Shown: in pieces, positions 1 through 64,000 of the stretch | How positions within the stretch are numbered: position 1 is the first letter of the stretch | How the letters are laid out: each line of letters opens with the position of its first letter | Assembly: GCF_023845585.1 (NCBI RefSeq) | Contig: NZ_JAMQHS010000009.1 | Span: forward strand, 124,001 to 188,000 | Direction: 5' to 3' | Origin: Clostridium sp. CMCC3677 | GTDB lineage: Bacteria; Bacillota; Clostridia; Clostridiales; Clostridiaceae | Length of the DNA stretch: 64,000 nucleotides | Notes under the pieces: model-generated | What the model was told of the DNA's origin: nothing | Seen by the model: only the letters and a program-made list of their open reading frames with translations | Databases searched by the model: none | Translations under genes and position numbers: made by a program

Positions 1-324
1 TCTTTATTTGTAACTGATCCAAAAATTATAAAAGTGACTGCATCAGCAATTAAAATATATGGACTAGCATATCTTATAATGGGAATAAATTTATTATTTG
101 ATGCATTCTTTTATTCAGTTGAAAAACCTAAATTCGCAGTTAGTATATCTTTATCAAGAGCATTAATTATTGTTTTAAGCATGTTATTTATTCTTTCACA
201 TGTTTTTGGAAGCGTAGGAATATGGATGACAGTTCCAGTTACAGAAGTTTGTACGTTATTCATTGGAATTACTTTATTTATAAAATATAAACACAATCAG
301 TTATCATTAAGTATAGAAAGTTAA
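1..324 (+). CDS. MATE-family efflux transporter, C-terminal end (partial)
   Basis: The frame is open from base 1, so the gene starts upstream of the window and only about 107 C-terminal residues remain. They show three hydrophobic stretches (around GLAYLIMGINLLFDAFFYS, ALIIVLSMLFILSHVFG and MTVPVTEVCTLFIGITLFI) and a short basic tail. The pattern of a helix, a short loop with FYSVEKPKFAVSISLSR, then two more helices fits the last membrane segments of MATE or related MOP-superfamily exporters. The family call is inferred from this fragment only. A GTG at 34 lies within the frame and is not a real start. Confidence 0.6.
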   Translation, partial: SLFVTDPKIIKVTASAIKIYGLAYLIMGINLLFDAFFYSVEKPKFAVSISLSRALIIVLSMLFILSHVFGSVGIWMTVPVTEVCTLFIGITLFIKYKHNQLSLSIES

Positions 325-356
325 TAATTTTTATTTTAAAATTTTGTTTAATATTT

Positions 357-573
357 GGCTATGTTTTAGTAGTGTGTTGATATATACATAAGTAAAATGG
401 ACTGAGTAATTGAACTTAGGAATGCTAAAATGAGTATAGTCCCATTTTAGCTTGCTCCCAATGTAAAATTGAGACAAGCAGTAAATGTGACAATACTCAT
501 TAAGAATTCTCAAAGTCCAATTACAATGCCATTTCACCTATTTTATATATCAACACATATTTAAAACAGAGCC
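357..573. repeat. Dispersed palindromic element, full-length copy (217 bp)
   Basis: Imperfect palindrome starting GGCTATGTTTTAG and ending TTTAAAACAGAGCC. It has internal inverted arms (GTTGATATATACATAAG against its complement near 545) and a central hairpin around GCTTGCTCCCAATG / ATTGAGACAAGC. The flanking octamers TAATATTT (349-356) and TAAAATTT (574-581) agree at 7 of 8 positions, suggesting a decayed target duplication. It has the same length as the copy at 46101. Confidence 0.85.
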
Positions 574-912
574 TAAAATTTATATTAATTAATATATAGT
601 CTTTATTTTTTTATGTAAAAATGATATAATTTACAAATTGAATATATTTACATAAGTTTGATAGAAGATAAATTTAATGATTACTTTAGTGATTGAGAGA
701 AAGTATGAAATAATTTAAGTATTATTTTGTGCTTTTTTTTTATACATAGAACTAATTATTACTTAATAAAAACGCTATAATATTCAAACAAATAAAAGTA
801 AAATAAGTATAAAAATGGTTTTATTATGATATTATATTATCATAATAGAATAAGAAATTACTCAACATGATAATTAGTTTATTTAAATTATAATAAATTA
901 TTAAATAGGGGG
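574..912. other. Intergenic region with a 26-bp inverted repeat
   Basis: AT-rich and without a supportable gene. It holds a perfect inverted repeat, TATTATGATA-TTATAT-TATCATAATA, at 822-847. This lies about 70 bases before the phosphohexomutase start and could be an operator or an mRNA hairpin. No other structure was recognised. Confidence 0.5.
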
Positions 913-918
913 ATGGGT

Positions 919-2442
919 ATGAACAATAACTGTTTGCATGACTTACAAAATGGAAGTGACATTAGAGGAATTGTATTAACTAATGAAGATCAAGTTATAA
1001 ATTTAACTAATAAAGAAATTAAAATTATAACAATAGCATTTCATGAATGGTTAAAAAATAAAAATAAGCTTAATAATTTAAAAATTTCAGTGGGGATAGA
1101 TTCTAGAATAACGGGAAATGAATTTAAACACACTATAATCAACACATTAGTCGCGTGTAAAGTCACAGTATATGATTGCAAATTATCAACTACACCATCA
1201 ATGTATATGACAACTATTATGGATGATTATAAATGTGATGGAGCTATAATGATAACTGCAAGTCATCTTCCTTATTATTATAATGGCATAAAACTATTTA
1301 CTAAAAATGGATGTTTAGATAAAGAAGAAATTAAAGAGGTATTAAATATAGCATCAAAATATGAAGACAATAAAGAAAATGTTTTTGTAAGTGAAATGGA
1401 AGCTAGAAGAATGACTATTTTTAAGCCACTTATTAATGATTATTCTAAACTCTTAGTAGAAAAAATAAGAAAAGAAATTAATTCTTCAGAAAATTACAAT
1501 AAGCCTTTAACAGGAATGAAAATTATATTAGATGCAGGAAATGGTTCAGGAGGATTTTTCAAAGAAAAAGTATTAGAAGAATTAGGTGCTGACACAACAG
1601 GAAGTCAATTTATAGAGCCTGATGGTACATTTCCTAATCACATTCCAAATCCAGAAACAGATATTTCTATGAATTTAATAAGTAATGCAGTTATAGATAA
1701 CAATGCTGATTTAGGAATTATTTTTGATACAGATGTAGACAGAGCTGCTTTGGTTGGAAGAGAAGGTAGATTTATAAATAGAAACTCTTTAATTGCACTT
1801 ATTTCTGCAATTGTATTAAAAGAACACAAAGGATCTACTATAGTTACTGATTCAGTGACATCCGATGGAGTAAGCAAATTTATAAAAAAATTAGGTGGTA
1901 AACATCATAAGGTTAAAAAGGGATATAAAAATATTATAAATGAGGCTATGAAACTAAATAATAAAAGGGAAGAATGTTATGTAGCTATTGAAACATCAGG
2001 TCATGTTGTATTAAAAGAAAATTATTTTTTAGATGATGCAGCTTATTTTGCATCAAAAATACTTATTGTTATGGCTAAATTAAAAAATGAAAATAAATTT
2101 ATTGAGGATTTAATAAGTGATTTAGAATTACCAAATGAGGAAAGAGAAATAAAATTAGCAATTAATGAAAAGGATTTTAATAATTATGCTAATAAAATAT
2201 TATATGATTTTGTTAAAGTGATTGCTGATAATGATAATATGCAAATTGATGAAGATAATTGTGATGGAATAAAAGTTATATTCAATGAAAAATTTGGAGA
2301 AGGTTGGTTTACATTAAGACTTTCTTTACATGAGCCTAAAATAGTAATTAACGCTGAATCTAATAAAACATCAGGATGTGAAAAAATACTAGAATTTATT
2401 AAAAACTTTATTAATAATTATAACGTAAGTTATTTAAACTAA
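919..2442 (+). CDS. Phosphohexomutase (phosphoglucomutase/phosphomannomutase family)
   Basis: Alpha-D-phosphohexomutases interconvert hexose 1- and 6-phosphates in the cytoplasm through a phosphoserine. Numbering from the ATG at 913, the catalytic loop is TASHLPYYYNG with Ser117, the metal site is DTDVDR (272-277) and the sugar-phosphate site is ETSGH (360-364). The order and about 507-residue length fit the family. Family loops usually read TASHNP and DGDADR, so the Leu and Thr are departures. The ATG at 919 is preferred because AGGGGG ends six bases before it; the ATG at 913 abuts the same purine run. The substrate cannot be decided. A mannose-1-phosphate guanylyltransferase lies at 33 kb, but it is too distant to link them. 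It is monocistronic with its own terminator. Confidence 0.85.
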   Translation: MNNNCLHDLQNGSDIRGIVLTNEDQVINLTNKEIKIITIAFHEWLKNKNKLNNLKISVGIDSRITGNEFKHTIINTLVACKVTVYDCKLSTTPSMYMTTIMDDYKCDGAIMITASHLPYYYNGIKLFTKNGCLDKEEIKEVLNIASKYEDNKENVFVSEMEARRMTIFKPLINDYSKLLVEKIRKEINSSENYNKPLTGMKIILDAGNGSGGFFKEKVLEELGADTTGSQFIEPDGTFPNHIPNPETDISMNLISNAVIDNNADLGIIFDTDVDRAALVGREGRFINRNSLIALISAIVLKEHKGSTIVTDSVTSDGVSKFIKKLGGKHHKVKKGYKNIINEAMKLNNKREECYVAIETSGHVVLKENYFLDDAAYFASKILIVMAKLKNENKFIEDLISDLELPNEEREIKLAINEKDFNNYANKILYDFVKVIADNDNMQIDEDNCDGIKVIFNEKFGEGWFTLRLSLHEPKIVINAESNKTSGCEKILEFIKNFINNYNVSYLN

Positions 2443-2465
2443 TTTAAAAATATAGAATTACATTT

Positions 2466-2510
2466 AAAGCTATATATCATTTTTAATCATGATATATGGC
2501 TTTATTTTAT
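2466..2510 (+). terminator. Rho-independent terminator of the phosphohexomutase gene
   Basis: AAAGCTATATATCAT (2466-2480) pairs with ATGATATATGGCTTT (2489-2503) with one G-U, followed by ATTTTATT. It begins 24 bases after the stop codon. Confidence 0.8.
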
Positions 2511-2831
2511 TGTAATCTTAAAAATATTTATATATAATTTTGCATAAATATAGCTATTAAAGGATAATTCTAATATTAAATATAAATCTTATTATACATT
2601 AATAATGTTTTAATAATATTTTAGATTGTACCTATTAGTACATAAATGCTATACTATATATAATGAGATTGTTTATATAAAATAGAAAATAAAGTATATT
2701 TAATCAATTATATAATAATTTTATCCTTATATAATTGATTGATTTTTAAAATATTATATATTTTATTAAAAAATTTGTAAAATTAATATAACAATCATTT
2801 ATATTAAATTGAAAGGAAGTGGTGTAAGTAT
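2511..2831. other. Leader region of the antiporter gene with an inverted repeat
   Basis: No gene is visible. A perfect 14-bp inverted repeat, AATCAATTATATAA (2702-2715) and TTATATAATTGATT (2727-2740), is separated by 11 bases and followed by GATTTTTAAA. It lies about 90 bases upstream of the antiporter start and may be a leader hairpin or a regulator site. I could not match it to a known riboswitch. Confidence 0.45.
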
Positions 2832-4244
2832 ATGACAATACCATTAATTTTAGCCTCTTTAGTATTAATAATTTGTGTATTTTCTAGTAAAGTTTTATAT
2901 CGATTTGGAGTACCCTCATTATTAATATTTCTGGTGTTAGGAATGATATTTGGAAGCGAAGGAATTGTTGGAATAAGATTTGATAATTATAAAATAGCTG
3001 AAGAAATTGGATCATTTGGATTAGTTTTTATAATGTTTTATGGAGGTTTTTGTACTAATTGGAAATTAGCAAAACCAGTTGTTACTAAAGCCACATTAAT
3101 GTCAACAATAGGAGTTATTATAACAGCAGGTCTTACTGGAATATTTTGTACGTGGGTTCTTAAATCCTCTTTATTAGAAGGTTTTCTACTTGGAGCAGTA
3201 GTAGCATCAACAGATGCAGCATCTGTATTTTCAATTTTAAGATCTCAAAATTTAAATTTAAAAGATGGCTTAGCATCTTTGTTAGAAATTGAAAGTGGTA
3301 GTAATGATCCAGTAGCATATATGCTTACTGTAATAATATTAAGCTTTATGTCTGGAGCACAACAATCAATTTTTAAACTTTTATTATTTCAAGTATTATT
3401 TGGAATAATAATTGGAGTTGTTTTAGCTAAAATAAGTACATGGATTTTAAAAAATGTTGTTTTTGAAATAGAAGGACTTTATCCTGTTTTTGTAATGGCC
3501 ATTGCTATTTTGGCATATTCTTTAAGTATATGGCTTGGTGGAAATGGTTATTTAAGTGTTTACATAGCAGGAATAATAATTGGTAATAGTAAAATACAAA
3601 ATAAAAAAAGTTTGGTTAAATTTTTTGATGGAATATCTTGGTTAATGCAGATAATGTTATTCTTTATATTAGGATTATTATCTTTTCCATCACAAATACA
3701 TTTAGCGTTTTTACCAGGATTTTTAATTTCTATATTTTTAATTTTTATAGCAAGACCAATATCAACTTTTGCAATATTAAGCTGGTTTAAAGTGCCTATA
3801 AAACAACAAATTTTTGTTTCATGGGTAGGACTTAGAGGGGCAGCGTCAATAGTTTTTGCTATATTAGCAGTAACGAATGATGCATTGATAAATTTTGATA
3901 TATTTCATATAGTATTTTTCATAGCATTATTTTCTGTATCATTACAAGGAACTTTAATATCTCCTATAGCTAAAAAACTAGATCTTGTTGATAATGATGC
4001 TGTAGTATTAAAGACTTTTAATGATTATCAAGAAGAAATGAACACTAAATTGGTAGAACTTGAAATAAAACCAGAAAGTAAATTAGTTAATAAAAATATT
4101 ATAGATGCTAATATACCAGAAGATATATTAGTTGTTATGATAAAACGTAATGGAAAAATACTACATCCGAAAGGAAAAACTATTATTTATAGTGGTGATA
4201 TTTTAGTCTTAACAGGAGAAAATTTTGATAATATAGACTTTTAA
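2832..4244 (+). CDS. Potassium/proton (CPA1-type) antiporter with C-terminal RCK_C domain
   Basis: A membrane antiporter expected to exchange K+ or Na+ for protons. Residues 1-385 form about 12 hydrophobic segments. The Asp-containing pore signatures ASTDAASVFSIL and ESGSNDPVAYML are typical of NhaP2/CvrA-like CPA1 exchangers. Residues 395-470 resemble a TrkA-C (RCK_C) ligand-binding domain (LVNKNIIDANIPEDILVV, then a GDILVLTG end). The 470-residue length is usual for NhaP2-like proteins with one RCK_C. The start has GAAAGGAAGTGG upstream. In related proteins the RCK_C domain can bind nucleotides such as c-di-AMP; that is family knowledge and not visible here. It stands alone with its own terminator. 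Confidence 0.88.
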   Translation: MTIPLILASLVLIICVFSSKVLYRFGVPSLLIFLVLGMIFGSEGIVGIRFDNYKIAEEIGSFGLVFIMFYGGFCTNWKLAKPVVTKATLMSTIGVIITAGLTGIFCTWVLKSSLLEGFLLGAVVASTDAASVFSILRSQNLNLKDGLASLLEIESGSNDPVAYMLTVIILSFMSGAQQSIFKLLLFQVLFGIIIGVVLAKISTWILKNVVFEIEGLYPVFVMAIAILAYSLSIWLGGNGYLSVYIAGIIIGNSKIQNKKSLVKFFDGISWLMQIMLFFILGLLSFPSQIHLAFLPGFLISIFLIFIARPISTFAILSWFKVPIKQQIFVSWVGLRGAASIVFAILAVTNDALINFDIFHIVFFIALFSVSLQGTLISPIAKKLDLVDNDAVVLKTFNDYQEEMNTKLVELEIKPESKLVNKNIIDANIPEDILVVMIKRNGKILHPKGKTIIYSGDILVLTGENFDNIDF

Positions 4245-4311
4245 AAATAACTTTTCTTATGTATATAGTAATGCTTTAGCAAAGTATATTAAAAATAAAT
4301 AGATATGTTGT

Positions 4312-4355
4312 AGGATTATATTAAGGATAAAACTTAATATAATCCTTAATTTTTA
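4312..4355 (+). terminator. Terminator after the antiporter gene
   Basis: Perfect 14-bp stem, AGGATTATATTAAG (4312-4325) with CTTAATATAATCCT (4333-4346), followed by TAATTTTTAT. Confidence 0.9.
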
Positions 4356-4854
4356 TGTCTAAAGTATATTTAAGGGATATTTAGAATACAAAGTTTGATT
4401 ATATATTAACAAATTACCAGGTCTATGGTTATTATTATCATAAAAACATAAAAAATACAAATTATAAGCAATATATGAATTTAATAGATGATTTGATTTT
4501 AAGTAAAAAAGTATGACTTAAATAATAATATAACAAAAAATATATGGAAAAATAAATAAACTAATAAAATATAATTTTATGCATTGAAGAAATAAAATAA
4601 TTAACATATAATTAAGTTGTTAATAATTTAACAAATATTTAAAGTTATTGACTACACCTATTAATATATACCAATCCTCTTAATAAGAAGTTTAGATATT
4701 TAATATAGTAGATACAATATTTGAACTTTTTATTAGAAAACGTTTAGTAAATTTCATAAGATTAATAATTTTTTATTTTAGCTATGATATAGATATGAAA
4801 ATAATAATTAATTTATATAAATAAAATACATTAAATTGTAAAGGGGAAAAAGAT
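4356..4854. other. Long intergenic region upstream of the formate/nitrite channel gene
   Basis: About 500 AT-rich bases without a supportable ORF. The only clear element is the Rex-type operator at 4617-4634, listed separately. No homology to a coding remnant was recognised. Confidence 0.5.
4617..4634. promoter_or_regulatory. Rex-type operator upstream of the formate/nitrite transporter
   Basis: TTGTTAATAATTTAACAA is a perfect inverted repeat and matches the clostridial Rex consensus TTGTTAA-N4-TTAACAA at every defined base. It lies about 220 bases before the transporter start, and the rex gene is at 39.7 kb. Control of this gene by the NADH/NAD+ ratio is inferred. Confidence 0.7.
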
Positions 4855-5616
4855 ATGTATATTAGTGATGTTGAAATTATCTCAAAGTCGGCAAGAAATA
4901 AATACGAATTATCTAAAAATGCACCGACAAAATATATAACTAGAGCAATTGTAGCAGGATTTTATTTAGTAGTAGCAATAATTTTATCATATACAATAGG
5001 TGCTATTTTGAATCCTAATTACCCAGAACTAGCTAGAATAATGGTAGCAGCTACATTCTCAATAGCGTTAGCACTCATTGTTTTTTTAGGTGGTGAGTTA
5101 TTTACAGGTAATAATATGGTTATGGCAGTAGGGGCTTATACTAAAACATGTACTTTAAAGATGGCATTAAAAGTATGGTGTTTAAGCTACTTAGGAAATC
5201 TTTTAGGAGCAATAGTTATATCATTTTTATTTGTCAAAAGTGGAGCATCACTTTCTTTAATACAAGAGTATATAAGAGGTATAGTAACTACGAAATTTAC
5301 TCTTTCAGCATTTGAATTGCTCATAAGAGGAATTCTATGCAACTTTATTGTGTGTCTAGGTGTATTATCTACTATTAGATTAAAATCTGAAAGTGGTAAA
5401 TCTATAATGATGTTTTGGTGTGTATTTGCATTTGTTATTGCTGGATTTGAGCATAGCATAGCTAATATGGGTATTTTTTCAGTTGGGTATTTTGCATTAG
5501 GTGGATTATCAATGACCTTAATAATAAAAAATTTATTTTGGGTAACATTAGGTAATATAATTGGTGGTGGAGTATTATTAGCATTGCCATTAACATATAT
5601 GAGTGTTGAAGAATAA
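4855..5616 (+). CDS. Formate/nitrite transporter (FNT family) protein
   Basis: FNT proteins are pentameric six-helix channels for small monovalent anions (formate, nitrite, hydrosulfide). The 253 residues show six hydrophobic segments. FLGGELFTGNNMVMAVGAY matches the conserved FNT stretch (GxxLFTGN) at the second half-helix, and the matching region before the last helices reads CFVIAGFEHSIANM-like (FAFVIAGFEHSIANMG). In a butyrate-forming anaerobe, formate exchange is the likeliest role, but no formate enzyme gene is adjacent. Start: AAAGGGG lies eight bases upstream of the ATG. A Rex-type site upstream suggests redox control. The gene ends in a strong terminator. Confidence 0.88.
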   Translation: MYISDVEIISKSARNKYELSKNAPTKYITRAIVAGFYLVVAIILSYTIGAILNPNYPELARIMVAATFSIALALIVFLGGELFTGNNMVMAVGAYTKTCTLKMALKVWCLSYLGNLLGAIVISFLFVKSGASLSLIQEYIRGIVTTKFTLSAFELLIRGILCNFIVCLGVLSTIRLKSESGKSIMMFWCVFAFVIAGFEHSIANMGIFSVGYFALGGLSMTLIIKNLFWVTLGNIIGGGVLLALPLTYMSVEE

Positions 5617-5624
5617 AATTATAA

Positions 5625-5670
5625 AAAGGTGTTTTAGCTAATTTAAGATTATCTAAAACACTTTTTTTAT
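5625..5670 (+). terminator. Terminator after the formate/nitrite transporter gene
   Basis: GTGTTTTAG (5629-5637) pairs with CTAAAACAC (5653-5661), followed by a run of T. Confidence 0.88.
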
Positions 5671-5762
5671 TTTGAATTAGTTTAAATAAATGTTAAATTC
5701 TTAGACAGTAGATATTCTCCGTGATAAAATAAAGTTATAGAATAATATTTTTCTTAAATTAA

Positions 5763-5835
5763 GGCTATGTTTTAAGTAAATTCATCTGTCCATGAGTTTT
5801 ATACTACAATATCAACACTGTTTTAAAATATAGCC
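5763..5835. repeat. Dispersed palindromic element, short copy (73 bp)
   Basis: Starts GGCTATGTTTTAAG and ends TTTTAAAATATAGCC. It carries the CAACACTG and GAGTTTTATACTA motifs seen in the copy at 21078, so it looks like an internally deleted member of the second subfamily. No flanking duplication is evident. Confidence 0.7.
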
Positions 5836-5876
5836 AAATAATTAAGTTTTATACATTATAGATAGATGGTGATTAA

Positions 5877-6281
5877 GTGGTTATAGTAAAGTTAGAAAAG
5901 AATAAGAAAAGACAAATTATTTTTAAAATTAAATTTACAGATGGTGAAGAAAATAAATTATTTTTTAAAAGAGCTATTATAGAGGGTAAAAAAATAAAAG
6001 GAAACTTTGATTATCAAGTACCTTTAAGATTTTTTATTCCAATAGTAAAAAATATAAATAAAAAAGATATATTGTTAGATAAAGATAGTTTGTTATGTTA
6101 TTTAGAATTTTCGGATATGTATGATCAAAATTATTATAATGAAACACAAGCTACTCCTAACTATATGAAAAGATGGAGAGAAGAGGGATGTCCTGAAATT
6201 TATAAAGTAACTATTGATAAGGATAATTGCAATATAGAAAAGGAAATTATTTTTAATAAACCTAAAGTTTATTTTGAATAA
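5877..6281 (+). CDS. Hypothetical protein (134 aa)
   Basis: Not recognised. It is a basic, soluble-looking protein without a signal peptide or membrane segment. It begins at a GTG preceded by GATGGTGA at a workable spacing. The C-terminal third (YMKRWREEGCPEIYKVTI) is mixed alpha/beta in character. It follows a mobile-element copy and converges on the carbonic anhydrase gene, sharing a bidirectional terminator. No neighbour suggests a function. Codon use matches the flanking genes. Confidence 0.6.
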   Translation: MVIVKLEKNKKRQIIFKIKFTDGEENKLFFKRAIIEGKKIKGNFDYQVPLRFFIPIVKNINKKDILLDKDSLLCYLEFSDMYDQNYYNETQATPNYMKRWREEGCPEIYKVTIDKDNCNIEKEIIFNKPKVYFE

Positions 6282-6304
6282 CTAGTGGTTTAATATAAAA
6301 ATAA

Positions 6305-6348
6305 AAAATTAGAAATAACTTTTTATATAGATATTTCTAATTTTGTAG
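6305..6348. terminator. Bidirectional terminator between convergent genes
   Basis: AAAATTAGAAATA (6305-6317) pairs with TATTTCTAATTTT (6332-6344). T-rich arms on both strands let it serve the hypothetical gene on the plus strand and carbonic anhydrase on the minus strand. Confidence 0.8.
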
Positions 6349-6377
6349 TATTAAAATTAAAATAAGAATATATTTAT

Positions 6378-6938
6378 TTAAATATCGCCATTTACAATAA
6401 TATCGATCTTTCCTGTATCTGGGCTGATAATTAATCCATGAACTCTTATGTTCTTAGGAATTAAAGGATGATTTTTTATCATTTTTACGCTTTCTTTTAT
6501 AGAATTTTCAACAGATTCAAATCCATGAAGCCATGATTCAATATTTATTCCAGAATTATTTAGAATAGATAAAGTATCATTACTTATTCCTCTATCAACC
6601 ATCTTACTTATAAGAGTTTTGGTATTTAAATTACTCATACCGCAACCGTGATGCCCTACTACAAATATATCTTCAGCTCCAAATTCATATATTGCAACTA
6701 ATATACTTCTTATTACGCTACCAAATGGATGAATTACAGTTGCACCAGCGTCTTTTATTATTTTTGCATCTCCATTCTTTATATTCATAGCCTTAGGTAA
6801 TAATTCTGTTAATCTAGTGTCCATACATGATAATATAACCATTTTCTTTTTAGGAGTTTTGGTTGTAATAAACTCTTCAAATTTTTTACTTTCTACAAAG
6901 TCGTTATTATATTTCATTATTTCTTCTAATTTACTCAT
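6378..6938 (-). CDS. Beta-carbonic anhydrase
   Basis: Zinc enzyme interconverting CO2 and bicarbonate in the cytoplasm, supplying carboxylases. Numbering from the chosen start, the signature CMDTR gives Cys38 and the Asp40/Arg42 dyad, and GHHGCG gives His96 and Cys99, so all zinc ligands are present. The 186-residue length fits the short beta-class form common in Firmicutes. I chose the ATG at complement 6938 because AGGTGG lies eight bases before it. The upstream GTG at 6950 overlaps that Shine-Dalgarno and would add only four residues. It is transcribed alone, convergent with the preceding gene. Confidence 0.9.
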   Translation of the reverse strand: MSKLEEIMKYNNDFVESKKFEEFITTKTPKKKMVILSCMDTRLTELLPKAMNIKNGDAKIIKDAGATVIHPFGSVIRSILVAIYEFGAEDIFVVGHHGCGMSNLNTKTLISKMVDRGISNDTLSILNNSGINIESWLHGFESVENSIKESVKMIKNHPLIPKNIRVHGLIISPDTGKIDIIVNGDI

Positions 6939-7187
6939 TTGTTGCCCCACCTTTATTATTTTATATTAAATAGATTATACAATTAAAGTTTTATTTATTA
7001 AATACTATTTTAATAAATGATTTATATTAAAAATTAACATAAACTATTAATTTTATAAAAATAGTTAAAGTTTAAGTTGTTTATAAATTAAATTTTAGCT
7101 ATACTTGTTCATAATAAAATATAGTATTAATATTATGGGGAAGTTTTATTCATAATAATTAAAAATGTTGTAAGGGGCGAAATAGTA

Positions 7188-7769
7188 ATGAATATCTCAG
7201 AGGAAAAGAAAGAATTAAGAAAAAAAATACTAAAAATAAGAAAAGAAATGGATATTAATAAGAAAAGAAATTTTGATAATATAATTCACAATAAATTTTT
7301 AAAAAGTAAGTTTTATTCACAGTGTAGAAATATTTTTGTGTATATTTCTTATGATTCTGAAATTGACACTAAAACTATAATAAGAAAAGCATTAGAAGAT
7401 GGAAAAAATATTTATGTTCCTAGAACAAACTATAATACAAAATTGATGGAGGCTGTTAAAATATCATCATTAGAAAATCTTATAAAAGACAAACATGGAA
7501 TTTTACAACCTACTGAAAGTGGATTAGCAGTTGAATTAGAAGAAATTGATTTGATAATTATGCCAGGTGTAGCTTTTGATAATAATGGGGGCAGAATGGG
7601 ATATGGCGGAGGATTTTATGATAGATATATGAGTAAATGCTCAAAAAATATACAGAAGATTTCTTTAGCATATGATTTTCAAATATTAGATAATGTTCCA
7701 ATGGACAGCCATGATACAAGGGTTAATTCTATTATTACAGAGAATAAAGAAATTGTATGTAATATTTAA
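7188..7769 (+). CDS. 5-formyltetrahydrofolate cyclo-ligase
   Basis: Converts 5-formyl-THF to 5,10-methenyl-THF with ATP, returning stored folate to one-carbon metabolism. The C-terminal signature MPGVAFDNNGGRMGYGGGFYDRY is nearly invariant in this family (MGYGGGFYDRY is the key stretch). The basic N-terminus (KKELRKKILKIRKEM) is also typical. Length is 193 residues, as expected. TAAGGGGCG precedes the ATG at 7188. The downstream gene is methionine-related but is separated by a SAM riboswitch with its own terminator, so the two are probably independently controlled. Confidence 0.92.
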   Translation: MNISEEKKELRKKILKIRKEMDINKKRNFDNIIHNKFLKSKFYSQCRNIFVYISYDSEIDTKTIIRKALEDGKNIYVPRTNYNTKLMEAVKISSLENLIKDKHGILQPTESGLAVELEEIDLIIMPGVAFDNNGGRMGYGGGFYDRYMSKCSKNIQKISLAYDFQILDNVPMDSHDTRVNSIITENKEIVCNI

Positions 7770-7854
7770 AATAATAACAATATAATAAAATATTTTTAAA
7801 TTATGGTTGCAAATGTTAAAAAATGATATATAATATAAACATATTAAAAATAAA

Positions 7855-8044
7855 TCTGTTATTAAGAATGGTGGAGGGACTGGCCCTATGAAGCCTAGCA
7901 ACAGCTAACTTTAATGCGAAAGTTAGAATTGTGCTAAATCCTGCAGGAAATTTCCTGAAAGATAAGAGATGCATAGAAGTTATATATAAATTTGTTTTTA
8001 TTAACTATTTCTCTATCTTTAAACAGGAGAAATAGTTTTTTTTA
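7855..8044 (+). ncRNA. SAM-I (S-box) riboswitch with terminator expression platform
   Basis: The core reads GGTGGAGGGACTGGCCC, then GAAGCCTAGCAAC, a variable P3 hairpin, then GTGCTAAATCCTGCAG and a closing GATAAGAGA. These are the conserved S-box blocks in order (aptamer about 7855-7970). A perfect terminator follows: AACTATTTCTC (8003-8013) with GAGAAATAGTT (8027-8037), then eight T. SAM binding is expected to favour termination and shut off metY. The SAM link and OFF logic are family knowledge; the sequence blocks are seen directly. Confidence 0.95.
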
Positions 8045-8099
8045 ATGTATTAAAATATGTTTTAATAAATAAGCAATAAATTTTAGGGGGTAATAAAAT

Positions 8100-9365
8100 A
8101 TGAAAATTGAAACAAAATGTCTACATGAAGGATATAAACCAAAGAATGGAGAACCAGTAGCATTACCGATTTATCAAAGTACTACATATAGATATGATAG
8201 TACAGAAGCAATAGGAAAATTATTTGATTTAACAGCTGAAGGTCATATGTATTCACGTATATCAAATCCAACAGTTGGAGCTGTAGAAGATAAAATAGCT
8301 TCATTAGAAGGTGGAATAGGAGCTCTTTGTACTAGTTCAGGTCAAGCAGCATCTTTAATAAGTATATTAAACATTTTAAAAGCTGGGGATCATATCATTA
8401 GTGCTGCAACAATTTATGGGGGAACAATTAATTTGTTTGCAGTAACACTTAAAAGATTTGGAATAGATTGTACATTTGTTGATCCTGATGCTTCAGAGGA
8501 AGAAATACAAAAAGAATTTAGAGAAAATACTAAAGTTGTTTTTGGAGAAACTATTGCAAATCCAGCTATAGCTGTATTTGATATAGAAAAGTTTGCTAAA
8601 ATAGCACATAAGAATAATGTACCTCTTATAATAGATAATACTTTTGCAACACCTATACTTTGTAGACCGATAGAATTTGGAGCAGATATAGTTATTCATT
8701 CTACTACTAAATATATGGATGGACATGCAGTTCAAGTTGGAGGAGTTATTGTTGATAGCGGTAATTTTGATTGGACAAATGGTAAATTCTCAGAATTTAC
8801 AGAGCCAGATGAATCATATCATGGTGTAATTTATTCAAAAGATTTTGGAAAGTCAGCATATATAACAAAAGCTAGAGTACAACTTATGAGAGATTTAGGA
8901 GCATATATACCAGCTAATGCTGCATTTCTTCTGAATTTAGGTCTTGAAACACTTTCAGTTAGAATAGAAAAACATTGTAGAAATGCTGAAAAAGTTGCAG
9001 AGTTTTTAAGTAATAACGAAAAAGTTGAATTTGTAAATTACCCAACAGTAAAAGGAAATAAGTATGAAGATTTAGCAAGAAAATACTTACCTAATGGATG
9101 TAGTGGAGTAGTATCATTTTCAATTAAGGGAAGTAGAGAAAATGCAATTAGATTTATGGATAATTTAAAACTTGCAGAAAATGTAGTTCATGTAGCAGAT
9201 ATTCGTACATGCGTACTTCATCCAGCAAGTTCAACACATCGTCAACTTACAGATGATCAACTTGTAGCAGCTGGAATAACACCAGGACTTGTTAGATTAT
9301 CAGTTGGACTAGAAAACATAGATGATATATTAGAAGATGTTAAACAAGCATTAGATCAAGTTTAA
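8100..9365 (+). CDS. metY: O-acetylhomoserine sulfhydrylase (aminocarboxypropyltransferase)
   Basis: PLP enzyme that makes homocysteine from O-acetylhomoserine and sulfide. The 421-residue protein has the Cys/Met-metabolism fold-type I pattern: MYSRISNPTVGAVEDKIA, the phosphate-binding TSSGQAA, DNTFATP, and HSTTKYMDGH with the PLP lysine at Lys204. The long insert around 225-250 and the length separate it from shorter cystathionine lyases and synthases. Methionine gamma-lyase is the main alternative. The SAM-I riboswitch directly upstream supports a methionine biosynthetic role. Start: AGGGGG eight bases before the ATG. Confidence 0.92.
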   Translation: MKIETKCLHEGYKPKNGEPVALPIYQSTTYRYDSTEAIGKLFDLTAEGHMYSRISNPTVGAVEDKIASLEGGIGALCTSSGQAASLISILNILKAGDHIISAATIYGGTINLFAVTLKRFGIDCTFVDPDASEEEIQKEFRENTKVVFGETIANPAIAVFDIEKFAKIAHKNNVPLIIDNTFATPILCRPIEFGADIVIHSTTKYMDGHAVQVGGVIVDSGNFDWTNGKFSEFTEPDESYHGVIYSKDFGKSAYITKARVQLMRDLGAYIPANAAFLLNLGLETLSVRIEKHCRNAEKVAEFLSNNEKVEFVNYPTVKGNKYEDLARKYLPNGCSGVVSFSIKGSRENAIRFMDNLKLAENVVHVADIRTCVLHPASSTHRQLTDDQLVAAGITPGLVRLSVGLENIDDILEDVKQALDQV

Positions 9366-9370
9366 CAAGA

Positions 9371-9578
9371 ATTTTCTTTAAGAAAATGTTGATATATGCA
9401 TAAATAAAGGTGGACTAAGCAATTAAACTTAGGAATACTAAAATGAGTATAGTCCAATTTTAGCTTGTTCCCAATATGAAATTGTGACAAGCAGTAAATT
9501 TGACAATATTCATTAAGAATTCTCAAAGTCCAATTACAATGCCACTTTACCTATTGCATATATCAACATATTTTAAAA
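9371..9578. repeat. Dispersed palindromic element, degenerate full-length copy
   Basis: Aligns across its length to the copy at 357 (GTTGATATATGCATAAA, ACTTAGGAATACTAAAATGAG, TTTTAGCTTGTTCCCAAT, GCATATATCAACAT). The outer CTCTGTTTTA ends are eroded (TTCTTTAAGAAAATG, ATATTTTAAAAATAA). No flanking duplication was found. Confidence 0.75.
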
Positions 9579-9597
9579 ATAAAAATTAAGATAAAGA

Positions 9598-9660
9598 AAT
9601 AGGAAGTTAATTAAAATGTATCTAGATAGATATTTTAATTAATTTCCTATTTTAATATTA
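9598..9660 (+). terminator. Long hairpin terminator between metY and thrS
   Basis: A 20-base arm (9598-9617) pairs with 9632-9651 with one mismatch (AATAGGAA... / ...TTCCTATT), followed by TTAATATTATT. It may serve metY on the plus strand, although an element copy lies between them. Confidence 0.65.
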
Positions 9661-9692
9661 TTATTTAAATTTACAAGTTTGATTTATGAATG

Positions 9693-9876
9693 TTTATGAT
9701 TTAGTATAGGAGCGTAATGGCATTGGAATTTACTTTTTAGAATTCTTAATAAAGATTTGTTGAATTAATTGCTTGTCACAATGTTTCATTGGGAGCATGC
9801 ATTAATTAGACTAAGCTTTATTTTAGTATTCTTAAAGCAAATTCCTCAGTCCATAAGCTTTATACTAAATCATAAA
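9693..9876. repeat. Dispersed palindromic element, second subfamily (184 bp)
   Basis: Ends are TTTATGATTTAGTATA (9693-9708) and its exact complement (9861-9876). Inside are AAGTAAATTCC-type and TTTTAGAATTCTTA motifs shared with the other copies, and a central GCTTGTCACAATG...CATTGGGAGCATGC hairpin. The outer arms differ from the GTTGATATATGC subfamily. Confidence 0.75.
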
Positions 9877-9899
9877 CTATTTCAATGAATCAAAAGAAA

Positions 9900-11831
9900 T
9901 TATCTTTCTTTTGTAGCTATTTCATTTAATAGTCTTTCAGTAAAGGCATCTAATTTTATAGCACCTTCATCATCATTCTTTCTGCTTCTTACAGAAACTT
10001 CGTTGTTAGCAGCTTCTTTTTCTCCAACAACTAAGATATAAGGAGTTCTTTCAAGTCTAGCTTCTCTGATTTTATAACCGATTTTTTCAGCTCTATAATC
10101 AGCTTCAATTCTAACACCTTTATTTCTTAATGATTTAACTACTGATTCAGCATAATCATTGTATTTATCTGATATTGGTAACACTTTTACTTGAACTGGA
10201 GAAAGCCAAGTAGGGAATGCACCAGCATATTTTTCTATAAGCATTGCTAAAGTTCTTTCATAACATCCAATTGATGATCTATGAATTATATATGGACGTT
10301 TCTTTTCTCCATTTTTATCAATATAGCTCATATCAAATCTTTCAGCTAAAGCAAAGTCGATTTGAACTGTGAATAATGTATCTTCTTTACCATGAACATT
10401 TCTACATTGTAAGTCAAGTTTTGGACCATAGAATGCAGCTTCATCATCAGCTTCAACATAATTAATTTTTAAATGATCTAAGATAGTTCTCATTGTATCT
10501 TGAGTTTTATTCCAAGCTTCAGGATCATTTATATATTTTTCAGTATTATTTGGATCCCATTTAGAGAATCTATAGCTTATATCTTCGTCAATTCCTAAAG
10601 TTTTCATTAGATATTGAATTAATTCAAGTACACCTTTAAATTCTTCTTCTAATTGTTCTGGAGTTACAATTAAGTGACCATCAGCTAAAGTGAATTGTCT
10701 AACTCTTATAAGTCCATGCATTTCTCCTGAAGATTCATTTCTAAATAGAGTAGAAGTTTCACCGTATCTTATAGGAAGATCTCTATAACTGTGTTGTTCT
10801 GCATTATATATAGTATATTGGAACGGACAAGTCATAGGTCTTAAAGCAAACACTTCTTCATCCTTTTCTTCATCTCCTAATACAAACATTCCATCTTTAT
10901 AGTGATCCCAGTGACCAGAGATTTTATAAAGGTCGCTCTTAGCCATAAGTGGAGTTTTAGTTAATACATAACCTCTTTTTTCTTCTTCATCCTCAACCCA
11001 TCTTTGAAGAGTTTGAACAATCTTAGCTCCTTTTGGCATTAATAAAGGAAGACCTTGACCTACATTTTCATCAGTAGTAAATAATTTAAGTTCTCTACCT
11101 AATTTATTATGATCTCTCTTTTTAGCTTCTTCAACAGCTTCTAAATATTCGTCAAGTTCTGATTTCTTTAAGAAAGCAGTACCGTATATTCTAGTAAGCA
11201 TTTTATTTTTTTCGTCACCTTTCCAATAAGCACCAGCACTTCTAATAAGTTTAATTGCTTTAATTGGTTTTAAAGACATAACGTGAGGTCCAGCACATAA
11301 ATCAGTAAATTCACCAATTTTATAGAATGAGATTATTTCATCTTCACCTAAATCGTTGATTAATTCTACTTTATATGGTTCATCCTTCATTAATTCTAAA
11401 GCTTCATTTCTTGGAAGTTCAAATTTTTCAATTGAAGGATTTTCTTTGATTATTTTTTTCATTTCTGCTTCAAGTTTTTCCAAATCTTGAGCTGAAAATG
11501 CAACATCCTTATCAAAATCGTAGTAGAAACCAGTAGCAATAGAAGGTCCTATAGCTAATTTTGTTTCAGGAAATAATCTTTTAACAGCATAAGCTAAAAC
11601 ATGAGATATACTATGTCTTACAGCATCTTTACCCTCTTGAGAATCAAAAGTGCATATGCTTAAAGAAATATCTTCATTAATTTCTTTTCTAAGGTCACAA
11701 ATTTTATTATTAACAACACCACAACAAGCGTTTCTAGCTAAACCTTCACTAATTGATTTCGCTATTTCGTATATAGATAATCCAGCTTCAAATTCCTTAA
11801 CTGAACCATCTTTTAAAGTTACTTTTATCAT
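9900..11831 (-). CDS. thrS: Threonyl-tRNA synthetase
   Basis: Charges tRNA-Thr. The 643-residue protein has all expected parts: a TGS domain (about 1-60), the editing domain with the HxxxH site in HSISHVLAYAV, the class II catalytic core (RPMTCPFQYTIY with the zinc Cys, FRNESSGEMHGLIRVRQF as motif 2, and the GCYERTLAMLIE motif 3 region), and a C-terminal anticodon-binding domain starting near LSPVQVKVLPI. The length is standard. GAAAGGAG precedes the ATG. A T-box leader of about 280 bases lies upstream, so expression should respond to uncharged tRNA-Thr. The two flanking genes are unrelated. Confidence 0.97.
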   Translation of the reverse strand: MIKVTLKDGSVKEFEAGLSIYEIAKSISEGLARNACCGVVNNKICDLRKEINEDISLSICTFDSQEGKDAVRHSISHVLAYAVKRLFPETKLAIGPSIATGFYYDFDKDVAFSAQDLEKLEAEMKKIIKENPSIEKFELPRNEALELMKDEPYKVELINDLGEDEIISFYKIGEFTDLCAGPHVMSLKPIKAIKLIRSAGAYWKGDEKNKMLTRIYGTAFLKKSELDEYLEAVEEAKKRDHNKLGRELKLFTTDENVGQGLPLLMPKGAKIVQTLQRWVEDEEEKRGYVLTKTPLMAKSDLYKISGHWDHYKDGMFVLGDEEKDEEVFALRPMTCPFQYTIYNAEQHSYRDLPIRYGETSTLFRNESSGEMHGLIRVRQFTLADGHLIVTPEQLEEEFKGVLELIQYLMKTLGIDEDISYRFSKWDPNNTEKYINDPEAWNKTQDTMRTILDHLKINYVEADDEAAFYGPKLDLQCRNVHGKEDTLFTVQIDFALAERFDMSYIDKNGEKKRPYIIHRSSIGCYERTLAMLIEKYAGAFPTWLSPVQVKVLPISDKYNDYAESVVKSLRNKGVRIEADYRAEKIGYKIREARLERTPYILVVGEKEAANNEVSVRSRKNDDEGAIKLDAFTERLLNEIATKER

Positions 11832-11877
11832 TATAAAAAACTCCTTTCAAAACTGTAAAATAAAATTTAGTACAAAA

Positions 11878-12160
11878 TAAAAAAACTCCGTCTCTAGATA
11901 TATAGAGACGAAGTAATATCCGTGGTTCCACTCTAATTATCTAATACATCTATTTAAATTAAAAATATACTTATTTTAATTTAAAAAGTAGAGTACTAGA
12001 TCACTTGAAATTACCGTAACGTGGCAATAAACGGACTGTATTAAGGTCACTCAGAGGTGGTTTTCAACTAAAGATATTTAAGAATAATTCCACCAACATA
12101 TTCTCTCTCTGAAAATAAGGTTTTAGTTTACTGTCCTCATCAACGTATTATCATATATTA
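11878..12160 (-). ncRNA. T-box leader controlling thrS
   Basis: Read on the minus strand, it holds the T-box core GAGTGGAACCACGG, close to the consensus GGGTGGNACCGCG, followed by a terminator: GTCTCTA / TAGAGAC (11890-11909), then GGAG and a run of seven T. Upstream is a long stem I whose 3' side reads GAAAACCACCTCTG. ACC (complement 12059-12061) is a candidate threonine specifier. The specifier is inferred from position and not proven. Uncharged tRNA-Thr should favour antitermination. Confidence 0.92.
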
Positions 12161-12223
12161 TTTTTTATTATAATCATTGCATTTTTTTATGTCAATAAAA
12201 TAAGAAAAATATTTGTTATAAAA

Positions 12224-12637
12224 TTAAGGTTCTTTATCTATATTGTCGATTAATTTATTTAGAGTTAAATTTTCAATCATTTCTTCAGCATATAGTTTTC
12301 CACCCATAATTTTAACTATTATATCTAATTTTTTAAATCCTTCTTTATATACTTTTAAATCTTTAACGATTCTTTTTAGTTGATTTTTAGATACTTCAAG
12401 TATTAACATTAATTCTTTAAATTTATAATAATCATTTTGAAGTAGATAAAATAAATTATTTTGAAGTTCTAACTTGTACAAAATATCGGTTTCTTCACAA
12501 TGATGAGGACCTGGTTTACCTCTATGATGATATGGACACAAATACTTGTAATTTAATTTTATATCCAATCCACCTTCACTTCTGTGAACAATATGATGAA
12601 TATCAGCCTGTTTTTGGCATATTTCACACAAATACAA
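12224..12637 (-). CDS. HNH endonuclease-like protein
   Basis: The N-terminal half has the HNH/zinc pattern: CEICQ, DIHHIVHRSEGG, and a second knuckle in YLCPYHHRGKPGPHH. This resembles small HNH nuclease domains. The second half (LMLILEVSKNQLKRIVKDL) looks like a helix-turn-helix, a combination I do not recognise as a named family. An AAGGAGG lies one base from the ATG at complement 12643 but seven bases from the TTG two codons later (complement 12637), so the TTG is the better start. No phage, toxin or restriction genes are adjacent, so its role is unknown. Confidence 0.7.
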   Translation of the reverse strand: MYLCEICQKQADIHHIVHRSEGGLDIKLNYKYLCPYHHRGKPGPHHCEETDILYKLELQNNLFYLLQNDYYKFKELMLILEVSKNQLKRIVKDLKVYKEGFKKLDIIVKIMGGKLYAEEMIENLTLNKLIDNIDKEP

Positions 12638-12707
12638 CTGCATTCCTCCTTAAAAGCTTGTATATATATTATAAAATAATCAGAATAAAATATCAATTTA
12701 CTTAGCT

Positions 12708-12740
12708 TCTATTATAGGTAAGTATTAGAAGCTTTTATGA
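12708..12740. other. Inverted repeat in the divergent HNH/glpP intergenic region
   Basis: AGCTTCTA and TAGAAGCT flank a 14-base spacer and are followed by TTTT on the plus strand. No plus-strand gene precedes it, so it is not an obvious terminator. It could be a regulator site or a leader hairpin of the HNH gene. Confidence 0.35.
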
Positions 12741-12833
12741 TATAAATCCTAAATATATACATATTTACCTATAATAAATAGTATTTAAAAAAAATCACAA
12801 GTGTTACATTTTTGAAACAATTAAGATTAAGTT

Positions 12834-12878
12834 TTGAAAAGATTAATTGTTATTATATAAACATAGTAAACGTTTCAA
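12834..12878 (+). promoter_or_regulatory. glpP promoter with a cre-like palindrome
   Basis: TTGAAA (12834-12839), a 16-base spacer and TATAAA (12856-12861) form a sigma-A type promoter. Just downstream, AGTAAACGTTTCA (12865-12877) is a partial palindrome centred on CG. It resembles a CcpA cre site but has several departures from consensus. Catabolite repression of glycerol-phosphate uptake would make sense but is inferred. Confidence 0.5.
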
Positions 12879-12893
12879 AGAGGGGGAAGCTTA

Positions 12894-13454
12894 ATGAGTA
12901 CAGTAGAGTTATTAGAACAGAACCCTATTATAGCATCTGTAAAAAATGAAGATGAATTAGCATTAGCGCTAGAATCTTCAGTACAGATTATATTTGTGTT
13001 ATTTGGCAGTATTATGAATATAAAAGAGATAGGCGATTTAATAGAGGAAAAAGGGAAGATAGGAATAATTCATTTAGATTTAGTTGATGGTTTTGTTTCA
13101 ACTAAAGAAGTAGTAATTAGTTATTTAAAAGAAAATACTAGTTTCAAAGGAATTATAAGCACAAAACCACACATCCTTAAAATTGCTAAAAATTATGGGT
13201 TACTAGCAATTCAAAGATTTTTTATATTTGATACATTGTCATTTACCAATTCTAAGAATCATTTAGTATCAGGAGCCGATGCAATAGAAATATTACCTGG
13301 AATTTTACCTAAGGTTATAGAAAATATGTCTAAAAATACATTAAAACCAATAATTACAGGTGGATTAATTGAGAATAAACAAGAAATTATTTCAGCATTA
13401 CAATCTGGTGCAACATGTATATCTACAACTAAGCAAGAACTTTGGAGTGTTTAG
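12894..13454 (+). CDS. glpP: Glycerol uptake operon antiterminator GlpP
   Basis: GlpP proteins bind glycerol-3-phosphate and allow read-through or stabilise glp mRNAs. The 186 residues form a small TIM-barrel-like domain with the GlpP landmarks: QNPIIASVKNEDEL at the N-terminus, IHLDLVDGF, GIISTKP, IQRFFIFDTLS, DAIEILPGI and ITGGLI. Length and motif order match the Bacillus protein. It starts at an ATG after GAGGGGGAAGC. The glycerol-3-phosphate transporter follows 114 bases later, so the ligand sensor sits beside its likely target. The intergenic stretch 13455-13568 would be the leader on which it acts, although I could not identify a clear terminator there. Confidence 0.92.
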   Translation: MSTVELLEQNPIIASVKNEDELALALESSVQIIFVLFGSIMNIKEIGDLIEEKGKIGIIHLDLVDGFVSTKEVVISYLKENTSFKGIISTKPHILKIAKNYGLLAIQRFFIFDTLSFTNSKNHLVSGADAIEILPGILPKVIENMSKNTLKPIITGGLIENKQEIISALQSGATCISTTKQELWSV

Positions 13455-13568
13455 TTATTAATTTAAGCATATTTTAAATATTTCTTTTAATTTATTACAG
13501 GAATTATTTATAGTATAAAACAAATAAAGTTTTACAGACTAAAAGATTAATTTTGTGGAGGGATTTTT

Positions 13569-14897
13569 ATGTTTAACTTTTTAAAACCGGCACCTCATAT
13601 TGAGAGAATGCCAGCAGAAAAGATACCATCAAGCTACAAGAGATATCGTATACAAGTATTTCTAAGTATATACATGGGATATCTTATTTATTACTTTGTA
13701 AGAAGTAATTTCTCATTAGCTAAGGTATATCTTATAGACCAAGGATTTACAAAAACTCAAGTAGGTTTTGTTGCCTCAGCTTTAGGATTAGCTTATGGTG
13801 TAAGTAAGTTCGTAATGGGTAATATGTCCGATAGGTCAAATCCAAGATTTTTCCTAGCAATAGGTCTTATATTATCAGGTGCAACAAACTTATTCTTACC
13901 TAATGCAACTAATATAGGTATGATGTTTATATTAATGTTACTTAATGGATGGTTCCAAGGTATGGGATGGCCTCCATGTGGTAGAATAATGACACATTGG
14001 TTCTCAGATAGTGAACGTGGAGTTAAAATGTCAATATGGAATACAGCACATAATGTAGGTGGCGGATTTATCGCTACAGTTGTATTACTTGGTGTATCTA
14101 TATTTGGAAGTTGGAAAGGTTCATTCTATTTACCAGCAATAATTGCTATCGTTGGTGGTATCGTTTATATGATCTTTGCAAAGGATACTCCTCAATCAGT
14201 TGGTTTACCACCAATAGAAGAATATATGGATGATTATCCAGAAGTTGCAGAACAAGTTGAAGATGCAGAAGCAGAACTTACTGCAAAAGAAATATTATTT
14301 AAATATGTATTTAATAACAAATTATTATGGTGTATTGCTATAGCCAATGTATTTGTTTACATGGTTAGATATGGTGTTATAAACTGGGTTCCAACATACT
14401 TACAAGAAGTAAGACATTTTAACCCAAAAGATTCTTCAGTAGCATTTGCTTTATTTGAATATGCAGCTATTCCAGGAACTATCATAGTTGGATGGATTAG
14501 TGACCACATATTCCATGGAAGACGTGCTCCGATAGGAATAATTTGTATGGTTGGTGTTGCAGTTGCAACATATGTTTATTGGAAGAGTACAAGCCCAATG
14601 GCAATTAATTGTGCTTTAGCATCAATCGGTGCTTTAATCTACGGACCTGTTATGCTTATAGGTGTTAGTGCATTAGACCTTGTACCTAAGAAAGCTGCAG
14701 GAACAGCTGCTGGTTTCACTGGACTATTTGGATATATGGGTGGACAAGTTGCAGCAGAAGTTGCAATGGGTGCTGTTGTTGATAAGTTTAGCTGGGACGG
14801 TGGATTCATATTATTAATGATTTCATGTGTTTTAGCAATATTCTTCTTATCATTCACATGGAATTCTCATAATATTGCAGCGAAAAAAGCTAACTAA
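13569..14897 (+). CDS. glpT: Glycerol-3-phosphate transporter (MFS, OPA family)
   Basis: A 442-residue permease with about 12 membrane helices and the organophosphate:phosphate antiporter layout. The N-terminal YKRYRIQVFLSIYMGYLIYYFVR matches the GlpT start region, with the conserved Arg in the first helix (YYFVRSNFSLA). LNGWFQGMGWPPCGR is the OPA signature, and the central cytoplasmic loop lies around 215-240. It should take up sn-glycerol 3-phosphate in exchange for phosphate. It is adjacent to glpP, which supports GlpT over the hexose-phosphate relatives. GGAGGG precedes the ATG. Codon choice contains more C-ending codons than the flanking hypothetical genes, as seen in well expressed genes. 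Confidence 0.93.
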   Translation: MFNFLKPAPHIERMPAEKIPSSYKRYRIQVFLSIYMGYLIYYFVRSNFSLAKVYLIDQGFTKTQVGFVASALGLAYGVSKFVMGNMSDRSNPRFFLAIGLILSGATNLFLPNATNIGMMFILMLLNGWFQGMGWPPCGRIMTHWFSDSERGVKMSIWNTAHNVGGGFIATVVLLGVSIFGSWKGSFYLPAIIAIVGGIVYMIFAKDTPQSVGLPPIEEYMDDYPEVAEQVEDAEAELTAKEILFKYVFNNKLLWCIAIANVFVYMVRYGVINWVPTYLQEVRHFNPKDSSVAFALFEYAAIPGTIIVGWISDHIFHGRRAPIGIICMVGVAVATYVYWKSTSPMAINCALASIGALIYGPVMLIGVSALDLVPKKAAGTAAGFTGLFGYMGGQVAAEVAMGAVVDKFSWDGGFILLMISCVLAIFFLSFTWNSHNIAAKKAN

Positions 14898-14983
14898 AAA
14901 AGCTAAATAAATAAATTAAATAAATAAATAAAAATTAAAAAACAATTTACCAATCCCCAATTTTATAAATTATTATATTAATG

Positions 14984-15029
14984 AAAAAGTGTACTTTCAG
15001 ACTAAAAGTTTGAAAGTACACTTTTTTAT
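14984..15029 (+). terminator. Terminator after glpT
   Basis: Perfect 16-bp stem, AAAAAGTGTACTTTCA (14984-14999) with TGAAAGTACACTTTTT (15011-15026), followed by T residues. Confidence 0.93.
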
Positions 15030-15254
15030 TTTTCTTTAATTTAATGACTATAATCATATAAAAACTAATAGAATATTTATAGAAATAAATAACAATAATA
15101 GTAATATAATTTAAAAAATCTATATTAATGATAAAAACACAAAAAAATATGGTATAAATAATTTGTTAAGACAGTATTATATACTATATAATATAGGTAT
15201 ATAGATGAAATATAAAATAAAATGGTTTAAATAAATGAAAGAATGGTGGTTAAA

Positions 15255-15929
15255 TTGAAAGAAAAATATAATTCATTTAGATATTGGGACGATATAACTA
15301 GCAAAAATAAAACAATTAGAGGACATATGTTTATGGAAGAACTTCCGACAGAAAAAAGTCTTTATTTTCATACAATTATTTTTAATAAGAATGCAGGGGT
15401 GAGCAGTATTTGGGGATATATGCCTAATCCAAAAACTTTACTCGGGTATTTTCAGCATTCATTTTTACAAGAAGCTTTTTATAAATGGATATATGGAAAA
15501 GAAAAATTAGTTACTAAAATTCCACCCTTACCTGTTGAAGTTATTATTAAAGAAGGGGAGAAATTAAAAAAAATTAATAAAGAGATAGCGAATAAGATGA
15601 AGCATGACTATGATAAATTGAATAGTATTTGGGATGCGCCTATAAGTAAACTTGATTTAGAAGTAAGAAAATTTATAAAAGATTTCAATGCTAAGTGGAG
15701 TGTAGATAATAATCAATTTATATATTTAAAAATATTTAAAGATGCTAAAGAATTAGGTGATTTTGTAATATCATCTAGTTTAATAACTAACACAGAAAAA
15801 GAGTTGGAAAAAAAGATAGGTGTATCTTTAGAAGAATGGAAAGATATTTGTGATAATGTAGCTAAAGATAAAGGAAAGGGAGAAAAATTTAGAAAAATAT
15901 TATTAAAGAAGTTGACAGAAGTATTTTAA
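15255..15929 (+). CDS. Hypothetical protein (about 224 aa)
   Basis: Not recognised. It is soluble and lysine-rich, with no signal peptide. The N-terminal half has aromatic clusters (SLYFHTIIFNKNAGVSSIWG, YFQHSFLQEAFYKWIYG) and the C-terminal half is helical and charged. I prefer the TTG at 15255 because GGTGG lies five bases upstream. The ATG at 15243 has no ribosome binding site and itself overlaps that GGTGG. It stands alone between the glpT terminator and a truncated palindromic element. Nothing nearby suggests a role. Confidence 0.65.
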   Translation: MKEKYNSFRYWDDITSKNKTIRGHMFMEELPTEKSLYFHTIIFNKNAGVSSIWGYMPNPKTLLGYFQHSFLQEAFYKWIYGKEKLVTKIPPLPVEVIIKEGEKLKKINKEIANKMKHDYDKLNSIWDAPISKLDLEVRKFIKDFNAKWSVDNNQFIYLKIFKDAKELGDFVISSSLITNTEKELEKKIGVSLEEWKDICDNVAKDKGKGEKFRKILLKKLTEVF

Positions 15930-15934
15930 AATAA

Positions 15935-16069
15935 GGTAATGTTTTATCAAAGTGCTTATATATGCATAAGCAAAGTGGATGGAGTAATTCAATTTAGGAA
16001 TACTAAAAAAGAATATAATTTCATTTTAGCTTGCTCCAAATATAAAATTGAGACAAGCAGTAAATATGA
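15935..16069. repeat. Dispersed palindromic element, 3'-truncated copy
   Basis: Begins GGTAATGTTTTATC, then TTATATATGCATAAGCAAAGTGGA, and reaches the central hairpin region (TTTTAGCTTGCTCC, AATTGAGACAAGCAGTAAATATGA). The right arm is missing, so this is about 60% of a full copy. It lies six bases after the stop codon of the preceding gene. Confidence 0.75.
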
Positions 16070-16091
16070 ATTAAAAAAAGTAAAATTAATT

Positions 16092-16133
16092 AGGGTTACC
16101 AGAAAAGATTTTTAAATAATTTCTAGTAACCCT
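16092..16133 (-). terminator. Terminator of ispF
   Basis: AGGGTTACCAGAAA (16092-16105) pairs with TTTCTAGTAACCCT (16120-16133). It is located directly downstream of ispF on the minus strand and followed there by AATTAATTTTA. Confidence 0.75.
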
Positions 16134-16140
16134 TAAAATA

Positions 16141-16614
16141 TTATTTTTTAATAACAGATGATATACTTTGTGATGATATTCCAAGCATACTTCCTGTAAA
16201 TCCTAGACCTTCTTCTGTAGTAGCTTTAACATTAATTTGATTAATATCTATATTAAGTGCATTAGCTATATTTTTTCTCATATTTTCTATATAAGGGAAT
16301 AATTTAGGTTTTTGAGCAATAACAACAGAATCAATATTATTTATAATATATCCATTTTTTATGATTAATTTATTTACTTCTTCTAAAAGTTTTATACTAG
16401 AGATCCCTTTGAATTTACTATCAGTGTCAGGAAAGTGACTACCAATGTCTCCTAAAGCACAAGCTCCTAATAATGAATCCATTATTGCATGTAATAAAAC
16501 ATCAGCATCAGAATGACCTAATAATCCTTTTTCATAAGGAATTTCAACTCCACCTAAAATTAATTTTCTATTTTCAACTAGCTTATGAACATCATATCCA
16601 AGTCCCACTCTCAT
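16141..16614 (-). CDS. ispF: 2-C-methyl-D-erythritol 2,4-cyclodiphosphate synthase
   Basis: Fifth step of the MEP isoprenoid pathway, forming the cyclic diphosphate and releasing CMP. The 157-residue length is standard. Zinc ligands Asp8 and His10 lie in [26 protein letters not shown] and [11 protein letters not shown] are the family signature. The end, [13 protein letters not shown], is also conserved. GAAAGGAAC precedes the ATG. It is not next to other MEP genes here. Confidence 0.96.
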
Positions 16615-16669
16615 ATAACAAAGTTCCTTTCAAGTTAAAATAAATTTTAATAATTATATTTTAATTTTA

Positions 16670-16843
16670 TCATTTAAATCTATAGTAATCAATTTTAGTA
16701 TTATTATCAATTAGATAATTATTATTAAGGTACTTTGAAGAGAATTTGACATGTATATAAGAAATTAGCCGATTGAAAATAAAAGTAAGAAAATTTATTT
16801 TACGCTTTTTTATAAAATCTACATATATAACTTTTTTTCTCAT
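16670..16843 (-). CDS. Possible small basic protein (57 aa)
   Basis: Short minus-strand ORF in the ispF/rsgI-like intergenic region. It is Lys/Asn/Tyr-rich with a hydrophobic patch near residues 15-30. I do not recognise it. The ATG at complement 16843 has GGAG six bases upstream, which supports translation; the earlier in-frame ATG overlaps that site. There is no independent support, so it may be chance in AT-rich DNA. Confidence 0.35.
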   Translation of the reverse strand: MRKKVIYVDFIKKRKINFLTFIFNRLISYIHVKFSSKYLNNNYLIDNNTKIDYYRFK

Positions 16844-17059
16844 ATTAATCTCCATAAATATATTAATTTTTTAAGTACTATATTCATATTTTTAGAATTA
16901 TGATAATTGGAGATTAGAAAAAATTGTTTAGGCTGGAGTTGAATGTGGATAGCAGTAAAATAAATTTCTATGATATAATAACATCATATGAAACATTAGT
17001 TAATTTTGATATTTATAATATTAATTAAATGAAATATTATAATTTGGGGGAAAATTAAA

Positions 17060-18091
17060 ATGGACAAGCTAAGAATTAAATATGTCTTTTCATCAACACC
17101 AAACATGTTATTAATAGGTGGAAAAACAGATATAAATAGAAACAAACAAATAGAATTATTTTTAAAAAAATTGTCTTTATACAATATTTTACTTAAGGAC
17201 TTAATTAATTATCCTCCTAAAGAAAAACAGCGTAATATAATTTTAAATATTTCTTATTATATACTGGAAGATGATAATTTAAGAGATTCTGTTGAAAGAA
17301 AAAAAGATTTACCTATACGAAATGTTTGCAAAAAGCTTGATATTAGTGATGAATTTTTAAGAAAATGGAAAGAATATATTTTATTTTATTATATTATTTT
17401 TTCCAATGTAGATTATAAGCTTATTCAAGAATATTTAAAAATAGAAGAAAAATCAAATAATGTGGTAAATTTAAATAATGTAAAGAAAACAGAATTTTTT
17501 AGAGGAATAGTATTAAAAAGTTTAAATAGTAGTGCATATATTTTAACATCAAGTGGTGAAATAATTAAAATAAAGTGTGATAAAAATACTAAAATTGGAC
17601 AAGAAATTAGTGGACAACAGAAAAAATCTTTTAGGAATTATAAAATATATTTTTGTATATTAATAGTTTTAATAATTATAATAGGAATGTCTTTATATTC
17701 ACATTATTATAATTCTCAAAGTACAATAATAGTAAATACAACCTCTGCTATAAAATTAGAATGTAATTTCCTAGACAAGGTTATATATTCATATTCTGAA
17801 ACTGAAAAGGGAAATAAGCTTATAATTTCAACTGATGTTTTACATAAGGACATCGATGAGTCTATAAAAGAGATTTTAGATTATGCAATTAACAATGAAA
17901 TGATACCCACTGATAATAAAATATTAATAACTGTAAATGGAGAAGCTTTAAAATACGGTGCACTAAAAGAGACTAGTAAATTTTTAAATGAAATAAATGA
18001 AAAGAATAAAAGTGAGAACAAGAGTCAAATTTCTGTGTTAATAAATAATGGTGGAAATCAACATAAATTAACAACGAGTTTATATGAATAG
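17060..18091 (+). CDS. SigI C-terminal-like domain fused to an RsgI-type anti-sigma factor
   Basis: Residues about 28-125 resemble the C-terminal domain of SigI sigma factors. They have DLINYPPKEKQRN in place of DLVxxSPKHxDxR, DLPIRNVCKKLDIS, then a basic helix ending in YILFYYIIFSNVDYKLIQEYL. Residues 145-183 match the RsgI N-terminal anti-sigma domain (FFRGIVLKSLNSSAYILTSSGE, then KIGQEI). A single membrane helix follows at about 197-216, and an extracytoplasmic domain fills the rest. Normally sigI and rsgI are separate adjacent genes; here both parts form one reading frame, and no sigma region 2 is encoded upstream. It could be a hybrid membrane regulator or a product of an N-terminal sigI deletion. 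The start has TTGGGGGAAA upstream. Confidence 0.7.
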   Translation: MDKLRIKYVFSSTPNMLLIGGKTDINRNKQIELFLKKLSLYNILLKDLINYPPKEKQRNIILNISYYILEDDNLRDSVERKKDLPIRNVCKKLDISDEFLRKWKEYILFYYIIFSNVDYKLIQEYLKIEEKSNNVVNLNNVKKTEFFRGIVLKSLNSSAYILTSSGEIIKIKCDKNTKIGQEISGQQKKSFRNYKIYFCILIVLIIIIGMSLYSHYYNSQSTIIVNTTSAIKLECNFLDKVIYSYSETEKGNKLIISTDVLHKDIDESIKEILDYAINNEMIPTDNKILITVNGEALKYGALKETSKFLNEINEKNKSENKSQISVLINNGGNQHKLTTSLYE

Positions 18092-18153
18092 ATAAAAAGA
18101 TAGATATGTTTAAGCAGTATATTGATATATTTTAAAAATAATCTTTTATTTTT

Positions 18154-18266
18154 AGCTCTGTTTTAAATGTGTGTTGATATATGCAATAGGTAAAGTGGCA
18201 TTCCTAAGTTCAATTACTCCGCCAACTTTGCTTATGCATATATCAAAACTCTGCTAAAACAGAGCC
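18154..18266. repeat. Dispersed palindromic element, 113-bp internally deleted copy with 8-bp duplication
   Basis: Ends are AGCTCTGTTTTAAATG and GCTAAAACAGAGCC. It is flanked by perfect direct repeats TTATTTTT at 18146-18153 and 18267-18274. The right-hand repeat begins with the complement of the stop codon of the deacetylase gene, so the element inserted exactly at that gene's end. Confidence 0.92.
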
Positions 18267-19190
18267 TTATTTTTTTGTGTTTTCTAATAACTGTTTGAAT
18301 GTATCCATATCATAATTAGAACTTATATAAATTCTGTTAAGCAATAGAGGATTGTCATCCCTATCAGAAAGACCCAAATCTGTAGTAAATCCTAATTTAA
18401 AACCAGCATCTTTAGCAGCTTTTACACTGTTATCATCATAATTTCCATAAGGATAAGCAATACTAGTGACTGGCTTCTCAGTAATTGCTTCTAATGTTTC
18501 TTTAGATTCTAAAAATTCTTTTAATTGTTCATCATATGTCATTTTAGTAAGATCAGGATGTCCAGCAGTATGGCTTTGAATATCTATTCCGTAATCAGAC
18601 ATTTTCTTTATAGCTGATTCTGAAAGATAATATTCTCCATCTAACTCAAAAGTAATACAAAATATAGTAGCTTTCATATCTAAATCTTTTAATATAGGAA
18701 ATGCATTAGTATAGTTATCCATATATCCATCATCAAAAGTGATTACAATACTTTTTTCTGGAATAGGAGTATTGTTTAATAGATAATCTTCTAACTCTTT
18801 AAGAGTTAGAGTAGTATATCCAGAATCTTTTATATATCTAAGTTGATTTCTAAGTTTTTGAGGAGCTATAATAACCTCGTTATTTTCAGAATTTTTAACT
18901 GAATGATAGTATAAAACTGGAACCCCAATATTCTCATTAGTTAATTTTAAATCATTATTTGTGTTAATTTCCTTTTCATCTTCAACATCAGAGATTTCTT
19001 TATCCGTATCATTAAATTCTGGATTATTATCATCAATAGCCTCAGTAGTAGTAGAATTATTTGAATTTTTATCAACAGTATCTTTTAAGAATAAGTTATT
19101 ATACATAAAATATGAAATAATTACACAAATTAAAACACAAGTCAATATAATGATATTTTTTTTTGTAAAAAAATTATTTAAATTTTTCAA
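18267..19190 (-). CDS. Membrane-anchored polysaccharide deacetylase (NodB domain)
   Basis: Carbohydrate esterase 4 enzymes remove acetyl groups from peptidoglycan or other N-acetylglucosamine polymers outside the cell. An N-terminal anchor (IIILTCVLICVIISYFMY) is followed by an acidic Asn-rich linker. The NodB domain has motif 1 ITFDDGYMDN with the catalytic Asp, motif 2 SHTAGHPD with both metal His, motif 3 YPYGNYDD, and a C-terminal LLLNRIYI in the usual place. It is 307 residues. A palindromic element is inserted right at its stop codon. A paralogue lies at 61117. The start follows TAGGAGG. Confidence 0.9.
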   Translation of the reverse strand: MKNLNNFFTKKNIIILTCVLICVIISYFMYNNLFLKDTVDKNSNNSTTTEAIDDNNPEFNDTDKEISDVEDEKEINTNNDLKLTNENIGVPVLYYHSVKNSENNEVIIAPQKLRNQLRYIKDSGYTTLTLKELEDYLLNNTPIPEKSIVITFDDGYMDNYTNAFPILKDLDMKATIFCITFELDGEYYLSESAIKKMSDYGIDIQSHTAGHPDLTKMTYDEQLKEFLESKETLEAITEKPVTSIAYPYGNYDDNSVKAAKDAGFKLGFTTDLGLSDRDDNPLLLNRIYISSNYDMDTFKQLLENTKK

Positions 19191-19303
19191 TGATAGTATC
19201 CTCCTAGTTATTTTAAGTCTTTATTTATAATATAAACACAATAAGCATATTTTAACATAATATTTTTTTTATAACAAAAAACAAAAAAGAAAAAAATTAC
19301 AAC

Positions 19304-19336
19304 TTATCAACATTATCCACAATTGCCTGTGGATAA
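19304..19336. promoter_or_regulatory. Cluster of DnaA-box sequences
   Basis: TTATCAACA (19304-19312) abuts TTATCCACA (19313-19321), and TGTGGATAA (19328-19336) is a perfect box on the opposite strand. A further perfect TTATCCACA occurs at 19493-19501, inside the next gene. TTATCCACA is the bacterial DnaA-box consensus. No dnaA, dnaN or parAB genes are here, so it is not recognisably the chromosome origin. Confidence 0.55.
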
Positions 19337-19433
19337 CCTGTTATAAAATCAATTTAATATAAAAAAACTATCTGTGTATTTTGTTAATATTTTTTAAAAG
19401 GTATGTTTTTATGGAAGGAGAAAAAATAAGATA

Positions 19434-20159
19434 ATGCATTTAATTTCAAATATTGTATCGGTATTTTTGATTCCCTTAATGTTATCACAAAGTTATCCAC
19501 AGTACATGTTTATAAATAATAGAATAAAAAACGACAATAATCTAAAAATTGTGGAAAAGTCTATAAATAAAAATTTAAGTTATTTAATAGAAGATGTTAG
19601 AATTTTGCAAATAGAAGGTGGAAAAGATAAAAACAAAATTAATAATATAAATTCAAAGATAAATGGTGATGTTATGAATCCTATAATGGAAGCAGAAAAA
19701 ACTTCAGCAGAGTATTTTAAGGATAATAATATTATTCCTAATTTTCCTTATCAAATAGTATCTAAATATTTTGTTAGTAGAAATGATAATAATATTTTAA
19801 GTTTTTATAATGATTATTATGAATTTTTAGGTGGAGCACATGGAATGACTATTAGAACTTCATATACAATAGATAAAAATAAAGAAGAAATTTTAAAACT
19901 AAATGATTTATTTAAATTAGGATATGATTATTCAAATATAATAAATAAAGAAATTGAAAAGCAAATAGGAAATAATCCTGATAATTATTTTGATTCAGGA
20001 AAAATATTTAAAGGTATAAATGAAAATCAGGATTTCTATTTAGATAAAGATAATATTATTATATATTATCAATTATATGAGATAGCACCATATGTATACG
20101 GTATTCCAGAATTCAAAATTCCAATAGAATTGTTTGGAGATAATTTTATTTATAGTTAG
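19434..20159 (+). CDS. DUF3298/RsiV-like extracytoplasmic protein
   Basis: 241 residues with a short hydrophobic N-terminus (LISNIVSVFLIPLMLSQ) that may act as a signal or anchor. The core shows the DUF4163-DUF3298 layout: an ISNIV/NPIMEAEK stretch, FYNDYYEFLGGAHGMT with the GGAHG signature, then DFYLDKDNIIIYYQLYEIAPYVYG. The same fold occurs in the anti-sigma factor RsiV and in PdaC deacetylases. No sigma factor gene adjoins, so an RsiV role is not supported. The divergent neighbour is a NodB deacetylase, as expected if the two cooperate on the wall (inference). AAGGAG lies about 15 bases upstream, which is rather far. Confidence 0.7.
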   Translation: MHLISNIVSVFLIPLMLSQSYPQYMFINNRIKNDNNLKIVEKSINKNLSYLIEDVRILQIEGGKDKNKINNINSKINGDVMNPIMEAEKTSAEYFKDNNIIPNFPYQIVSKYFVSRNDNNILSFYNDYYEFLGGAHGMTIRTSYTIDKNKEEILKLNDLFKLGYDYSNIINKEIEKQIGNNPDNYFDSGKIFKGINENQDFYLDKDNIIIYYQLYEIAPYVYGIPEFKIPIELFGDNFIYS

Positions 20160-20226
20160 GGTTTTAATATACGTTAGTTACATGGTAATATTTATTTTAG
20201 ATATAAACGATTTAAAGGAGATTAAA

Positions 20227-21075
20227 ATGAAGAAGTTATTAAAAGAATATACTATAATAACTATAGGAATTATAATAGTTGCCATTGGTCTTGAAATGTT
20301 TTTCTATTCTAATAATATAGCATCTGGAGGAGTTTCTGGATTAGCATTAGTTTTAAATAAAGTTTTAGGAATTGAACCTGGAATAGTAATGATTGTATGT
20401 AATATTGTATTATTTATTGCAGCTTTTATATTTATTGGTGGTAGTTTTGGAGTAAAAAGTATGTATGCTGCATTTGGTTTATCTTTCATATTATCAGCTG
20501 TTGAAAAATTTCATAAGCCAATAGCAATAACTAATAATTTAGTTTTAGCAACTATATTTGGAAGTACATTAGTAGCTATGGGAACAGCAATTATGTATAC
20601 TAAAAATGCTACTACAGGAGGTACTAGTATTACAGCTAAAATATTAAGTAAGTATTGTCATATGGACTTTGGAAAGGGATTGTTAATATCAGATTCGGTA
20701 GTAATATTATTAGCAATTTATACATTTGGCGTAGAACTGGGATTGTTTGGATTATTAAGTGTGTATTTAACTGGTATTTTAATAGATAAATTTATAGATG
20801 GATTTAACTTATCTAAACAAGTTATGATTTTTACTGATAAAGAAGAGCTTGTGGCAAATTACATAATGAAAGATGTTGAGAGAGGATGTACTGTTTTTTA
20901 TGGCAAAGGTGGATATACTAAAAAACAAAACTGTGTTATCTTAACCATATTAAGTAGAACTCAATTTATTAAGTTAAAGCAATTTATTATGAAGAATGAT
21001 CCTAAGGCATTTATAACAGTAAATGAAATAACAGAAGTATTAGGTCAAGGATTTAAAAATATATTAGATAATTAA
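20227..21075 (+). CDS. YitT family membrane protein (DUF161 + DUF2179)
   Basis: 282 residues. The N-terminal two thirds hold about five membrane helices with the family's Gly-rich signatures (NNIASGGVSGLALVLN and NATTGGTSITAKILS). The C-terminal DUF2179 domain follows (VERGCTVFYGKGGYTKKQNCVI). The function of the family is not established. I choose the ATG at 20227 because AAAGGAG lies just before it; the longer frame from 20134 overlaps the end of the preceding gene and lacks a ribosome site. The product is likely co-transcribed with the DUF3298-type gene. Confidence 0.9.
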   Translation: MKKLLKEYTIITIGIIIVAIGLEMFFYSNNIASGGVSGLALVLNKVLGIEPGIVMIVCNIVLFIAAFIFIGGSFGVKSMYAAFGLSFILSAVEKFHKPIAITNNLVLATIFGSTLVAMGTAIMYTKNATTGGTSITAKILSKYCHMDFGKGLLISDSVVILLAIYTFGVELGLFGLLSVYLTGILIDKFIDGFNLSKQVMIFTDKEELVANYIMKDVERGCTVFYGKGGYTKKQNCVILTILSRTQFIKLKQFIMKNDPKAFITVNEITEVLGQGFKNILDN

Positions 21076-21077
21076 AA

Positions 21078-21192
21078 ATTGATATTTTAGTATAAAACTC
21101 ATGGACAGAGAAATTTACTTTAAGAGTTCTAAAAAGTAAATTCCAATGCCACTTTGCTTTTATACTAAAACATCAACATTGTCTTAAAACAG
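21078..21192. repeat. Dispersed palindromic element, second subfamily (about 115 bp)
   Basis: TTGATATTTTAGTATAAAAC at the left pairs with TTTTATACTAAAACATCAA at the right, ending TTGTCTTAAAACAG. The interior has AAGTAAATTCCAATGCCACTT, shared with the copy at 9693. It sits immediately after the YitT stop codon. Confidence 0.75.
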
Positions 21193-21214
21193 AAAACTTT
21201 ATAAAGTTAATCAA

Positions 21215-22261
21215 TTATTTAGTGTGAGAATTTTTATTTTGATTTCCTCTAAAGCCATATCCATCAGAAACCTCTCTGTTAATTGAGGTTATTTTTCCTG
21301 TTATACATCCTCTACAATGAGATGGTGTATCTCCTGTACAAATCTTACCAGGATATAATGCATATAGCTTTCTATATTCACCTTCAGTTACATTTGGCAT
21401 AACTACATTAGCACCGCTTTGAAGTGCTAAGATACGTCCATTTTTATGTAATGATTCCATTGCAGTAGTAGCAGGAATATTTATATCAGGAAGTAGTAAT
21501 CTAGTTATAGCCATTACTTTTAAAGCTAAATTTAAATTCCCACCTTCAGAGTTTTTTAGTGGGGTATCTTCATTAGGAATAAAAGGACCAATACCAATCA
21601 TATCAGCATTTAATTTTTTGAAAAATAAAATGTCATCTGCTAAAGAATCTAATGTTTGATTTGGTAATCCAACTAATACACCTGTTCCAACTTCATAATC
21701 TAGATCACCCAAATTTTCTAGACAGTTTAATCTTTCATCATAACTCATCATAGGATCCATTTCTTCATAAAGTTTTTTGTCAGTTGTTTCAATACGAAGT
21801 AAATATCTATCAGCACCAGCTTCTTTAAAAGCTTTATATTCTTCATAAGTTTTTTCACCTAAACTTAATGTTAATGCCACATTTAAACTTTTAATTTCTT
21901 TTATTATTTCCACCATTTTTTCTTTAGTAAAAAAGTCATCTTCTCCGCCTTGAAGAACTATAGTTTTATAACCATAAGATACAGCTTTCTTTGCAAAATC
22001 TATAATTTCATCTTTACTTAATCTATATCTTTTTATATTTTTATTATCTCTTCTTAATCCACAATATAAGCAATTTCTTTTGCATATGTTAGTAAATTCT
22101 ATGAGTCCTCTTAAATGAACAATATTACCTAAAGATTTTTCTCTTACTTTGTCAGCAGCTTTAAATAAATCATCATTTATATCATCAGATGATAATAATT
22201 GTAATATTTCATCTTTACTTAATTCATGTGTAACACTTGCTTTTTCAATTAAATTTTTCAT
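21215..22261 (-). CDS. hydE: [FeFe] hydrogenase H-cluster radical SAM maturase HydE
   Basis: Radical SAM enzyme needed, with HydF and HydG, to build the di-iron subcluster of [FeFe] hydrogenases. The 348-residue protein has the CxxxCxxC cluster motif in CKRNCLYCG (preceded by RGLIEFTNI), then YRLSKDEII, IVLQGGED and LLRIETTD, and a C-terminal Cys pair in HCRGC. BioB, PylB and ThiH relatives lack this exact set. It stands alone here, away from the hydrogenase at 47.4 kb. No hydF or hydG occurs in the window. The start has GGAGG just upstream. Confidence 0.93.
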   Translation of the reverse strand: MKNLIEKASVTHELSKDEILQLLSSDDINDDLFKAADKVREKSLGNIVHLRGLIEFTNICKRNCLYCGLRRDNKNIKRYRLSKDEIIDFAKKAVSYGYKTIVLQGGEDDFFTKEKMVEIIKEIKSLNVALTLSLGEKTYEEYKAFKEAGADRYLLRIETTDKKLYEEMDPMMSYDERLNCLENLGDLDYEVGTGVLVGLPNQTLDSLADDILFFKKLNADMIGIGPFIPNEDTPLKNSEGGNLNLALKVMAITRLLLPDINIPATTAMESLHKNGRILALQSGANVVMPNVTEGEYRKLYALYPGKICTGDTPSHCRGCITGKITSINREVSDGYGFRGNQNKNSHTK

Positions 22262-22312
22262 TTATCCTCCATAAGTTTAATTTATCGTAATACTTTAAAC
22301 TTAGTATACTAT

Positions 22313-22360
22313 ATAAAAAATAAGAGTTAAAGGACAAGACTTTGCCATTTAACTCTTAGT
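22313..22360 (-). terminator. Terminator of the P-type ATPase transcript
   Basis: TAAGAGTTAAA (22321-22331) pairs with TTTAACTCTTA (22348-22358). On the minus strand it is followed by TTTTTTATATAG. It separates the ATPase from hydE. Confidence 0.85.
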
Positions 22361-22432
22361 ATTTTTACTTTAAGCTATATTTTAGATATATATAAACATA
22401 TATTAAAAATACAGTAAATTTATAATTTTATT

Positions 22433-25102
22433 TTAAGCTACTTGCTTTTTTTCTTTAACTTTACCACCCTTATTTTCAGAACTTATATAATCATCTTTTT
22501 CTGAATCATATCTAATCATTTTATATATTTGAATTATTAATGTTGGAAGGAATGCAAATAAATATATAAATCCTAAATTTGATCCACTTAATGGTATAAC
22601 TTCAAACAATGATTGTAATGGAGGAACTAATAATACTGCATTTAGTAGTACTAAGCCAATTCCAAAAGCCATCCAGCTAAATTTATTATCAAATAAACCT
22701 AATGCAAATATAGATTTTCTCCCTCTACAATTAAAACCATGGAACAATCTACCTAAACATAAAGTGGCAAATGCCATTGTACTAGAAGTTCCTACAGGGC
22801 CACTAGATAATCCAATATGGTAAGCTGAAACAGTAGCAATTGCAATTAATAATCCTTCAACAAGTATACTTTTTACAAAACTTTTATTTAATATAGATTC
22901 TTTACTATCTCTAGGTTTTTCATTTAAAACATCTCTTGTTGATTTTTCCATACCTATTGCAATAGCAGGTAAACTATCAGTAAGTAAATTTATAAATAAT
23001 AAATGAACTGCAGCAAATGGTACTGGCAAAGCTCTTAATGATGCATATAATACAGCTAATATTCCAGAAGTGTTTCCAGAAAGTAAAAATCTAATTGAAT
23101 TTTTTATGTTAGCATAAATATTTCTACCATTACCTATAGATTTAACTATTGTTGCAAAGTTATCATCAGTTAATATCATAGAAGCAGCATCTTTTGAAAC
23201 TTCTGTACCTGTTATACCCATCGCAATACCAATATCAGCTTGTTTTAAGGCAGGAGCATCATTTACACCATCACCAGTCATAGCAACTATCTTATCTTTA
23301 CTTTGCCATGCCTTAACTATTCTAATTTTGTGTTCAGGAGATACTCTAGCATAAACAGAAATATGTTCTAATTTATCTAATAAATCTTTATCAGACATCT
23401 TATCTAATTCAATACCATCAACTGATATATCAGTATCTTGTAATATACCTATTTCTTTAGCAATAGCAGAAGCCGTAATCTTATGATCACCTGTAATCAT
23501 TACTGGTTTAATTGATGCTTTAATACAATCTCTAACAGCTGCTTTTGATTCTTCTCTAGGTGGATCTATCATTGAAATTAATCCAACAAATATAAAATCT
23601 TTTTCATCATCTAATACAAGATCTTTTTTAGTATCTAATTTTTTATAACCAAATGATAAAACTCTTAATCCATTAGAAGATAATTGATGGTTAATTTTAT
23701 TTATGTCATTAATATCTTTTTCAGTAATTTTTCTTATACCATCAGATGTTTTTATTAAGGTTGTTCTCTTTAACAATACATCAATAGCACCTTTTGTAAT
23801 CATTAAATACTTATCATCTATATTATGAAGAGTACTCATTAATTTTCTATCAGAATCAAAAGGAATTTCACTCAATCTAGGATGCTGTTTTCTATAATCA
23901 ATCTCATTTATATCAAAGTTATGACCTAAATTAATTAAAGCCACTTCAGTTGGATCACCAAGTTCTTTACCATCAACAGATGTAGAATCATTGCAAAGTA
24001 TAGAGCTATCTACTAAGAATTTGGCAAGTGGATTATTTAAATTAATTTCTTCAGAAGTTATTAACTTATCATCTACAAAGATACTTTTAACAGTCATTTT
24101 ATTTTGAGTTAAAGTACCTGTTTTATCTGAACAAATTACAGATACACAACCTAAACCTTCAACAGCTCTAAGATTTTTAATGATTGCATGTTCCTTAGAC
24201 ATCTTTTGAGTACCTATAGAAAGAACTATAGTAACTATTGAACTAAGAGCTTCTGGAATAGCAGCAACAGCAAGAGCTACAGCAAACATTAATGAATCTA
24301 AAATTGTATTTCCTCTATAGACATTTAAAGCAAGAACTATTGCACAAATAATAATTACACCAATAGCTAATTTTTTAGAAAAATCATCTAAAGATACTTG
24401 AAGAGGAGTCTTTTTTTCTTGAGTTTCTTCCATCAAAGTTGCTATTTTACCTAATTCAGTATTCATACCAGTACTTGTAACAAGTACTGTACCTCTTCCG
24501 TAAGTTACAAGTGAGCTTGAAAATACCATGTTTTTTTGATCCCCTAAAGCTACTTCAGTTTTATCGATTTTTTCGGAAATTTTATCTACACTTTCTGATT
24601 CACCAGTTAGAGAGCTTTCATTAACTTGTAATGAAAAACTTTCAATTATTCTTCCATCTGCGACTACTAAATCACCAGCTTCTAATATTAATATATCACC
24701 TGGTACTACATCTTTAGACGGAATTTCAATTTTATTGGAATTTCTAATAACTTTAGCAGTAGGAGAGGAGAGTGCCTTTAAACTGCTTAATGATTGCTCC
24801 GCTTTAACATATTGAACTGTACCTAAAATAGCGTTTATAGTTATAACTACTAAAATAACGATAGTACTTTCAATATTACCAGTTGCTATTGATATAATAG
24901 CGGCAGCTATTAAAATAATAACTAGCAGGTCTTTAAATTGTTCTAAGAATATAGAAACAATACTCTTTTTCTTTTTTTCGGTTAATGCATTTTCTCCATA
25001 TTTGTTTAACTGTTCTTTAATTTGTTCTTCGGTAAGACCGTTTAAGGTTACATTAAAATCTTTTAAAGTATCCTCAGAACTTTTACAAAAATATTTTTCC
25101 AT
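22433..25102 (-). CDS. P-type cation ATPase, probable Mn2+ (or Ca2+) exporter
   Basis: 889-residue P2A-type pump. It has the N-terminal cation-ATPase domain (EEQIKEQLNKYGENALTEK), actuator TGES (LTGESES), phosphorylation site ICSDKTGTLTQNK with Asp326, and hinge TGDGVNDAPALKQADIGIAMG. In M4, AAIPEALSSIV replaces the common PEGLPAV, and M6 has NLLTDSLPAIA. Domains alone suggest a Ca2+ pump. The Mn2+-type riboswitch just upstream makes Mn2+ export more likely, as for the Lactococcus YoaB pump. The start at complement 25102 has AAGGAGATTGAATGAT before it; the longer frame from 25198 has no ribosome site and extends into the riboswitch terminator side. Confidence 0.9.
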   Translation of the reverse strand: MEKYFCKSSEDTLKDFNVTLNGLTEEQIKEQLNKYGENALTEKKKKSIVSIFLEQFKDLLVIILIAAAIISIATGNIESTIVILVVITINAILGTVQYVKAEQSLSSLKALSSPTAKVIRNSNKIEIPSKDVVPGDILILEAGDLVVADGRIIESFSLQVNESSLTGESESVDKISEKIDKTEVALGDQKNMVFSSSLVTYGRGTVLVTSTGMNTELGKIATLMEETQEKKTPLQVSLDDFSKKLAIGVIIICAIVLALNVYRGNTILDSLMFAVALAVAAIPEALSSIVTIVLSIGTQKMSKEHAIIKNLRAVEGLGCVSVICSDKTGTLTQNKMTVKSIFVDDKLITSEEINLNNPLAKFLVDSSILCNDSTSVDGKELGDPTEVALINLGHNFDINEIDYRKQHPRLSEIPFDSDRKLMSTLHNIDDKYLMITKGAIDVLLKRTTLIKTSDGIRKITEKDINDINKINHQLSSNGLRVLSFGYKKLDTKKDLVLDDEKDFIFVGLISMIDPPREESKAAVRDCIKASIKPVMITGDHKITASAIAKEIGILQDTDISVDGIELDKMSDKDLLDKLEHISVYARVSPEHKIRIVKAWQSKDKIVAMTGDGVNDAPALKQADIGIAMGITGTEVSKDAASMILTDDNFATIVKSIGNGRNIYANIKNSIRFLLSGNTSGILAVLYASLRALPVPFAAVHLLFINLLTDSLPAIAIGMEKSTRDVLNEKPRDSKESILNKSFVKSILVEGLLIAIATVSAYHIGLSSGPVGTSSTMAFATLCLGRLFHGFNCRGRKSIFALGLFDNKFSWMAFGIGLVLLNAVLLVPPLQSLFEVIPLSGSNLGFIYLFAFLPTLIIQIYKMIRYDSEKDDYISSENKGGKVKEKKQVA

Positions 25103-25206
25103 ATCATTCAATCTCCTTCTTATATTAGTTATCATATATATAAAATAATAAGCAATATTATTATATAGTTTGCTCATTATTTTATTTGAAATGCTCAATG
25201 AACAAA

Positions 25207-25335
25207 AAAAGACTTTTAATATAATTTCAGAATTCTGAAATCATATTAAAAGTCTCGTCACCACAAAGGTCATAACACCAGGTAAATAAATAACCGAGCA
25301 TGTTGATGTTATATTATAACTACTCCCTCTTAATT
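25207..25335 (-). ncRNA. yybP-ykoY (Mn2+) riboswitch with terminator
   Basis: On the minus strand: GAGGGAGTAG, then ACATCAACATGCTCGG, ACCTGGTGTTATGACC and a closing ACGAGACTTTT. These correspond to the conserved blocks of yybP-ykoY aptamers (GGGGAGTAG, CGTCAA, CACCGG, GTTGAC, GCAAGACCTTT). The 3' aptamer strand AGACTTTT is also the left arm of a terminator: AGACTTTTAATAT with ATATTAAAAGTCT (25210-25222 and 25243-25255), then seven T. Mn2+ binding would block the terminator and turn on the pump. Confidence 0.85.
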
Positions 25336-25476
25336 CAATATTAAATTTAATCTTCTTTAGACTAATATATTCTAATTTTAAAATTTTGTCAATTAAATTT
25401 TACTATAACTAGTAATTAATATTAATTTTTAGTTATAATATAATTAACAATGTTATTGAAGAGGAGATTAATTATT

Positions 25477-26175
25477 ATGTTCACGCCTATTAAGACACCA
25501 AAAGTATACGATCAAGTCATAGAACAGATAAAATTTAAAATAAAAAGTGGTGAACTCAAAAAAGGTGATAAGCTTCCATCTGAAAGAGAGATGGCAGAAT
25601 CTCTTTGTGTTTCCCGTACTTCAGTAAGGGAAGCTATAAAGGCTTTAGAAGTTATAGGACTTATAGAGAGCAGGCAAGGCGCAGGAAATTATATAAAAAC
25701 TAATTTTGACAATTCACTTTTTGAACCATTGTCAGTTATGTTTATGCTTCAAGAAAGTTCTCTTAAAGAAATGTATGATTTAAGAAAAACATTAGAGCTA
25801 GAGTGTGGAAGATTAGCATCAAAGAATATAACAGATAATGAGTTAGATCATTTAAGCGCTATATTAGATAGAATGTATGAAGCAGGAACAGAAGAGGAGA
25901 GTTTAGAATTAGATATTAAATTTCATTATGTTCTTGCAAAAGCAGCAAGAAATGTTTTGCTCATTAATATACTTGAAGTAATATCTCAGCTTATGGATGA
26001 ATTTATAAAATCATCTAGAATGCAAATTTTACATACTGGTAATAGTAGAGAAATATTATTATCAATACATGAAAATTTAGTGAGAGCATTAAAATTTAGA
26101 AATGAAAAAGAAGTATTTAATGCAATGCTAGAACATTTTGATTTAATATGGAAGGCATATGGATACGAAGAATAG
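25477..26175 (+). CDS. FadR-subfamily GntR regulator, probable lactate-operon regulator (LldR-like)
   Basis: The N-terminal winged helix (KTPKVYDQVIEQIKFKI, LPSEREMAESLCVSRTSVREAIKALEVIGLIESRQGAG) is the GntR signature. The C-terminal helical FCD domain has the metal-binding Asp/His pattern (ELDIKFHYVLAKAARN). The length of 232 residues fits. The lactate operon starts 313 bases downstream behind TGGT-N3-ACCA type operators, the kind FadR-family proteins bind, so it likely represses that operon until lactate is present (inference). I start at the ATG at 25477, ten bases after AGAGGAG. The gene has its own terminator. Confidence 0.88.
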   Translation: MFTPIKTPKVYDQVIEQIKFKIKSGELKKGDKLPSEREMAESLCVSRTSVREAIKALEVIGLIESRQGAGNYIKTNFDNSLFEPLSVMFMLQESSLKEMYDLRKTLELECGRLASKNITDNELDHLSAILDRMYEAGTEEESLELDIKFHYVLAKAARNVLLINILEVISQLMDEFIKSSRMQILHTGNSREILLSIHENLVRALKFRNEKEVFNAMLEHFDLIWKAYGYEE

Positions 26176-26220
26176 TAAATTATTCTTAAGTAAAGTATTG
26201 TTAATAAAATATCAAACAAG

Positions 26221-26275
26221 AAGTTTCTATAAAAATAAAAGCAAAATTTTTATTTTTATAGAAACTTTTTTTTAT
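26221..26275 (+). terminator. Terminator of the GntR regulator gene
   Basis: A 20-base arm, 26221-26240 (AAGTTTCTATAAAAATAAAA), pairs perfectly with 26247-26266, followed by eight T. Confidence 0.92.
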
Positions 26276-26372
26276 AGAAAATTATAAATTTTATTATGTT
26301 AAAGAGGAGAAAAAATACAACTCTAGCTATAAAAAGTTGTAAGCGTTGTTATAAATTCTATGTAAATGTTTT

Positions 26373-26390
26373 CTGTTAATTTAATAACAA
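26373..26390. promoter_or_regulatory. Imperfect Rex-type site upstream of the lactate operon
   Basis: CTGTTAATTTAATAACAA matches TTGTTAA-N4-TTAACAA at 12 of 14 defined bases and ends three bases before the -35 box. Redox control is plausible but not shown. Confidence 0.4.
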
Positions 26391-26393
26391 TTA

Positions 26394-26473
26394 TTTACAT
26401 GGCAAAGTTTTAAATATATAATAATAATTGTAAGTGGTAGTACCAATCGTAAATTGGTATGATATGTTACCAA
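26394..26473 (+). promoter_or_regulatory. Lactate operon promoter and two operator-like inverted repeats
   Basis: TTTACA (26394-26399), a 17-base spacer and TATAAT (26417-26422) form a strong promoter. Downstream are TGGTAGTACCA (26435-26445, a perfect palindrome) and TTGGTA-N8-TACCAA (26454-26473). Their TGGT/ACCA halves match FadR-family operators. Binding by the adjacent regulator is inferred. Confidence 0.75.
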
Positions 26474-26488
26474 AATGGAGGGATAACC

Positions 26489-26875
26489 GTGTACATTTTA
26501 TTTGTTTTAGCTTGTATTCCTATTATTTGGCTTATGATTTCATTAGGAAAGCTTAAGATTGCAGGCCATAAGGCATGCCCTATAGCTCTCTTAATAACAG
26601 GAAGCGATACTTCAGCAAATGTTTTATTTGGAGAATTACAAGTACAAGCTGCAAATTCCATTGGAGCAAATCCATATTGGATTGCAGGAGGAAATGTAAT
26701 GGGAGCAACAGCAGGAAAAATGATTTCACCACAAAGTATAGCAGTTGCAACAGCAGCTACCAATCTTGTTGGTAGTGAAGGTAAAATATTAAATTCAACA
26801 TTAAAAGTTTGTTCATTCTATATTGTGTTTTCAGGATTATTAATATATTTCTGTGGACCACTATTTGGATTTTAA
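26489..26875 (+). pseudogene. L-lactate permease remnant with a large in-frame internal deletion
   Basis: The frame starts at a GTG with GGAGGG seven bases upstream. Residues 1-37 (VYILFVLACIPIIWLMISLG, then KLKIAGHKACPIALLIT) match the start of LctP-type lactate permeases. Residues from about 38 (GSDTSANVLFGELQVQAANS, then ATAGKMISPQSIAVATAAT) match their last 90 residues. LctP proteins are usually over 500 residues, so some 380-400 residues and most membrane helices are gone. The join is near 26594-26602. Both halves keep the original frame, so a short membrane protein could still be made, but transport is very unlikely. It is first in the lactate operon. Confidence 0.85.
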
Positions 26876-26901
26876 AATATAGTTTTTTAGGAGGTATTTA
26901 C

Positions 26902-27690
26902 ATGAATATTTTAGTTTGTATTAAACAAGTACCAGGAACTTCAAAAGTAGAGGTTGATCCAGTTACTGGAGTATTAAAAAGAGATGGTATAGATTCAAAA
27001 ATGAATCCATATGATTTATATGCATTAGAAACTGCATTAAGAATAAAAGAAAATGAAGGTGGAAATGTAAAAGTTTTAAGTATGGGACCTAATCAAGCGC
27101 TTAGCGTAATTAGAGAAGCGTATAGTATGGGTGCTGATGAGGGAGCATTATTATCAGATAGAAAATTTGGTGGTGCTGATGTTTTAGCTACATCATATAC
27201 AATATCTCAAGGCGTAAGAAAAATGGGAGATTTTGAGTTAATAATTTGCGGAAAGCAAACTACTGATGGAGATACAGCTCAAGTAGGACCAGAAATGGCA
27301 GAATACTTAGACATACCTCATGTAGCAAATGTTGAGAGAATCATAGAGATTAAGGAAAAATCAATTATAGTTGAAATGGATATGCCTGAAACTTTAGAAG
27401 TAGTTGAAATTTCATATCCTTGCTTAATAACTGTAGATAAAGGAATTTTTGAACCAAGACTTCCATCTTACAGAAAGAAAATTGCAACTAAAGACAAAGA
27501 AATTTCAATTATGAGTTTAAATGATTTTGAAGATAGAAATGAAAAGAAATATGGACTAAATGGTTCACCAACTCAAGTTGAAAGAATATTCCCACCAGAA
27601 GTTAATGATGATAGAGAAATGTGGACAGGCAATTCAAATGAGTTATCTGAAAAAATGGAACATAAATTAAAAGAGTTTAAGTTTATTTAA
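26902..27690 (+). CDS. lctB: Electron transfer flavoprotein beta subunit of lactate dehydrogenase complex
   Basis: 262-residue Etf[68 protein letters not shown], and [21 protein letters not shown] (the adenine nucleotide loop). In Acetobacterium and clostridia, LctBCD couples NAD+ reduction by lactate to oxidation of reduced ferredoxin (electron confurcation). AGGAGG lies eight bases before the ATG at 26902; the longer frame from 26809 overlaps the permease remnant and lacks a ribosome site. It is followed at about 100 bases by etfA. The paralogue at 42733 belongs to the butyryl-CoA operon. Confidence 0.92.
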
Positions 27691-27792
27691 TTATAAATTA
27701 GTTTTTAGTGAGTTTAAGGATTTTAATAAATAATATTAAAAAGGATTATTAAGGATATATAAATAAAAACATTAATCAAGGAGGAATGATTT

Positions 27793-28983
27793 ATGGCAAA
27801 ATTAGTTGTTAATCAAGAAAAAATAACTAATAAGGAAGAGTTAATAAAAATATGTCCATTTGGTGCTCTTGAAATAAATGATGGAAAAGTTGAGATAAAT
27901 GGAGCTTGTAAAATGTGTAAGCTTTGTGTAAAGAAAGGACCAAAGGGAGCAATTGAATATATTGAAGAAGAAGTTAAGTCAATAGATAAGGATTTGTGGA
28001 AAGGAATATCTGTTTACGTAGATCATGTTAATGGGAAAATTCATCCAGTAACTTATGAATTGATTGGTAAAGCTAGAGAATTAGCAGCTAAAATAAATCA
28101 CCCTGTTTACTGTGTATTCATTGGTCATAAAGTTTCAGAGGAAGCAAAAGAGTTATTGCATTACGGAGTAAATAAAGTATTTGTATATGATGATGAAGAA
28201 CTAAAAGATTTTAGAATAGAACCTTATGCAGCAGCATTTGAAGATTTTATTAAAAATGTAAAACCATCATCAATATTAGTTGGAGCTACAACAATAGGAA
28301 GATCATTAGCACCTAGAATGGCTGCTAGATTTAGAACAGGTCTTACAGCTGATTGTACTATCCTTGATATAAAAGAAGATACGGACTTAGTACAAATTAG
28401 ACCAGCATTTGGTGGTAATATAATGGCACAAATAGTTACACCTAATTCAAGACCACAACTTGCAACAGTAAGATATAAAGTAATGACAGCACCAGAAAGA
28501 ACAGATGATATTAATGGTGAAATAATTAAATGTGACATTAAAAAGGATAAGCTTAAATCTGGTATTAATGTTCTTGAAATTAAAGAAAAAAATACAGAGG
28601 TAGGAATAAGTGATGCTGAAGTAATAGTAGCAGCTGGTAGAGGTGTTAAGTCAGAAAAAGATTTAAATATGATAAAAGAATTTGCAGAGTTATTAGGTGC
28701 AGAATTTGCATGTACTAGACCTTTAATTGAAGCAGGATGGGTTGATGCTAAAAGACAAATTGGATTAAGTGGTAGAACAGTAAGACCAAGACTTATAATA
28801 ACTTGTGGAATTTCAGGTGCAGTTCAATTCTCAGCTGGAATGAATAATTCAGAACATATATTTGCTATAAATAATGACGATAAAGCTCCTATATTTAAAG
28901 TTGCTCATTATGGAGTAGTAGGTAATATATATGAAATTATTCCACAACTTATAGAAAAAATAAAAATGAGCAAGGAGGCATAA
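27793..28983 (+). CDS. lctC: Electron transfer flavoprotein alpha subunit with N-terminal ferredoxin-like domain
   Basis: 396 residues. The first 65 carry a ferredoxin-like extension with ICPFGALEI and [18 protein letters not shown], giving Cys residues for about one 4Fe-4S cluster; the first Cys set is incomplete. The rest is Etf[20 protein letters not shown], the [14 protein letters not shown] region, and the FAD signature near [20 protein letters not shown] ferredoxin extension on EtfA is typical of lactate-dehydrogenase-linked Etf and is absent from the Bcd-linked EtfA at 43538. AAGGAGG precedes the start. Confidence 0.92.
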
Positions 28984-28987
28984 GGCT

Positions 28988-30391
28988 ATGACTTATAAAA
29001 ATATTGATGTTAAAGACTATGAATATATACTATCTATTGCTGAAAATGATAAAGAGAGAGTTTTCTTTGGAGATGAAATAAACGAAGATTATAGCCATGA
29101 TGAATTAGGTGGAATAAAGAAAATGCCTGATATAGTAGTACAAGCTATAAGTACAGAAGAAGTATCAAAGATAATGAAATATGCTTATGAAAATTCTATT
29201 CCAGTAACTCCAAGAGGCTCAGGTACAGGTCTTGTAGGTGCAGCTGTTCCGATTAAAGGTGGAATAGTTATAGATCTTTGTAGAATGAATAAGATATTAG
29301 AAATAGATGAAGAAAATCTTACTCTTACATTAGAACCAGGGGTATTACTTATGGAAATAGGCAAATATGTTGAAGAATTTGATTTGTTTTATCCACCAGA
29401 TCCAGGTGAAAAATCAGCAACTATTGGCGGTAACATAAGTACAAATGCAGGTGGAATGAGAGCAGTAAAATATGGTGTTACTAGAGATTATGTAAGAGGA
29501 CTAGAAGTAGTGATGCCAAATGGAGAAGTAGTACAGTTAGGCGGAAAGGTAGTTAAAAATAGTTCTGGTTACTCATTAAAAGATCTATTAATAGGATCAG
29601 AAGGAACTTTAGGTATAGTAACTAAAGCTATACTAAAATTATTACCACTTCCTAAAAAATCATTAAGTTTACTTATACCATTCCCAACATTAGAGAATGC
29701 TATAGATACAGTACCTAAAATAATTAAATCAAAAACAATACCAACAGCTATTGAGTTTATGCAAAGAGAAGCTATATTAGCAGCTGAAGAATTTTTAGGA
29801 AAGAGTTTCCCAGATAAATCATCAGATGCATATCTTCTATTAACTTTTGATGGAAATTCAACAGAAGAAATTGAAAAAGCATATGAAAATGTAGCTAATA
29901 TATGTTTAGATGCAGATGCAATAGATGTATTTATATCTGATACAGAAGAAAGACAAGAATCAATTTGGTCAGCTAGAGGATGTTTCCTTGAAGCGATAAA
30001 GGCATTAACTACAGAAATGGATGAAGTTGACGTAGTTGTTCCAAGAAATAAAATAGGTGAATTTGTTAAATTTACTCATGAACTTGAAAGTAAATTTAAT
30101 ATTAGAATAAAGAGCTTTGGACATGCTGGAGATGGAAACTTGCATATTTATATTTTAAAAGATCAATTAGACGAAAATACATGGCATGAAAAACTTGAAT
30201 TAGTTATGAAAGATATGTATGATAAGTCAAAAGAATTAAAAGGACAAGTTTCAGGAGAGCATGGAATAGGTTTTGCTAAGAAACCATATTTAAAGGAATC
30301 ACTTTCAAATGATGTACTTTCAGTAATGGAAGGAATTAAATTAGCATTTGATCCTAAAAATATATTAAATCCAGGAAAAATATTTAAATAA
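28988..30391 (+). CDS. lctD: FAD-linked lactate dehydrogenase (GlcD family)
   Basis: 467-residue FAD_binding_4/FAD-oxidase_C protein. The FAD loop is [15 protein letters not shown], followed by [18 protein letters not shown] ([21 protein letters not shown]) and [19 protein letters not shown]. The C-terminal end has [13 protein letters not shown] and SGEHGIG. It oxidises lactate to pyruvate and passes electrons to the LctBC flavoprotein. Glycolate oxidase GlcD is the close alternative, but the Etf pair upstream decides for lactate. Its ribosome site AAGGAGG sits in the last codons of lctC. A strong terminator ends the operon. Confidence 0.9.
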
Positions 30392-30423
30392 ATTACCTCT
30401 CAATTTAAATAAATTTTCTTCTA

Positions 30424-30458
30424 AAGAGTGTATCAAATTTTGATACACTCTTGTTTTT
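30424..30458 (+). terminator. Terminator of the lactate operon
   Basis: AAGAGTGTATCAAA (30424-30437) pairs with TTTGATACACTCTT (30439-30452), followed by GTTTTTT. Confidence 0.93.
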
Positions 30459-30670
30459 TCTGGTGCAGAAATTAAACTCTTTTTAAATTACCAAAAGTTT
30501 ATTAAAAATAGGGAAAAGCAAATATTGTTTAAAAGTTAGAAGTAAGAGAAGAAATTATATAAATATTAAATAATTGATAAAATTTAAGTTTAAGAGGTTT
30601 AGATTATAGAAAAAAAATGAAAATTGTCTTATAATTTCTATATTGGTAGTAACATAATATAGAATAATAA

Positions 30671-30770
30671 GGCTCTGTTTTAAATGTGTGTTGATATATG
30701 CAATAGGTAAAGTCCAATTACTCCGCCCACTTTGCTTATGCATATATCAAAACCCTGCTAAAACAGAGCC
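30671..30770. repeat. Dispersed palindromic element, 100-bp copy with perfect 8-bp duplication
   Basis: Ends are GGCTCTGTTTTAAATGTG and CTAAAACAGAGCC; the inner arms are GTTGATATATGCAATAGG and TTATGCATATATCAA. It is flanked by AATAATAA at 30663-30670 and 30771-30778. The centre present in the 217-bp copies is missing. Confidence 0.95.
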
Positions 30771-30796
30771 AATAATAAAAAGGAGACAAATAGTTT

Positions 30797-31639
30797 ATGA
30801 TAGGTCTTGTTTTAGAAGGTGGAGCATTTAGAGGGCTTTTTACTGCAGGGGTTTTAGATGCTTTGATAGATATAAATATTGATATGAAATATATAGTAGG
30901 TGTATCAGCGGGGATTACTAATGGTTACTCATTTGTTTCAAAACAAAGAGGAAGAAATTTAGAAGTTATGGAAAGATTCATAAATCATAAAAGATATGTT
31001 GGGTATAATAATTTATTAAAATGTAGATCAATAATGGACATGGATTTTGTTTTTGATGAAATTCCTAATGAATATTGTCCTTTTGATTATGAAGCTTTTA
31101 ATAAATTTGAGGGGAAAGTTTTAGCAGGAAGTGTTAATGTAAATACTGGTGAAGTAGAGTACTTTGATAAAGATTATTTAGAAAAAAAGAATACAATACT
31201 TAGAGCTACATGTTCAATTCCACTTTTATTTCAATTTGTAAAAATAAAAGATCAGCTTTATGCTGATGGAGGATTAGTAGATGCTATACCTATAAAAAAA
31301 TCTATTTCTGATGGTAATAATAAAAATATAATAGTTTTGACAAGAAACGAAGGTTATAGAAAGTATGAATCAAGGGGAAATAAGTTTGCATATAAGTTAT
31401 ATAAGAAAAAGTATCCTAAGCTAGCCAATGCTTTAAGAAACAGACATATTTCATATAATGCTCAATTAGATTATTGTAAAGAATTGGAGAATAAAAATGA
31501 AGCTATAGTTATTAGACCAACAATAAGGATGGATGTAGGAAGGTTTGAACGAAATAAGGATAAACTAAAAGCAATTTATAATAATGGATATAATGAAACT
31601 ATGAAGATTAAAGATGAGTTAATAAAATTTATTGATTAA
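30797..31639 (+). CDS. Patatin-like phospholipase
   Basis: 280-residue serine lipid hydrolase of the RssA/YjjU-like bacterial patatin group. The oxyanion loop is EGGAFRG (7-13), the nucleophile Ser37 lies in GVSAG, and the Asp of the dyad is D157 in DGGLVDAIP. There is no signal peptide, so it should act in the cytoplasm or at the inner membrane face. The substrate is unknown. AAAAAGGAG lies before the ATG, and the upstream gap is filled by a palindromic element that may provide or disturb the promoter. Confidence 0.9.
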   Translation: MIGLVLEGGAFRGLFTAGVLDALIDINIDMKYIVGVSAGITNGYSFVSKQRGRNLEVMERFINHKRYVGYNNLLKCRSIMDMDFVFDEIPNEYCPFDYEAFNKFEGKVLAGSVNVNTGEVEYFDKDYLEKKNTILRATCSIPLLFQFVKIKDQLYADGGLVDAIPIKKSISDGNNKNIIVLTRNEGYRKYESRGNKFAYKLYKKKYPKLANALRNRHISYNAQLDYCKELENKNEAIVIRPTIRMDVGRFERNKDKLKAIYNNGYNETMKIKDELIKFID

Positions 31640-31819
31640 AAATAATATGGTATTGAATTTATTTAAAACCATATTCAATTAGGTAGTTGCAATAAAAGTA
31701 TAAGTAAATAAGTAAATGGATTTTTATTTATTTACATATAATGTTTAGATAAAATTTAATTTATATAATAAAATGTATACTTAACAGATAAAAACTAGAT
31801 AAAAAGGAGAAATAGTTAC

Positions 31820-33034
31820 TTGGTTAATAAAGAATGTTCTAATAAAGATACAAATAACGAATTTATTGAAAATAAAGAAACTGATGAATCAGCAGAATTA
31901 TATGATAATATGATGGATGATTTATTTGAGAAATATGAAAATAAAATGAATAAAATGTTTGTAAAAGGAGTATATTCTTTTGAAGTATCGGATCAATTAA
32001 AATCATTATCTAAGGAAGCTGTATATAATATAGCTAGAAATTTAGGTATGAGTAAAATTTCAACATTAAATAAAGATGCTTTAATTGAAAAAGTTCTTAA
32101 TGAATATACTCAAATAATTGCAAAACAATTTATATATTTTGAAGAAGAAAGATTTAATATTCTAAAGAGTTATCTTAATAATGATGGAGTAAAAATCTTT
32201 GATGATATTGATGCTTATGAACTTAGTAGAACAGCATATTTTATGCAACAAGGAATTATATTTCCGTCAACAAAAGAAGAAAAAGCAGTATTTTTAATGC
32301 CAAAAATAGTTCAAGATATAATAATGGAAAAAGATACTACTGAATATATAGAGAGATTAAAAAGAAATAAAGAAGTGCTAGATGTATATAGAGGATTAAA
32401 TAAAACATATGGTATCGTAAATACTAAGGATGTTATAGCGCTATTACAAAGATATGATATAGAAGATTCAAATGAATGTAATATTAATGAAATAATAAAA
32501 GAAGCTCAATATTATTACAGAGAATATAGAGAAGAAAAAGGAATTTTTATAAATAATAATATAGAAAATTGGTCAGATTTATTAAAGGATATAGAAAAAG
32601 ATAATAAAAATTTAGAATATTATAATATAGATAAAAATGAATTATTGGATATGCTTGATTCAAAATTCATATATAAGAGTAAATTTGGAAAGTCATTCTT
32701 TAAAGAGTTTACTAGTATATTTGAAATAGAAAAAGAAATGGTATATCAAATAATGGATGATTTATCATTTGATATTCAAGATAATGATATAGATGATACA
32801 ATAAATAGTTTGCTAGAATTAATAAATGCAAATAACTTAGAACTTAGAACTTATGTAAAAGGTGTAGCAACTAAATTTTTAAGTAATATAAGACTTTGGA
32901 AATATAAAGGTGCTACAATTAATGAAATAAGTGGGAAAGTTATAGAAGTAAAATCGAAAGTAACTATTGGTAGAAATGATCCATGCATTTGTGGTAGTGG
33001 AAAAAAATATAAAAAATGTTGTGGAAAAAATTAA
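31820..33034 (+). CDS. SEC-C motif protein with Rho-N/SAP-like region
   Basis: 404 residues, acidic and largely helical. It ends in a SEC-C zinc motif (GRNDPCICGSGKKYKKCCG), as in SecA and other metal-binding proteins. Residues about 53-90 (LKSLSKEAVYNIARNLGMSK, then LNKDALIEKVL) resemble a Rho N-terminal or SAP-type nucleic-acid helix pair. The remainder is not recognised. It starts at a TTG after AAAAGGAGAAA. It is transcribed alone, with no secretion genes nearby. The SEC-C call is firm; a role is not assigned. Confidence 0.8.
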   Translation: MVNKECSNKDTNNEFIENKETDESAELYDNMMDDLFEKYENKMNKMFVKGVYSFEVSDQLKSLSKEAVYNIARNLGMSKISTLNKDALIEKVLNEYTQIIAKQFIYFEEERFNILKSYLNNDGVKIFDDIDAYELSRTAYFMQQGIIFPSTKEEKAVFLMPKIVQDIIMEKDTTEYIERLKRNKEVLDVYRGLNKTYGIVNTKDVIALLQRYDIEDSNECNINEIIKEAQYYYREYREEKGIFINNNIENWSDLLKDIEKDNKNLEYYNIDKNELLDMLDSKFIYKSKFGKSFFKEFTSIFEIEKEMVYQIMDDLSFDIQDNDIDDTINSLLELINANNLELRTYVKGVATKFLSNIRLWKYKGATINEISGKVIEVKSKVTIGRNDPCICGSGKKYKKCCGKN

Positions 33035-33061
33035 ATAATAATTTATTAATAAATTATTTTT

Positions 33062-33098
33062 AAAGTCATAGAAAGTAATATTTTTATGGCTTTTATTT
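33062..33098 (+). terminator. Terminator after the SEC-C gene
   Basis: AAAGTCATA (33062-33070) pairs with TATGGCTTT (33085-33093) with a G-U, followed by TATTT. Confidence 0.6.
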
Positions 33099-33175
33099 GT
33101 AAATAAATTGTTTTTCACAAATGTTAATATTTAAACATATATTAAATTAGTATCATTACATGGAGTTGAAAATTC

Positions 33176-34243
33176 GTGATATACGGGCTGATATTAGCTG
33201 GCGGTAAAGGAAGTAGATTATATCCATTATCAAGAAATAATCAACCAAAACAATTTTTGAAAATTATTAACGAAAAGAGCTTTTTAGTTAATACAGTAGA
33301 AAGAATAAAGCCATTAATAAATAGAGAAAATATTTATGTTGTAACTAATAAAGATTATGAAGATAAAATAAAAGAAGAGGTTAAAGATATTAAAGAAGAA
33401 AATATTTTTATAGAACCTGCAAATAAAGAAACTGCTACATGCATAGGGCTCTCTGCAGTTAAGCTTTTAAAACAAGATGCAGATGCAGTTATGGTAGTGT
33501 TACCATCAGATCACTATATCCAAGGTGAGAAAGAATATTTAGATACCCTATCACAAGCAGTAGAAATGGCTAATAGAAGAAGGTGCATAGTAACTTTAGG
33601 TATAGAGCCTACACGCCCAGAAACAGGATATGGATATATAGAAATGGGAGATAGATCAACAGGTAATATATCTACTTATAGAATTGCTAGATTTACAGAA
33701 AAGCCAAATTTAGAAGTTGCTAAGGACTTTTTATTAAAGGGAACTTATTTATGGAACTCCGGTATGTTTGTTTTTAGAGCAGATGTTATTTTAAGAGAAA
33801 TAGAAAAATATATTCCTAAAATGCACAGATCATTAATGGAAATATATAAGCATATAGGAGAAGAGGATGAAGAACAAATAATTAAAGAAGAATACGATAT
33901 TATTGATGGAATATCAATAGATTTTGGAGTTATGCAAAAAACACGAAAAGCCTTTGTAATAAAGTGCGATTTTAATTGGGATGATATAGGAAGTTTTAAT
34001 GCTCTGAGTAGATTCTTAGGTAAATATAGAAGTAATAGCATATCTAAAAATGTTTATATGGAAGACTGTGAAAGTTGCTCCGTATTTGGAGAAAAAAATT
34101 TAATAATAGGTTTTGGAATAAAAGATTTGGTAATAGTGGATGCTGGAGATGTTATTTTAGTTATGGATAAAAACAAAGATCAAGAGATAAAGCATCTGCT
34201 AAATAAATTGAGTGATGAAAATAAATATAATGAATTTTTATAA
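33176..34243 (+). CDS. manC: Mannose-1-phosphate guanylyltransferase
   Basis: Transfers GMP to mannose 1-phosphate to make GDP-mannose for surface glycans. The 355 residues begin LILAGGKGSRLYPLSRNNQPKQF, the nucleotidyltransferase loop. They continue with VLPSDHYI, GYGYIEMG, the FTEKP motif and the WNSGMFVF and WDDIGSF stretches typical of GDP-mannose pyrophosphorylases. The isomerase half of bifunctional forms is absent, so it is the short type. It starts at a GTG after TGGAG. It may pair with the phosphohexomutase at 919, but they are unlinked. It is monocistronic with a terminator. Confidence 0.9.
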   Translation: MIYGLILAGGKGSRLYPLSRNNQPKQFLKIINEKSFLVNTVERIKPLINRENIYVVTNKDYEDKIKEEVKDIKEENIFIEPANKETATCIGLSAVKLLKQDADAVMVVLPSDHYIQGEKEYLDTLSQAVEMANRRRCIVTLGIEPTRPETGYGYIEMGDRSTGNISTYRIARFTEKPNLEVAKDFLLKGTYLWNSGMFVFRADVILREIEKYIPKMHRSLMEIYKHIGEEDEEQIIKEEYDIIDGISIDFGVMQKTRKAFVIKCDFNWDDIGSFNALSRFLGKYRSNSISKNVYMEDCESCSVFGEKNLIIGFGIKDLVIVDAGDVILVMDKNKDQEIKHLLNKLSDENKYNEFL

Positions 34244-34277
34244 TTTTAAAAAATAAAGAATTTGAAGAAGAAAATAT

Positions 34278-34316
34278 AAAAAGGAGAATTCATTAATTTG
34301 AATTCTCCTTTTTGAT
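34278..34316 (+). terminator. Terminator after the guanylyltransferase gene
   Basis: Perfect stem, AAAAAGGAGAATTC (34278-34291) with GAATTCTCCTTTTT (34300-34313). Confidence 0.93.
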
Positions 34317-34560
34317 CATAATATTAATATGAAAAAACTATATTATAATAGAAAATAATTCAATATCAATATTTGTAATATAATGTTAATAAATAAAATT
34401 TAAAAAAATAATATAAAAGTTTCAAATTATTAATAAAATTACAATTAAACAAAAAATTGAACCTCTTGTATTTACATGATAAAATGGGAATATAATAGGA
34501 AAAATAGAAGATTTAATAATTATAAGAAATATTTACTTATTAAAATAAGGAGGAAAATAA

Positions 34561-34634
34561 ATGAATAAAAATGCTAAAAAATAATTAGTTTATTAATTTT
34601 TTATGATAAATTCTGTAAAGAAGTAAATGATTAA
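34561..34634 (+). pseudogene. Possible broken small secreted-protein start
   Basis: A strong AAGGAGG (from about 34549) lies before the ATG at 34561, but the frame stops after seven codons. Restoring one A in the A6 run at 34576-34581 gives MNKNAKKIISLLIFYDKF and a stop at 34632-34634. This looks like the start of a signal peptide or a small peptide. It could be a frameshifted remnant related to the lipoprotein downstream, a short leader, or chance. The rest of 34317-34728 shows no gene. Confidence 0.3.
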
Positions 34635-34728
34635 AAGCTTCGTTTAGTAAATGAACATATAAAAAATAATTCCTTTAGAATGAGAGAAGTTTTCTAATAT
34701 ATTATTAAAATTATAGAAGGAGAGTGTT

Positions 34729-35535
34729 ATGAGTAAATTAAAATTGATAGGTTTGTTAACTGCAGTAGTTATTTCTGTATCATTATATGGTTGTGGAGAT
34801 ACTCATGTTGTAGTAAACAATGAACAGCCTAACAATCAGAAAACTAATACTAATATAGAAGAGTTTATAATATCTGATGGTTGGCATGTTATAGACAGTA
34901 AAACTTATTATTATAGAAATAATAATAAACTAATAGGATGGTTTAAGGATGATAATGGTGCTGAACATTATACAGATAGTAATGGAGTTCTAGTTACGGA
35001 TACAGCAGTTGATGGAAAACATTTGGATAAAAACGGTTTTGTAAAGAAATTGTCATCTAGTTTCAATACACAAAGTAATAATGATTTTACATATAAAACG
35101 TACAGAAATAAAAAGTATGGATTTTCTATAGATTATCCTTCTTTCTATAAAATTTGTACATCAAATGATGCTGAAGATGGAGTTATGCTAAGTTCAGATG
35201 AAGGGAATAGCACAGAATTTACTGTTTATGGAATAGATAATACACGATTTAAAACAGTTGAAGAAAGTTATAACAATAGTTGTTCATGGATAGGATCTAA
35301 TATGCAAAATGTTTATAAACAACTATTTTCTGATGGTTTTGTTATATCGTATGATTATTACGATGATTTTACTGATAGAAAACTTGTTTATTATCAATGT
35401 ACCATGTTCAATAATGGTAAGGAAAATATTTTTACTATCATTTATCCTAAAGCTGAAGAAAATTTCTATGATAATATTGTTACTCATATTTATCATTCAT
35501 TTAATACACCTGGATTAGGGGTTAGTCATCCATAG
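34729..35535 (+). CDS. Lipoprotein with a cell-wall-binding-like repeat
   Basis: 268 residues with a lipoprotein signal peptide (KLKLIGLLTAVVISVSLYGC; lipobox LYGC with Cys22). Residues about 50-105 (DGWHVIDSKTYYYRNNNKLI, GWFKDDNGAEHYTDSNG) resemble choline-binding or CW_binding_1 repeats, which have the GW...YYF..NG pattern. After a linker, the C-terminal domain (KYGFSIDYPSFYKICTSND) resembles the substrate-like or PsbP-type domains of surface lipoproteins. The function is unknown. It would be anchored outside the membrane and may contact wall polymers. GAAGGAGAG precedes the ATG. Confidence 0.75.
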   Translation: MSKLKLIGLLTAVVISVSLYGCGDTHVVVNNEQPNNQKTNTNIEEFIISDGWHVIDSKTYYYRNNNKLIGWFKDDNGAEHYTDSNGVLVTDTAVDGKHLDKNGFVKKLSSSFNTQSNNDFTYKTYRNKKYGFSIDYPSFYKICTSNDAEDGVMLSSDEGNSTEFTVYGIDNTRFKTVEESYNNSCSWIGSNMQNVYKQLFSDGFVISYDYYDDFTDRKLVYYQCTMFNNGKENIFTIIYPKAEENFYDNIVTHIYHSFNTPGLGVSHP

Positions 35536-35818
35536 AATCAAAAAAATTTAGATAGACTTTAAAGTACTTTTTTTATATATCTATAATAGTGAATTTTTAC
35601 TTTAATAATTTTATAGTTAAAAAATTATTGAAGCACTTTTGCATTACTATAATATTATAATTAATGTGGTATATAATTCTAAAAATAACATAAAAAATAC
35701 TTATAAAAGCATTGTAAATTGAATTATATAATATTATTATAAGAATAGATTAACTATTTATTATTAATAAAAAATGTTTTTAATAATAATAATAAGTGAG
35801 AGGGTGTGTATAGAATTG
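35536..35818. other. AT-rich intergenic region
   Basis: Just after the lipoprotein stop, ACTTTAAAGTACTTTTTTT may act as a weak terminator. The remainder shows no gene or known RNA. Confidence 0.4.
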
Positions 35819-36400
35819 ATGATCAATACTCATAAAGTTATTGCAGAGAGTATTTTAAATTACACAAATAGTAAGAGTATTTATTTAATCAATGATTATA
35901 GATTTATATGGGGTAATATAAAACCAGATTGTGTGCTTAAATATAAAATGATAAAACATTATTTTATTGAGAGTATAGATATTATTATTAAAAAAATTGA
36001 AAAGTTATGTTCTCTATCTTTACAAGATGTTTATTATAAAATGTCTGTTAATAAATTTAGTGAAGAACTTGGTGTTATTTGTCACTTTATGTGCGATTTT
36101 TTTTGTGCTCCTCATTATTATAGATGGGAATTTAAGAGTACAAGTCAAGTTAAAAATCATGTTATCTATGAAAAAGATTTAGCTAAAATTGCCAAAGAAT
36201 TCAATTCAAAGGGAATTATAACTTCCAATGTAGATGTAGATAATATTAAAAAATTTATTTACGATTTACAAAATCAATATGACGGCTCTTTAGATTTTAA
36301 GAATGATTTAACATATGCCTATTATGTTTGTAATAGTATAGTGAATATGGTTTTAAATAAAGTATTTTTAAATGAGTGCAATTTATCAAAAGTAGTATAA
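35819..36400 (+). CDS. Zinc-dependent phospholipase C-like protein
   Basis: About 193 residues with the pattern of the zinc-dependent phospholipase C / S1-P1 nuclease-like group. It has an N-terminal INTHKVIAESILNY with an early His, WGNIKPDC, then LGVICHFMCDFFCAPHYY, in which the His and Asp are the usual metal ligands. A further HVIYEKDLA follows. There is no signal peptide, unlike secreted alpha-toxin, so it is a cytoplasmic relative of unknown substrate. GAGAGGG upstream favours a start at 35816 (TTG) or 35819 (ATG) over the far ATG at 35774. Confidence 0.7.
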   Translation: MINTHKVIAESILNYTNSKSIYLINDYRFIWGNIKPDCVLKYKMIKHYFIESIDIIIKKIEKLCSLSLQDVYYKMSVNKFSEELGVICHFMCDFFCAPHYYRWEFKSTSQVKNHVIYEKDLAKIAKEFNSKGIITSNVDVDNIKKFIYDLQNQYDGSLDFKNDLTYAYYVCNSIVNMVLNKVFLNECNLSKVV

Positions 36401-36413
36401 TTAGATTGTGATT

Positions 36414-36446
36414 AAGAAACTTATTTTTATAAGTTTCTTTTTTTAG
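36414..36446 (+). terminator. Terminator upstream of the cad genes
   Basis: AAGAAACTTAT (36414-36424) pairs with ATAAGTTTCTT (36429-36439), followed by TTTTT. Confidence 0.85.
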
Positions 36447-36510
36447 TTGCATAAATGGAAATATAGGAATATAATATAAAAAAACATATGAATGATTAAA
36501 CATATGAACA
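36447..36510 (+). promoter_or_regulatory. cad promoter with direct-repeat operator candidate
   Basis: TTGCAT (36447-36452), 17 bases, then TATAAT (36470-36475). AACATATGAA occurs twice, at 36483-36492 and 36499-36508, 16 bases apart, over the expected transcription start. ArsR/CadC proteins usually bind here; the site is inferred. Confidence 0.6.
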
Positions 36511-36530
36511 AGTGAACGGAGGAATCGATT

Positions 36531-36896
36531 ATGAATAACGAAAGTAATTTTGTAGAAAGCTGTAAATGTAATATTATACATGAAGATACAGTAATGAAGG
36601 TAAAAGACTCATTACCACAAGAAGAAACATTATATGATTTAGCGGAATTCTTTAAGGTTTTTGGAGATTCTACAAGAATTAAAATAATATGTGCATTATT
36701 TGAATCGGAATTGTGTGTTTGTGATATGGCAGCTCTTTTAGGAATGACTCAATCAGCCATATCTCATCAATTAAGAACATTAAAATCAGCTAGATTAGTT
36801 AAATTTAGAAGAGAAGGAAAAGTAATTTATTATTCATTAGATGATGAACATATAAAACATATATTTGACGAAGGATTTAAACATATTACTGAATAA
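36531..36896 (+). CDS. cadC: ArsR/SmtB-family metal-responsive repressor (CadC-like)
   Basis: 121-residue winged-helix repressor. The recognition region is ALLGMTQSAISHQLRTLKSA, and the alpha-3 metal motif is ELCVCD, as in CadC/ArsR. An N-terminal CKC (residues 11-13) is in the place of the additional CadC thiols. With metal bound it should leave the operator and release transcription of the pump that follows 18 bases downstream. GGAGG lies nine bases before the ATG. Confidence 0.92.
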   Translation: MNNESNFVESCKCNIIHEDTVMKVKDSLPQEETLYDLAEFFKVFGDSTRIKIICALFESELCVCDMAALLGMTQSAISHQLRTLKSARLVKFRREGKVIYYSLDDEHIKHIFDEGFKHITE

Positions 36897-36913
36897 GGGG
36901 GATTAGATTAATT

Positions 36914-39181
36914 ATGGAAAATGAACTTAAACTTTTACTTAAAGGTTTGGATTGTGCTAATTGTGCTAACAAAATTGAAAGAAAAGTCAATGATATAGAA
37001 GAGGTTATTGAAGCTAATATGAATTTTTCTTTAGGAAAATTAACTGTTAAATTGCATGAAAATAAGGATAAAGATAAAGTTTTTAATGTTATTAAAGATA
37101 TAATTAATAAATTAGAACCAGATGTAATTGTAATTCATCAAAAAAATAATTTTAATAATAATTTAAATATAAAAAAATTAGATTATGGTAAAAAATGTAA
37201 TAAATCTTGTTGTAGTCATGATCATTATTCAGCTCATAATCATATTGCTAAGCAAATACATTCTCATGATAATGAGCATAATCATATTGAAAATATCTCA
37301 CATAGTCACGAATTAAATGAGAAGACAGGCTTCTTTAATAAAAAGAATTTTTTTTATGAAAATCAAATATTTATAATAGGATTAATTTTATATTTAATTG
37401 CTATTTTGTTTAAAGAAAATAGTTATTTAGACATTTCTATATTTGTTCTTAGTTATATTTTAATTGGTGGTGATGTATTAAAAACTGCTTTTAAAAATAT
37501 TTTAAGAGGTGAAATTTTTGATGAAAATTTCTTGATGACTATAGCAACAGTAGGGGCATTAGCAATAGGTGAATATCCAGAAGCTGTTGGAGTTATGATG
37601 TTTTATAAGATAGGGGAATTATTTCAAGGATATGCAGTCAATAAATCAAGAAAATCTATAACATCACTTATGAATATACGTCCAGAGTATGCAAATATAA
37701 TTACTGAACATGGAGAAAAAAGGGTATCTCCAGAGGAAGTTAAAATTAATGATTTTATAGTTATAAAACCTGGAGAAAGGATACCTCTTGATGGTATAGT
37801 AACAGACGGAAAAGGAAGTATAGATACATCAGCATTAACAGGGGAATCACTTCCTAGAGAAGTCAATATAGGTGATGAATTATTATCAGGAAGCATAAAC
37901 TTAAGTTCAGTTATAAAATTAAAAGTCACTAAAATTTTTAGTGAATCAACAGTGTCTAAAATATTAAACTTAGTAGAAAATTCAAGTAGTAAAAAAGCTA
38001 AGACAGAGAAGTTTATTACTAAATTTTCAAGACTATATACTCCAATAGTAGTGTTTTTAGCAATAGCTGTTGCGATAATTCCTCCAATTATAATTCCAGG
38101 GCAAGTATTTTCAGATTGGATATATAGAGCATTAATCTTTTTAGTAATATCATGTCCATGTGCACTAGTAATTTCTGTTCCATTAGGACTTTTTGCAGGA
38201 ATTGGAGGGGCATCTAAAAAGGGGATTTTAATAAAGGGTGGAAACTATATTGAAGTTTTAAAAAATGTTGAAACTATTGTATTTGATAAAACAGGAACTT
38301 TAACAAAAGGAGTATTTAAAGTTACAGAAATTAATTCAATAGACATGAATAAAGAAGACTTTTTAAGAATTGTGGCTTTAGGTGAAAGTTTTTCTAATCA
38401 TCCAATTGCTCAATCAATAGTAAAAGAATTTAAAGGTAAATTAGAAAAGAAACAGGTAGAAAATTATCAAGAATTATCTGGACACGGAGTAAAAGCTACA
38501 ATTGAAGGGAAAAATGTTATATTAGGTAATTATAAGTTACTTGAAGATAATCATATTAATATAGAAAAAGTAGAAAAAACAGGAACTGTAGTATATGTTG
38601 TAATAAATAATAAATATAGTGGGAATATAGTAATAGCAGATCAAATAAAGGAAGATTCAATTGAAGCAATCAAAAAATTAAAAATGATTGGAATAAAGAA
38701 AACGGTAATGCTTACAGGTGATAATAAGAGTGTAGCAAACAGTGTTGCAAAAAATATAGGTGTAGATCAAGTGAAGAGTGAGCTTTTACCAGGGGATAAA
38801 GTATTAGAGATTGAAAAGTTAATATCTAGTAGCACTTCAAAAGGTAAAGTAATGTTTGTTGGTGATGGAATAAATGATGCACCGGTTCTTGCAAGAGCCG
38901 ATATAGGTATCGCAATGGGGGGTATAGGATCTGATGCAGCAATAGAAGCAGCAGATGTTGTTCTTATGAAAGATAACCCCTTAGCATTAGTTGATGCAAT
39001 AAAAATAGCAAAGAAAACTAATTCTATATTATGGCAAAATATAATTTTTGCTCTTGGGGTAAAGATATTTGTATTACTATTAGGTGCATTAGGAATTGCA
39101 AATATGTGGGAAGCAGTATTTGCGGATGTAGGTGTTACTTTAATTGCTATATTAAATTCTATGAGGAGTTTAAAAAACTAA
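36914..39181 (+). CDS. cadA: Zn2+/Cd2+/Pb2+-exporting P1B-type ATPase
   Basis: 755 residues. The N-terminal heavy-metal domain has GLDCANC (Cys14, Cys17). A Cys/His-rich linker follows (about 97-135, with CNKSCCSHDHYSAHNH and HSHDNEHNH). The membrane CPC motif is SCPCALVIS (Cys414, Cys416), the phosphorylated Asp458 is in DKTGTLTKG, and the HP motif is SNHPIAQS. GDGINDAPVLARADIGIAMG closes the P domain. This set marks a divalent soft-metal exporter of the CadA/ZntA group. Copper pumps are less likely given the His-rich linker and the CadC neighbour. It forms an operon with the repressor. Confidence 0.94.
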   Translation: MENELKLLLKGLDCANCANKIERKVNDIEEVIEANMNFSLGKLTVKLHENKDKDKVFNVIKDIINKLEPDVIVIHQKNNFNNNLNIKKLDYGKKCNKSCCSHDHYSAHNHIAKQIHSHDNEHNHIENISHSHELNEKTGFFNKKNFFYENQIFIIGLILYLIAILFKENSYLDISIFVLSYILIGGDVLKTAFKNILRGEIFDENFLMTIATVGALAIGEYPEAVGVMMFYKIGELFQGYAVNKSRKSITSLMNIRPEYANIITEHGEKRVSPEEVKINDFIVIKPGERIPLDGIVTDGKGSIDTSALTGESLPREVNIGDELLSGSINLSSVIKLKVTKIFSESTVSKILNLVENSSSKKAKTEKFITKFSRLYTPIVVFLAIAVAIIPPIIIPGQVFSDWIYRALIFLVISCPCALVISVPLGLFAGIGGASKKGILIKGGNYIEVLKNVETIVFDKTGTLTKGVFKVTEINSIDMNKEDFLRIVALGESFSNHPIAQSIVKEFKGKLEKKQVENYQELSGHGVKATIEGKNVILGNYKLLEDNHINIEKVEKTGTVVYVVINNKYSGNIVIADQIKEDSIEAIKKLKMIGIKKTVMLTGDNKSVANSVAKNIGVDQVKSELLPGDKVLEIEKLISSSTSKGKVMFVGDGINDAPVLARADIGIAMGGIGSDAAIEAADVVLMKDNPLALVDAIKIAKKTNSILWQNIIFALGVKIFVLLLGALGIANMWEAVFADVGVTLIAILNSMRSLKN

Positions 39182-39191
39182 TTAAATTAAA

Positions 39192-39293
39192 GGCTCTGTT
39201 TTAAATGTGACAATACTCATTTTAGCATTCCTAAGTTCAATTACTCCGCTTACTTTGCTTATGCATATATCAACACTCTGATAAAACAGAGAC
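39192..39293. repeat. Dispersed palindromic element, 102-bp copy with perfect 8-bp duplication
   Basis: Ends are GGCTCTGTTTTAAATG and GATAAAACAGAGAC. It is flanked by AAATTAAA at 39184-39191 and 39294-39301. It inserted three bases after the cadA stop codon. Left inner arm sequence differs from the 100-bp copy (TGACAATACTCATTTTAGC), so the deletion end points are different. Confidence 0.95.
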
Positions 39294-39340
39294 AAATTAA
39301 AAAAAGAGTTATATTTTATAATAAATCATAAAATAATAAT

Positions 39341-39378
39341 AAGAGCAGCTTTTAATGTAGCTGCTCTTAAATTTTTTG
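39341..39378 (+). terminator. Terminator downstream of cadA
   Basis: Perfect stem, AAGAGCAGCT (39341-39350) with AGCTGCTCTT (39359-39368), followed by AAATTTTTTG. The palindromic element lies between it and cadA. Confidence 0.9.
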
Positions 39379-39725
39379 AATTTTAATTTAATACTACTAT
39401 GTAAACATTTTTAATTTTTATAAAAAATAATTATTAAAGATAAGCCTAGAAAAAAATAAAATTTTATATTATGATAAAATATAGGTGATTTTTATATCAA
39501 CTTATAATTTTGTTTAGATGATAATGATTTACAGGTGTTTTAAGTATGTTGTATATGTGTTTTTAGTAAGTTATTAAAATAACATTTGTGTTATTAACTA
39601 GTATGTTAAAATAATATTTTTCTAATACTTTAAAGTTTAGATTTTAAGATTTATTAGAATAAATAGCAATAAATTGGACTTTTAGAGAAAAGATTAAGTA
39701 TAAATAAAAAATAAGGAGTAATGAT
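39379..39725. other. rex upstream region
   Basis: No gene. A perfect inverted repeat AATAACA-TTTG-TGTTATT lies at 39578-39595. It is not in the Rex operator orientation. No riboswitch pattern was recognised. Confidence 0.45.
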
Positions 39726-40358
39726 ATGGATAAAAATAAGAATATATCTATGGCAGTTATAAAGAGATTGCCTAAATATCATAGGTATCTTAATGAACTT
39801 ATGAAAAATGATGTAGATAGAATATCGTCAAAGGAACTTGGAGAAAAAATAGGGTTTACAGCATCTCAAATCAGACAAGATTTGAATTGTTTTGGCGATT
39901 TTGGTCAGCAAGGATATGGGTATAACGTTAAGGAATTATATACGCAAATTAACTCAATATTAGGATTAGATAAGGAATATAATGCTGTTTTAATTGGGGC
40001 AGGTAATATAGGGCAGGCAATAGCTAATTATACTAGATTTGATAAATTAGGAATTATGATAACAGCTATTTTTGATGCAAATCCTAAACTTATAGGCATA
40101 AAAATTAGAGATATTGAAATTAGGGATATTGATGAATTAGGAAGCTTTCTTAAGTCAGATTCAATAGATATTGGAGTTATATGTGTGCCTAAAAAAAGTG
40201 CACAAAAGGTTAGTGATGAATTGATAAATGGAGGAATAAGAGGTATTTGGAATTTTGCACCTATAGATTTGGTTGTGCCAGAAGATGTAAAAGTTGAAAA
40301 TGTTCATTTAAGTGAGAGTGTATCGACATTGATTTATCAATTACATCAGCAAAGATAG
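39726..40358 (+). CDS. rex: Redox-sensing transcriptional repressor Rex
   Basis: 210-residue dimeric repressor that senses NADH/NAD+. The N-terminal winged helix is AVIKRLPKYHRYLNELM through ELGEKIGFTASQIRQDLNCFGDFG, the signature region. The Rossmann motif is VLIGAGNIGQAIANY, and the C-terminal swapped helix is NVHLSESVSTLIYQL. All match Rex. It sits directly upstream of the butyryl-CoA operon, whose promoter region has two Rex sites. High NADH should release Rex and induce the operon. AAGGAG lies before the ATG. Confidence 0.97.
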   Translation: MDKNKNISMAVIKRLPKYHRYLNELMKNDVDRISSKELGEKIGFTASQIRQDLNCFGDFGQQGYGYNVKELYTQINSILGLDKEYNAVLIGAGNIGQAIANYTRFDKLGIMITAIFDANPKLIGIKIRDIEIRDIDELGSFLKSDSIDIGVICVPKKSAQKVSDELINGGIRGIWNFAPIDLVVPEDVKVENVHLSESVSTLIYQLHQQR

Positions 40359-40480
40359 AGTGAGAATTTGAGGGGTTATATAAAAAATATGCTAATAATA
40401 CAATATTTTATTGCAAATAATAATTATAAGTATTATAATTTAAGAAAAGAAAGATATTGGTTGCATATTTTTTTGCAAGC

Positions 40481-40502
40481 AATTGTTAATATTATAACAA
40501 TT
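40481..40502. promoter_or_regulatory. Rex operator 1 upstream of crt
   Basis: Core TTGTTAATATTATAACAA with flanking AA and TT. It is nearly palindromic and fits the clostridial Rex site. It is identical over 22 bases to the second site at 40556. Confidence 0.85.
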
Positions 40503-40555
40503 GGCGACAATTGTTGACATTATAAGACTATTACAAGCCTTTTATTTTTAAATTT

Positions 40556-40577
40556 AATTGTTAATATTATAACAATT
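40556..40577. promoter_or_regulatory. Rex operator 2 upstream of crt
   Basis: Exact copy of the 22-bp site at 40481; the centres are 75 bases apart. A degenerate third site, TTGTTAAGAATTGTTTA, follows at about 40594. Two sites a whole number of helical turns apart could allow looping. Confidence 0.85.
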
Positions 40578-40706
40578 TTAATTTAAAAATAAATTGTTAA
40601 GAATTGTTTAGAATTAATTTTTACCATATCTAAAACCTAAAAATACAAATTTATTTAAGTAAAAAACATAAATTTAAATATATAAGTTTAAGGGAGGATT
40701 ATAAAG

Positions 40707-41489
40707 ATGGAATTAAAAAATGTAATTCTTGAAAAAGAGGATCATTTAGCAATTGTTACAATTAATAGACCAAAAGCTTTAAATGCATTAAACTCAGAAA
40801 CATTAAAAGATTTAGACTCAGTTTTAGAAAATTTAGAAAACGATAGCAATATATATGCAGTTATTTTAACTGGTGCAGGAGAAAAATCTTTTGTTGCTGG
40901 AGCAGATATATCAGAAATGAAAGACCTTAATGAAGAACAAGGTAGAGAATTTGGAGAATTGGGAAATAAAGTATTCCTAAGATTAGAAAATTTAGACAAA
41001 CCTGTAATTGCAGCTATTTCAGGATTTGCTTTAGGTGGCGGATGTGAATTATCTATGTCATGTGATATAAGAATAGCTTCAGAAAAAGCAAAATTTGGTC
41101 AACCAGAAGCAGGTCTTGGAATAACACCTGGATTTGGTGGAACTCAAAGATTAGCTAGAATAGTAGGACTAGGAAAAGCTAAGGAAATGATTTATACATG
41201 CGATATAATCAAAGCAGAAGAAGCTTATAGAATAGGATTAGTTAATAAAGTAGTTTCATTAGAAAGTTTAATGGATGAAGCAAAAGCTATGGCTAATAAA
41301 ATAATAGCAAACGCTCCAATAGCTGTTAAACTTTGTAAAGATGCAATCAATAGAGGCATGCAAGTTTCTATAGATAAAGCAGTCTTAATTGAAGCTGAAG
41401 ATTTTGGAAAATGTTTTGCTTCTGAAGATCAAACAGAAGGAATGACTGCATTCTTAGAAAGAAGAGAAAAGAACTTCAAAAATAAATAA
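40707..41489 (+). CDS. crt: 3-hydroxybutyryl-CoA dehydratase (crotonase)
   Basis: Dehydrates 3-hydroxybutyryl-CoA to crotonyl-CoA in the butyrate pathway. The 260-residue protein shows the crotonase fold: NRPKALNALNSET, the oxyanion loop AGADISEMKDL and GFALGGGCELSMSCD, and both catalytic Glu regions (LGGGCE and GQPEAGLGITPGFGGTQRLAR). The length is exact for clostridial Crt. It is first in crt-bcd-etfB-etfA-hbd. GGGAGG lies nine bases before the ATG. Confidence 0.97.
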   Translation: MELKNVILEKEDHLAIVTINRPKALNALNSETLKDLDSVLENLENDSNIYAVILTGAGEKSFVAGADISEMKDLNEEQGREFGELGNKVFLRLENLDKPVIAAISGFALGGGCELSMSCDIRIASEKAKFGQPEAGLGITPGFGGTQRLARIVGLGKAKEMIYTCDIIKAEEAYRIGLVNKVVSLESLMDEAKAMANKIIANAPIAVKLCKDAINRGMQVSIDKAVLIEAEDFGKCFASEDQTEGMTAFLERREKNFKNK

Positions 41490-41573
41490 TATTTATAAAA
41501 TAAGTTAAAAATCTATTGCAGATTTATATATATTCATCATCAATAGAGTGTAATCAATAAGGAGGGTAATTTA

Positions 41574-42713
41574 ATGAATTTCCAATTAACTAGAGAACAA
41601 GAATTAGTACAACAAATGGTTAGAGAATTCGCTGAAAACGAAGTAAAACCAATTGCTGCTGAAGTGGATGAAACTGAAAGATTCCCAATGGAAAACGTTG
41701 AAAAAATGGGTAAAATAGGCATGATGGGTATACCATTTGCTAAAGAATTTGGAGGAGCAGGTGGAGATGTTCTTTCATATATAATGACAGTTGAAGAATT
41801 GTCAAAAGTGTGTGCAACAACAGGAGTTATAGTTTCAGCTCATACTTCATTATGTGCATCAGTAATAAACGAACATGGTACTCCAGACCAAAAAGCAAAA
41901 TACTTACCAGATCTTTGTCAAGGTAAGAAAATAGGTGCTTTCGGTTTAACTGAACCAGGTGCTGGAACAGATGCTGCTGGACAACAAACAACAGCTGTAT
42001 TAGATGGAGATCACTATGTATTAAATGGATCAAAAATCTTCATAACTAATGGTGGAGTTGCTGAAACTTTCATAATCTTCGCTATGACTGATAAGAGCCA
42101 AGGAACTAAAGGAATTTCAGCTTTCATAGTTGAAAAATCTTTCCCAGGATTCTCAATCGGTAAATTAGAAGATAAAATGGGAATCAGAGGATCTTCTACT
42201 ACTGAACTTGTAATGGAAGATTGTATAGTACCAAAAGAAAACTTAATCGGTAAAGAAGGTAAAGGTTTTGGTATAGCAATGAAGACTCTTGATGGAGGAA
42301 GAATTGGTATAGCTGCTCAAGCTTTAGGTATCGCAGAAGGTGCTTTTGAAGAAGCTGTTAACTACATGAAAGAAAGAAAACAATTCAGAAGACCATTATC
42401 AGCTCAACAAGGTTTACAATGGTATATTGCTGAAATGGACGTTAAGATAGAAGCTGCAAGACATTTAGTATATAAAGCTGCTTGCAAGAAACAAAATGGA
42501 CAACCATACTCAGTAGATGCTGCAAGAGCTAAGTTATTTGCTGCAGAAGTTGCAATGGATGTTACAACTAAAGCAGTTCAAATCTTTGGTGGATATGGTT
42601 ACACTAAAGATTATCCAGTAGAAAGAATGATGAGAGATGCTAAGATAACTGAAATTTATGAAGGAACTTCAGAAGTTCAAAAAATGGTTATCGCAGGAAG
42701 CATTTTAAGATAA
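41574..42713 (+). CDS. bcd: Butyryl-CoA dehydrogenase
   Basis: 379-residue acyl-CoA dehydrogenase that reduces crotonyl-CoA to butyryl-CoA. In clostridia it acts with EtfAB to bifurcate electrons from NADH to crotonyl-CoA and ferredoxin. Motifs: AFGLTEPGAGTDAAG (FAD/substrate), the GIRGSSTTELVMEDC stretch, FGGYGYTKDYPVERMMRDAK, and IYEGTSEVQKM with the catalytic Glu. It follows crt by 84 bases. Codons include many C-ending ones, as expected for an abundant enzyme. Confidence 0.97.
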   Translation: MNFQLTREQELVQQMVREFAENEVKPIAAEVDETERFPMENVEKMGKIGMMGIPFAKEFGGAGGDVLSYIMTVEELSKVCATTGVIVSAHTSLCASVINEHGTPDQKAKYLPDLCQGKKIGAFGLTEPGAGTDAAGQQTTAVLDGDHYVLNGSKIFITNGGVAETFIIFAMTDKSQGTKGISAFIVEKSFPGFSIGKLEDKMGIRGSSTTELVMEDCIVPKENLIGKEGKGFGIAMKTLDGGRIGIAAQALGIAEGAFEEAVNYMKERKQFRRPLSAQQGLQWYIAEMDVKIEAARHLVYKAACKKQNGQPYSVDAARAKLFAAEVAMDVTTKAVQIFGGYGYTKDYPVERMMRDAKITEIYEGTSEVQKMVIAGSILR

Positions 42714-42732
42714 TAGAGGGAGGACTTTTATA

Positions 42733-43515
42733 ATGAATATAGTAGTTTGTGTAAAACAAGTTCCAGATACTACAGCTGTAAAGATTGATCCTAAGACTGG
42801 TACATTAATAAGAGATGGTGTTCCATCAATTATGAATCCAGAAGATAAGCACGCATTAGAAGGTGCATTACAATTAAAAGAGACTTTAGGTGCAAAGGTA
42901 ACTGTTATAAGCATGGGTCTTCCAATGGCTAAGGCTACATTAAGAGAAGCACTATGCATGGGAGCTGACGAAGCTATCCTATTAACAGACAGAGCATTAG
43001 GAGGAGCAGATACTTTAGCTACTTCAAAAGCATTAGCAGGAGTTATAGCTAAATTAGATTATGATCTAGTATTTGCAGGAAGACAAGCTATCGATGGAGA
43101 TACTGCTCAAGTTGGACCAGAAATAGCTGAACATTTAAACATACCTCAAGTTACTTATGTTCAAGGCGTTGAAGCTAAGAATGAAGGAACTTTATTAGTA
43201 AACAGAGCATTAGAAGATGGATATGAAAAAATTGAAATAAAGACTCCATGTCTATTAACTGCAATTGAAGAATTAAATGAAGCAAGATATATGAATGTTG
43301 CAAACATATTCTCAACTAACGATGATCAAATCAAAGTTATGAGTGCAGATGATATAGATGTAGATAAGGCTGAATTAGGACTTAAGGGTTCACCTACAAA
43401 GGTTAAAAAGTCAATGACTAAAGAAGTTAAGGGAGCAGGCGAAGTTGTTAACAAGCCAGCTAAAGAAGCAGTAACTTACGTTTTAGGCAAATTACAAGAA
43501 AAACACTACATCTAG
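42733..43515 (+). CDS. etfB: Electron transfer flavoprotein beta subunit (Bcd-linked)
   Basis: 260 residues: MNIVVCVKQVPDTTAVKIDP, MNPEDKHALEGALQLKE, VISMGLPMAKA, GADEAILLTDRALGGADTLATS and the FAD-binding [19 protein letters not shown]. It partners EtfA and Bcd in the bifurcating complex. It lies 19 bases after bcd with GGGAGGA as ribosome site. It is more similar in motif detail to Bcd-linked EtfB than to LctB at 26902, so the two pairs are functionally separate paralogues. Confidence 0.97.
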   Translation: MNIVVCVKQVPDTTAVKIDPKTGTLIRDGVPSIMNPEDKHALEGALQLKETLGAKVTVISMGLPMAKATLREALCMGADEAILLTDRALGGADTLATSKALAGVIAKLDYDLVFAGRQAIDGDTAQVGPEIAEHLNIPQVTYVQGVEAKNEGTLLVNRALEDGYEKIEIKTPCLLTAIEELNEARYMNVANIFSTNDDQIKVMSADDIDVDKAELGLKGSPTKVKKSMTKEVKGAGEVVNKPAKEAVTYVLGKLQEKHYI

Positions 43516-43537
43516 GATAATAGGAGGGTAATTTATT

Positions 43538-44545
43538 ATGAATATAGCAGATTACAGAGGCGTTTGGGTCTTTGCAGAACAAAGAGAAGGCGAATTACAA
43601 AAAGTATCTTTAGAATTACTTGGCGAAGGTAGAAAAATTGCTGATAAGCTAGGAGTTAAGTTAACAGCATTATTATTAGGTAATAATATTGAAAACTTAT
43701 CTAAAACATTAGCAGAACATGGTGCAGATGAAGTTTTAGTTGCAGATGACAAAAACTTAGAACACTACACTACTGATGCTTATACAAAAGTTATTTGTGA
43801 TTTAGCAAATGAAAGAAAACCAGGAATATTATTTATAGGAGCTACTTTCATCGGAAGAGATTTAGGTCCTAGAGTTGCAGCTAGATTATCAACTGGATTA
43901 ACTGCTGACTGTACATCATTAGATGTTGAAGTTGAAGATGGAGCTTTATTAGCTACTAGACCAGCATTCGGTGGTAACTTAATGGCTACAATCGCTTGTC
44001 CAGAACATAGACCACAAATGGCTACAGTAAGACCAGGAGTTTTCGGTAAAGTAAATACTGATGGAAGCAAATGTACTGTAGAAAAAGTAGAAGTTAAACT
44101 TGCTGATAGTGATGTTAGAACTAAAGTTGTAGAAATCATTAAAGCACACAAAGATGTTGTAGATATATCAGAAGCTAAAATACTTGTTGCTGGTGGTAGA
44201 GGAATGGGTTCAAAAGAAAACTTTACTTTATTACAAGAATTAGCAGAAGTTTTAGACGGAACTGTAGCTGGATCAAGAGCTGCTGTTGATAATGGTTGGT
44301 TAGAAAGAGATTACCAAGTTGGACAAACTGGTAAGACTGTAAGACCATCAATCTACATTGCTTGTGGTATTTCAGGAGCAATTCAACACGTTGCTGGTAT
44401 GCAAGAATCAGATATGATTATAGCTATCAACAAAGATGAAACTGCACCAATAATGCAAGTTGCAGATTATGCTATAGTTGGAGATGTTAAGAAGGTTTTA
44501 CCTGAATTAATAGCTCAAGCTAAAGCTGTAAAGAGTGCTGAATAA
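43538..44545 (+). CDS. etfA: Electron transfer flavoprotein alpha subunit (Bcd-linked)
   Basis: 335 residues without a ferredoxin extension. It has YRGVWVFAEQREGELQKVSL, FIGATFIGRDLGPRVAARL, the RPAFGGNLMATI region, and the FAD signature GGRGMGSKENF...VGQTGKTVRPSIYIACGISG. Its FAD is the electron-accepting centre next to Bcd. It lies 22 bases after etfB with AGGAGGG upstream. Confidence 0.97.
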   Translation: MNIADYRGVWVFAEQREGELQKVSLELLGEGRKIADKLGVKLTALLLGNNIENLSKTLAEHGADEVLVADDKNLEHYTTDAYTKVICDLANERKPGILFIGATFIGRDLGPRVAARLSTGLTADCTSLDVEVEDGALLATRPAFGGNLMATIACPEHRPQMATVRPGVFGKVNTDGSKCTVEKVEVKLADSDVRTKVVEIIKAHKDVVDISEAKILVAGGRGMGSKENFTLLQELAEVLDGTVAGSRAAVDNGWLERDYQVGQTGKTVRPSIYIACGISGAIQHVAGMQESDMIIAINKDETAPIMQVADYAIVGDVKKVLPELIAQAKAVKSAE

Positions 44546-44581
44546 TTAAAATATTATAGTGTAAAATTATTATAGATTTTA

Positions 44582-44617
44582 ATCCTTCATTAAAAGATAT
44601 TTCTTTTAATGAAGGAT
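44582..44617 (+). other. Stem-loop between etfA and hbd
   Basis: Perfect 15-bp stem, ATCCTTCATTAAAAG (44582-44596) with CTTTTAATGAAGGAT (44603-44617), without a long T run. It may attenuate read-through to hbd or stabilise the upstream mRNA. Confidence 0.7.
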
Positions 44618-44647
44618 ATTTATAAAACATTTAAGGGGGATTTATCA

Positions 44648-45496
44648 ATGAAAAAAGTTTTTGTACTTGGTGCTGGAACAATGGGTGCTGGAATAGTTCA
44701 AGCATTCGCACAACATGGTTATGAAGTAATCGTAAGAGATATAAAAGATGAATTTGTTGAAAGAGGAATAGCTGGAATCAACAAAGGTTTAACTAAGCAA
44801 GTTGCTAAAGGAAGAATGACTGAAGAAGTTAAAGAAGAAATTCTTTCAAGAATTTCAGGAACTACTGATATGAAATTAGCTGCTGACTGCGATTTAGTAG
44901 TAGAAGCTGCTATTGAAAACATGAAAATAAAGAAAGAAATATTTGCTGAATTAGATGGAATCTGTAAGCCAGAAACAATCTTAGCATCTAACACTTCTTC
45001 TTTATCAATAACTGAAGTTGCTTCAGCAACTAAGAGAGCTGATAAAGTTATCGGAATGCATTTCTTCAACCCAGCTCCAGTAATGAAGCTTGTTGAAATT
45101 ATCAGAGGAATGGCTACTTCACAAGAAACTTTCGATGCTATAAAAGAATTAACAGTAGCAATTGAAAAGAATCCAGTAGAAGTTGCAGAAGCTCCAGGAT
45201 TTGTTGTAAATAGAATATTAATTCCAATGATCAACGAAGGAATTGGAATATTAGCAGAAGGTATAGCTTCAGTTGAAGATATAGATACAGCTATGAAATA
45301 TGGCGCAAATCATCCAATGGGACCTTTAGCATTAGGAGATCTTATCGGATTAGACGTATGTTTAGCTATCATGGATGTTTTATATAATGAAACAGGAGAT
45401 ACTAAATACAGAGCTCATAGCTTATTAAGAAAATATGTAAGAGCTGGATGGTTAGGAAGAAAGACTGGAAAAGGTTTCTACGACTATTCAAGATAA
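44648..45496 (+). CDS. hbd: 3-hydroxybutyryl-CoA dehydrogenase
   Basis: Reduces acetoacetyl-CoA to 3-hydroxybutyryl-CoA with NAD(P)H. The 282-residue protein has the Rossmann [25 protein letters not shown], and [14 protein letters not shown] with the catalytic His. [15 protein letters not shown] and GADHPMGPL-type ([13 protein letters not shown]) follow. AAGGGGG lies before the ATG at 44648. An earlier in-frame ATG at 44609 falls inside the upstream stem-loop and is rejected. It is last in the operon. Thiolase is not encoded here. Confidence 0.97.
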
Positions 45497-45508
45497 TATT
45501 ACATTTTT

Positions 45509-45539
45509 GGACTCAAGCATTATGCTTGGGTCTTTTTTT
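45509..45539 (+). terminator. Terminator of the butyryl-CoA operon
   Basis: GACTCAAGCA (45510-45519) pairs with TGCTTGGGTC (45523-45532) with one G-U, followed by seven T. Confidence 0.93.
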
Positions 45540-45654
45540 ATTGTTTAGGAATTTATATTTAATTTTACTTTTGTGTGAATTTTTGTCTTTAAGTAATATA
45601 TTAAAGTGATATAATGTATTAAGAAAGAATTATTTTCTACAAGGAGCGTTTTAA

Positions 45655-46089
45655 ATGTTAAAAGAAACAGCAATAAAATATTGGGATGATAAATACGATT
45701 TAAATTGTGCAGAGTGCTTAATATATGCATCAAATGAAGAATATGATTTGAATTTATCTGACGATGCACTGAAGACAATGGCGGCTTTTGGTGGAGGAAT
45801 GGCTATAGGGGATGTATGTGGAGTTATTTCTGGAGCTATAGCTGTAATTGGAATTATGTTTACAGATGTAAGTGGACATAGGAGTCCAGTTGTTAAAGAG
45901 ATGACTACAGACTTTATAAATAAATTTAAAAATAAGCTTGGAAGTAATAATTGTATTGAATTAAGGAAAGAATATAGAAAGTCTAAAAAAGAAGGAACTT
46001 GTATAGTTATGGTTGAAACTGCAGCAGATATTCTTGAAGGTATTGTAAATATATATGCTGATTTTAGATTAAATTCTAAGAGGCGCTAA
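45655..46089 (+). CDS. C_GCAxxG_C_C family (putative redox-active) protein
   Basis: 144 residues with the spaced Cys pattern of this family: NCAECLIYA near residue 18, FGGGMAIGDVCGVISGA at about 44-60, NNCIELR near 101, and GTC near 117. The GGGM..GxxCG block is diagnostic. The conserved cysteines suggest metal or redox chemistry, but the biochemical role is not known. It is transcribed alone, just after the butyryl-CoA operon terminator. CAAGGAGCG precedes the ATG. Confidence 0.78.
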   Translation: MLKETAIKYWDDKYDLNCAECLIYASNEEYDLNLSDDALKTMAAFGGGMAIGDVCGVISGAIAVIGIMFTDVSGHRSPVVKEMTTDFINKFKNKLGSNNCIELRKEYRKSKKEGTCIVMVETAADILEGIVNIYADFRLNSKRR

Positions 46090-46100
46090 TTTAAAAATAA

Positions 46101-46317
46101 GACTCTGTTTTAGAAAAATGTTGATATATGCAATAGGTAAAGTGGCATTGTAATTGTACTTTTAGAACTCTTAATGAGTATTATCATATTTACTGCTTGT
46201 CTCAATTCTATATTGAGAGCAAGCTAAAATTGGACTATATTCATTTTAGTCTTCTTAAGTTCAATTACTCCGTCCATTTTACTTATGCATATATCAACAC
46301 ATATTAAAAACAGAGTT
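46101..46317. repeat. Dispersed palindromic element, full-length copy (217 bp)
   Basis: Ends are GACTCTGTTTTAG and TTAAAAACAGAGTT. The arms are GTTGATATATGCAATAGGTA and its counterpart near 46275, and the central hairpin is GCTTGTCTCAAT / ATTGAGAGCAAGC. It is inverted relative to the 357 copy. There is no clear flanking duplication. Confidence 0.88.
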
Positions 46318-46348
46318 GTACTGTAAATAGAGAGGAGAATCTTATTTA

Positions 46349-47275
46349 ATGGATTATAAAAGTATAGAGACTAGCAAAAATGGTGTAATTATAAGAGGGG
46401 TTAAAAATTTTAAGCTAAAACATATTTTTGAATGTGGTCAAGTTTTTAGATTTGAAGAAATTGAAGAGGATAATTTTATAGTCATTGCATTTGGTAAATT
46501 AATTGAATTAGTTCAAAAAAATGATAATGTATTTATATATAATACAACGGAAGAAGAGTTTAAAGAAATATGGTTAAATTATTTTGATTTAGATAGGGAT
46601 TATTCTCTTATAAAAGAAGAATTATCTAAAGATGAATTATTAAAACAAAGCATAGAATTTGGAAGTGGTGTTAGAGTTTTAAATCAAGATCCATTTGAAA
46701 TGCTTATTAGCTTTATAATTTCAGCTAGGAATAGTATTCCATCTATAAGAAAGACAGTAAATAAAATATCAGAACAATGGGGAAGCAAAATTGAATACAA
46801 AGGAAAAGTATATTATGCATTTCCTACAATAGAACAAATAAAAGATGCTAAATTAGATGAGATAAAAGAAACAGGGGCATCATTTAGAAGTAAGTATTTA
46901 TTAGATACAATTGAAAATATATATAAGTCTATTAATAATGACCCAAAATCATCAGATGATGAAAGAAATATATTAAATAAATATGATTTAAATTATATAA
47001 GAAGTTTAAGTGATGATGACTGCCATACAGCTCTTCAAGAATTTAAAGGAGTTGGTGCAAAGGTAGCTGATTGTATAATGTTGTTTTCAATGGGAAAAAC
47101 ATCAGCTTTTCCAGTAGATGTTTGGGTTAAACGTGCAATGATGCATTTTTATAATGCAGAAGAAGGCTCATTAAATAAAATTAGAGTATTTGCAAGAAAT
47201 AAATTTGGAAAGTTATCAGGATTTGCCCAACAATACTTATTTTATTATGCAAGAGAAAATAATATAAAGGTATAG
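46349..47275 (+). CDS. ogg: 8-oxoguanine DNA glycosylase (Ogg1 type)
   Basis: Removes 8-oxoguanine from DNA and nicks the abasic site. The 308-residue protein has the Ogg N-terminal domain (FKLKHIFECGQVFRFEE) and the helix-hairpin-helix GPD core: QEFKGVGAKVADCIMLFSMG with the catalytic Lys, and AFPVDVWVKRAM with the Asp. NQDPFEMLISFIISA is also typical. It is larger than MutM-type or archaeal Agog enzymes. GAGGAG precedes the ATG; an element copy lies just upstream. Confidence 0.92.
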   Translation: MDYKSIETSKNGVIIRGVKNFKLKHIFECGQVFRFEEIEEDNFIVIAFGKLIELVQKNDNVFIYNTTEEEFKEIWLNYFDLDRDYSLIKEELSKDELLKQSIEFGSGVRVLNQDPFEMLISFIISARNSIPSIRKTVNKISEQWGSKIEYKGKVYYAFPTIEQIKDAKLDEIKETGASFRSKYLLDTIENIYKSINNDPKSSDDERNILNKYDLNYIRSLSDDDCHTALQEFKGVGAKVADCIMLFSMGKTSAFPVDVWVKRAMMHFYNAEEGSLNKIRVFARNKFGKLSGFAQQYLFYYARENNIKV

Positions 47276-47445
47276 AAATTAATAGTTAAGGGTTATTTAT
47301 ATAATAACTTTAATTTGGTAAGTTTTATAGCAAATTCAGAAAAATTTGAATAATATGATTATGACATGAATCTAATTAGTACTATGGTATAATTATCCTA
47401 TCATTACATTAATATAATAATTTGCTGGGAGAGTGTGTGCGTAAT

Positions 47446-48930
47446 ATGTTCAAATTTGAAAATCAACTTATAAAGTTAAAACATGAAGTATTAAGTAATA
47501 TTGTAAGATTAGCTAAAGAAGATAAAATAACTAAAGAAAATCTAGATAGAATACCTTACGATATGTTACCAGGGGATGAACCTCAATACAGAGAAAGTGT
47601 AATACATGAAAGAGAAGTATTATTAGAAAGATTGAAACTAGCAGCTGGATTTATTCCAAATGGAAAAGGTACAGATGAATTAATTAACATAGAAGATGAA
47701 AAACAAATATTATATGTTATAAAGAATGCATGTGATATGTGTCCAACTAAAAAGTTTGAAGTAACTGATGCGTGTAGAAATTGTATAGCACATAAATGTC
47801 AAAGTGTTTGTAATTTTGGAGCTATTACTTATGTAGATGGTAAAGCTTATATAGATCCTGATAAATGTAAAGAATGCGGAATGTGTAAAAAAGCATGTCC
47901 TTATGATGCTATTGCAGAAGATATGAGACCTTGTAAAAGATCTTGCCCAACTGGAGCATTAGATATTAATAGTGATAAGAGAGCCATGATAAAACAAGAA
48001 AAATGTGTTAATTGTGGTGCTTGTATGGCTGCATGTCCTTTTGGTGCATTAGAAGATAAAAGTCTTTTAGTTAAAGTTGTTAAAGAATTAACTAACACTG
48101 GAAATTTATATGCTGTTGTGGCTCCAGCAATAACTGGGCAATTAGGTCCAAAAACAACTTATGGACAAGTTAAAAATGCAATAAAGAAATTAGGATTTAC
48201 AGATATGGTAGAGGCAGCGTGTGGTGCTGATGCAGTAACTGTACATGAAAGTAATGAATTTGTTCACAGAATGGAGAATGGAGACCCATACATGACTAAT
48301 TCATGTTGTCCAGGATTTTTAAGTTATATAGAAAAAATGATGCCAGATCAAGTAGAGAGAATATCAGAAACAGTTTCTCCAATGGTTGCAGCAGGAAGGT
48401 TTATAAAGGCTAATGATAAAGACGCAAAAGTAGTATTCATTGGACCATGTACTGCAAAAAAATCAGAAATTTTAAGAGACTCGATAAAGGATGCTGTTGA
48501 TTATGTATTAACATTTGAGGAATTATTAGCATTATTCGAAGGATTTGATATAGATCCAATTAACTTTGATGACATTGTTGTTGATGAAGCTTCAATCTTT
48601 GGTAGAGGATTTGGAGTTGGTGGTGGTTTAACTGCTGCTATTGAAAATTATATAAAAGATAAAGGGATAGAGTGTGATTTTAAACCAGTTAAAGTTTCTG
48701 GTGGAGCTGATATAAAGAAAACTATGATGATGGCCAAAATGGGGAGATTATCTGGAAACTTCATAGAAGGAATGATGTGTGAAGGTGGATGTATTAATGG
48801 GTCAGGAAAAATATTATCACCAATGAAAGCTAAAGCATCATTTAACAAAATTAATCAGCAAGCAAGCATGAAAAATGTATTGGAAAATTCTAAAATAGAT
48901 GATTATAAAGATATAAATTTAGAAAGATAG
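47446..48930 (+). CDS. Monomeric [FeFe] hydrogenase-like protein with N-terminal ferredoxin clusters
   Basis: About 494 residues. The N-terminal part has Cys clusters (CDMCPTKKFEVTDACRNC, CKECGMCKKACPYDAIAE, CVNCGACMAACPFGAL). The H-cluster domain carries all three motifs: SCCPGF (286-291), GPCTAKK (333-339, Cys335), and CEGGC (445-449). The TSCCPxF and CEGGC variants resemble group B, not the classic HydA1 type. It could evolve H2 from ferredoxin or act as a regulatory form. HydE is encoded at 21 kb. The ATG at 47446 is chosen after GGGAGAG; an upstream TTG frame is less convincing. Confidence 0.88.
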   Translation: MFKFENQLIKLKHEVLSNIVRLAKEDKITKENLDRIPYDMLPGDEPQYRESVIHEREVLLERLKLAAGFIPNGKGTDELINIEDEKQILYVIKNACDMCPTKKFEVTDACRNCIAHKCQSVCNFGAITYVDGKAYIDPDKCKECGMCKKACPYDAIAEDMRPCKRSCPTGALDINSDKRAMIKQEKCVNCGACMAACPFGALEDKSLLVKVVKELTNTGNLYAVVAPAITGQLGPKTTYGQVKNAIKKLGFTDMVEAACGADAVTVHESNEFVHRMENGDPYMTNSCCPGFLSYIEKMMPDQVERISETVSPMVAAGRFIKANDKDAKVVFIGPCTAKKSEILRDSIKDAVDYVLTFEELLALFEGFDIDPINFDDIVVDEASIFGRGFGVGGGLTAAIENYIKDKGIECDFKPVKVSGGADIKKTMMMAKMGRLSGNFIEGMMCEGGCINGSGKILSPMKAKASFNKINQQASMKNVLENSKIDDYKDINLER

Positions 48931-48942
48931 AGTTTAATTCAA

Positions 48943-48975
48943 AAAAGAAGCCCTTTTAGGACTTCTTTTTTTGTG
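48943..48975 (+). terminator. Terminator after the hydrogenase gene
   Basis: AAAAGAAGCCC pairs with GGACTTCTTTT around a TTTTA loop, followed by T residues. Confidence 0.8.
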
Positions 48976-49127
48976 AATAAATTGGTAATTATATGTAAAG
49001 AAAAAACGTAATTATATATTTTTTAAACTAAAATATTAAAAAATATTCATTAAGTAAAAAAAAAGTTACTATATAATTATTAAAAGGTGTATTATATAAA
49101 TTATAGGTATGTTTAGGGGGTAGATTT

Positions 49128-49823
49128 ATGAAAATTTTGTTGGTTGATGATGAAGAATCAATATTAAATTTAATAAAAATGAATCTTATATTTGAAAATT
49201 ATGAAGTAATAACTGCGGAGTGTGGAATAGATGCCATAAACCTATTTAAAAGTGAATCTCCTGATTTAATTGTATTAGATCTAATGCTTCCTGACAAAGA
49301 TGGGTTTGAAGTTATACATGAATTTCAAGGTATAAATAGTGAAGTTCCAATTATTATACTTAGTGCAAGAGATCAATTAAATAATAAGCTTTTAGGTCTT
49401 CAGCTTGGAGCTGATGATTATATAACAAAACCATTTGACAGTAGAGAACTTATATTAAGGATTAGAGCTATATCTAGAAGAATAAATAAAGCTAAGGCCA
49501 TTGGAAAAAATGAAGTTAAAAATAAAACAAATGATATTATAGAAAAAGGGTTTATAAAAATAATTGTTCCGGAAAGAAGAGTTTTTATTGAGGAAAAAGA
49601 GGTTATATTTACACATATAGAATTTGAAATAATTTTATTAATGGTGCAAAATCCATATAAAGTTTTTACAAGAGAAGAATTATTGGACAAGATATGGGGG
49701 TATAGTTTTGTAGGAAATACTAGAGCTGTGGACATTCATATAAAGAGAATTAGACAAAAGCTCGCAGGAAATGAAGACGTTATAAAAACAATATATGGAG
49801 TAGGATATAGGTTAGAGGTATAA
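49128..49823 (+). CDS. OmpR-family response regulator
   Basis: 231 residues. The receiver has the acidic pair in LLVDDEES, the phosphorylated Asp in LIVLDLMLPDKDGFEV, and the Thr/Lys switch residues (ILSARD, YITKPFD). The C-terminal winged helix ends VDIHIKRIRQKLAGNE...TIYGVGYRLE. It is three bases from the next gene, a sensor kinase, and is part of a four-gene cluster with a DUF3919-like protein and a solute-binding lipoprotein. Its targets are unknown. Confidence 0.95.
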   Translation: MKILLVDDEESILNLIKMNLIFENYEVITAECGIDAINLFKSESPDLIVLDLMLPDKDGFEVIHEFQGINSEVPIIILSARDQLNNKLLGLQLGADDYITKPFDSRELILRIRAISRRINKAKAIGKNEVKNKTNDIIEKGFIKIIVPERRVFIEEKEVIFTHIEFEIILLMVQNPYKVFTREELLDKIWGYSFVGNTRAVDIHIKRIRQKLAGNEDVIKTIYGVGYRLEV

Positions 49824-49826
49824 TAG

Positions 49827-51236
49827 ATGAATTTGGGTATTAAAGGAAAAATAGTAATAATGAATATAGTTGTACTGATAATAGCTATATTAAGTATATA
49901 TGCAGTAACAATTTATACTCTGTATAGTAGAGTAATAAATAATTCAATAGATATGCTAAAAAAAGAAAGTTATACAAGTCAATCATTTATTATGAAATAT
50001 TTAGAGACGGAAGATGATTTTCATGTAGAAAACGTTTTGAATGAGATGAGCCCTTTTATTGCAACATACTTATCTAATGGTTGTAAATTTAGGGTTCAAA
50101 TTTATAATAATTCATCTTTAATTGGAGATTCAGACAATTATCCTAATATAAGCAAAGATGATGATGTGGTAACAGCATTAAAAGGAAATAAATCATATAT
50201 TATAAGAAGAATTGAAGAATCTTCTTACATACTCTTTTCAAGCCCGATTTATTATTCAGATGGTACTATAGGGTGTATAAGATATGTATATGATCTTGAT
50301 AATGAAAATACAATTATAACTAATACGATTCTTAGTATGGTTTTATTTGCTATAGTAGCAATAATATTTTCTAGTATAATGAGTAATTCATTTTCTAATA
50401 GAATAGTTAGACCAATAGTTAGTCTGAAAAATATTGCAAGGAAAGTATCATTTGGAGACTTTTCTAAGAAAATTAGTATAAATAGTAAAGACGAGATAGA
50501 AGATTTGTCTAATTCTTTTAATATAATGTCTAATAATATAGAAATAATGATTGAAAATTTAAAAGAAGAAAAAGACACTCAAAAGAGGTTTTTGGATAAT
50601 GTCACTCATGAATTTAAAACTCCATTAGCAGCAATTCTAGGATATTCAGATTTGTTACTAAGAGTAAAAGAAAAAAAAGATATTGAACAATGTGTAAAAT
50701 ATATAGTGCAAAGTAGTAATAGATTATTAAAACTTGTTGAACAACTTCTTGATTTATCAAGACTTAATAAAAATGAAATAGAAATAAAAAATGAAAATGT
50801 TGATATAAAATCTGTGGTTGAAAGTGCTGCAATAATGTTAAATCCTAGAATGAGTAAATTTGGGATTAAACTTAATATGAATTTAGTTAGCAAAAATGTT
50901 TATGCAGATAAAGAAAAAACAGAACAAGTTATACTTAATTTATTAGATAATGCAATTAAATATAGTGAATGTACTGAGATAAATATATATATGGAATATA
51001 ATGAATCTTATGTAATAATATATATTATTGACAATGGACAAGGTATACCAAAAGAAGATTTAAAAAATGTATTTGAAAATTTTTATACAGCACATAAAGC
51101 ATTACAAAAAAAATATGGTGGAAGTGGACTAGGATTATCAATATGTAAAGAATTTATGGAAAAGCAATCTGGAAAAATTGAAATAAGTAGCTTAAATGGA
51201 ACTACTGTAAAATTAAGTTTCAAACATGCAATTTAA
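49827..51236 (+). CDS. Sensor histidine kinase
   Basis: 469 residues. Two membrane helices (about 8-30 and 162-183) flank an extracytoplasmic sensor of about 130 residues. HAMP follows (about 184-236), then the phospho-acceptor helix NVTHEFKTPLAAILGYSDLL and the ATPase domain (NLLDNAIKYS, DNGQGIPKEDL, GGSGLGLSICKEF). The substrate is not recognisable, but the co-encoded solute-binding protein could present a ligand to the sensor domain (inference). Confidence 0.95.
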   Translation: MNLGIKGKIVIMNIVVLIIAILSIYAVTIYTLYSRVINNSIDMLKKESYTSQSFIMKYLETEDDFHVENVLNEMSPFIATYLSNGCKFRVQIYNNSSLIGDSDNYPNISKDDDVVTALKGNKSYIIRRIEESSYILFSSPIYYSDGTIGCIRYVYDLDNENTIITNTILSMVLFAIVAIIFSSIMSNSFSNRIVRPIVSLKNIARKVSFGDFSKKISINSKDEIEDLSNSFNIMSNNIEIMIENLKEEKDTQKRFLDNVTHEFKTPLAAILGYSDLLLRVKEKKDIEQCVKYIVQSSNRLLKLVEQLLDLSRLNKNEIEIKNENVDIKSVVESAAIMLNPRMSKFGIKLNMNLVSKNVYADKEKTEQVILNLLDNAIKYSECTEINIYMEYNESYVIIYIIDNGQGIPKEDLKNVFENFYTAHKALQKKYGGSGLGLSICKEFMEKQSGKIEISSLNGTTVKLSFKHAI

Positions 51237-51265
51237 AATTATACAAAGTAGGGTGAAACAAATTT

Positions 51266-52105
51266 ATGATAAACTTTAACTACAAGATAGTTATAAATCT
51301 ATTTGTTATACTAGTTATATTGTTAGCTAGTATATATGTATATTTAAAAAGTAGCATTTATAACAATTTAATTATTTTAGATGATAAAGAACAGGTTATG
51401 CAGCATTCAAGTCATTCAATACCTGTTAAAGTAGAACTATATAGTAAAAGATGGGGTAAGCTAGTTATAAATTCTAATGATGAAATAAAAGAGTTTTGGA
51501 ACATAGTTGAATCTATGCCTAAAAGTAATAATTTTTATAATTCAAAAATAGAAAATTCTTTTAATGAAATAACAGGTACTATATATTATTTGGATGGTGA
51601 AAAAGGTACATTATATTTAAATAATACTCTTAGAATAGATGATATTTATTATGGTGGTAATGAAAGTTCTGCATATATAAATAGAATTAAAAATTACATT
51701 AATGATATTTTCTGTACACCATCAGTATTATCAGAACTTATAAATGATAAGAATAAAATAACCATTGTAGATATTTATAATAATACTAAAAAGTGTGGTA
51801 GTAATGATAAAATTTTAATAAAAGATGAAGTTATGAATTTAAAAAGAATTACAGATAATAAAAAATTAGAATGGGCTGTAGCTAATAAGGGCGATTTGAA
51901 TTATCATATTAGAATTTACAGAGAAGAATCTGAGGAATTTTATGATAATAAAATAGAAGATGATATAAATAGTTATGATGTAATAAGTCTTGATATTTAT
52001 GAGAATGATTATGTAATTGTTAGAGATTATGGTGATGAAATAGTAAATTCCTTCTATATGGAGGGAGATTTGAATAATATATGTAACAACTTGTTTAATC
52101 AGTAA
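51266..52105 (+). CDS. Membrane-anchored protein, DUF3919-like
   Basis: 279 residues with one N-terminal helix (VINLFVILVILLASIYVYL) and an extracytoplasmic remainder. The pattern SIPVKVELYSKRWGKLVINS, GTIYYLDGEKGTLYLN and ISLDIYENDYVIVRDYGDE resembles DUF3919 proteins. That assignment is from memory and is tentative. It lies between a sensor kinase and a solute-binding lipoprotein at short spacing, so it is probably in the same signalling unit outside the membrane. Confidence 0.6.
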   Translation: MINFNYKIVINLFVILVILLASIYVYLKSSIYNNLIILDDKEQVMQHSSHSIPVKVELYSKRWGKLVINSNDEIKEFWNIVESMPKSNNFYNSKIENSFNEITGTIYYLDGEKGTLYLNNTLRIDDIYYGGNESSAYINRIKNYINDIFCTPSVLSELINDKNKITIVDIYNNTKKCGSNDKILIKDEVMNLKRITDNKKLEWAVANKGDLNYHIRIYREESEEFYDNKIEDDINSYDVISLDIYENDYVIVRDYGDEIVNSFYMEGDLNNICNNLFNQ

Positions 52106-52125
52106 TATTTATTGGAGGTAAAAAT

Positions 52126-53163
52126 ATGTTAAATAAAAGAAGGGGTATTTTATTAATATTTATTTTACTTATGCTTTGTATTCTTAATGGATGCTCTAAT
52201 AATATGTCTAGTAGTAAGGAACTACCAAATCTTAAAAATGATAATTTGGTAGTTTATGTTGCGTTTAATGAAGATGAAGCTAAAGTTTTACTTGATGGAT
52301 TTAAAGAAAAAACTGGGTGCAATTATACATTTTTAAGATATCCAACAGAAGAACTAGCTGATAAGATTAATAATAAAGAAATTTTAGGAGAAGCAGATAT
52401 ATTTTTAGGGGGAACAGCTGATGCTGTTGAACTATTAAAAATGAATGATTGTCTAGAAAAATATACTATAAACAGTTCAAGTGAAATCCCTATAGAGTAT
52501 ATGGATAGTGATGGGTATTGGATAGGATTATACGTTGAGGCTTTATCTATAGCTATAAATGAAGAAAGATGGAATGAAGAATTTAAAGATGTTGAGAAAC
52601 CTAAAACAATAGAGGAACTAATAAATCCTAAATTTAAAGGTGAGATAGTACTTGCTGATCCAAGGACATCAGGAACAGGATATACTTTTTTATCTTACTT
52701 AGTACAAACTATGGGAAAAGATAATGCATTGGAATTTTTTAAGAAGTTGAAAAATAATGTAGGGAAATTTACTGATAGTGGATTTACGCCAGCTAAAAAA
52801 GTTGGAGTGGGGGAATATTTAATAACGGTAAACTTTATAAATCAACAACTTATAGTTAGAAATTCAGGATTTAATGTAGAATCTATTGTTCCAGAAAATA
52901 CAGGATGGACAATATGTCCTATAGCTAAAATAAAGGATGGAAAGAATAAGAAGGCTTCTGAAGCGTTTATGAATTACTGTGTAACTAAAGAAGCAGGGAT
53001 ATCGCTTAAAGATTTTTCTATGGGATTTTCAACAATACCAGGTGTTAATTATCCTAACATAGAAAAAGATTTTACTTCATACAAATTGAGTAAAGAATAT
53101 GATTTTAAAAAAGCAGCTAAAGATAGAAAAGAATTATTAGAAGATTTAGAAGAAATAATGTGA
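52126..53163 (+). CDS. Solute-binding lipoprotein (iron/phosphonate-type extracellular SBP)
   Basis: 345 residues. The lipobox is LNGC (Cys23) after IFILLMLCI. The mature protein has a type II periplasmic-binding fold of the Fbp/PotD-like group: NLVVYVAFNEDEAKVLLDGF, ADIFLGGTADAVELL, PKTIEELINPKFKGEIVLAD, ASGTGYTFLSYL-like (RTSGTGYTFL), and INFINQQL. No permease or ATPase gene is adjacent. It follows the two-component genes within 21 bases of DUF3919-like, so it may be a ligand-presenting sensor partner, as in three-component systems. GGAGG is present before the ATG. Confidence 0.88.
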   Translation: MLNKRRGILLIFILLMLCILNGCSNNMSSSKELPNLKNDNLVVYVAFNEDEAKVLLDGFKEKTGCNYTFLRYPTEELADKINNKEILGEADIFLGGTADAVELLKMNDCLEKYTINSSSEIPIEYMDSDGYWIGLYVEALSIAINEERWNEEFKDVEKPKTIEELINPKFKGEIVLADPRTSGTGYTFLSYLVQTMGKDNALEFFKKLKNNVGKFTDSGFTPAKKVGVGEYLITVNFINQQLIVRNSGFNVESIVPENTGWTICPIAKIKDGKNKKASEAFMNYCVTKEAGISLKDFSMGFSTIPGVNYPNIEKDFTSYKLSKEYDFKKAAKDRKELLEDLEEIM

Positions 53164-53169
53164 TAAGAA

Positions 53170-53218
53170 AATTAGGATATTAAATAAAATCATTGATATA
53201 TTTAATATCCTAATTTAT
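53170..53218 (+). terminator. Terminator after the solute-binding protein gene
   Basis: A 17-base arm, 53170-53186, pairs with 53199-53215 (AATTAGGATATTAAATA and its complement), followed by TA-rich sequence. Confidence 0.82.
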
Positions 53219-53463
53219 CGTTAAGCTAATGATGCCTTAAATATTAATGTATATATTAATTGTTAGAAGTAAAAACTAATTAATAGGCTAGTTTTATTAA
53301 TAAAAATACAATGAAACAATAAAATACATAAATAGAAATAATACACAAAAACATATTATTGAAATTAAAAAAGAAAATAAGAGAAAATATAAGTAAATAG
53401 GAGCAATATATATATAATTACAAATTTTAAACTTATAAAGCTATATAATATTATAAAAAATAT

Positions 53464-53529
53464 TTGAATTATATGGTCATAAAGGATATTATAATAATTG
53501 TATTAGCACTCAATGCTATCGAGTGCTAA
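53464..53529 (+). promoter_or_regulatory. groESL promoter and CIRCE operator
   Basis: TTGAAT (53464-53469), 17 bases, TATTAT (53487-53492). The CIRCE repeat TTAGCACTC (53503-53511) - N9 - GAGTGCTAA (53521-53529) is perfect. HrcA should bind it and repress in the absence of heat stress. The hrcA gene is not in this window. Confidence 0.97.
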
Positions 53530-53576
53530 TAGTTAATTAAAAAATATTTAATATTTAAAATATAGGAGGGACTTAT

Positions 53577-53861
53577 ATGAGAATAAAACCACTTGGAAAT
53601 AGAGTAGTAATCAAGAGATTAGAAGCAGAAGAAAAGACAAAGAGCGGTATAGTTTTAACTGGAACTGCTAAAGAAGTACCACAAGAAGCAGAAGTTGTAG
53701 CAGTAGGTCCAGGAAGTATTGTTGATGGTACAAAAATAGAAATGGAAGTTAAAGTAGGAGATAAGGTTTTATATTCTAAATATTCTGGTACTGAAGTAAA
53801 ATTAGACGGTGAAGAATATATGATATTAAAACAAGATGATATATTAGCAATAGTTGAATAG
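53577..53861 (+). CDS. groES: Co-chaperonin GroES
   Basis: 94 residues: [20 protein letters not shown], a mobile loop with [13 protein letters not shown], and [24 protein letters not shown]. It forms the heptameric lid of GroEL. It lies 13 bases before groEL with GGAGGG before the ATG, behind a CIRCE element. Confidence 0.98.
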
Positions 53862-53874
53862 GAGAGTGGTATAA

Positions 53875-55497
<1,623 letters not shown>

Positions 55498-55504
55498 TGT
55501 AATA

Positions 55505-55540
55505 AAAAGAGACTACCTAACTTTGGTAGTCTCTTTTGTG
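55505..55540 (+). terminator. Terminator of groESL
   Basis: Perfect stem, AAAAGAGACTACC (55505-55517) with GGTAGTCTCTTTT (55525-55537). Confidence 0.94.
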
Positions 55541-55712
55541 TATAGAAAATTATATAACTTTTTAAGATTGAAAAGCTGATGAAATCTAGTTTTAGGTAAG
55601 TATTTATTTGAAAATAGCTTTATTTAGAGATATATTAACAAAATTTGTATATTAACTAACTTAGATAGCAATAATTAAAATAATTATATTTTAATTATTG
55701 GAGGATAATATT

Positions 55713-56117
55713 ATGAAAAACAAATTTTGTTTAAATGATAAGTATAAGAAGAATAAGGGATTTACTTTATTGGAACTTATAGCAGTAATGGCTATTATAA
55801 CAATCTTAGCAACTGCTATTTTACCTAAAGTAACTGGATATATAAATGAAGCTAAAAAAACTAAGGTCTTAGATCAATGTAGAAAAGTTGTAATGGCAGT
55901 AGAATCATATAATTTAACACATTCGTCCAATTATGAAAAAACTAAAAATATATCTAATATTAAAGAAGATAAAAGTGTAAATAAATATTTAGAAGGTGTT
56001 GAATTTAATAATTTGGATTTAACTACAACAATTCAAAATTGTTATGATGTGTTAAATGGAAAAGAATTTAAATTAAAAACGGATAGTGAAATATTAGATT
56101 TATCTACAATTAATTAA
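55713..56117 (+). CDS. Orphan type IV prepilin-like protein
   Basis: 134 residues. The class III prepilin signal is KNKGFTLLELIAVMAIITIL, with the cleavage after Gly and Glu at position +5 of the mature helix. A coiled helical stretch (NEAKKTKVLDQCRKVVMAVE) and a small globular end follow. It resembles ComGC/PilA pseudopilins. No prepilin peptidase, ATPase or other pilus gene is nearby, so its machinery is encoded elsewhere. I choose the ATG at 55713, after TTGGAGGATAATATT; the TTG at 55698 overlaps that site. Confidence 0.85.
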   Translation: MKNKFCLNDKYKKNKGFTLLELIAVMAIITILATAILPKVTGYINEAKKTKVLDQCRKVVMAVESYNLTHSSNYEKTKNISNIKEDKSVNKYLEGVEFNNLDLTTTIQNCYDVLNGKEFKLKTDSEILDLSTIN

Positions 56118-56228
56118 TGAAATCGGTTAAATAAAATAATTTTTCTATTTTTGCAATTTTAATTTCAATTTCATTGACTTTGGGCATAGCATACATTATA
56201 ATATTTTTAATCAAACAAAGAAAATATT

Positions 56229-57908
<1,680 letters not shown>

Positions 57909-57995
57909 AAAATATATATAATTATTAATTTTTATTGAGTAATGTTCTTAGTTGTTAGATAATTAAATTTATAAAGAACAATTTAGGAGGAAATG

Positions 57996-59537
57996 ATGAA
58001 GAGAGATTTAGTTTTAGTTATAGATTTTGGAGGACAATATAATCAATTAATTGCTAGAAGAGTGAGAGAGTGTAATGTATATTGTGAAGTTCATCCTTAT
58101 AATTTAAGTGTTGATAAGATAAAAGAAATGAATCCTAAGGGAATCATTTTTACAGGTGGACCAAACAGCGTATATGGTGAAAATTCTCCTTTATGTGATA
58201 AAGCTATATTTGAAATAGGAGTACCTATTTTTGGTATATGTTATGGTTCTCAACTTATGTCTCATATGCTTGGAGGAAAAGTGGCAACTGCACCTGTAAG
58301 TGAATATGGAAAAACAAAAGTTGATGTAAAGGTAGAATCTAAGCTTTTTGAAGGAGTATCACCTTCAACAATTTGTTGGATGAGTCATACTGATTACATA
58401 GAAAAAGCACCAGAAGGATTTAAAGTAATAGGTAATACCCCTGTTTGTCCTGTTGCTGCTATGGAATGTGAAGATAAGAATTTATATGCAGTTCAATTCC
58501 ATCCAGAAGTTATGCATACAAAAGAAGGTACAAAGATGCTTTCAAATTTTGTATATAATATTTGTGGATGCACTGGAGATTGGAAAATGGATTCATTTGT
58601 TGAGAAGACAATTGAAGAAATTCGCGAAAAAGTTGGAAATGGTAAAGTATTATGTGCATTATCAGGTGGAGTTGATTCATCAGTAGCAGCAGTAATGCTT
58701 TCAAAGGCTGTTGGAAAGCAATTAACATGTGTATTTGTTGATCATGGGTTACTTCGTAAAAATGAAGGCGATGAAGTTGAAGAAATATTTGGACCTAATG
58801 GTCAGTATGATTTAAACTTCATTCGTGTAAATGCACAAGAAAGATTTTATGAAAAGTTAGCTGGCGTAGAAGAACCAGAACAAAAGAGAAAAATTATTGG
58901 TGAAGAATTTATAAGAGTATTTGAAGAAGAAGCTAAAAAAATAGGGGTAGTTGATTATCTTGTTCAAGGAACTATTTATCCAGATGTAATTGAAAGTGGT
59001 CTTGGAAAATCAGCAGTTATAAAATCTCACCATAATGTTGGAGGACTTCCTGATTATGTTGACTTTAAAGAAATAATAGAACCTCTTAGATTATTATTTA
59101 AAGATGAAGTTCGTAAGGCTGGATTAGAACTTGGAATACCTAAAAAATTGGTGTTTAGACAACCTTTCCCAGGTCCAGGTCTTGGAATACGTATTATTGG
59201 AGAGGTAACAGCTGAAAAAGTTAAAATAGTTCAAGATGCAGATGCAATCTATCGTGAAGAAATTGCAAAGGCAGGTATTGATAAAGAAATTGGTCAATAT
59301 TTTGCAGCTCTTACTAATATGCGTTCAGTAGGCGTTATGGGAGATGAAAGAACTTATGATTATGCAATTGCACTTCGTGCTGTAACTACAAGTGATTTCA
59401 TGACAGCTGAAAGCGCAGATCTTCCATGGGAAGTACTTGGAAAAGTAACAACTAGAATTGTAAATGAAGTAAAAGGTGTTAACCGTGTAATGTATGATTG
59501 TACAGGAAAACCACCTGCAACTATAGAATTTGAATAA
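57996..59537 (+). CDS. guaA: GMP synthase (glutamine-hydrolysing)
   Basis: Amidates XMP to GMP. The 513-residue protein has the class I glutamine amidotransferase domain (nucleophile Cys82 in [18 protein letters not shown] with His and Glu), the PP-loop [15 protein letters not shown], and the dimerisation domain ending [19 protein letters not shown] 57996 has AGGAGG five bases upstream; ATG 57993 is too close to it. It is 87 bases after guaB and probably co-transcribed under the guanine riboswitch. Confidence 0.98.
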
Positions 59538-59556
59538 TATTAAATAAGTTAATATG

Positions 59557-59602
59557 CATTTCAACAAAATCTAAATTAAGTAGGTTTGTTGAAATGTTTT
59601 TT
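59557..59602 (+). terminator. Terminator after guaA
   Basis: CATTTCAACAAA (59557-59568) pairs with TTTGTTGAAATG (59585-59596), followed by TTTTTT. Confidence 0.93.
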
Positions 59603-59692
59603 ATTCTTTAGGAAATTATATAGACTTAAAAATCTGTGGATAACTTATAGAATACTGTATTTTAGAGGTATGATGAGTACATCTAAAGAATA
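59603..59692. repeat. Second intergenic repeat family, copy A (about 90 bp)
   Basis: Starts TATTCTTTAGGAAATTATA and ends GGTATGATGAGTAC...CTAAAGAATA. Copy B at 62093 shares most bases over its length, including GGAAATTATA, ATAACTT, TAGAATAC and GGTATGATGAGTAC. Ends CTTTAG / CTAAAG are inverted. It also contains TGTGGATAA at 59635-59643, absent from copy B. Confidence 0.75.
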
Positions 59693-59851
59693 AAAAATAA
59701 TTATACAACACACTATTATTCCTAGTTTGAGCTTGTAAAGTATTGTAATTAAAAAGAGATGGTTTTATAATTTTTTTATTTTGGGAATTTTGTGAAGTTA
59801 TGATAGAATTATATAGTAAATTTTATTAATATAAAAACAAGAGGTAGAAAA

Positions 59852-61015
59852 ATGAGGATAAGAGTACCAGATTATTATAAGGATTTTGAATGTATTGCAT
59901 CAGAGTGTGAAGATACATGTTGTGCAGGATGGGAAATTGTGATAGATGATGAAACATATGATTATTATAAAACTGTAAATGATGAATTTGGAGATAGGTT
60001 GAAAAATGAAATAGTTACAGATGAAGACGGAGAAAATATTTTTGTATTAAAAGGAGATAATTGCTCTTTCTTAAATAAATATAAGAAATGTGATATATAT
60101 ATTAATCTTGGAAAAGAGAGATTATGCAATACATGCAAACAATATCCAAGATTTATTGAAGAGTATGGAAGTACACGAGAAATAGGGATTTCGTTATCAT
60201 GTCCAGAAGCAGCTAGAATAATCTTAAATAATTCTAAAAAAGTTGAATTTGAATTAGAAGAAAATGATGAAATGGTATGTACATATAATGATATTAGTTA
60301 TGATATGTTTATTCAAATAATTAGCTCAAGAAAAATGTTCATAGATATTTTACAGGATAGATCTATTGAATTAAATAAAAGAATGGCAATAATTCTTAAT
60401 TTTGCAAAAGAAATTCAAGATAAAATAGATGCAAATAAAATATCTGAAATAACAAGTATTAGACATAAGTATTCAGATAATACATTTATAAAAAAATTAA
60501 TAGATCAATTAGATAATTACAAAGCAAAAAATATAGAAAAATATAAAAACATTTTTGAGTGTTTAAAAGTATATCAAGATATTGATCATATAAATGAAGA
60601 ATGGCCTAACGTTTTAAAATATACTACAGAATATTTTTATGATGAAGAACATAATGTTACGTTTTATATGGATAAACATAATAAATTTGATAAATATTAT
60701 GTAAATAAAATGTATGAATATGAACATTTAATGGTATATTTTATATTTAGATATTTTATGAAATCTATCTATGACTACGATGTAATTGCGAAAGTAAAAC
60801 TTGCACTTATTAGCTATCTAATTATTAAAGAATTAGATGTTGTACGATGGTGTGAGAATGGATATAGATTTAATAAAGATAATCAGATAGATATAATGCA
60901 TATGTACTCTAAAGATATTGAACATTCAGAAGAGAATTTAGAAACATTAGCAGAAATATTTGAAACAAATAAAATTTTTAACTTAAATAATCTAATGACT
61001 ATGTTGATGAATTAA
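59852..61015 (+). CDS. FliB-like lysine-N-methylase (cysteine-cluster protein)
   Basis: 387 residues. The N-terminal quarter has the Cys-rich pattern of the FliB family: FECIASECEDTCCAGWEI, CSFLNKYKKCDIY, LCNTCKQYPRF and SLSCPEAARI. FliB methylates lysines on flagellin in Salmonella. The C-terminal part is helical and variable. No flagellin or flagellar gene is nearby, so the substrate here is unknown and may be another surface protein. GAGG lies before the ATG. Confidence 0.8.
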   Translation: MRIRVPDYYKDFECIASECEDTCCAGWEIVIDDETYDYYKTVNDEFGDRLKNEIVTDEDGENIFVLKGDNCSFLNKYKKCDIYINLGKERLCNTCKQYPRFIEEYGSTREIGISLSCPEAARIILNNSKKVEFELEENDEMVCTYNDISYDMFIQIISSRKMFIDILQDRSIELNKRMAIILNFAKEIQDKIDANKISEITSIRHKYSDNTFIKKLIDQLDNYKAKNIEKYKNIFECLKVYQDIDHINEEWPNVLKYTTEYFYDEEHNVTFYMDKHNKFDKYYVNKMYEYEHLMVYFIFRYFMKSIYDYDVIAKVKLALISYLIIKELDVVRWCENGYRFNKDNQIDIMHMYSKDIEHSEENLETLAEIFETNKIFNLNNLMTMLMN

Positions 61016-61116
61016 AAAATCTAGTATCTTAGGGCTTATTTAGAGAAGTTAATATAAAAAATATATTTTAATTACCAAAAGGTATAGTTTAACTTTATAT
61101 TTTTAGGAGGTAAGTT

Positions 61117-61968
61117 TTGAAGAATAAAAAAAATAAAATTTTGAAAGGATTATTAGTAATAATATTATTATTAATTGTTTCTTTATTTACATTTCAAATT
61201 AAAAACAATACTAAAGGAAAAATTGTTCCAGCATTAGAAACTGAAAATTCAGATGTATTAGAAAGTAAAGATATTAAAAATCCATTTGAAGGTATAGATG
61301 TTACAAGTGAGGATATGGGGGTTACTGTTTTAGGATATCATTCTATTGGAGATGAATTTAAGAAAGATCCATTAGTTGTATCTAAAGATTTATTTAGAAC
61401 GCATCTTCAAGCAATAAAAGATGCAGGTTATACAACTATAACATTACATGAGTTATATGATTACCTATATAATGGAGCGGAAATTCCTAAGAAAAGTGTA
61501 GTTATAACATTAGATGATGGATATAAAGATAATTATACAAATGCATTTCCTATTCTTAAAGAATTCTCAATGAATGCAACTATGTTTATAATAGGTAATT
61601 ATTTAGATGGTGATGTATATTTGTTACCTTCACAGGTAAAAGAGATGAGTGATTATGGGATTGATATTGAAGGTCATACACTTACTCATAGAGAGCTTTC
61701 AACTTTAAATTATGATGAACAATTAAAAGAAGTTAAAGAATCTAAAATTAAGCTTGAAAATATAACAGGTAAAAATATTAACTTTATTGCATATCCTTCT
61801 GGTAGTTATAACGATGAGACTTTAAAAGCTGTTAAAGAAGCAGGATATAGTATGGCATTTACCGTTAAAAAGGGACAAGCACATAAAGGTGACAATCAAT
61901 ATGAAATAAACAGAGTATTAGTTGATTATACTTATAAACCAAGACATATAAAAAGAGATTTAAAGTAA
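61117..61968 (+). CDS. Membrane-anchored polysaccharide deacetylase (NodB domain)
   Basis: 283 residues. It starts at a TTG eight bases after AGGAGG. An N-terminal anchor (KILKGLLVIILLLIVSLFTF) leads to a NodB domain with VITLDDGYKDNYTNAF (catalytic Asp pair), EGHTLTHREL (metal His), AYPSGSYNDET and the final INRVLVDYT. It likely removes N-acetyl groups from cell-wall glycan. The paralogue at 18267 has the same order but a longer acidic linker. It follows the FliB-like gene. Confidence 0.9.
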   Translation: MKNKKNKILKGLLVIILLLIVSLFTFQIKNNTKGKIVPALETENSDVLESKDIKNPFEGIDVTSEDMGVTVLGYHSIGDEFKKDPLVVSKDLFRTHLQAIKDAGYTTITLHELYDYLYNGAEIPKKSVVITLDDGYKDNYTNAFPILKEFSMNATMFIIGNYLDGDVYLLPSQVKEMSDYGIDIEGHTLTHRELSTLNYDEQLKEVKESKIKLENITGKNINFIAYPSGSYNDETLKAVKEAGYSMAFTVKKGQAHKGDNQYEINRVLVDYTYKPRHIKRDLK

Positions 61969-62040
61969 AATAGTAGATTATAAATAATATTAATTTAACT
62001 TATAATTAATATTATTTATAAAATCTAGAATACAAGTATT

Positions 62041-62098
62041 AAAAAATAGTTAGATTTTTGTGTATTTAATTATACAAAATGATAACTATTTTTTTCTT
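62041..62098 (+). terminator. Terminator after the deacetylase gene
   Basis: AAAAATAGTTA (62041-62051) pairs with TAACTATTTTT (62083-62093), followed by T; it overlaps the first bases of repeat copy B. Confidence 0.65.
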
Positions 62099-62180
62099 TA
62101 GGAAATTATAAAAATCTTAAATTTAAGAATAACTTCTAGAATACCGTGTTTTAAGGGTATGATGAGTACTATTAAAGAAT
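62093..62180. repeat. Second intergenic repeat family, copy B (about 88 bp)
   Basis: TTCTTTAGGAAATTATA at the left, ATAACTTCTAGAATACCGTG in the middle and GGTATGATGAGTAC near the right end, then TTAAAGAATA. It is in the same orientation as copy A. Function unknown. Confidence 0.75.
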
Positions 62181-62276
62181 ACAAAATTATATTTAAATTT
62201 TGTCTGATTAAAATTAACCAATACACTAATTTTAACATACTATATATTATAATTATTTACCAAAGGAGATAAACAG

Positions 62277-62762
62277 ATGAACGATTATTATTGTAATGAA
62301 GATGAATTAGTTTGTAAATTTGATGAAGTTAGTGATTGTGAAGAAGCAGATTATAATGAAATGAATTGCTCAGACACAGCAGGAACTGATAATAATTCAG
62401 TATGTGCAAAATGTTATAAAAAAGGATTTAAAGCAGGTTGTGAAAAAGGATATAAAGATGGATTCAAAGATGGCTGCGAAAAAGGATATAAGAAAGGGTT
62501 TAAAGAGGGCCGTGAAAAAGGATATGAAGAAGGATATGAAGATGGCCGTGAAAAAGGATATGAAGAAGGATTCAGAGACGGCTGTAAAAAAGGATATGAA
62601 GAAGGATTCAGAGATGGCTGTAAAAAAGGATATAAGAAAGGATTTAAAGATGGCCGTGAAAAAGGTTTCCAAGAAGGATGCAAAGCTGGTTTTAGAGAAG
62701 GATATGAAAAAGCTATACAAGATATTATGAAATGCTTAAATAGAAATAATTCACGCTGTTAA
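62277..62762 (+). CDS. Cys-rich protein with Gly-X3 (KGY/DGF) 12-residue tandem repeats
   Basis: 161 residues. The N-terminal 45 are acidic with several Cys (YYCNEDELVCKF, CSDTAG, VCAKCYKKGF). Residues about 46-150 are tandem 12-residue units of the form CEKGYKDGFKDG or REKGYEEGYEDG, seven to eight in number, with Gly every fourth position. This resembles the deca-GX3 helix pattern of Yae1/Lto1 and similar repeats in hypothetical clostridial proteins. The Cys/Arg alternates at the unit start. The matching DNA is a 36-bp tandem repeat. Function is unknown; metal binding, coat assembly or helix packing are possible. AAAGGAG precedes the ATG. Confidence 0.8.
   Translation: MNDYYCNEDELVCKFDEVSDCEEADYNEMNCSDTAGTDNNSVCAKCYKKGFKAGCEKGYKDGFKDGCEKGYKKGFKEGREKGYEEGYEDGREKGYEEGFRDGCKKGYEEGFRDGCKKGYKKGFKDGREKGFQEGCKAGFREGYEKAIQDIMKCLNRNNSRC
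62409..62720. repeat. 36-bp tandem coding repeats
   Basis: Units approximate TGTGAAAAAGGATATAAAGA plus 16 more bases, repeated about eight times, with the most similar pair covering residues REKGYEEGFRDG and CKKGYEEGFRDG. This also creates long ORFs in the other frames that are artefacts. Confidence 0.85.
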
Positions 62763-62827
62763 ATTTTTAAAGCGTAATTGAGCTATAATATTAAATTTAA
62801 TAGAATAATCTAAAATCTTACCACAGG

Positions 62828-62859
62828 AGAATTTATACTCTGTATAAATTCTTCTTTTT
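62828..62859 (+). terminator. Terminator after the repeat-protein gene
   Basis: AGAATTTATAC (62828-62838) pairs with GTATAAATTCT (62842-62852), followed by TCTTTTTT. Confidence 0.85.
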
Positions 62860-62908
62860 TAATTTAAGTAAAAAAAGGACTATTTAATGTGAGAAAAATT
62901 ATGAAACG

Positions 62909-62950
62909 TGTATAAATGTGTATAAATAAGTATAAATGTATACAAACATG
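62909..62950. promoter_or_regulatory. Phased 10-bp direct repeats upstream of the PRD regulator
   Basis: TATAAAT begins at 62911, 62921 and 62931, and TACAAAC at 62941, exactly 10 bases apart, i.e. one helical turn. Such phasing suggests a protein-binding array or a bent DNA region before the regulator gene. The ligand is unknown. Confidence 0.5.
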
Positions 62951-63113
62951 TTATAATAAAAATGAAATGGTTTGCAAAATTAGTTTTATAACACATTTAT
63001 CTAAGTTTTTTTATTAGTATACATTTTTTCCAAACTGTAATGAAAAAGTGAATATTAAATAAATTACATTAATGTACTATTATATAATTGTAAGATGGAA
63101 TGAGGGGTTGAAA

Positions 63114-64000
63114 ATGATTACACAATCATTAGAAAGAAAGTTATTTACCATACTTGAAATGTTAGCTGATAGCAAAGAAAAAGCTTTAAAAGATTTTTCG
63201 GATGAACTTGGTGTTAGTACTAGAAGTATTAGAACTTACTTAAAGCAATTACAGGAAGAAATACCTAAGGATGTTGTAGAAATAGTAAAGACTAATAATT
63301 CTCAGTATAAGCTAAATGTGAAAGATGATGAAAAATTTAAGCAATTGCTAGAGTTAAATAGAAGACAAAAACAAAAATTTTGTCAATTAAATAATCCAGA
63401 AGAAAGAATTGATTATTTAATAAACAGGTTAGTAGGACTTAATGAGATTGTGACAATTGATGATTTAGCAGAAGAAATGAATGTAGGAAGGACTACTTTA
63501 GTTAAAGATTTAAAAAAAGTAGATCAGAAGTTAGATGAGTATGGATTAATATTAAAGAGAAAAACAAATTCAGGAATAAAAATTGAAGGCGATGAAATTA
63601 ATTTAAGATTAATCATACTTGAACATTTATGTAAAACATATAATGATTCAATAATTTTATTAGAAAGCAATAATATTCTTACTAAAAAAGAGATTATTAA
63701 ACTTCAAGAACAAATAGTAATAAATCTAAAAGAAAATAGATTTAGTGTAACTGAAGCCTTAATAAATAACTTAATAAGATATATAGCAGTAATGCTAATG
63801 AGATTGAAGAATAATAAAAATATAATTTCACTACAATCACAATATAAAATAATAAAGGAATCAGAAGAGTATGAAATAGGAAAAACTATAAAAAATACAA
63901 TTGAAACATTAAAAGATGAAAAGATTGATGATTTAGAAATAATTTTTATAGTAATGCCTTTACTTGGAAGAAATGCACCTTTGTATCATGAAGTATTAAG
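63114..64000 (+). CDS. BglG/MtlR-type PRD transcriptional regulator, N-terminal part (partial)
   Basis: Open through the end of the window, so at least 295 codons. Two helix-turn-helix domains: residues about 8-60 (LFTILEMLADSKEKALKDFS, then SDELGVSTRSIRTYLKQL), of Mga/HTH_11 type, and about 100-150 (TIDDLAEEMNVGRTTLVKDL). IKIEGDEINLRLIILEHL leads into the first PRD domain with SVTEALINNLIRYIAVMLMRL. It is the pattern of PTS-controlled activators or antiterminators such as MtlR, LicR and ManR. PTS domains may follow beyond the window. GAGGGG lies eight bases before the ATG. The target operon is probably outside the window to the right. Confidence 0.85.
   Translation, partial: MITQSLERKLFTILEMLADSKEKALKDFSDELGVSTRSIRTYLKQLQEEIPKDVVEIVKTNNSQYKLNVKDDEKFKQLLELNRRQKQKFCQLNNPEERIDYLINRLVGLNEIVTIDDLAEEMNVGRTTLVKDLKKVDQKLDEYGLILKRKTNSGIKIEGDEINLRLIILEHLCKTYNDSIILLESNNILTKKEIIKLQEQIVINLKENRFSVTEALINNLIRYIAVMLMRLKNNKNIISLQSQYKIIKESEEYEIGKTIKNTIETLKDEKIDDLEIIFIVMPLLGRNAPLYHEVL

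Follow-up and report, generated by a model that had tools for sequence, protein, structure and literature searches.

Ten palindromic repeats in the 64-kb window (the whole stretch of DNA analysed here) are very probably non-autonomous MITEs that were moved by an IS1595-family DDE transposase, since lost from the genome or never fixed in it, and that carry a hairpin module separable from their transposition ends. The evidence comes from the copies and their target-site duplications, from a conserved interior that recurs between different ends in other species, and from complete IS1595-family elements in congeners that share both ends and duplications with the MITEs.

Copies, ends and target-site duplications

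The family sequence is present at all ten positions at which the first-pass annotation had placed a copy, and the duplications it reported in the window (exact octamers at 18154, 30671 and 39192; 7/8 at 357) were recovered as described. The copies are the following, the core being the interior hairpin treated in the next section:

357..573, minus strand: full-length 217-bp type A copy; core at 389-540 on the minus strand; octamers TAATATTT (349-356) and TAAAATTT (574-581), 7/8 identical
5763..5835, no strand assigned: type B, 73 bp, internally deleted, both ends present, no octamer repeat
9371..9582 (limits approximate), minus strand: type A, near full size, decayed ends; core at 9402-9553
9693..9880 (limits approximate), plus strand: type B, decayed ends, orientation opposite to its neighbour; core at 9709-9862
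15935..16069, minus strand: type A, truncated, without the right end; weak core match at 15967-16102
18154..18266, no strand assigned: internally deleted, 113 bp; exact octamer TTATTTTT at 18146-18153 and 18267-18274
21078..21197 (limits approximate), minus strand: type B, partial; core fragment at 21093-21160
30671..30770, no strand assigned: internally deleted, 100 bp; exact octamer AATAATAA at 30663-30670 and 30771-30778
39192..39293, no strand assigned: internally deleted, 102 bp; exact octamer AAATTAAA at 39184-39191 and 39294-39301
46101..46317, plus strand: type A, full length (217 bp), with left end GACTCTGTTTTAGAAAAATGTTGATATATGC; core at 46134-46285; octamers not preserved

Inspection of the paired ends at 5763 and 46101 revealed no octamer repeat, and the decayed or truncated copies at 9371, 9693, 15935 and 21078 offer no usable end pair; all four of the latter are matched by the hairpin-core model, which was trained partly on the same family. 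The end pattern GGCTMTGTTTTA (at most one mismatch) occurs 11 times in the window against 0.9 expected, a number reached by none of 100 shuffles. The minus-strand ORF 18267-19190 stops exactly at a MITE, its stop codon lying within the duplicated octamer 18267-18274.

The same family extends throughout the genome that contains the window (G000, a 3.64-Mb draft in 150 contigs). MITE ends read GGCTCTGTTTTAAA or GGCTATGTTTTAAA, plus variants, with the forms GGCTCTG and GGCTATG; the pattern GGCTCTGTTTTAAA (at most one mismatch) has 102 matches genome-wide against a single match for the pattern read backward, which, with the excess in the window, gives the copies the terminal inverted repeats of MITEs. 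Two sequence types occur, A (GTTGATATATGCA) and B (GTTGATATTKTAGTATA), and internal deletions and insertions make the size vary between about 60 and 325 bp. A DNA search of G000 with the 217-bp copy returned 349 first-look candidates, 40 of which were scored. These best 40 places are 84-100% identical to it (query included) and, as expected for a palindromic element, most of them match on the other strand as well. Extrapolation from the 349 candidates and from the window's share of end matches (4/102 for ten copies) gives some 250-350 copies in G000. Their intergenic placement, as first described for the window, holds at genome scale: under a simple call of ORFs of at least 70 amino acids, 44 of 46 copies with at most two octamer mismatches have no ORF overlap exceeding 10 nt, the exceptions being a 13-nt overlap with an ORF end in one copy and a 240-nt ORF contained in another. 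The copies are thus short and non-coding, as MITEs are. No match to the 217-bp type A copy was found in plasmid and phage collections. Contigs C32, C64, C129, C10, C67 and C87 of G000 terminate 72-195 nt inside copies; for three the distance is exactly 131 nt. The repeats thus seem to interrupt the assembly. At L099:674-695 and L107:1842-1863, 22-bp solo palindromes consist of two abutting ends with no interior.

Duplication of 8 bp is likewise a property of the family as a whole. Among 72 candidate end pairs (ends paired in fetched G000 loci and in the window, some pairings being spurious), 33 are flanked by exact octamers, whereas octamers shifted outward by 8, 10 or 12 nt are identical in 0/72 at each offset and left and right octamers of different copies agree in 13/5112 comparisons. 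The 39 pairs with no exact octamer include spurious pairings and decayed copies. The duplicated octamers consist of A/T only in 31/33 cases and contain one G in the other two. Exact octamers also flank 10/30 candidate pairs in C. uliginosum DSM 12992 (G065), with six more at one mismatch, and 2/5 in C. weizhouense YB-6 (G067), with two more at one mismatch.

When each of 39 own type A copies is compared with its nearest neighbour, the median identity is 0.91, and 5/39 reach at least 0.97; these levels, together with the missing transposase (see below), suggest that the family has largely stopped moving. Ten joined-flank sites were searched against 68 genomes (four candidates scored per genome), and for five of them regions were examined among the matches listed. 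Relatives lack the copy at 46101, L002 and L084: the window copy 46101 is absent from G028, the copy at one site from G022 and G020 and that at another from G014, all with inexact junction alignments. Across the five sites no nucleotide-precise empty site was found, the element-free flanks in G028, G022, G020 and G014 being too diverged. Two C. weizhouense sites contain MITE remnants instead of empty targets, and some insertions are therefore probably older than the split from that species.

The hairpin core and its conservation

The interior hairpin is a more surprising part of these elements than the element itself and its duplications. A 217-bp copy folds into a single hairpin, long and imperfect (-104.8 kcal/mol, calculated for L007 and its flanks), with a core laid out as GCTTGTC - variable stem - GGAGCAWGC plus flanking stems; its invariant parts include GCTTGTC and, facing it, GAGCA.GC. 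The core alignment comprises 17 sequences from elements of G000, G065, G011, G056, G021 and G006, drawn from 22 non-redundant sequences after removal of one diverged copy and of four that carry an inserted module. Its consensus has 30 pairs, 18 with double changes, and 93.5% of cells are paired, against 81% in shuffles and 30-53% in slid structures, figures that are favoured because the structure derives from the same 17 sequences. None of 500 shuffles reaches the observed value in four of five measures; in the remaining one, further pair types, 56/500 do. The stems of some copies contain a second inserted hairpin, a module about 62 nt long (GTGAGAATC...GAACTTACTCAGCGAAGTCGAGTTTCC), which can sit on either side and recurs in several species (L055:1575-1636, L122:835-896, L155:872-1081, L217, L230, L301 and L303); it adjoins TTAA in the inspected cases, and at the IS1595-bearing locus L155 of G039 it forms three tandem 71-nt units.

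The core reaches well beyond G000. A covariance model, with the best 44 candidates scored per genome, finds it in 17 of 68 genus genomes, with at least 42-44 matches in 14 genomes and 37, 20 and 1 in the others; 16 of the 17 carriers thus have 20 to 44 matches, a count that can exceed the number of elements since a palindromic core can match on both strands. A family-wide scan (14 candidates scored per genome) detects the core in 17/206 genomes, all in one of 46 genera, and in no other genus of the family at the sensitivity used; both scans used strict filters, at the cost of weak matches, and part of the model's training set came from the scanned genomes. Outside G000, G065 and G067, a sequence profile built from 39 own type A copies matches 54 of 69 loci, several of which hold the same element (best E 6e-16, median span 95 nt), and 0/69 shuffled loci. 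The core lies between TATAGATATCC...GGATATCTATA ends in G056, G021, G022, G028, G011 and G006, and between TATAGGGTTCC...GGAACCCTATA ends in G001, G002 and G006 and, with mismatches, in G021. These comparisons show the core to be homologous to the interiors of other-ended elements in other Clostridium-group species. None of 23 TATAGATATCC-ended and none of five TATAGGGTTCC-ended elements has an 8-bp duplication, the fewest mismatches being three; TATA flanks the other-ended elements, which suggests a TA-type target. Since the same core occurs between different ends, the hairpin is a module separable from the transposition ends, and the IS1595-type MITEs carry a portable hairpin module. That this module is a structured domain selected as RNA or folded single-stranded DNA, acquired by at least three transposition systems within the genus and amplified in most carriers, is a proposal we make tentatively and consider rather doubtful.

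Some loci from other genomes have features of their own. L144, L131 and L135 (G056, G006) contain two or three hairpin elements within about 1 kb, some sharing a TATA junction, and at L187 and L188 (G012, G001) both the hairpin element and its flanks are almost identical, suggesting a shared insertion. One other-ended element has no match in the plasmid collection and another none in the phage collection. The Bacillota MAG contig JAJXWH010000011 (L224) also matches the core pattern.

Selection on RNA, selection on DNA and arm-to-arm copying are three readings entertained for what keeps the pairing. Arm-to-arm copying, the hairpin-templated correction of quasi-palindromes, would itself produce covariation and sits within the MITE explanation; we consider it plausible, if somewhat doubtful. 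Compensated cells outnumber wobble cells by 437 to 190 in the other-ended genomes (52 sequences), as templating of one arm by the other would predict, but they do not exceed them in the 39 own type A copies (120 versus 129). Copying could yield pairing, yet not the motifs GCTTGTC / GGAGCAWGC (with a bulged base) and TTCTTAA / TTTAGAA, which stay asymmetric across genomes, because it would erase asymmetry. Nor does it predict the modest wobble excess in the stems, where distinct mismatch events of G.U type number 177 against 130 of A.C type (p 0.009 under independence, an assumption that related copies violate; five own copies with the inserted module and two odd ones left out). The ratio is 54:44 in own type A (not significant), 27:15 and 24:16 in the C. 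uliginosum groups, reversed at 9:18 in own type B with C. weizhouense, and most clearly in excess in the other-ended genomes (63:37, p 0.012). The G.U excess leans towards RNA, unevenly.

A rival view, in which recombination and not transposition dispersed the repeats as structured RNAs or regulatory hairpins, is very unlikely. The first-pass annotation had set against its own reading a structured RNA showing compensatory changes but lacking duplications; the compensatory changes are indeed present in the conserved fold, and the G.U excess points the same way, but the duplications are present as well, exact in 33/72 own pairs and found in two other species. The wobble excess on which this alternative also draws is modest; it lacks significance in own type A and becomes a deficit in type B. 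Rfam yields three matches in the window, none at any copy, and no family reaches its gathering score at the copies; on eight related loci all 14 matches at E<=1 fall below gathering, 12 of them to microRNA models.

IS1595 as the likely parent family and the missing transposase

The parent, left unnamed by the first-pass annotation, can be named at family level as IS1595 from the matching ends and 8-bp duplications of elements in congeners. Full insertion sequences with the same ends exist as nine IS1595-family elements of 1.5-2.5 kb in nine congeners (G041, G059, G004, G048, G025, G042, G020, G062 and G002), but none was found in G000. Their ends are of the GGCTnTGTTTTAA...TGTTGA type, written GGCT[ACT]TGTTTTAA with TGTTGA further in and some one-base variants, and match those of the MITEs; all nine have exact 8-bp duplications, A/T only in 8/9. 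They come from a scan of 19 of 30 fetched IS1595 loci, ten of the 19 having paired ends 0.8-5 kb apart; the tenth paired element (G064) has two octamer mismatches. The transposases of three of these elements exceed the curated IS1595 cut-offs (NF033547, 177-210 bits against 75; PF12762, 38-44 against 27), and in two of the three there is a second gene, for an M28 peptidase (above the Pfam cut-off) or a PRK06761-like protein (below the NCBIfam cut-off). When the 24-nt MITE end was compared with the flanks of 28 IS1595 genes (two further loci, at contig ends, left out), both ends matched at 16/24 or better in 11/28 and in none of the reversed and wrong-orientation controls; at 15/24 the figures were 21/28 versus 5 and 5. 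Like ends and 8-bp duplication, the marks of IS1595 mobilisation, are found both in the paired IS elements (exact duplication in 9/10) and in the MITEs (exact in 33/72 pairs), and these sequence features support IS1595 as the parent family, with the MITEs presumably mobilised in trans. An initial candidate parent, L129/L147 (G047), has similar ends and no exact octamer and was superseded by the nine congener elements.

The ISL3, IS6 and IS256 families also produce 8-bp duplications, and G000 contains two decayed ISL3 stretches, but a parent from one of these families is extremely unlikely, as the inspected ISL3 copy (L061) has ends, read by eye as GGTTCTTTCCA, unlike the MITE end, the IS6 transposase domain PF13610 has no match in G000 (E<=0.001), and the IS1595 elements match in both ends and octamers. 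The decayed ISL3-family element, at L061:960-2110, directly adjoins a CRISPR-like repeat array.

Transposases of the IS1595 family occur in 39/68 genus genomes with one protein query (E<=1e-10) and in 35/68 with a second (E<=1e-20). In G000 none was detected with PF12762 (E<=0.001), NF033547 (E<=1) or the two protein queries (E<=1e-10 and 1e-20), the PF12762 negative being weak because that profile also misses the L129 transposase. The two protein queries likewise find none in C. uliginosum or C. weizhouense, both of which have the same MITEs. The autonomous partner that is usually, though not essentially, present in a MITE's own genome was thus not found in G000, and with no transposase detected in any of the three genomes the family looks orphaned. 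A profile of the MITE interior has no match in 60 IS-bearing loci (some holding the same element, some incomplete), and the MITEs therefore cannot be regarded as plain internal-deletion derivatives of the IS elements seen.

Under the IS1595 reading, a DDE transposase of this family would have recognised the approximately 24-bp MITE ends and cut 8-bp staggers in A/T-rich intergenic DNA. Its source would be an element of the kind still found in congeners, probably lost from G000 or never fixed there, given its absence at the sensitivity used. The longer copies contain a long imperfect hairpin between the ends, a module separable from them, which may aid the element or its host.

Relation to known elements

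A likely mover can be named for an abundant orphan MITE family, and intact-looking helper elements are indicated. The interior of a MITE is generally regarded as inert filler; the one described here is conserved across species and between different transposon ends, and a role in transposition, host tolerance or gene expression thereby becomes testable. No description of this family was found in a literature search that covered mostly papers outside subscription.

Bcr1 of the Bacillus cereus group has been described as mobile, with a shorter duplication. It is listed among stem-loop families, at 167 bp and with 31 copies in Bacillus anthracis (PMC2267715), and is likened to the present MITEs, also a stem-loop family, by description and not by sequence. 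Clop-1 of C. perfringens (93 bp) and Clot-1 of C. tetani (74 bp) are further clostridial families of repeated stem-loops (PMC2267715), again set beside these MITEs by description. Within the IS1595 family, 25-bp ends with 8-bp repeats are reported for the mobile elements MTnSag1 and tISCpe8 (PMC5704250). The MITEs share the ends and the 8-bp duplication of the nine congener elements but lack a transposase, and at about 60-325 bp they are shorter than those elements (1.5-2.5 kb). They resemble bacterial MITEs in being short and non-coding, in their inverted ends, target duplications and high copy number, and in a partner transposase presumed to act in trans. Unlike bacterial MITEs generally, they contain a long conserved hairpin interior that is unmatched in the IS elements seen and common to elements with other ends.
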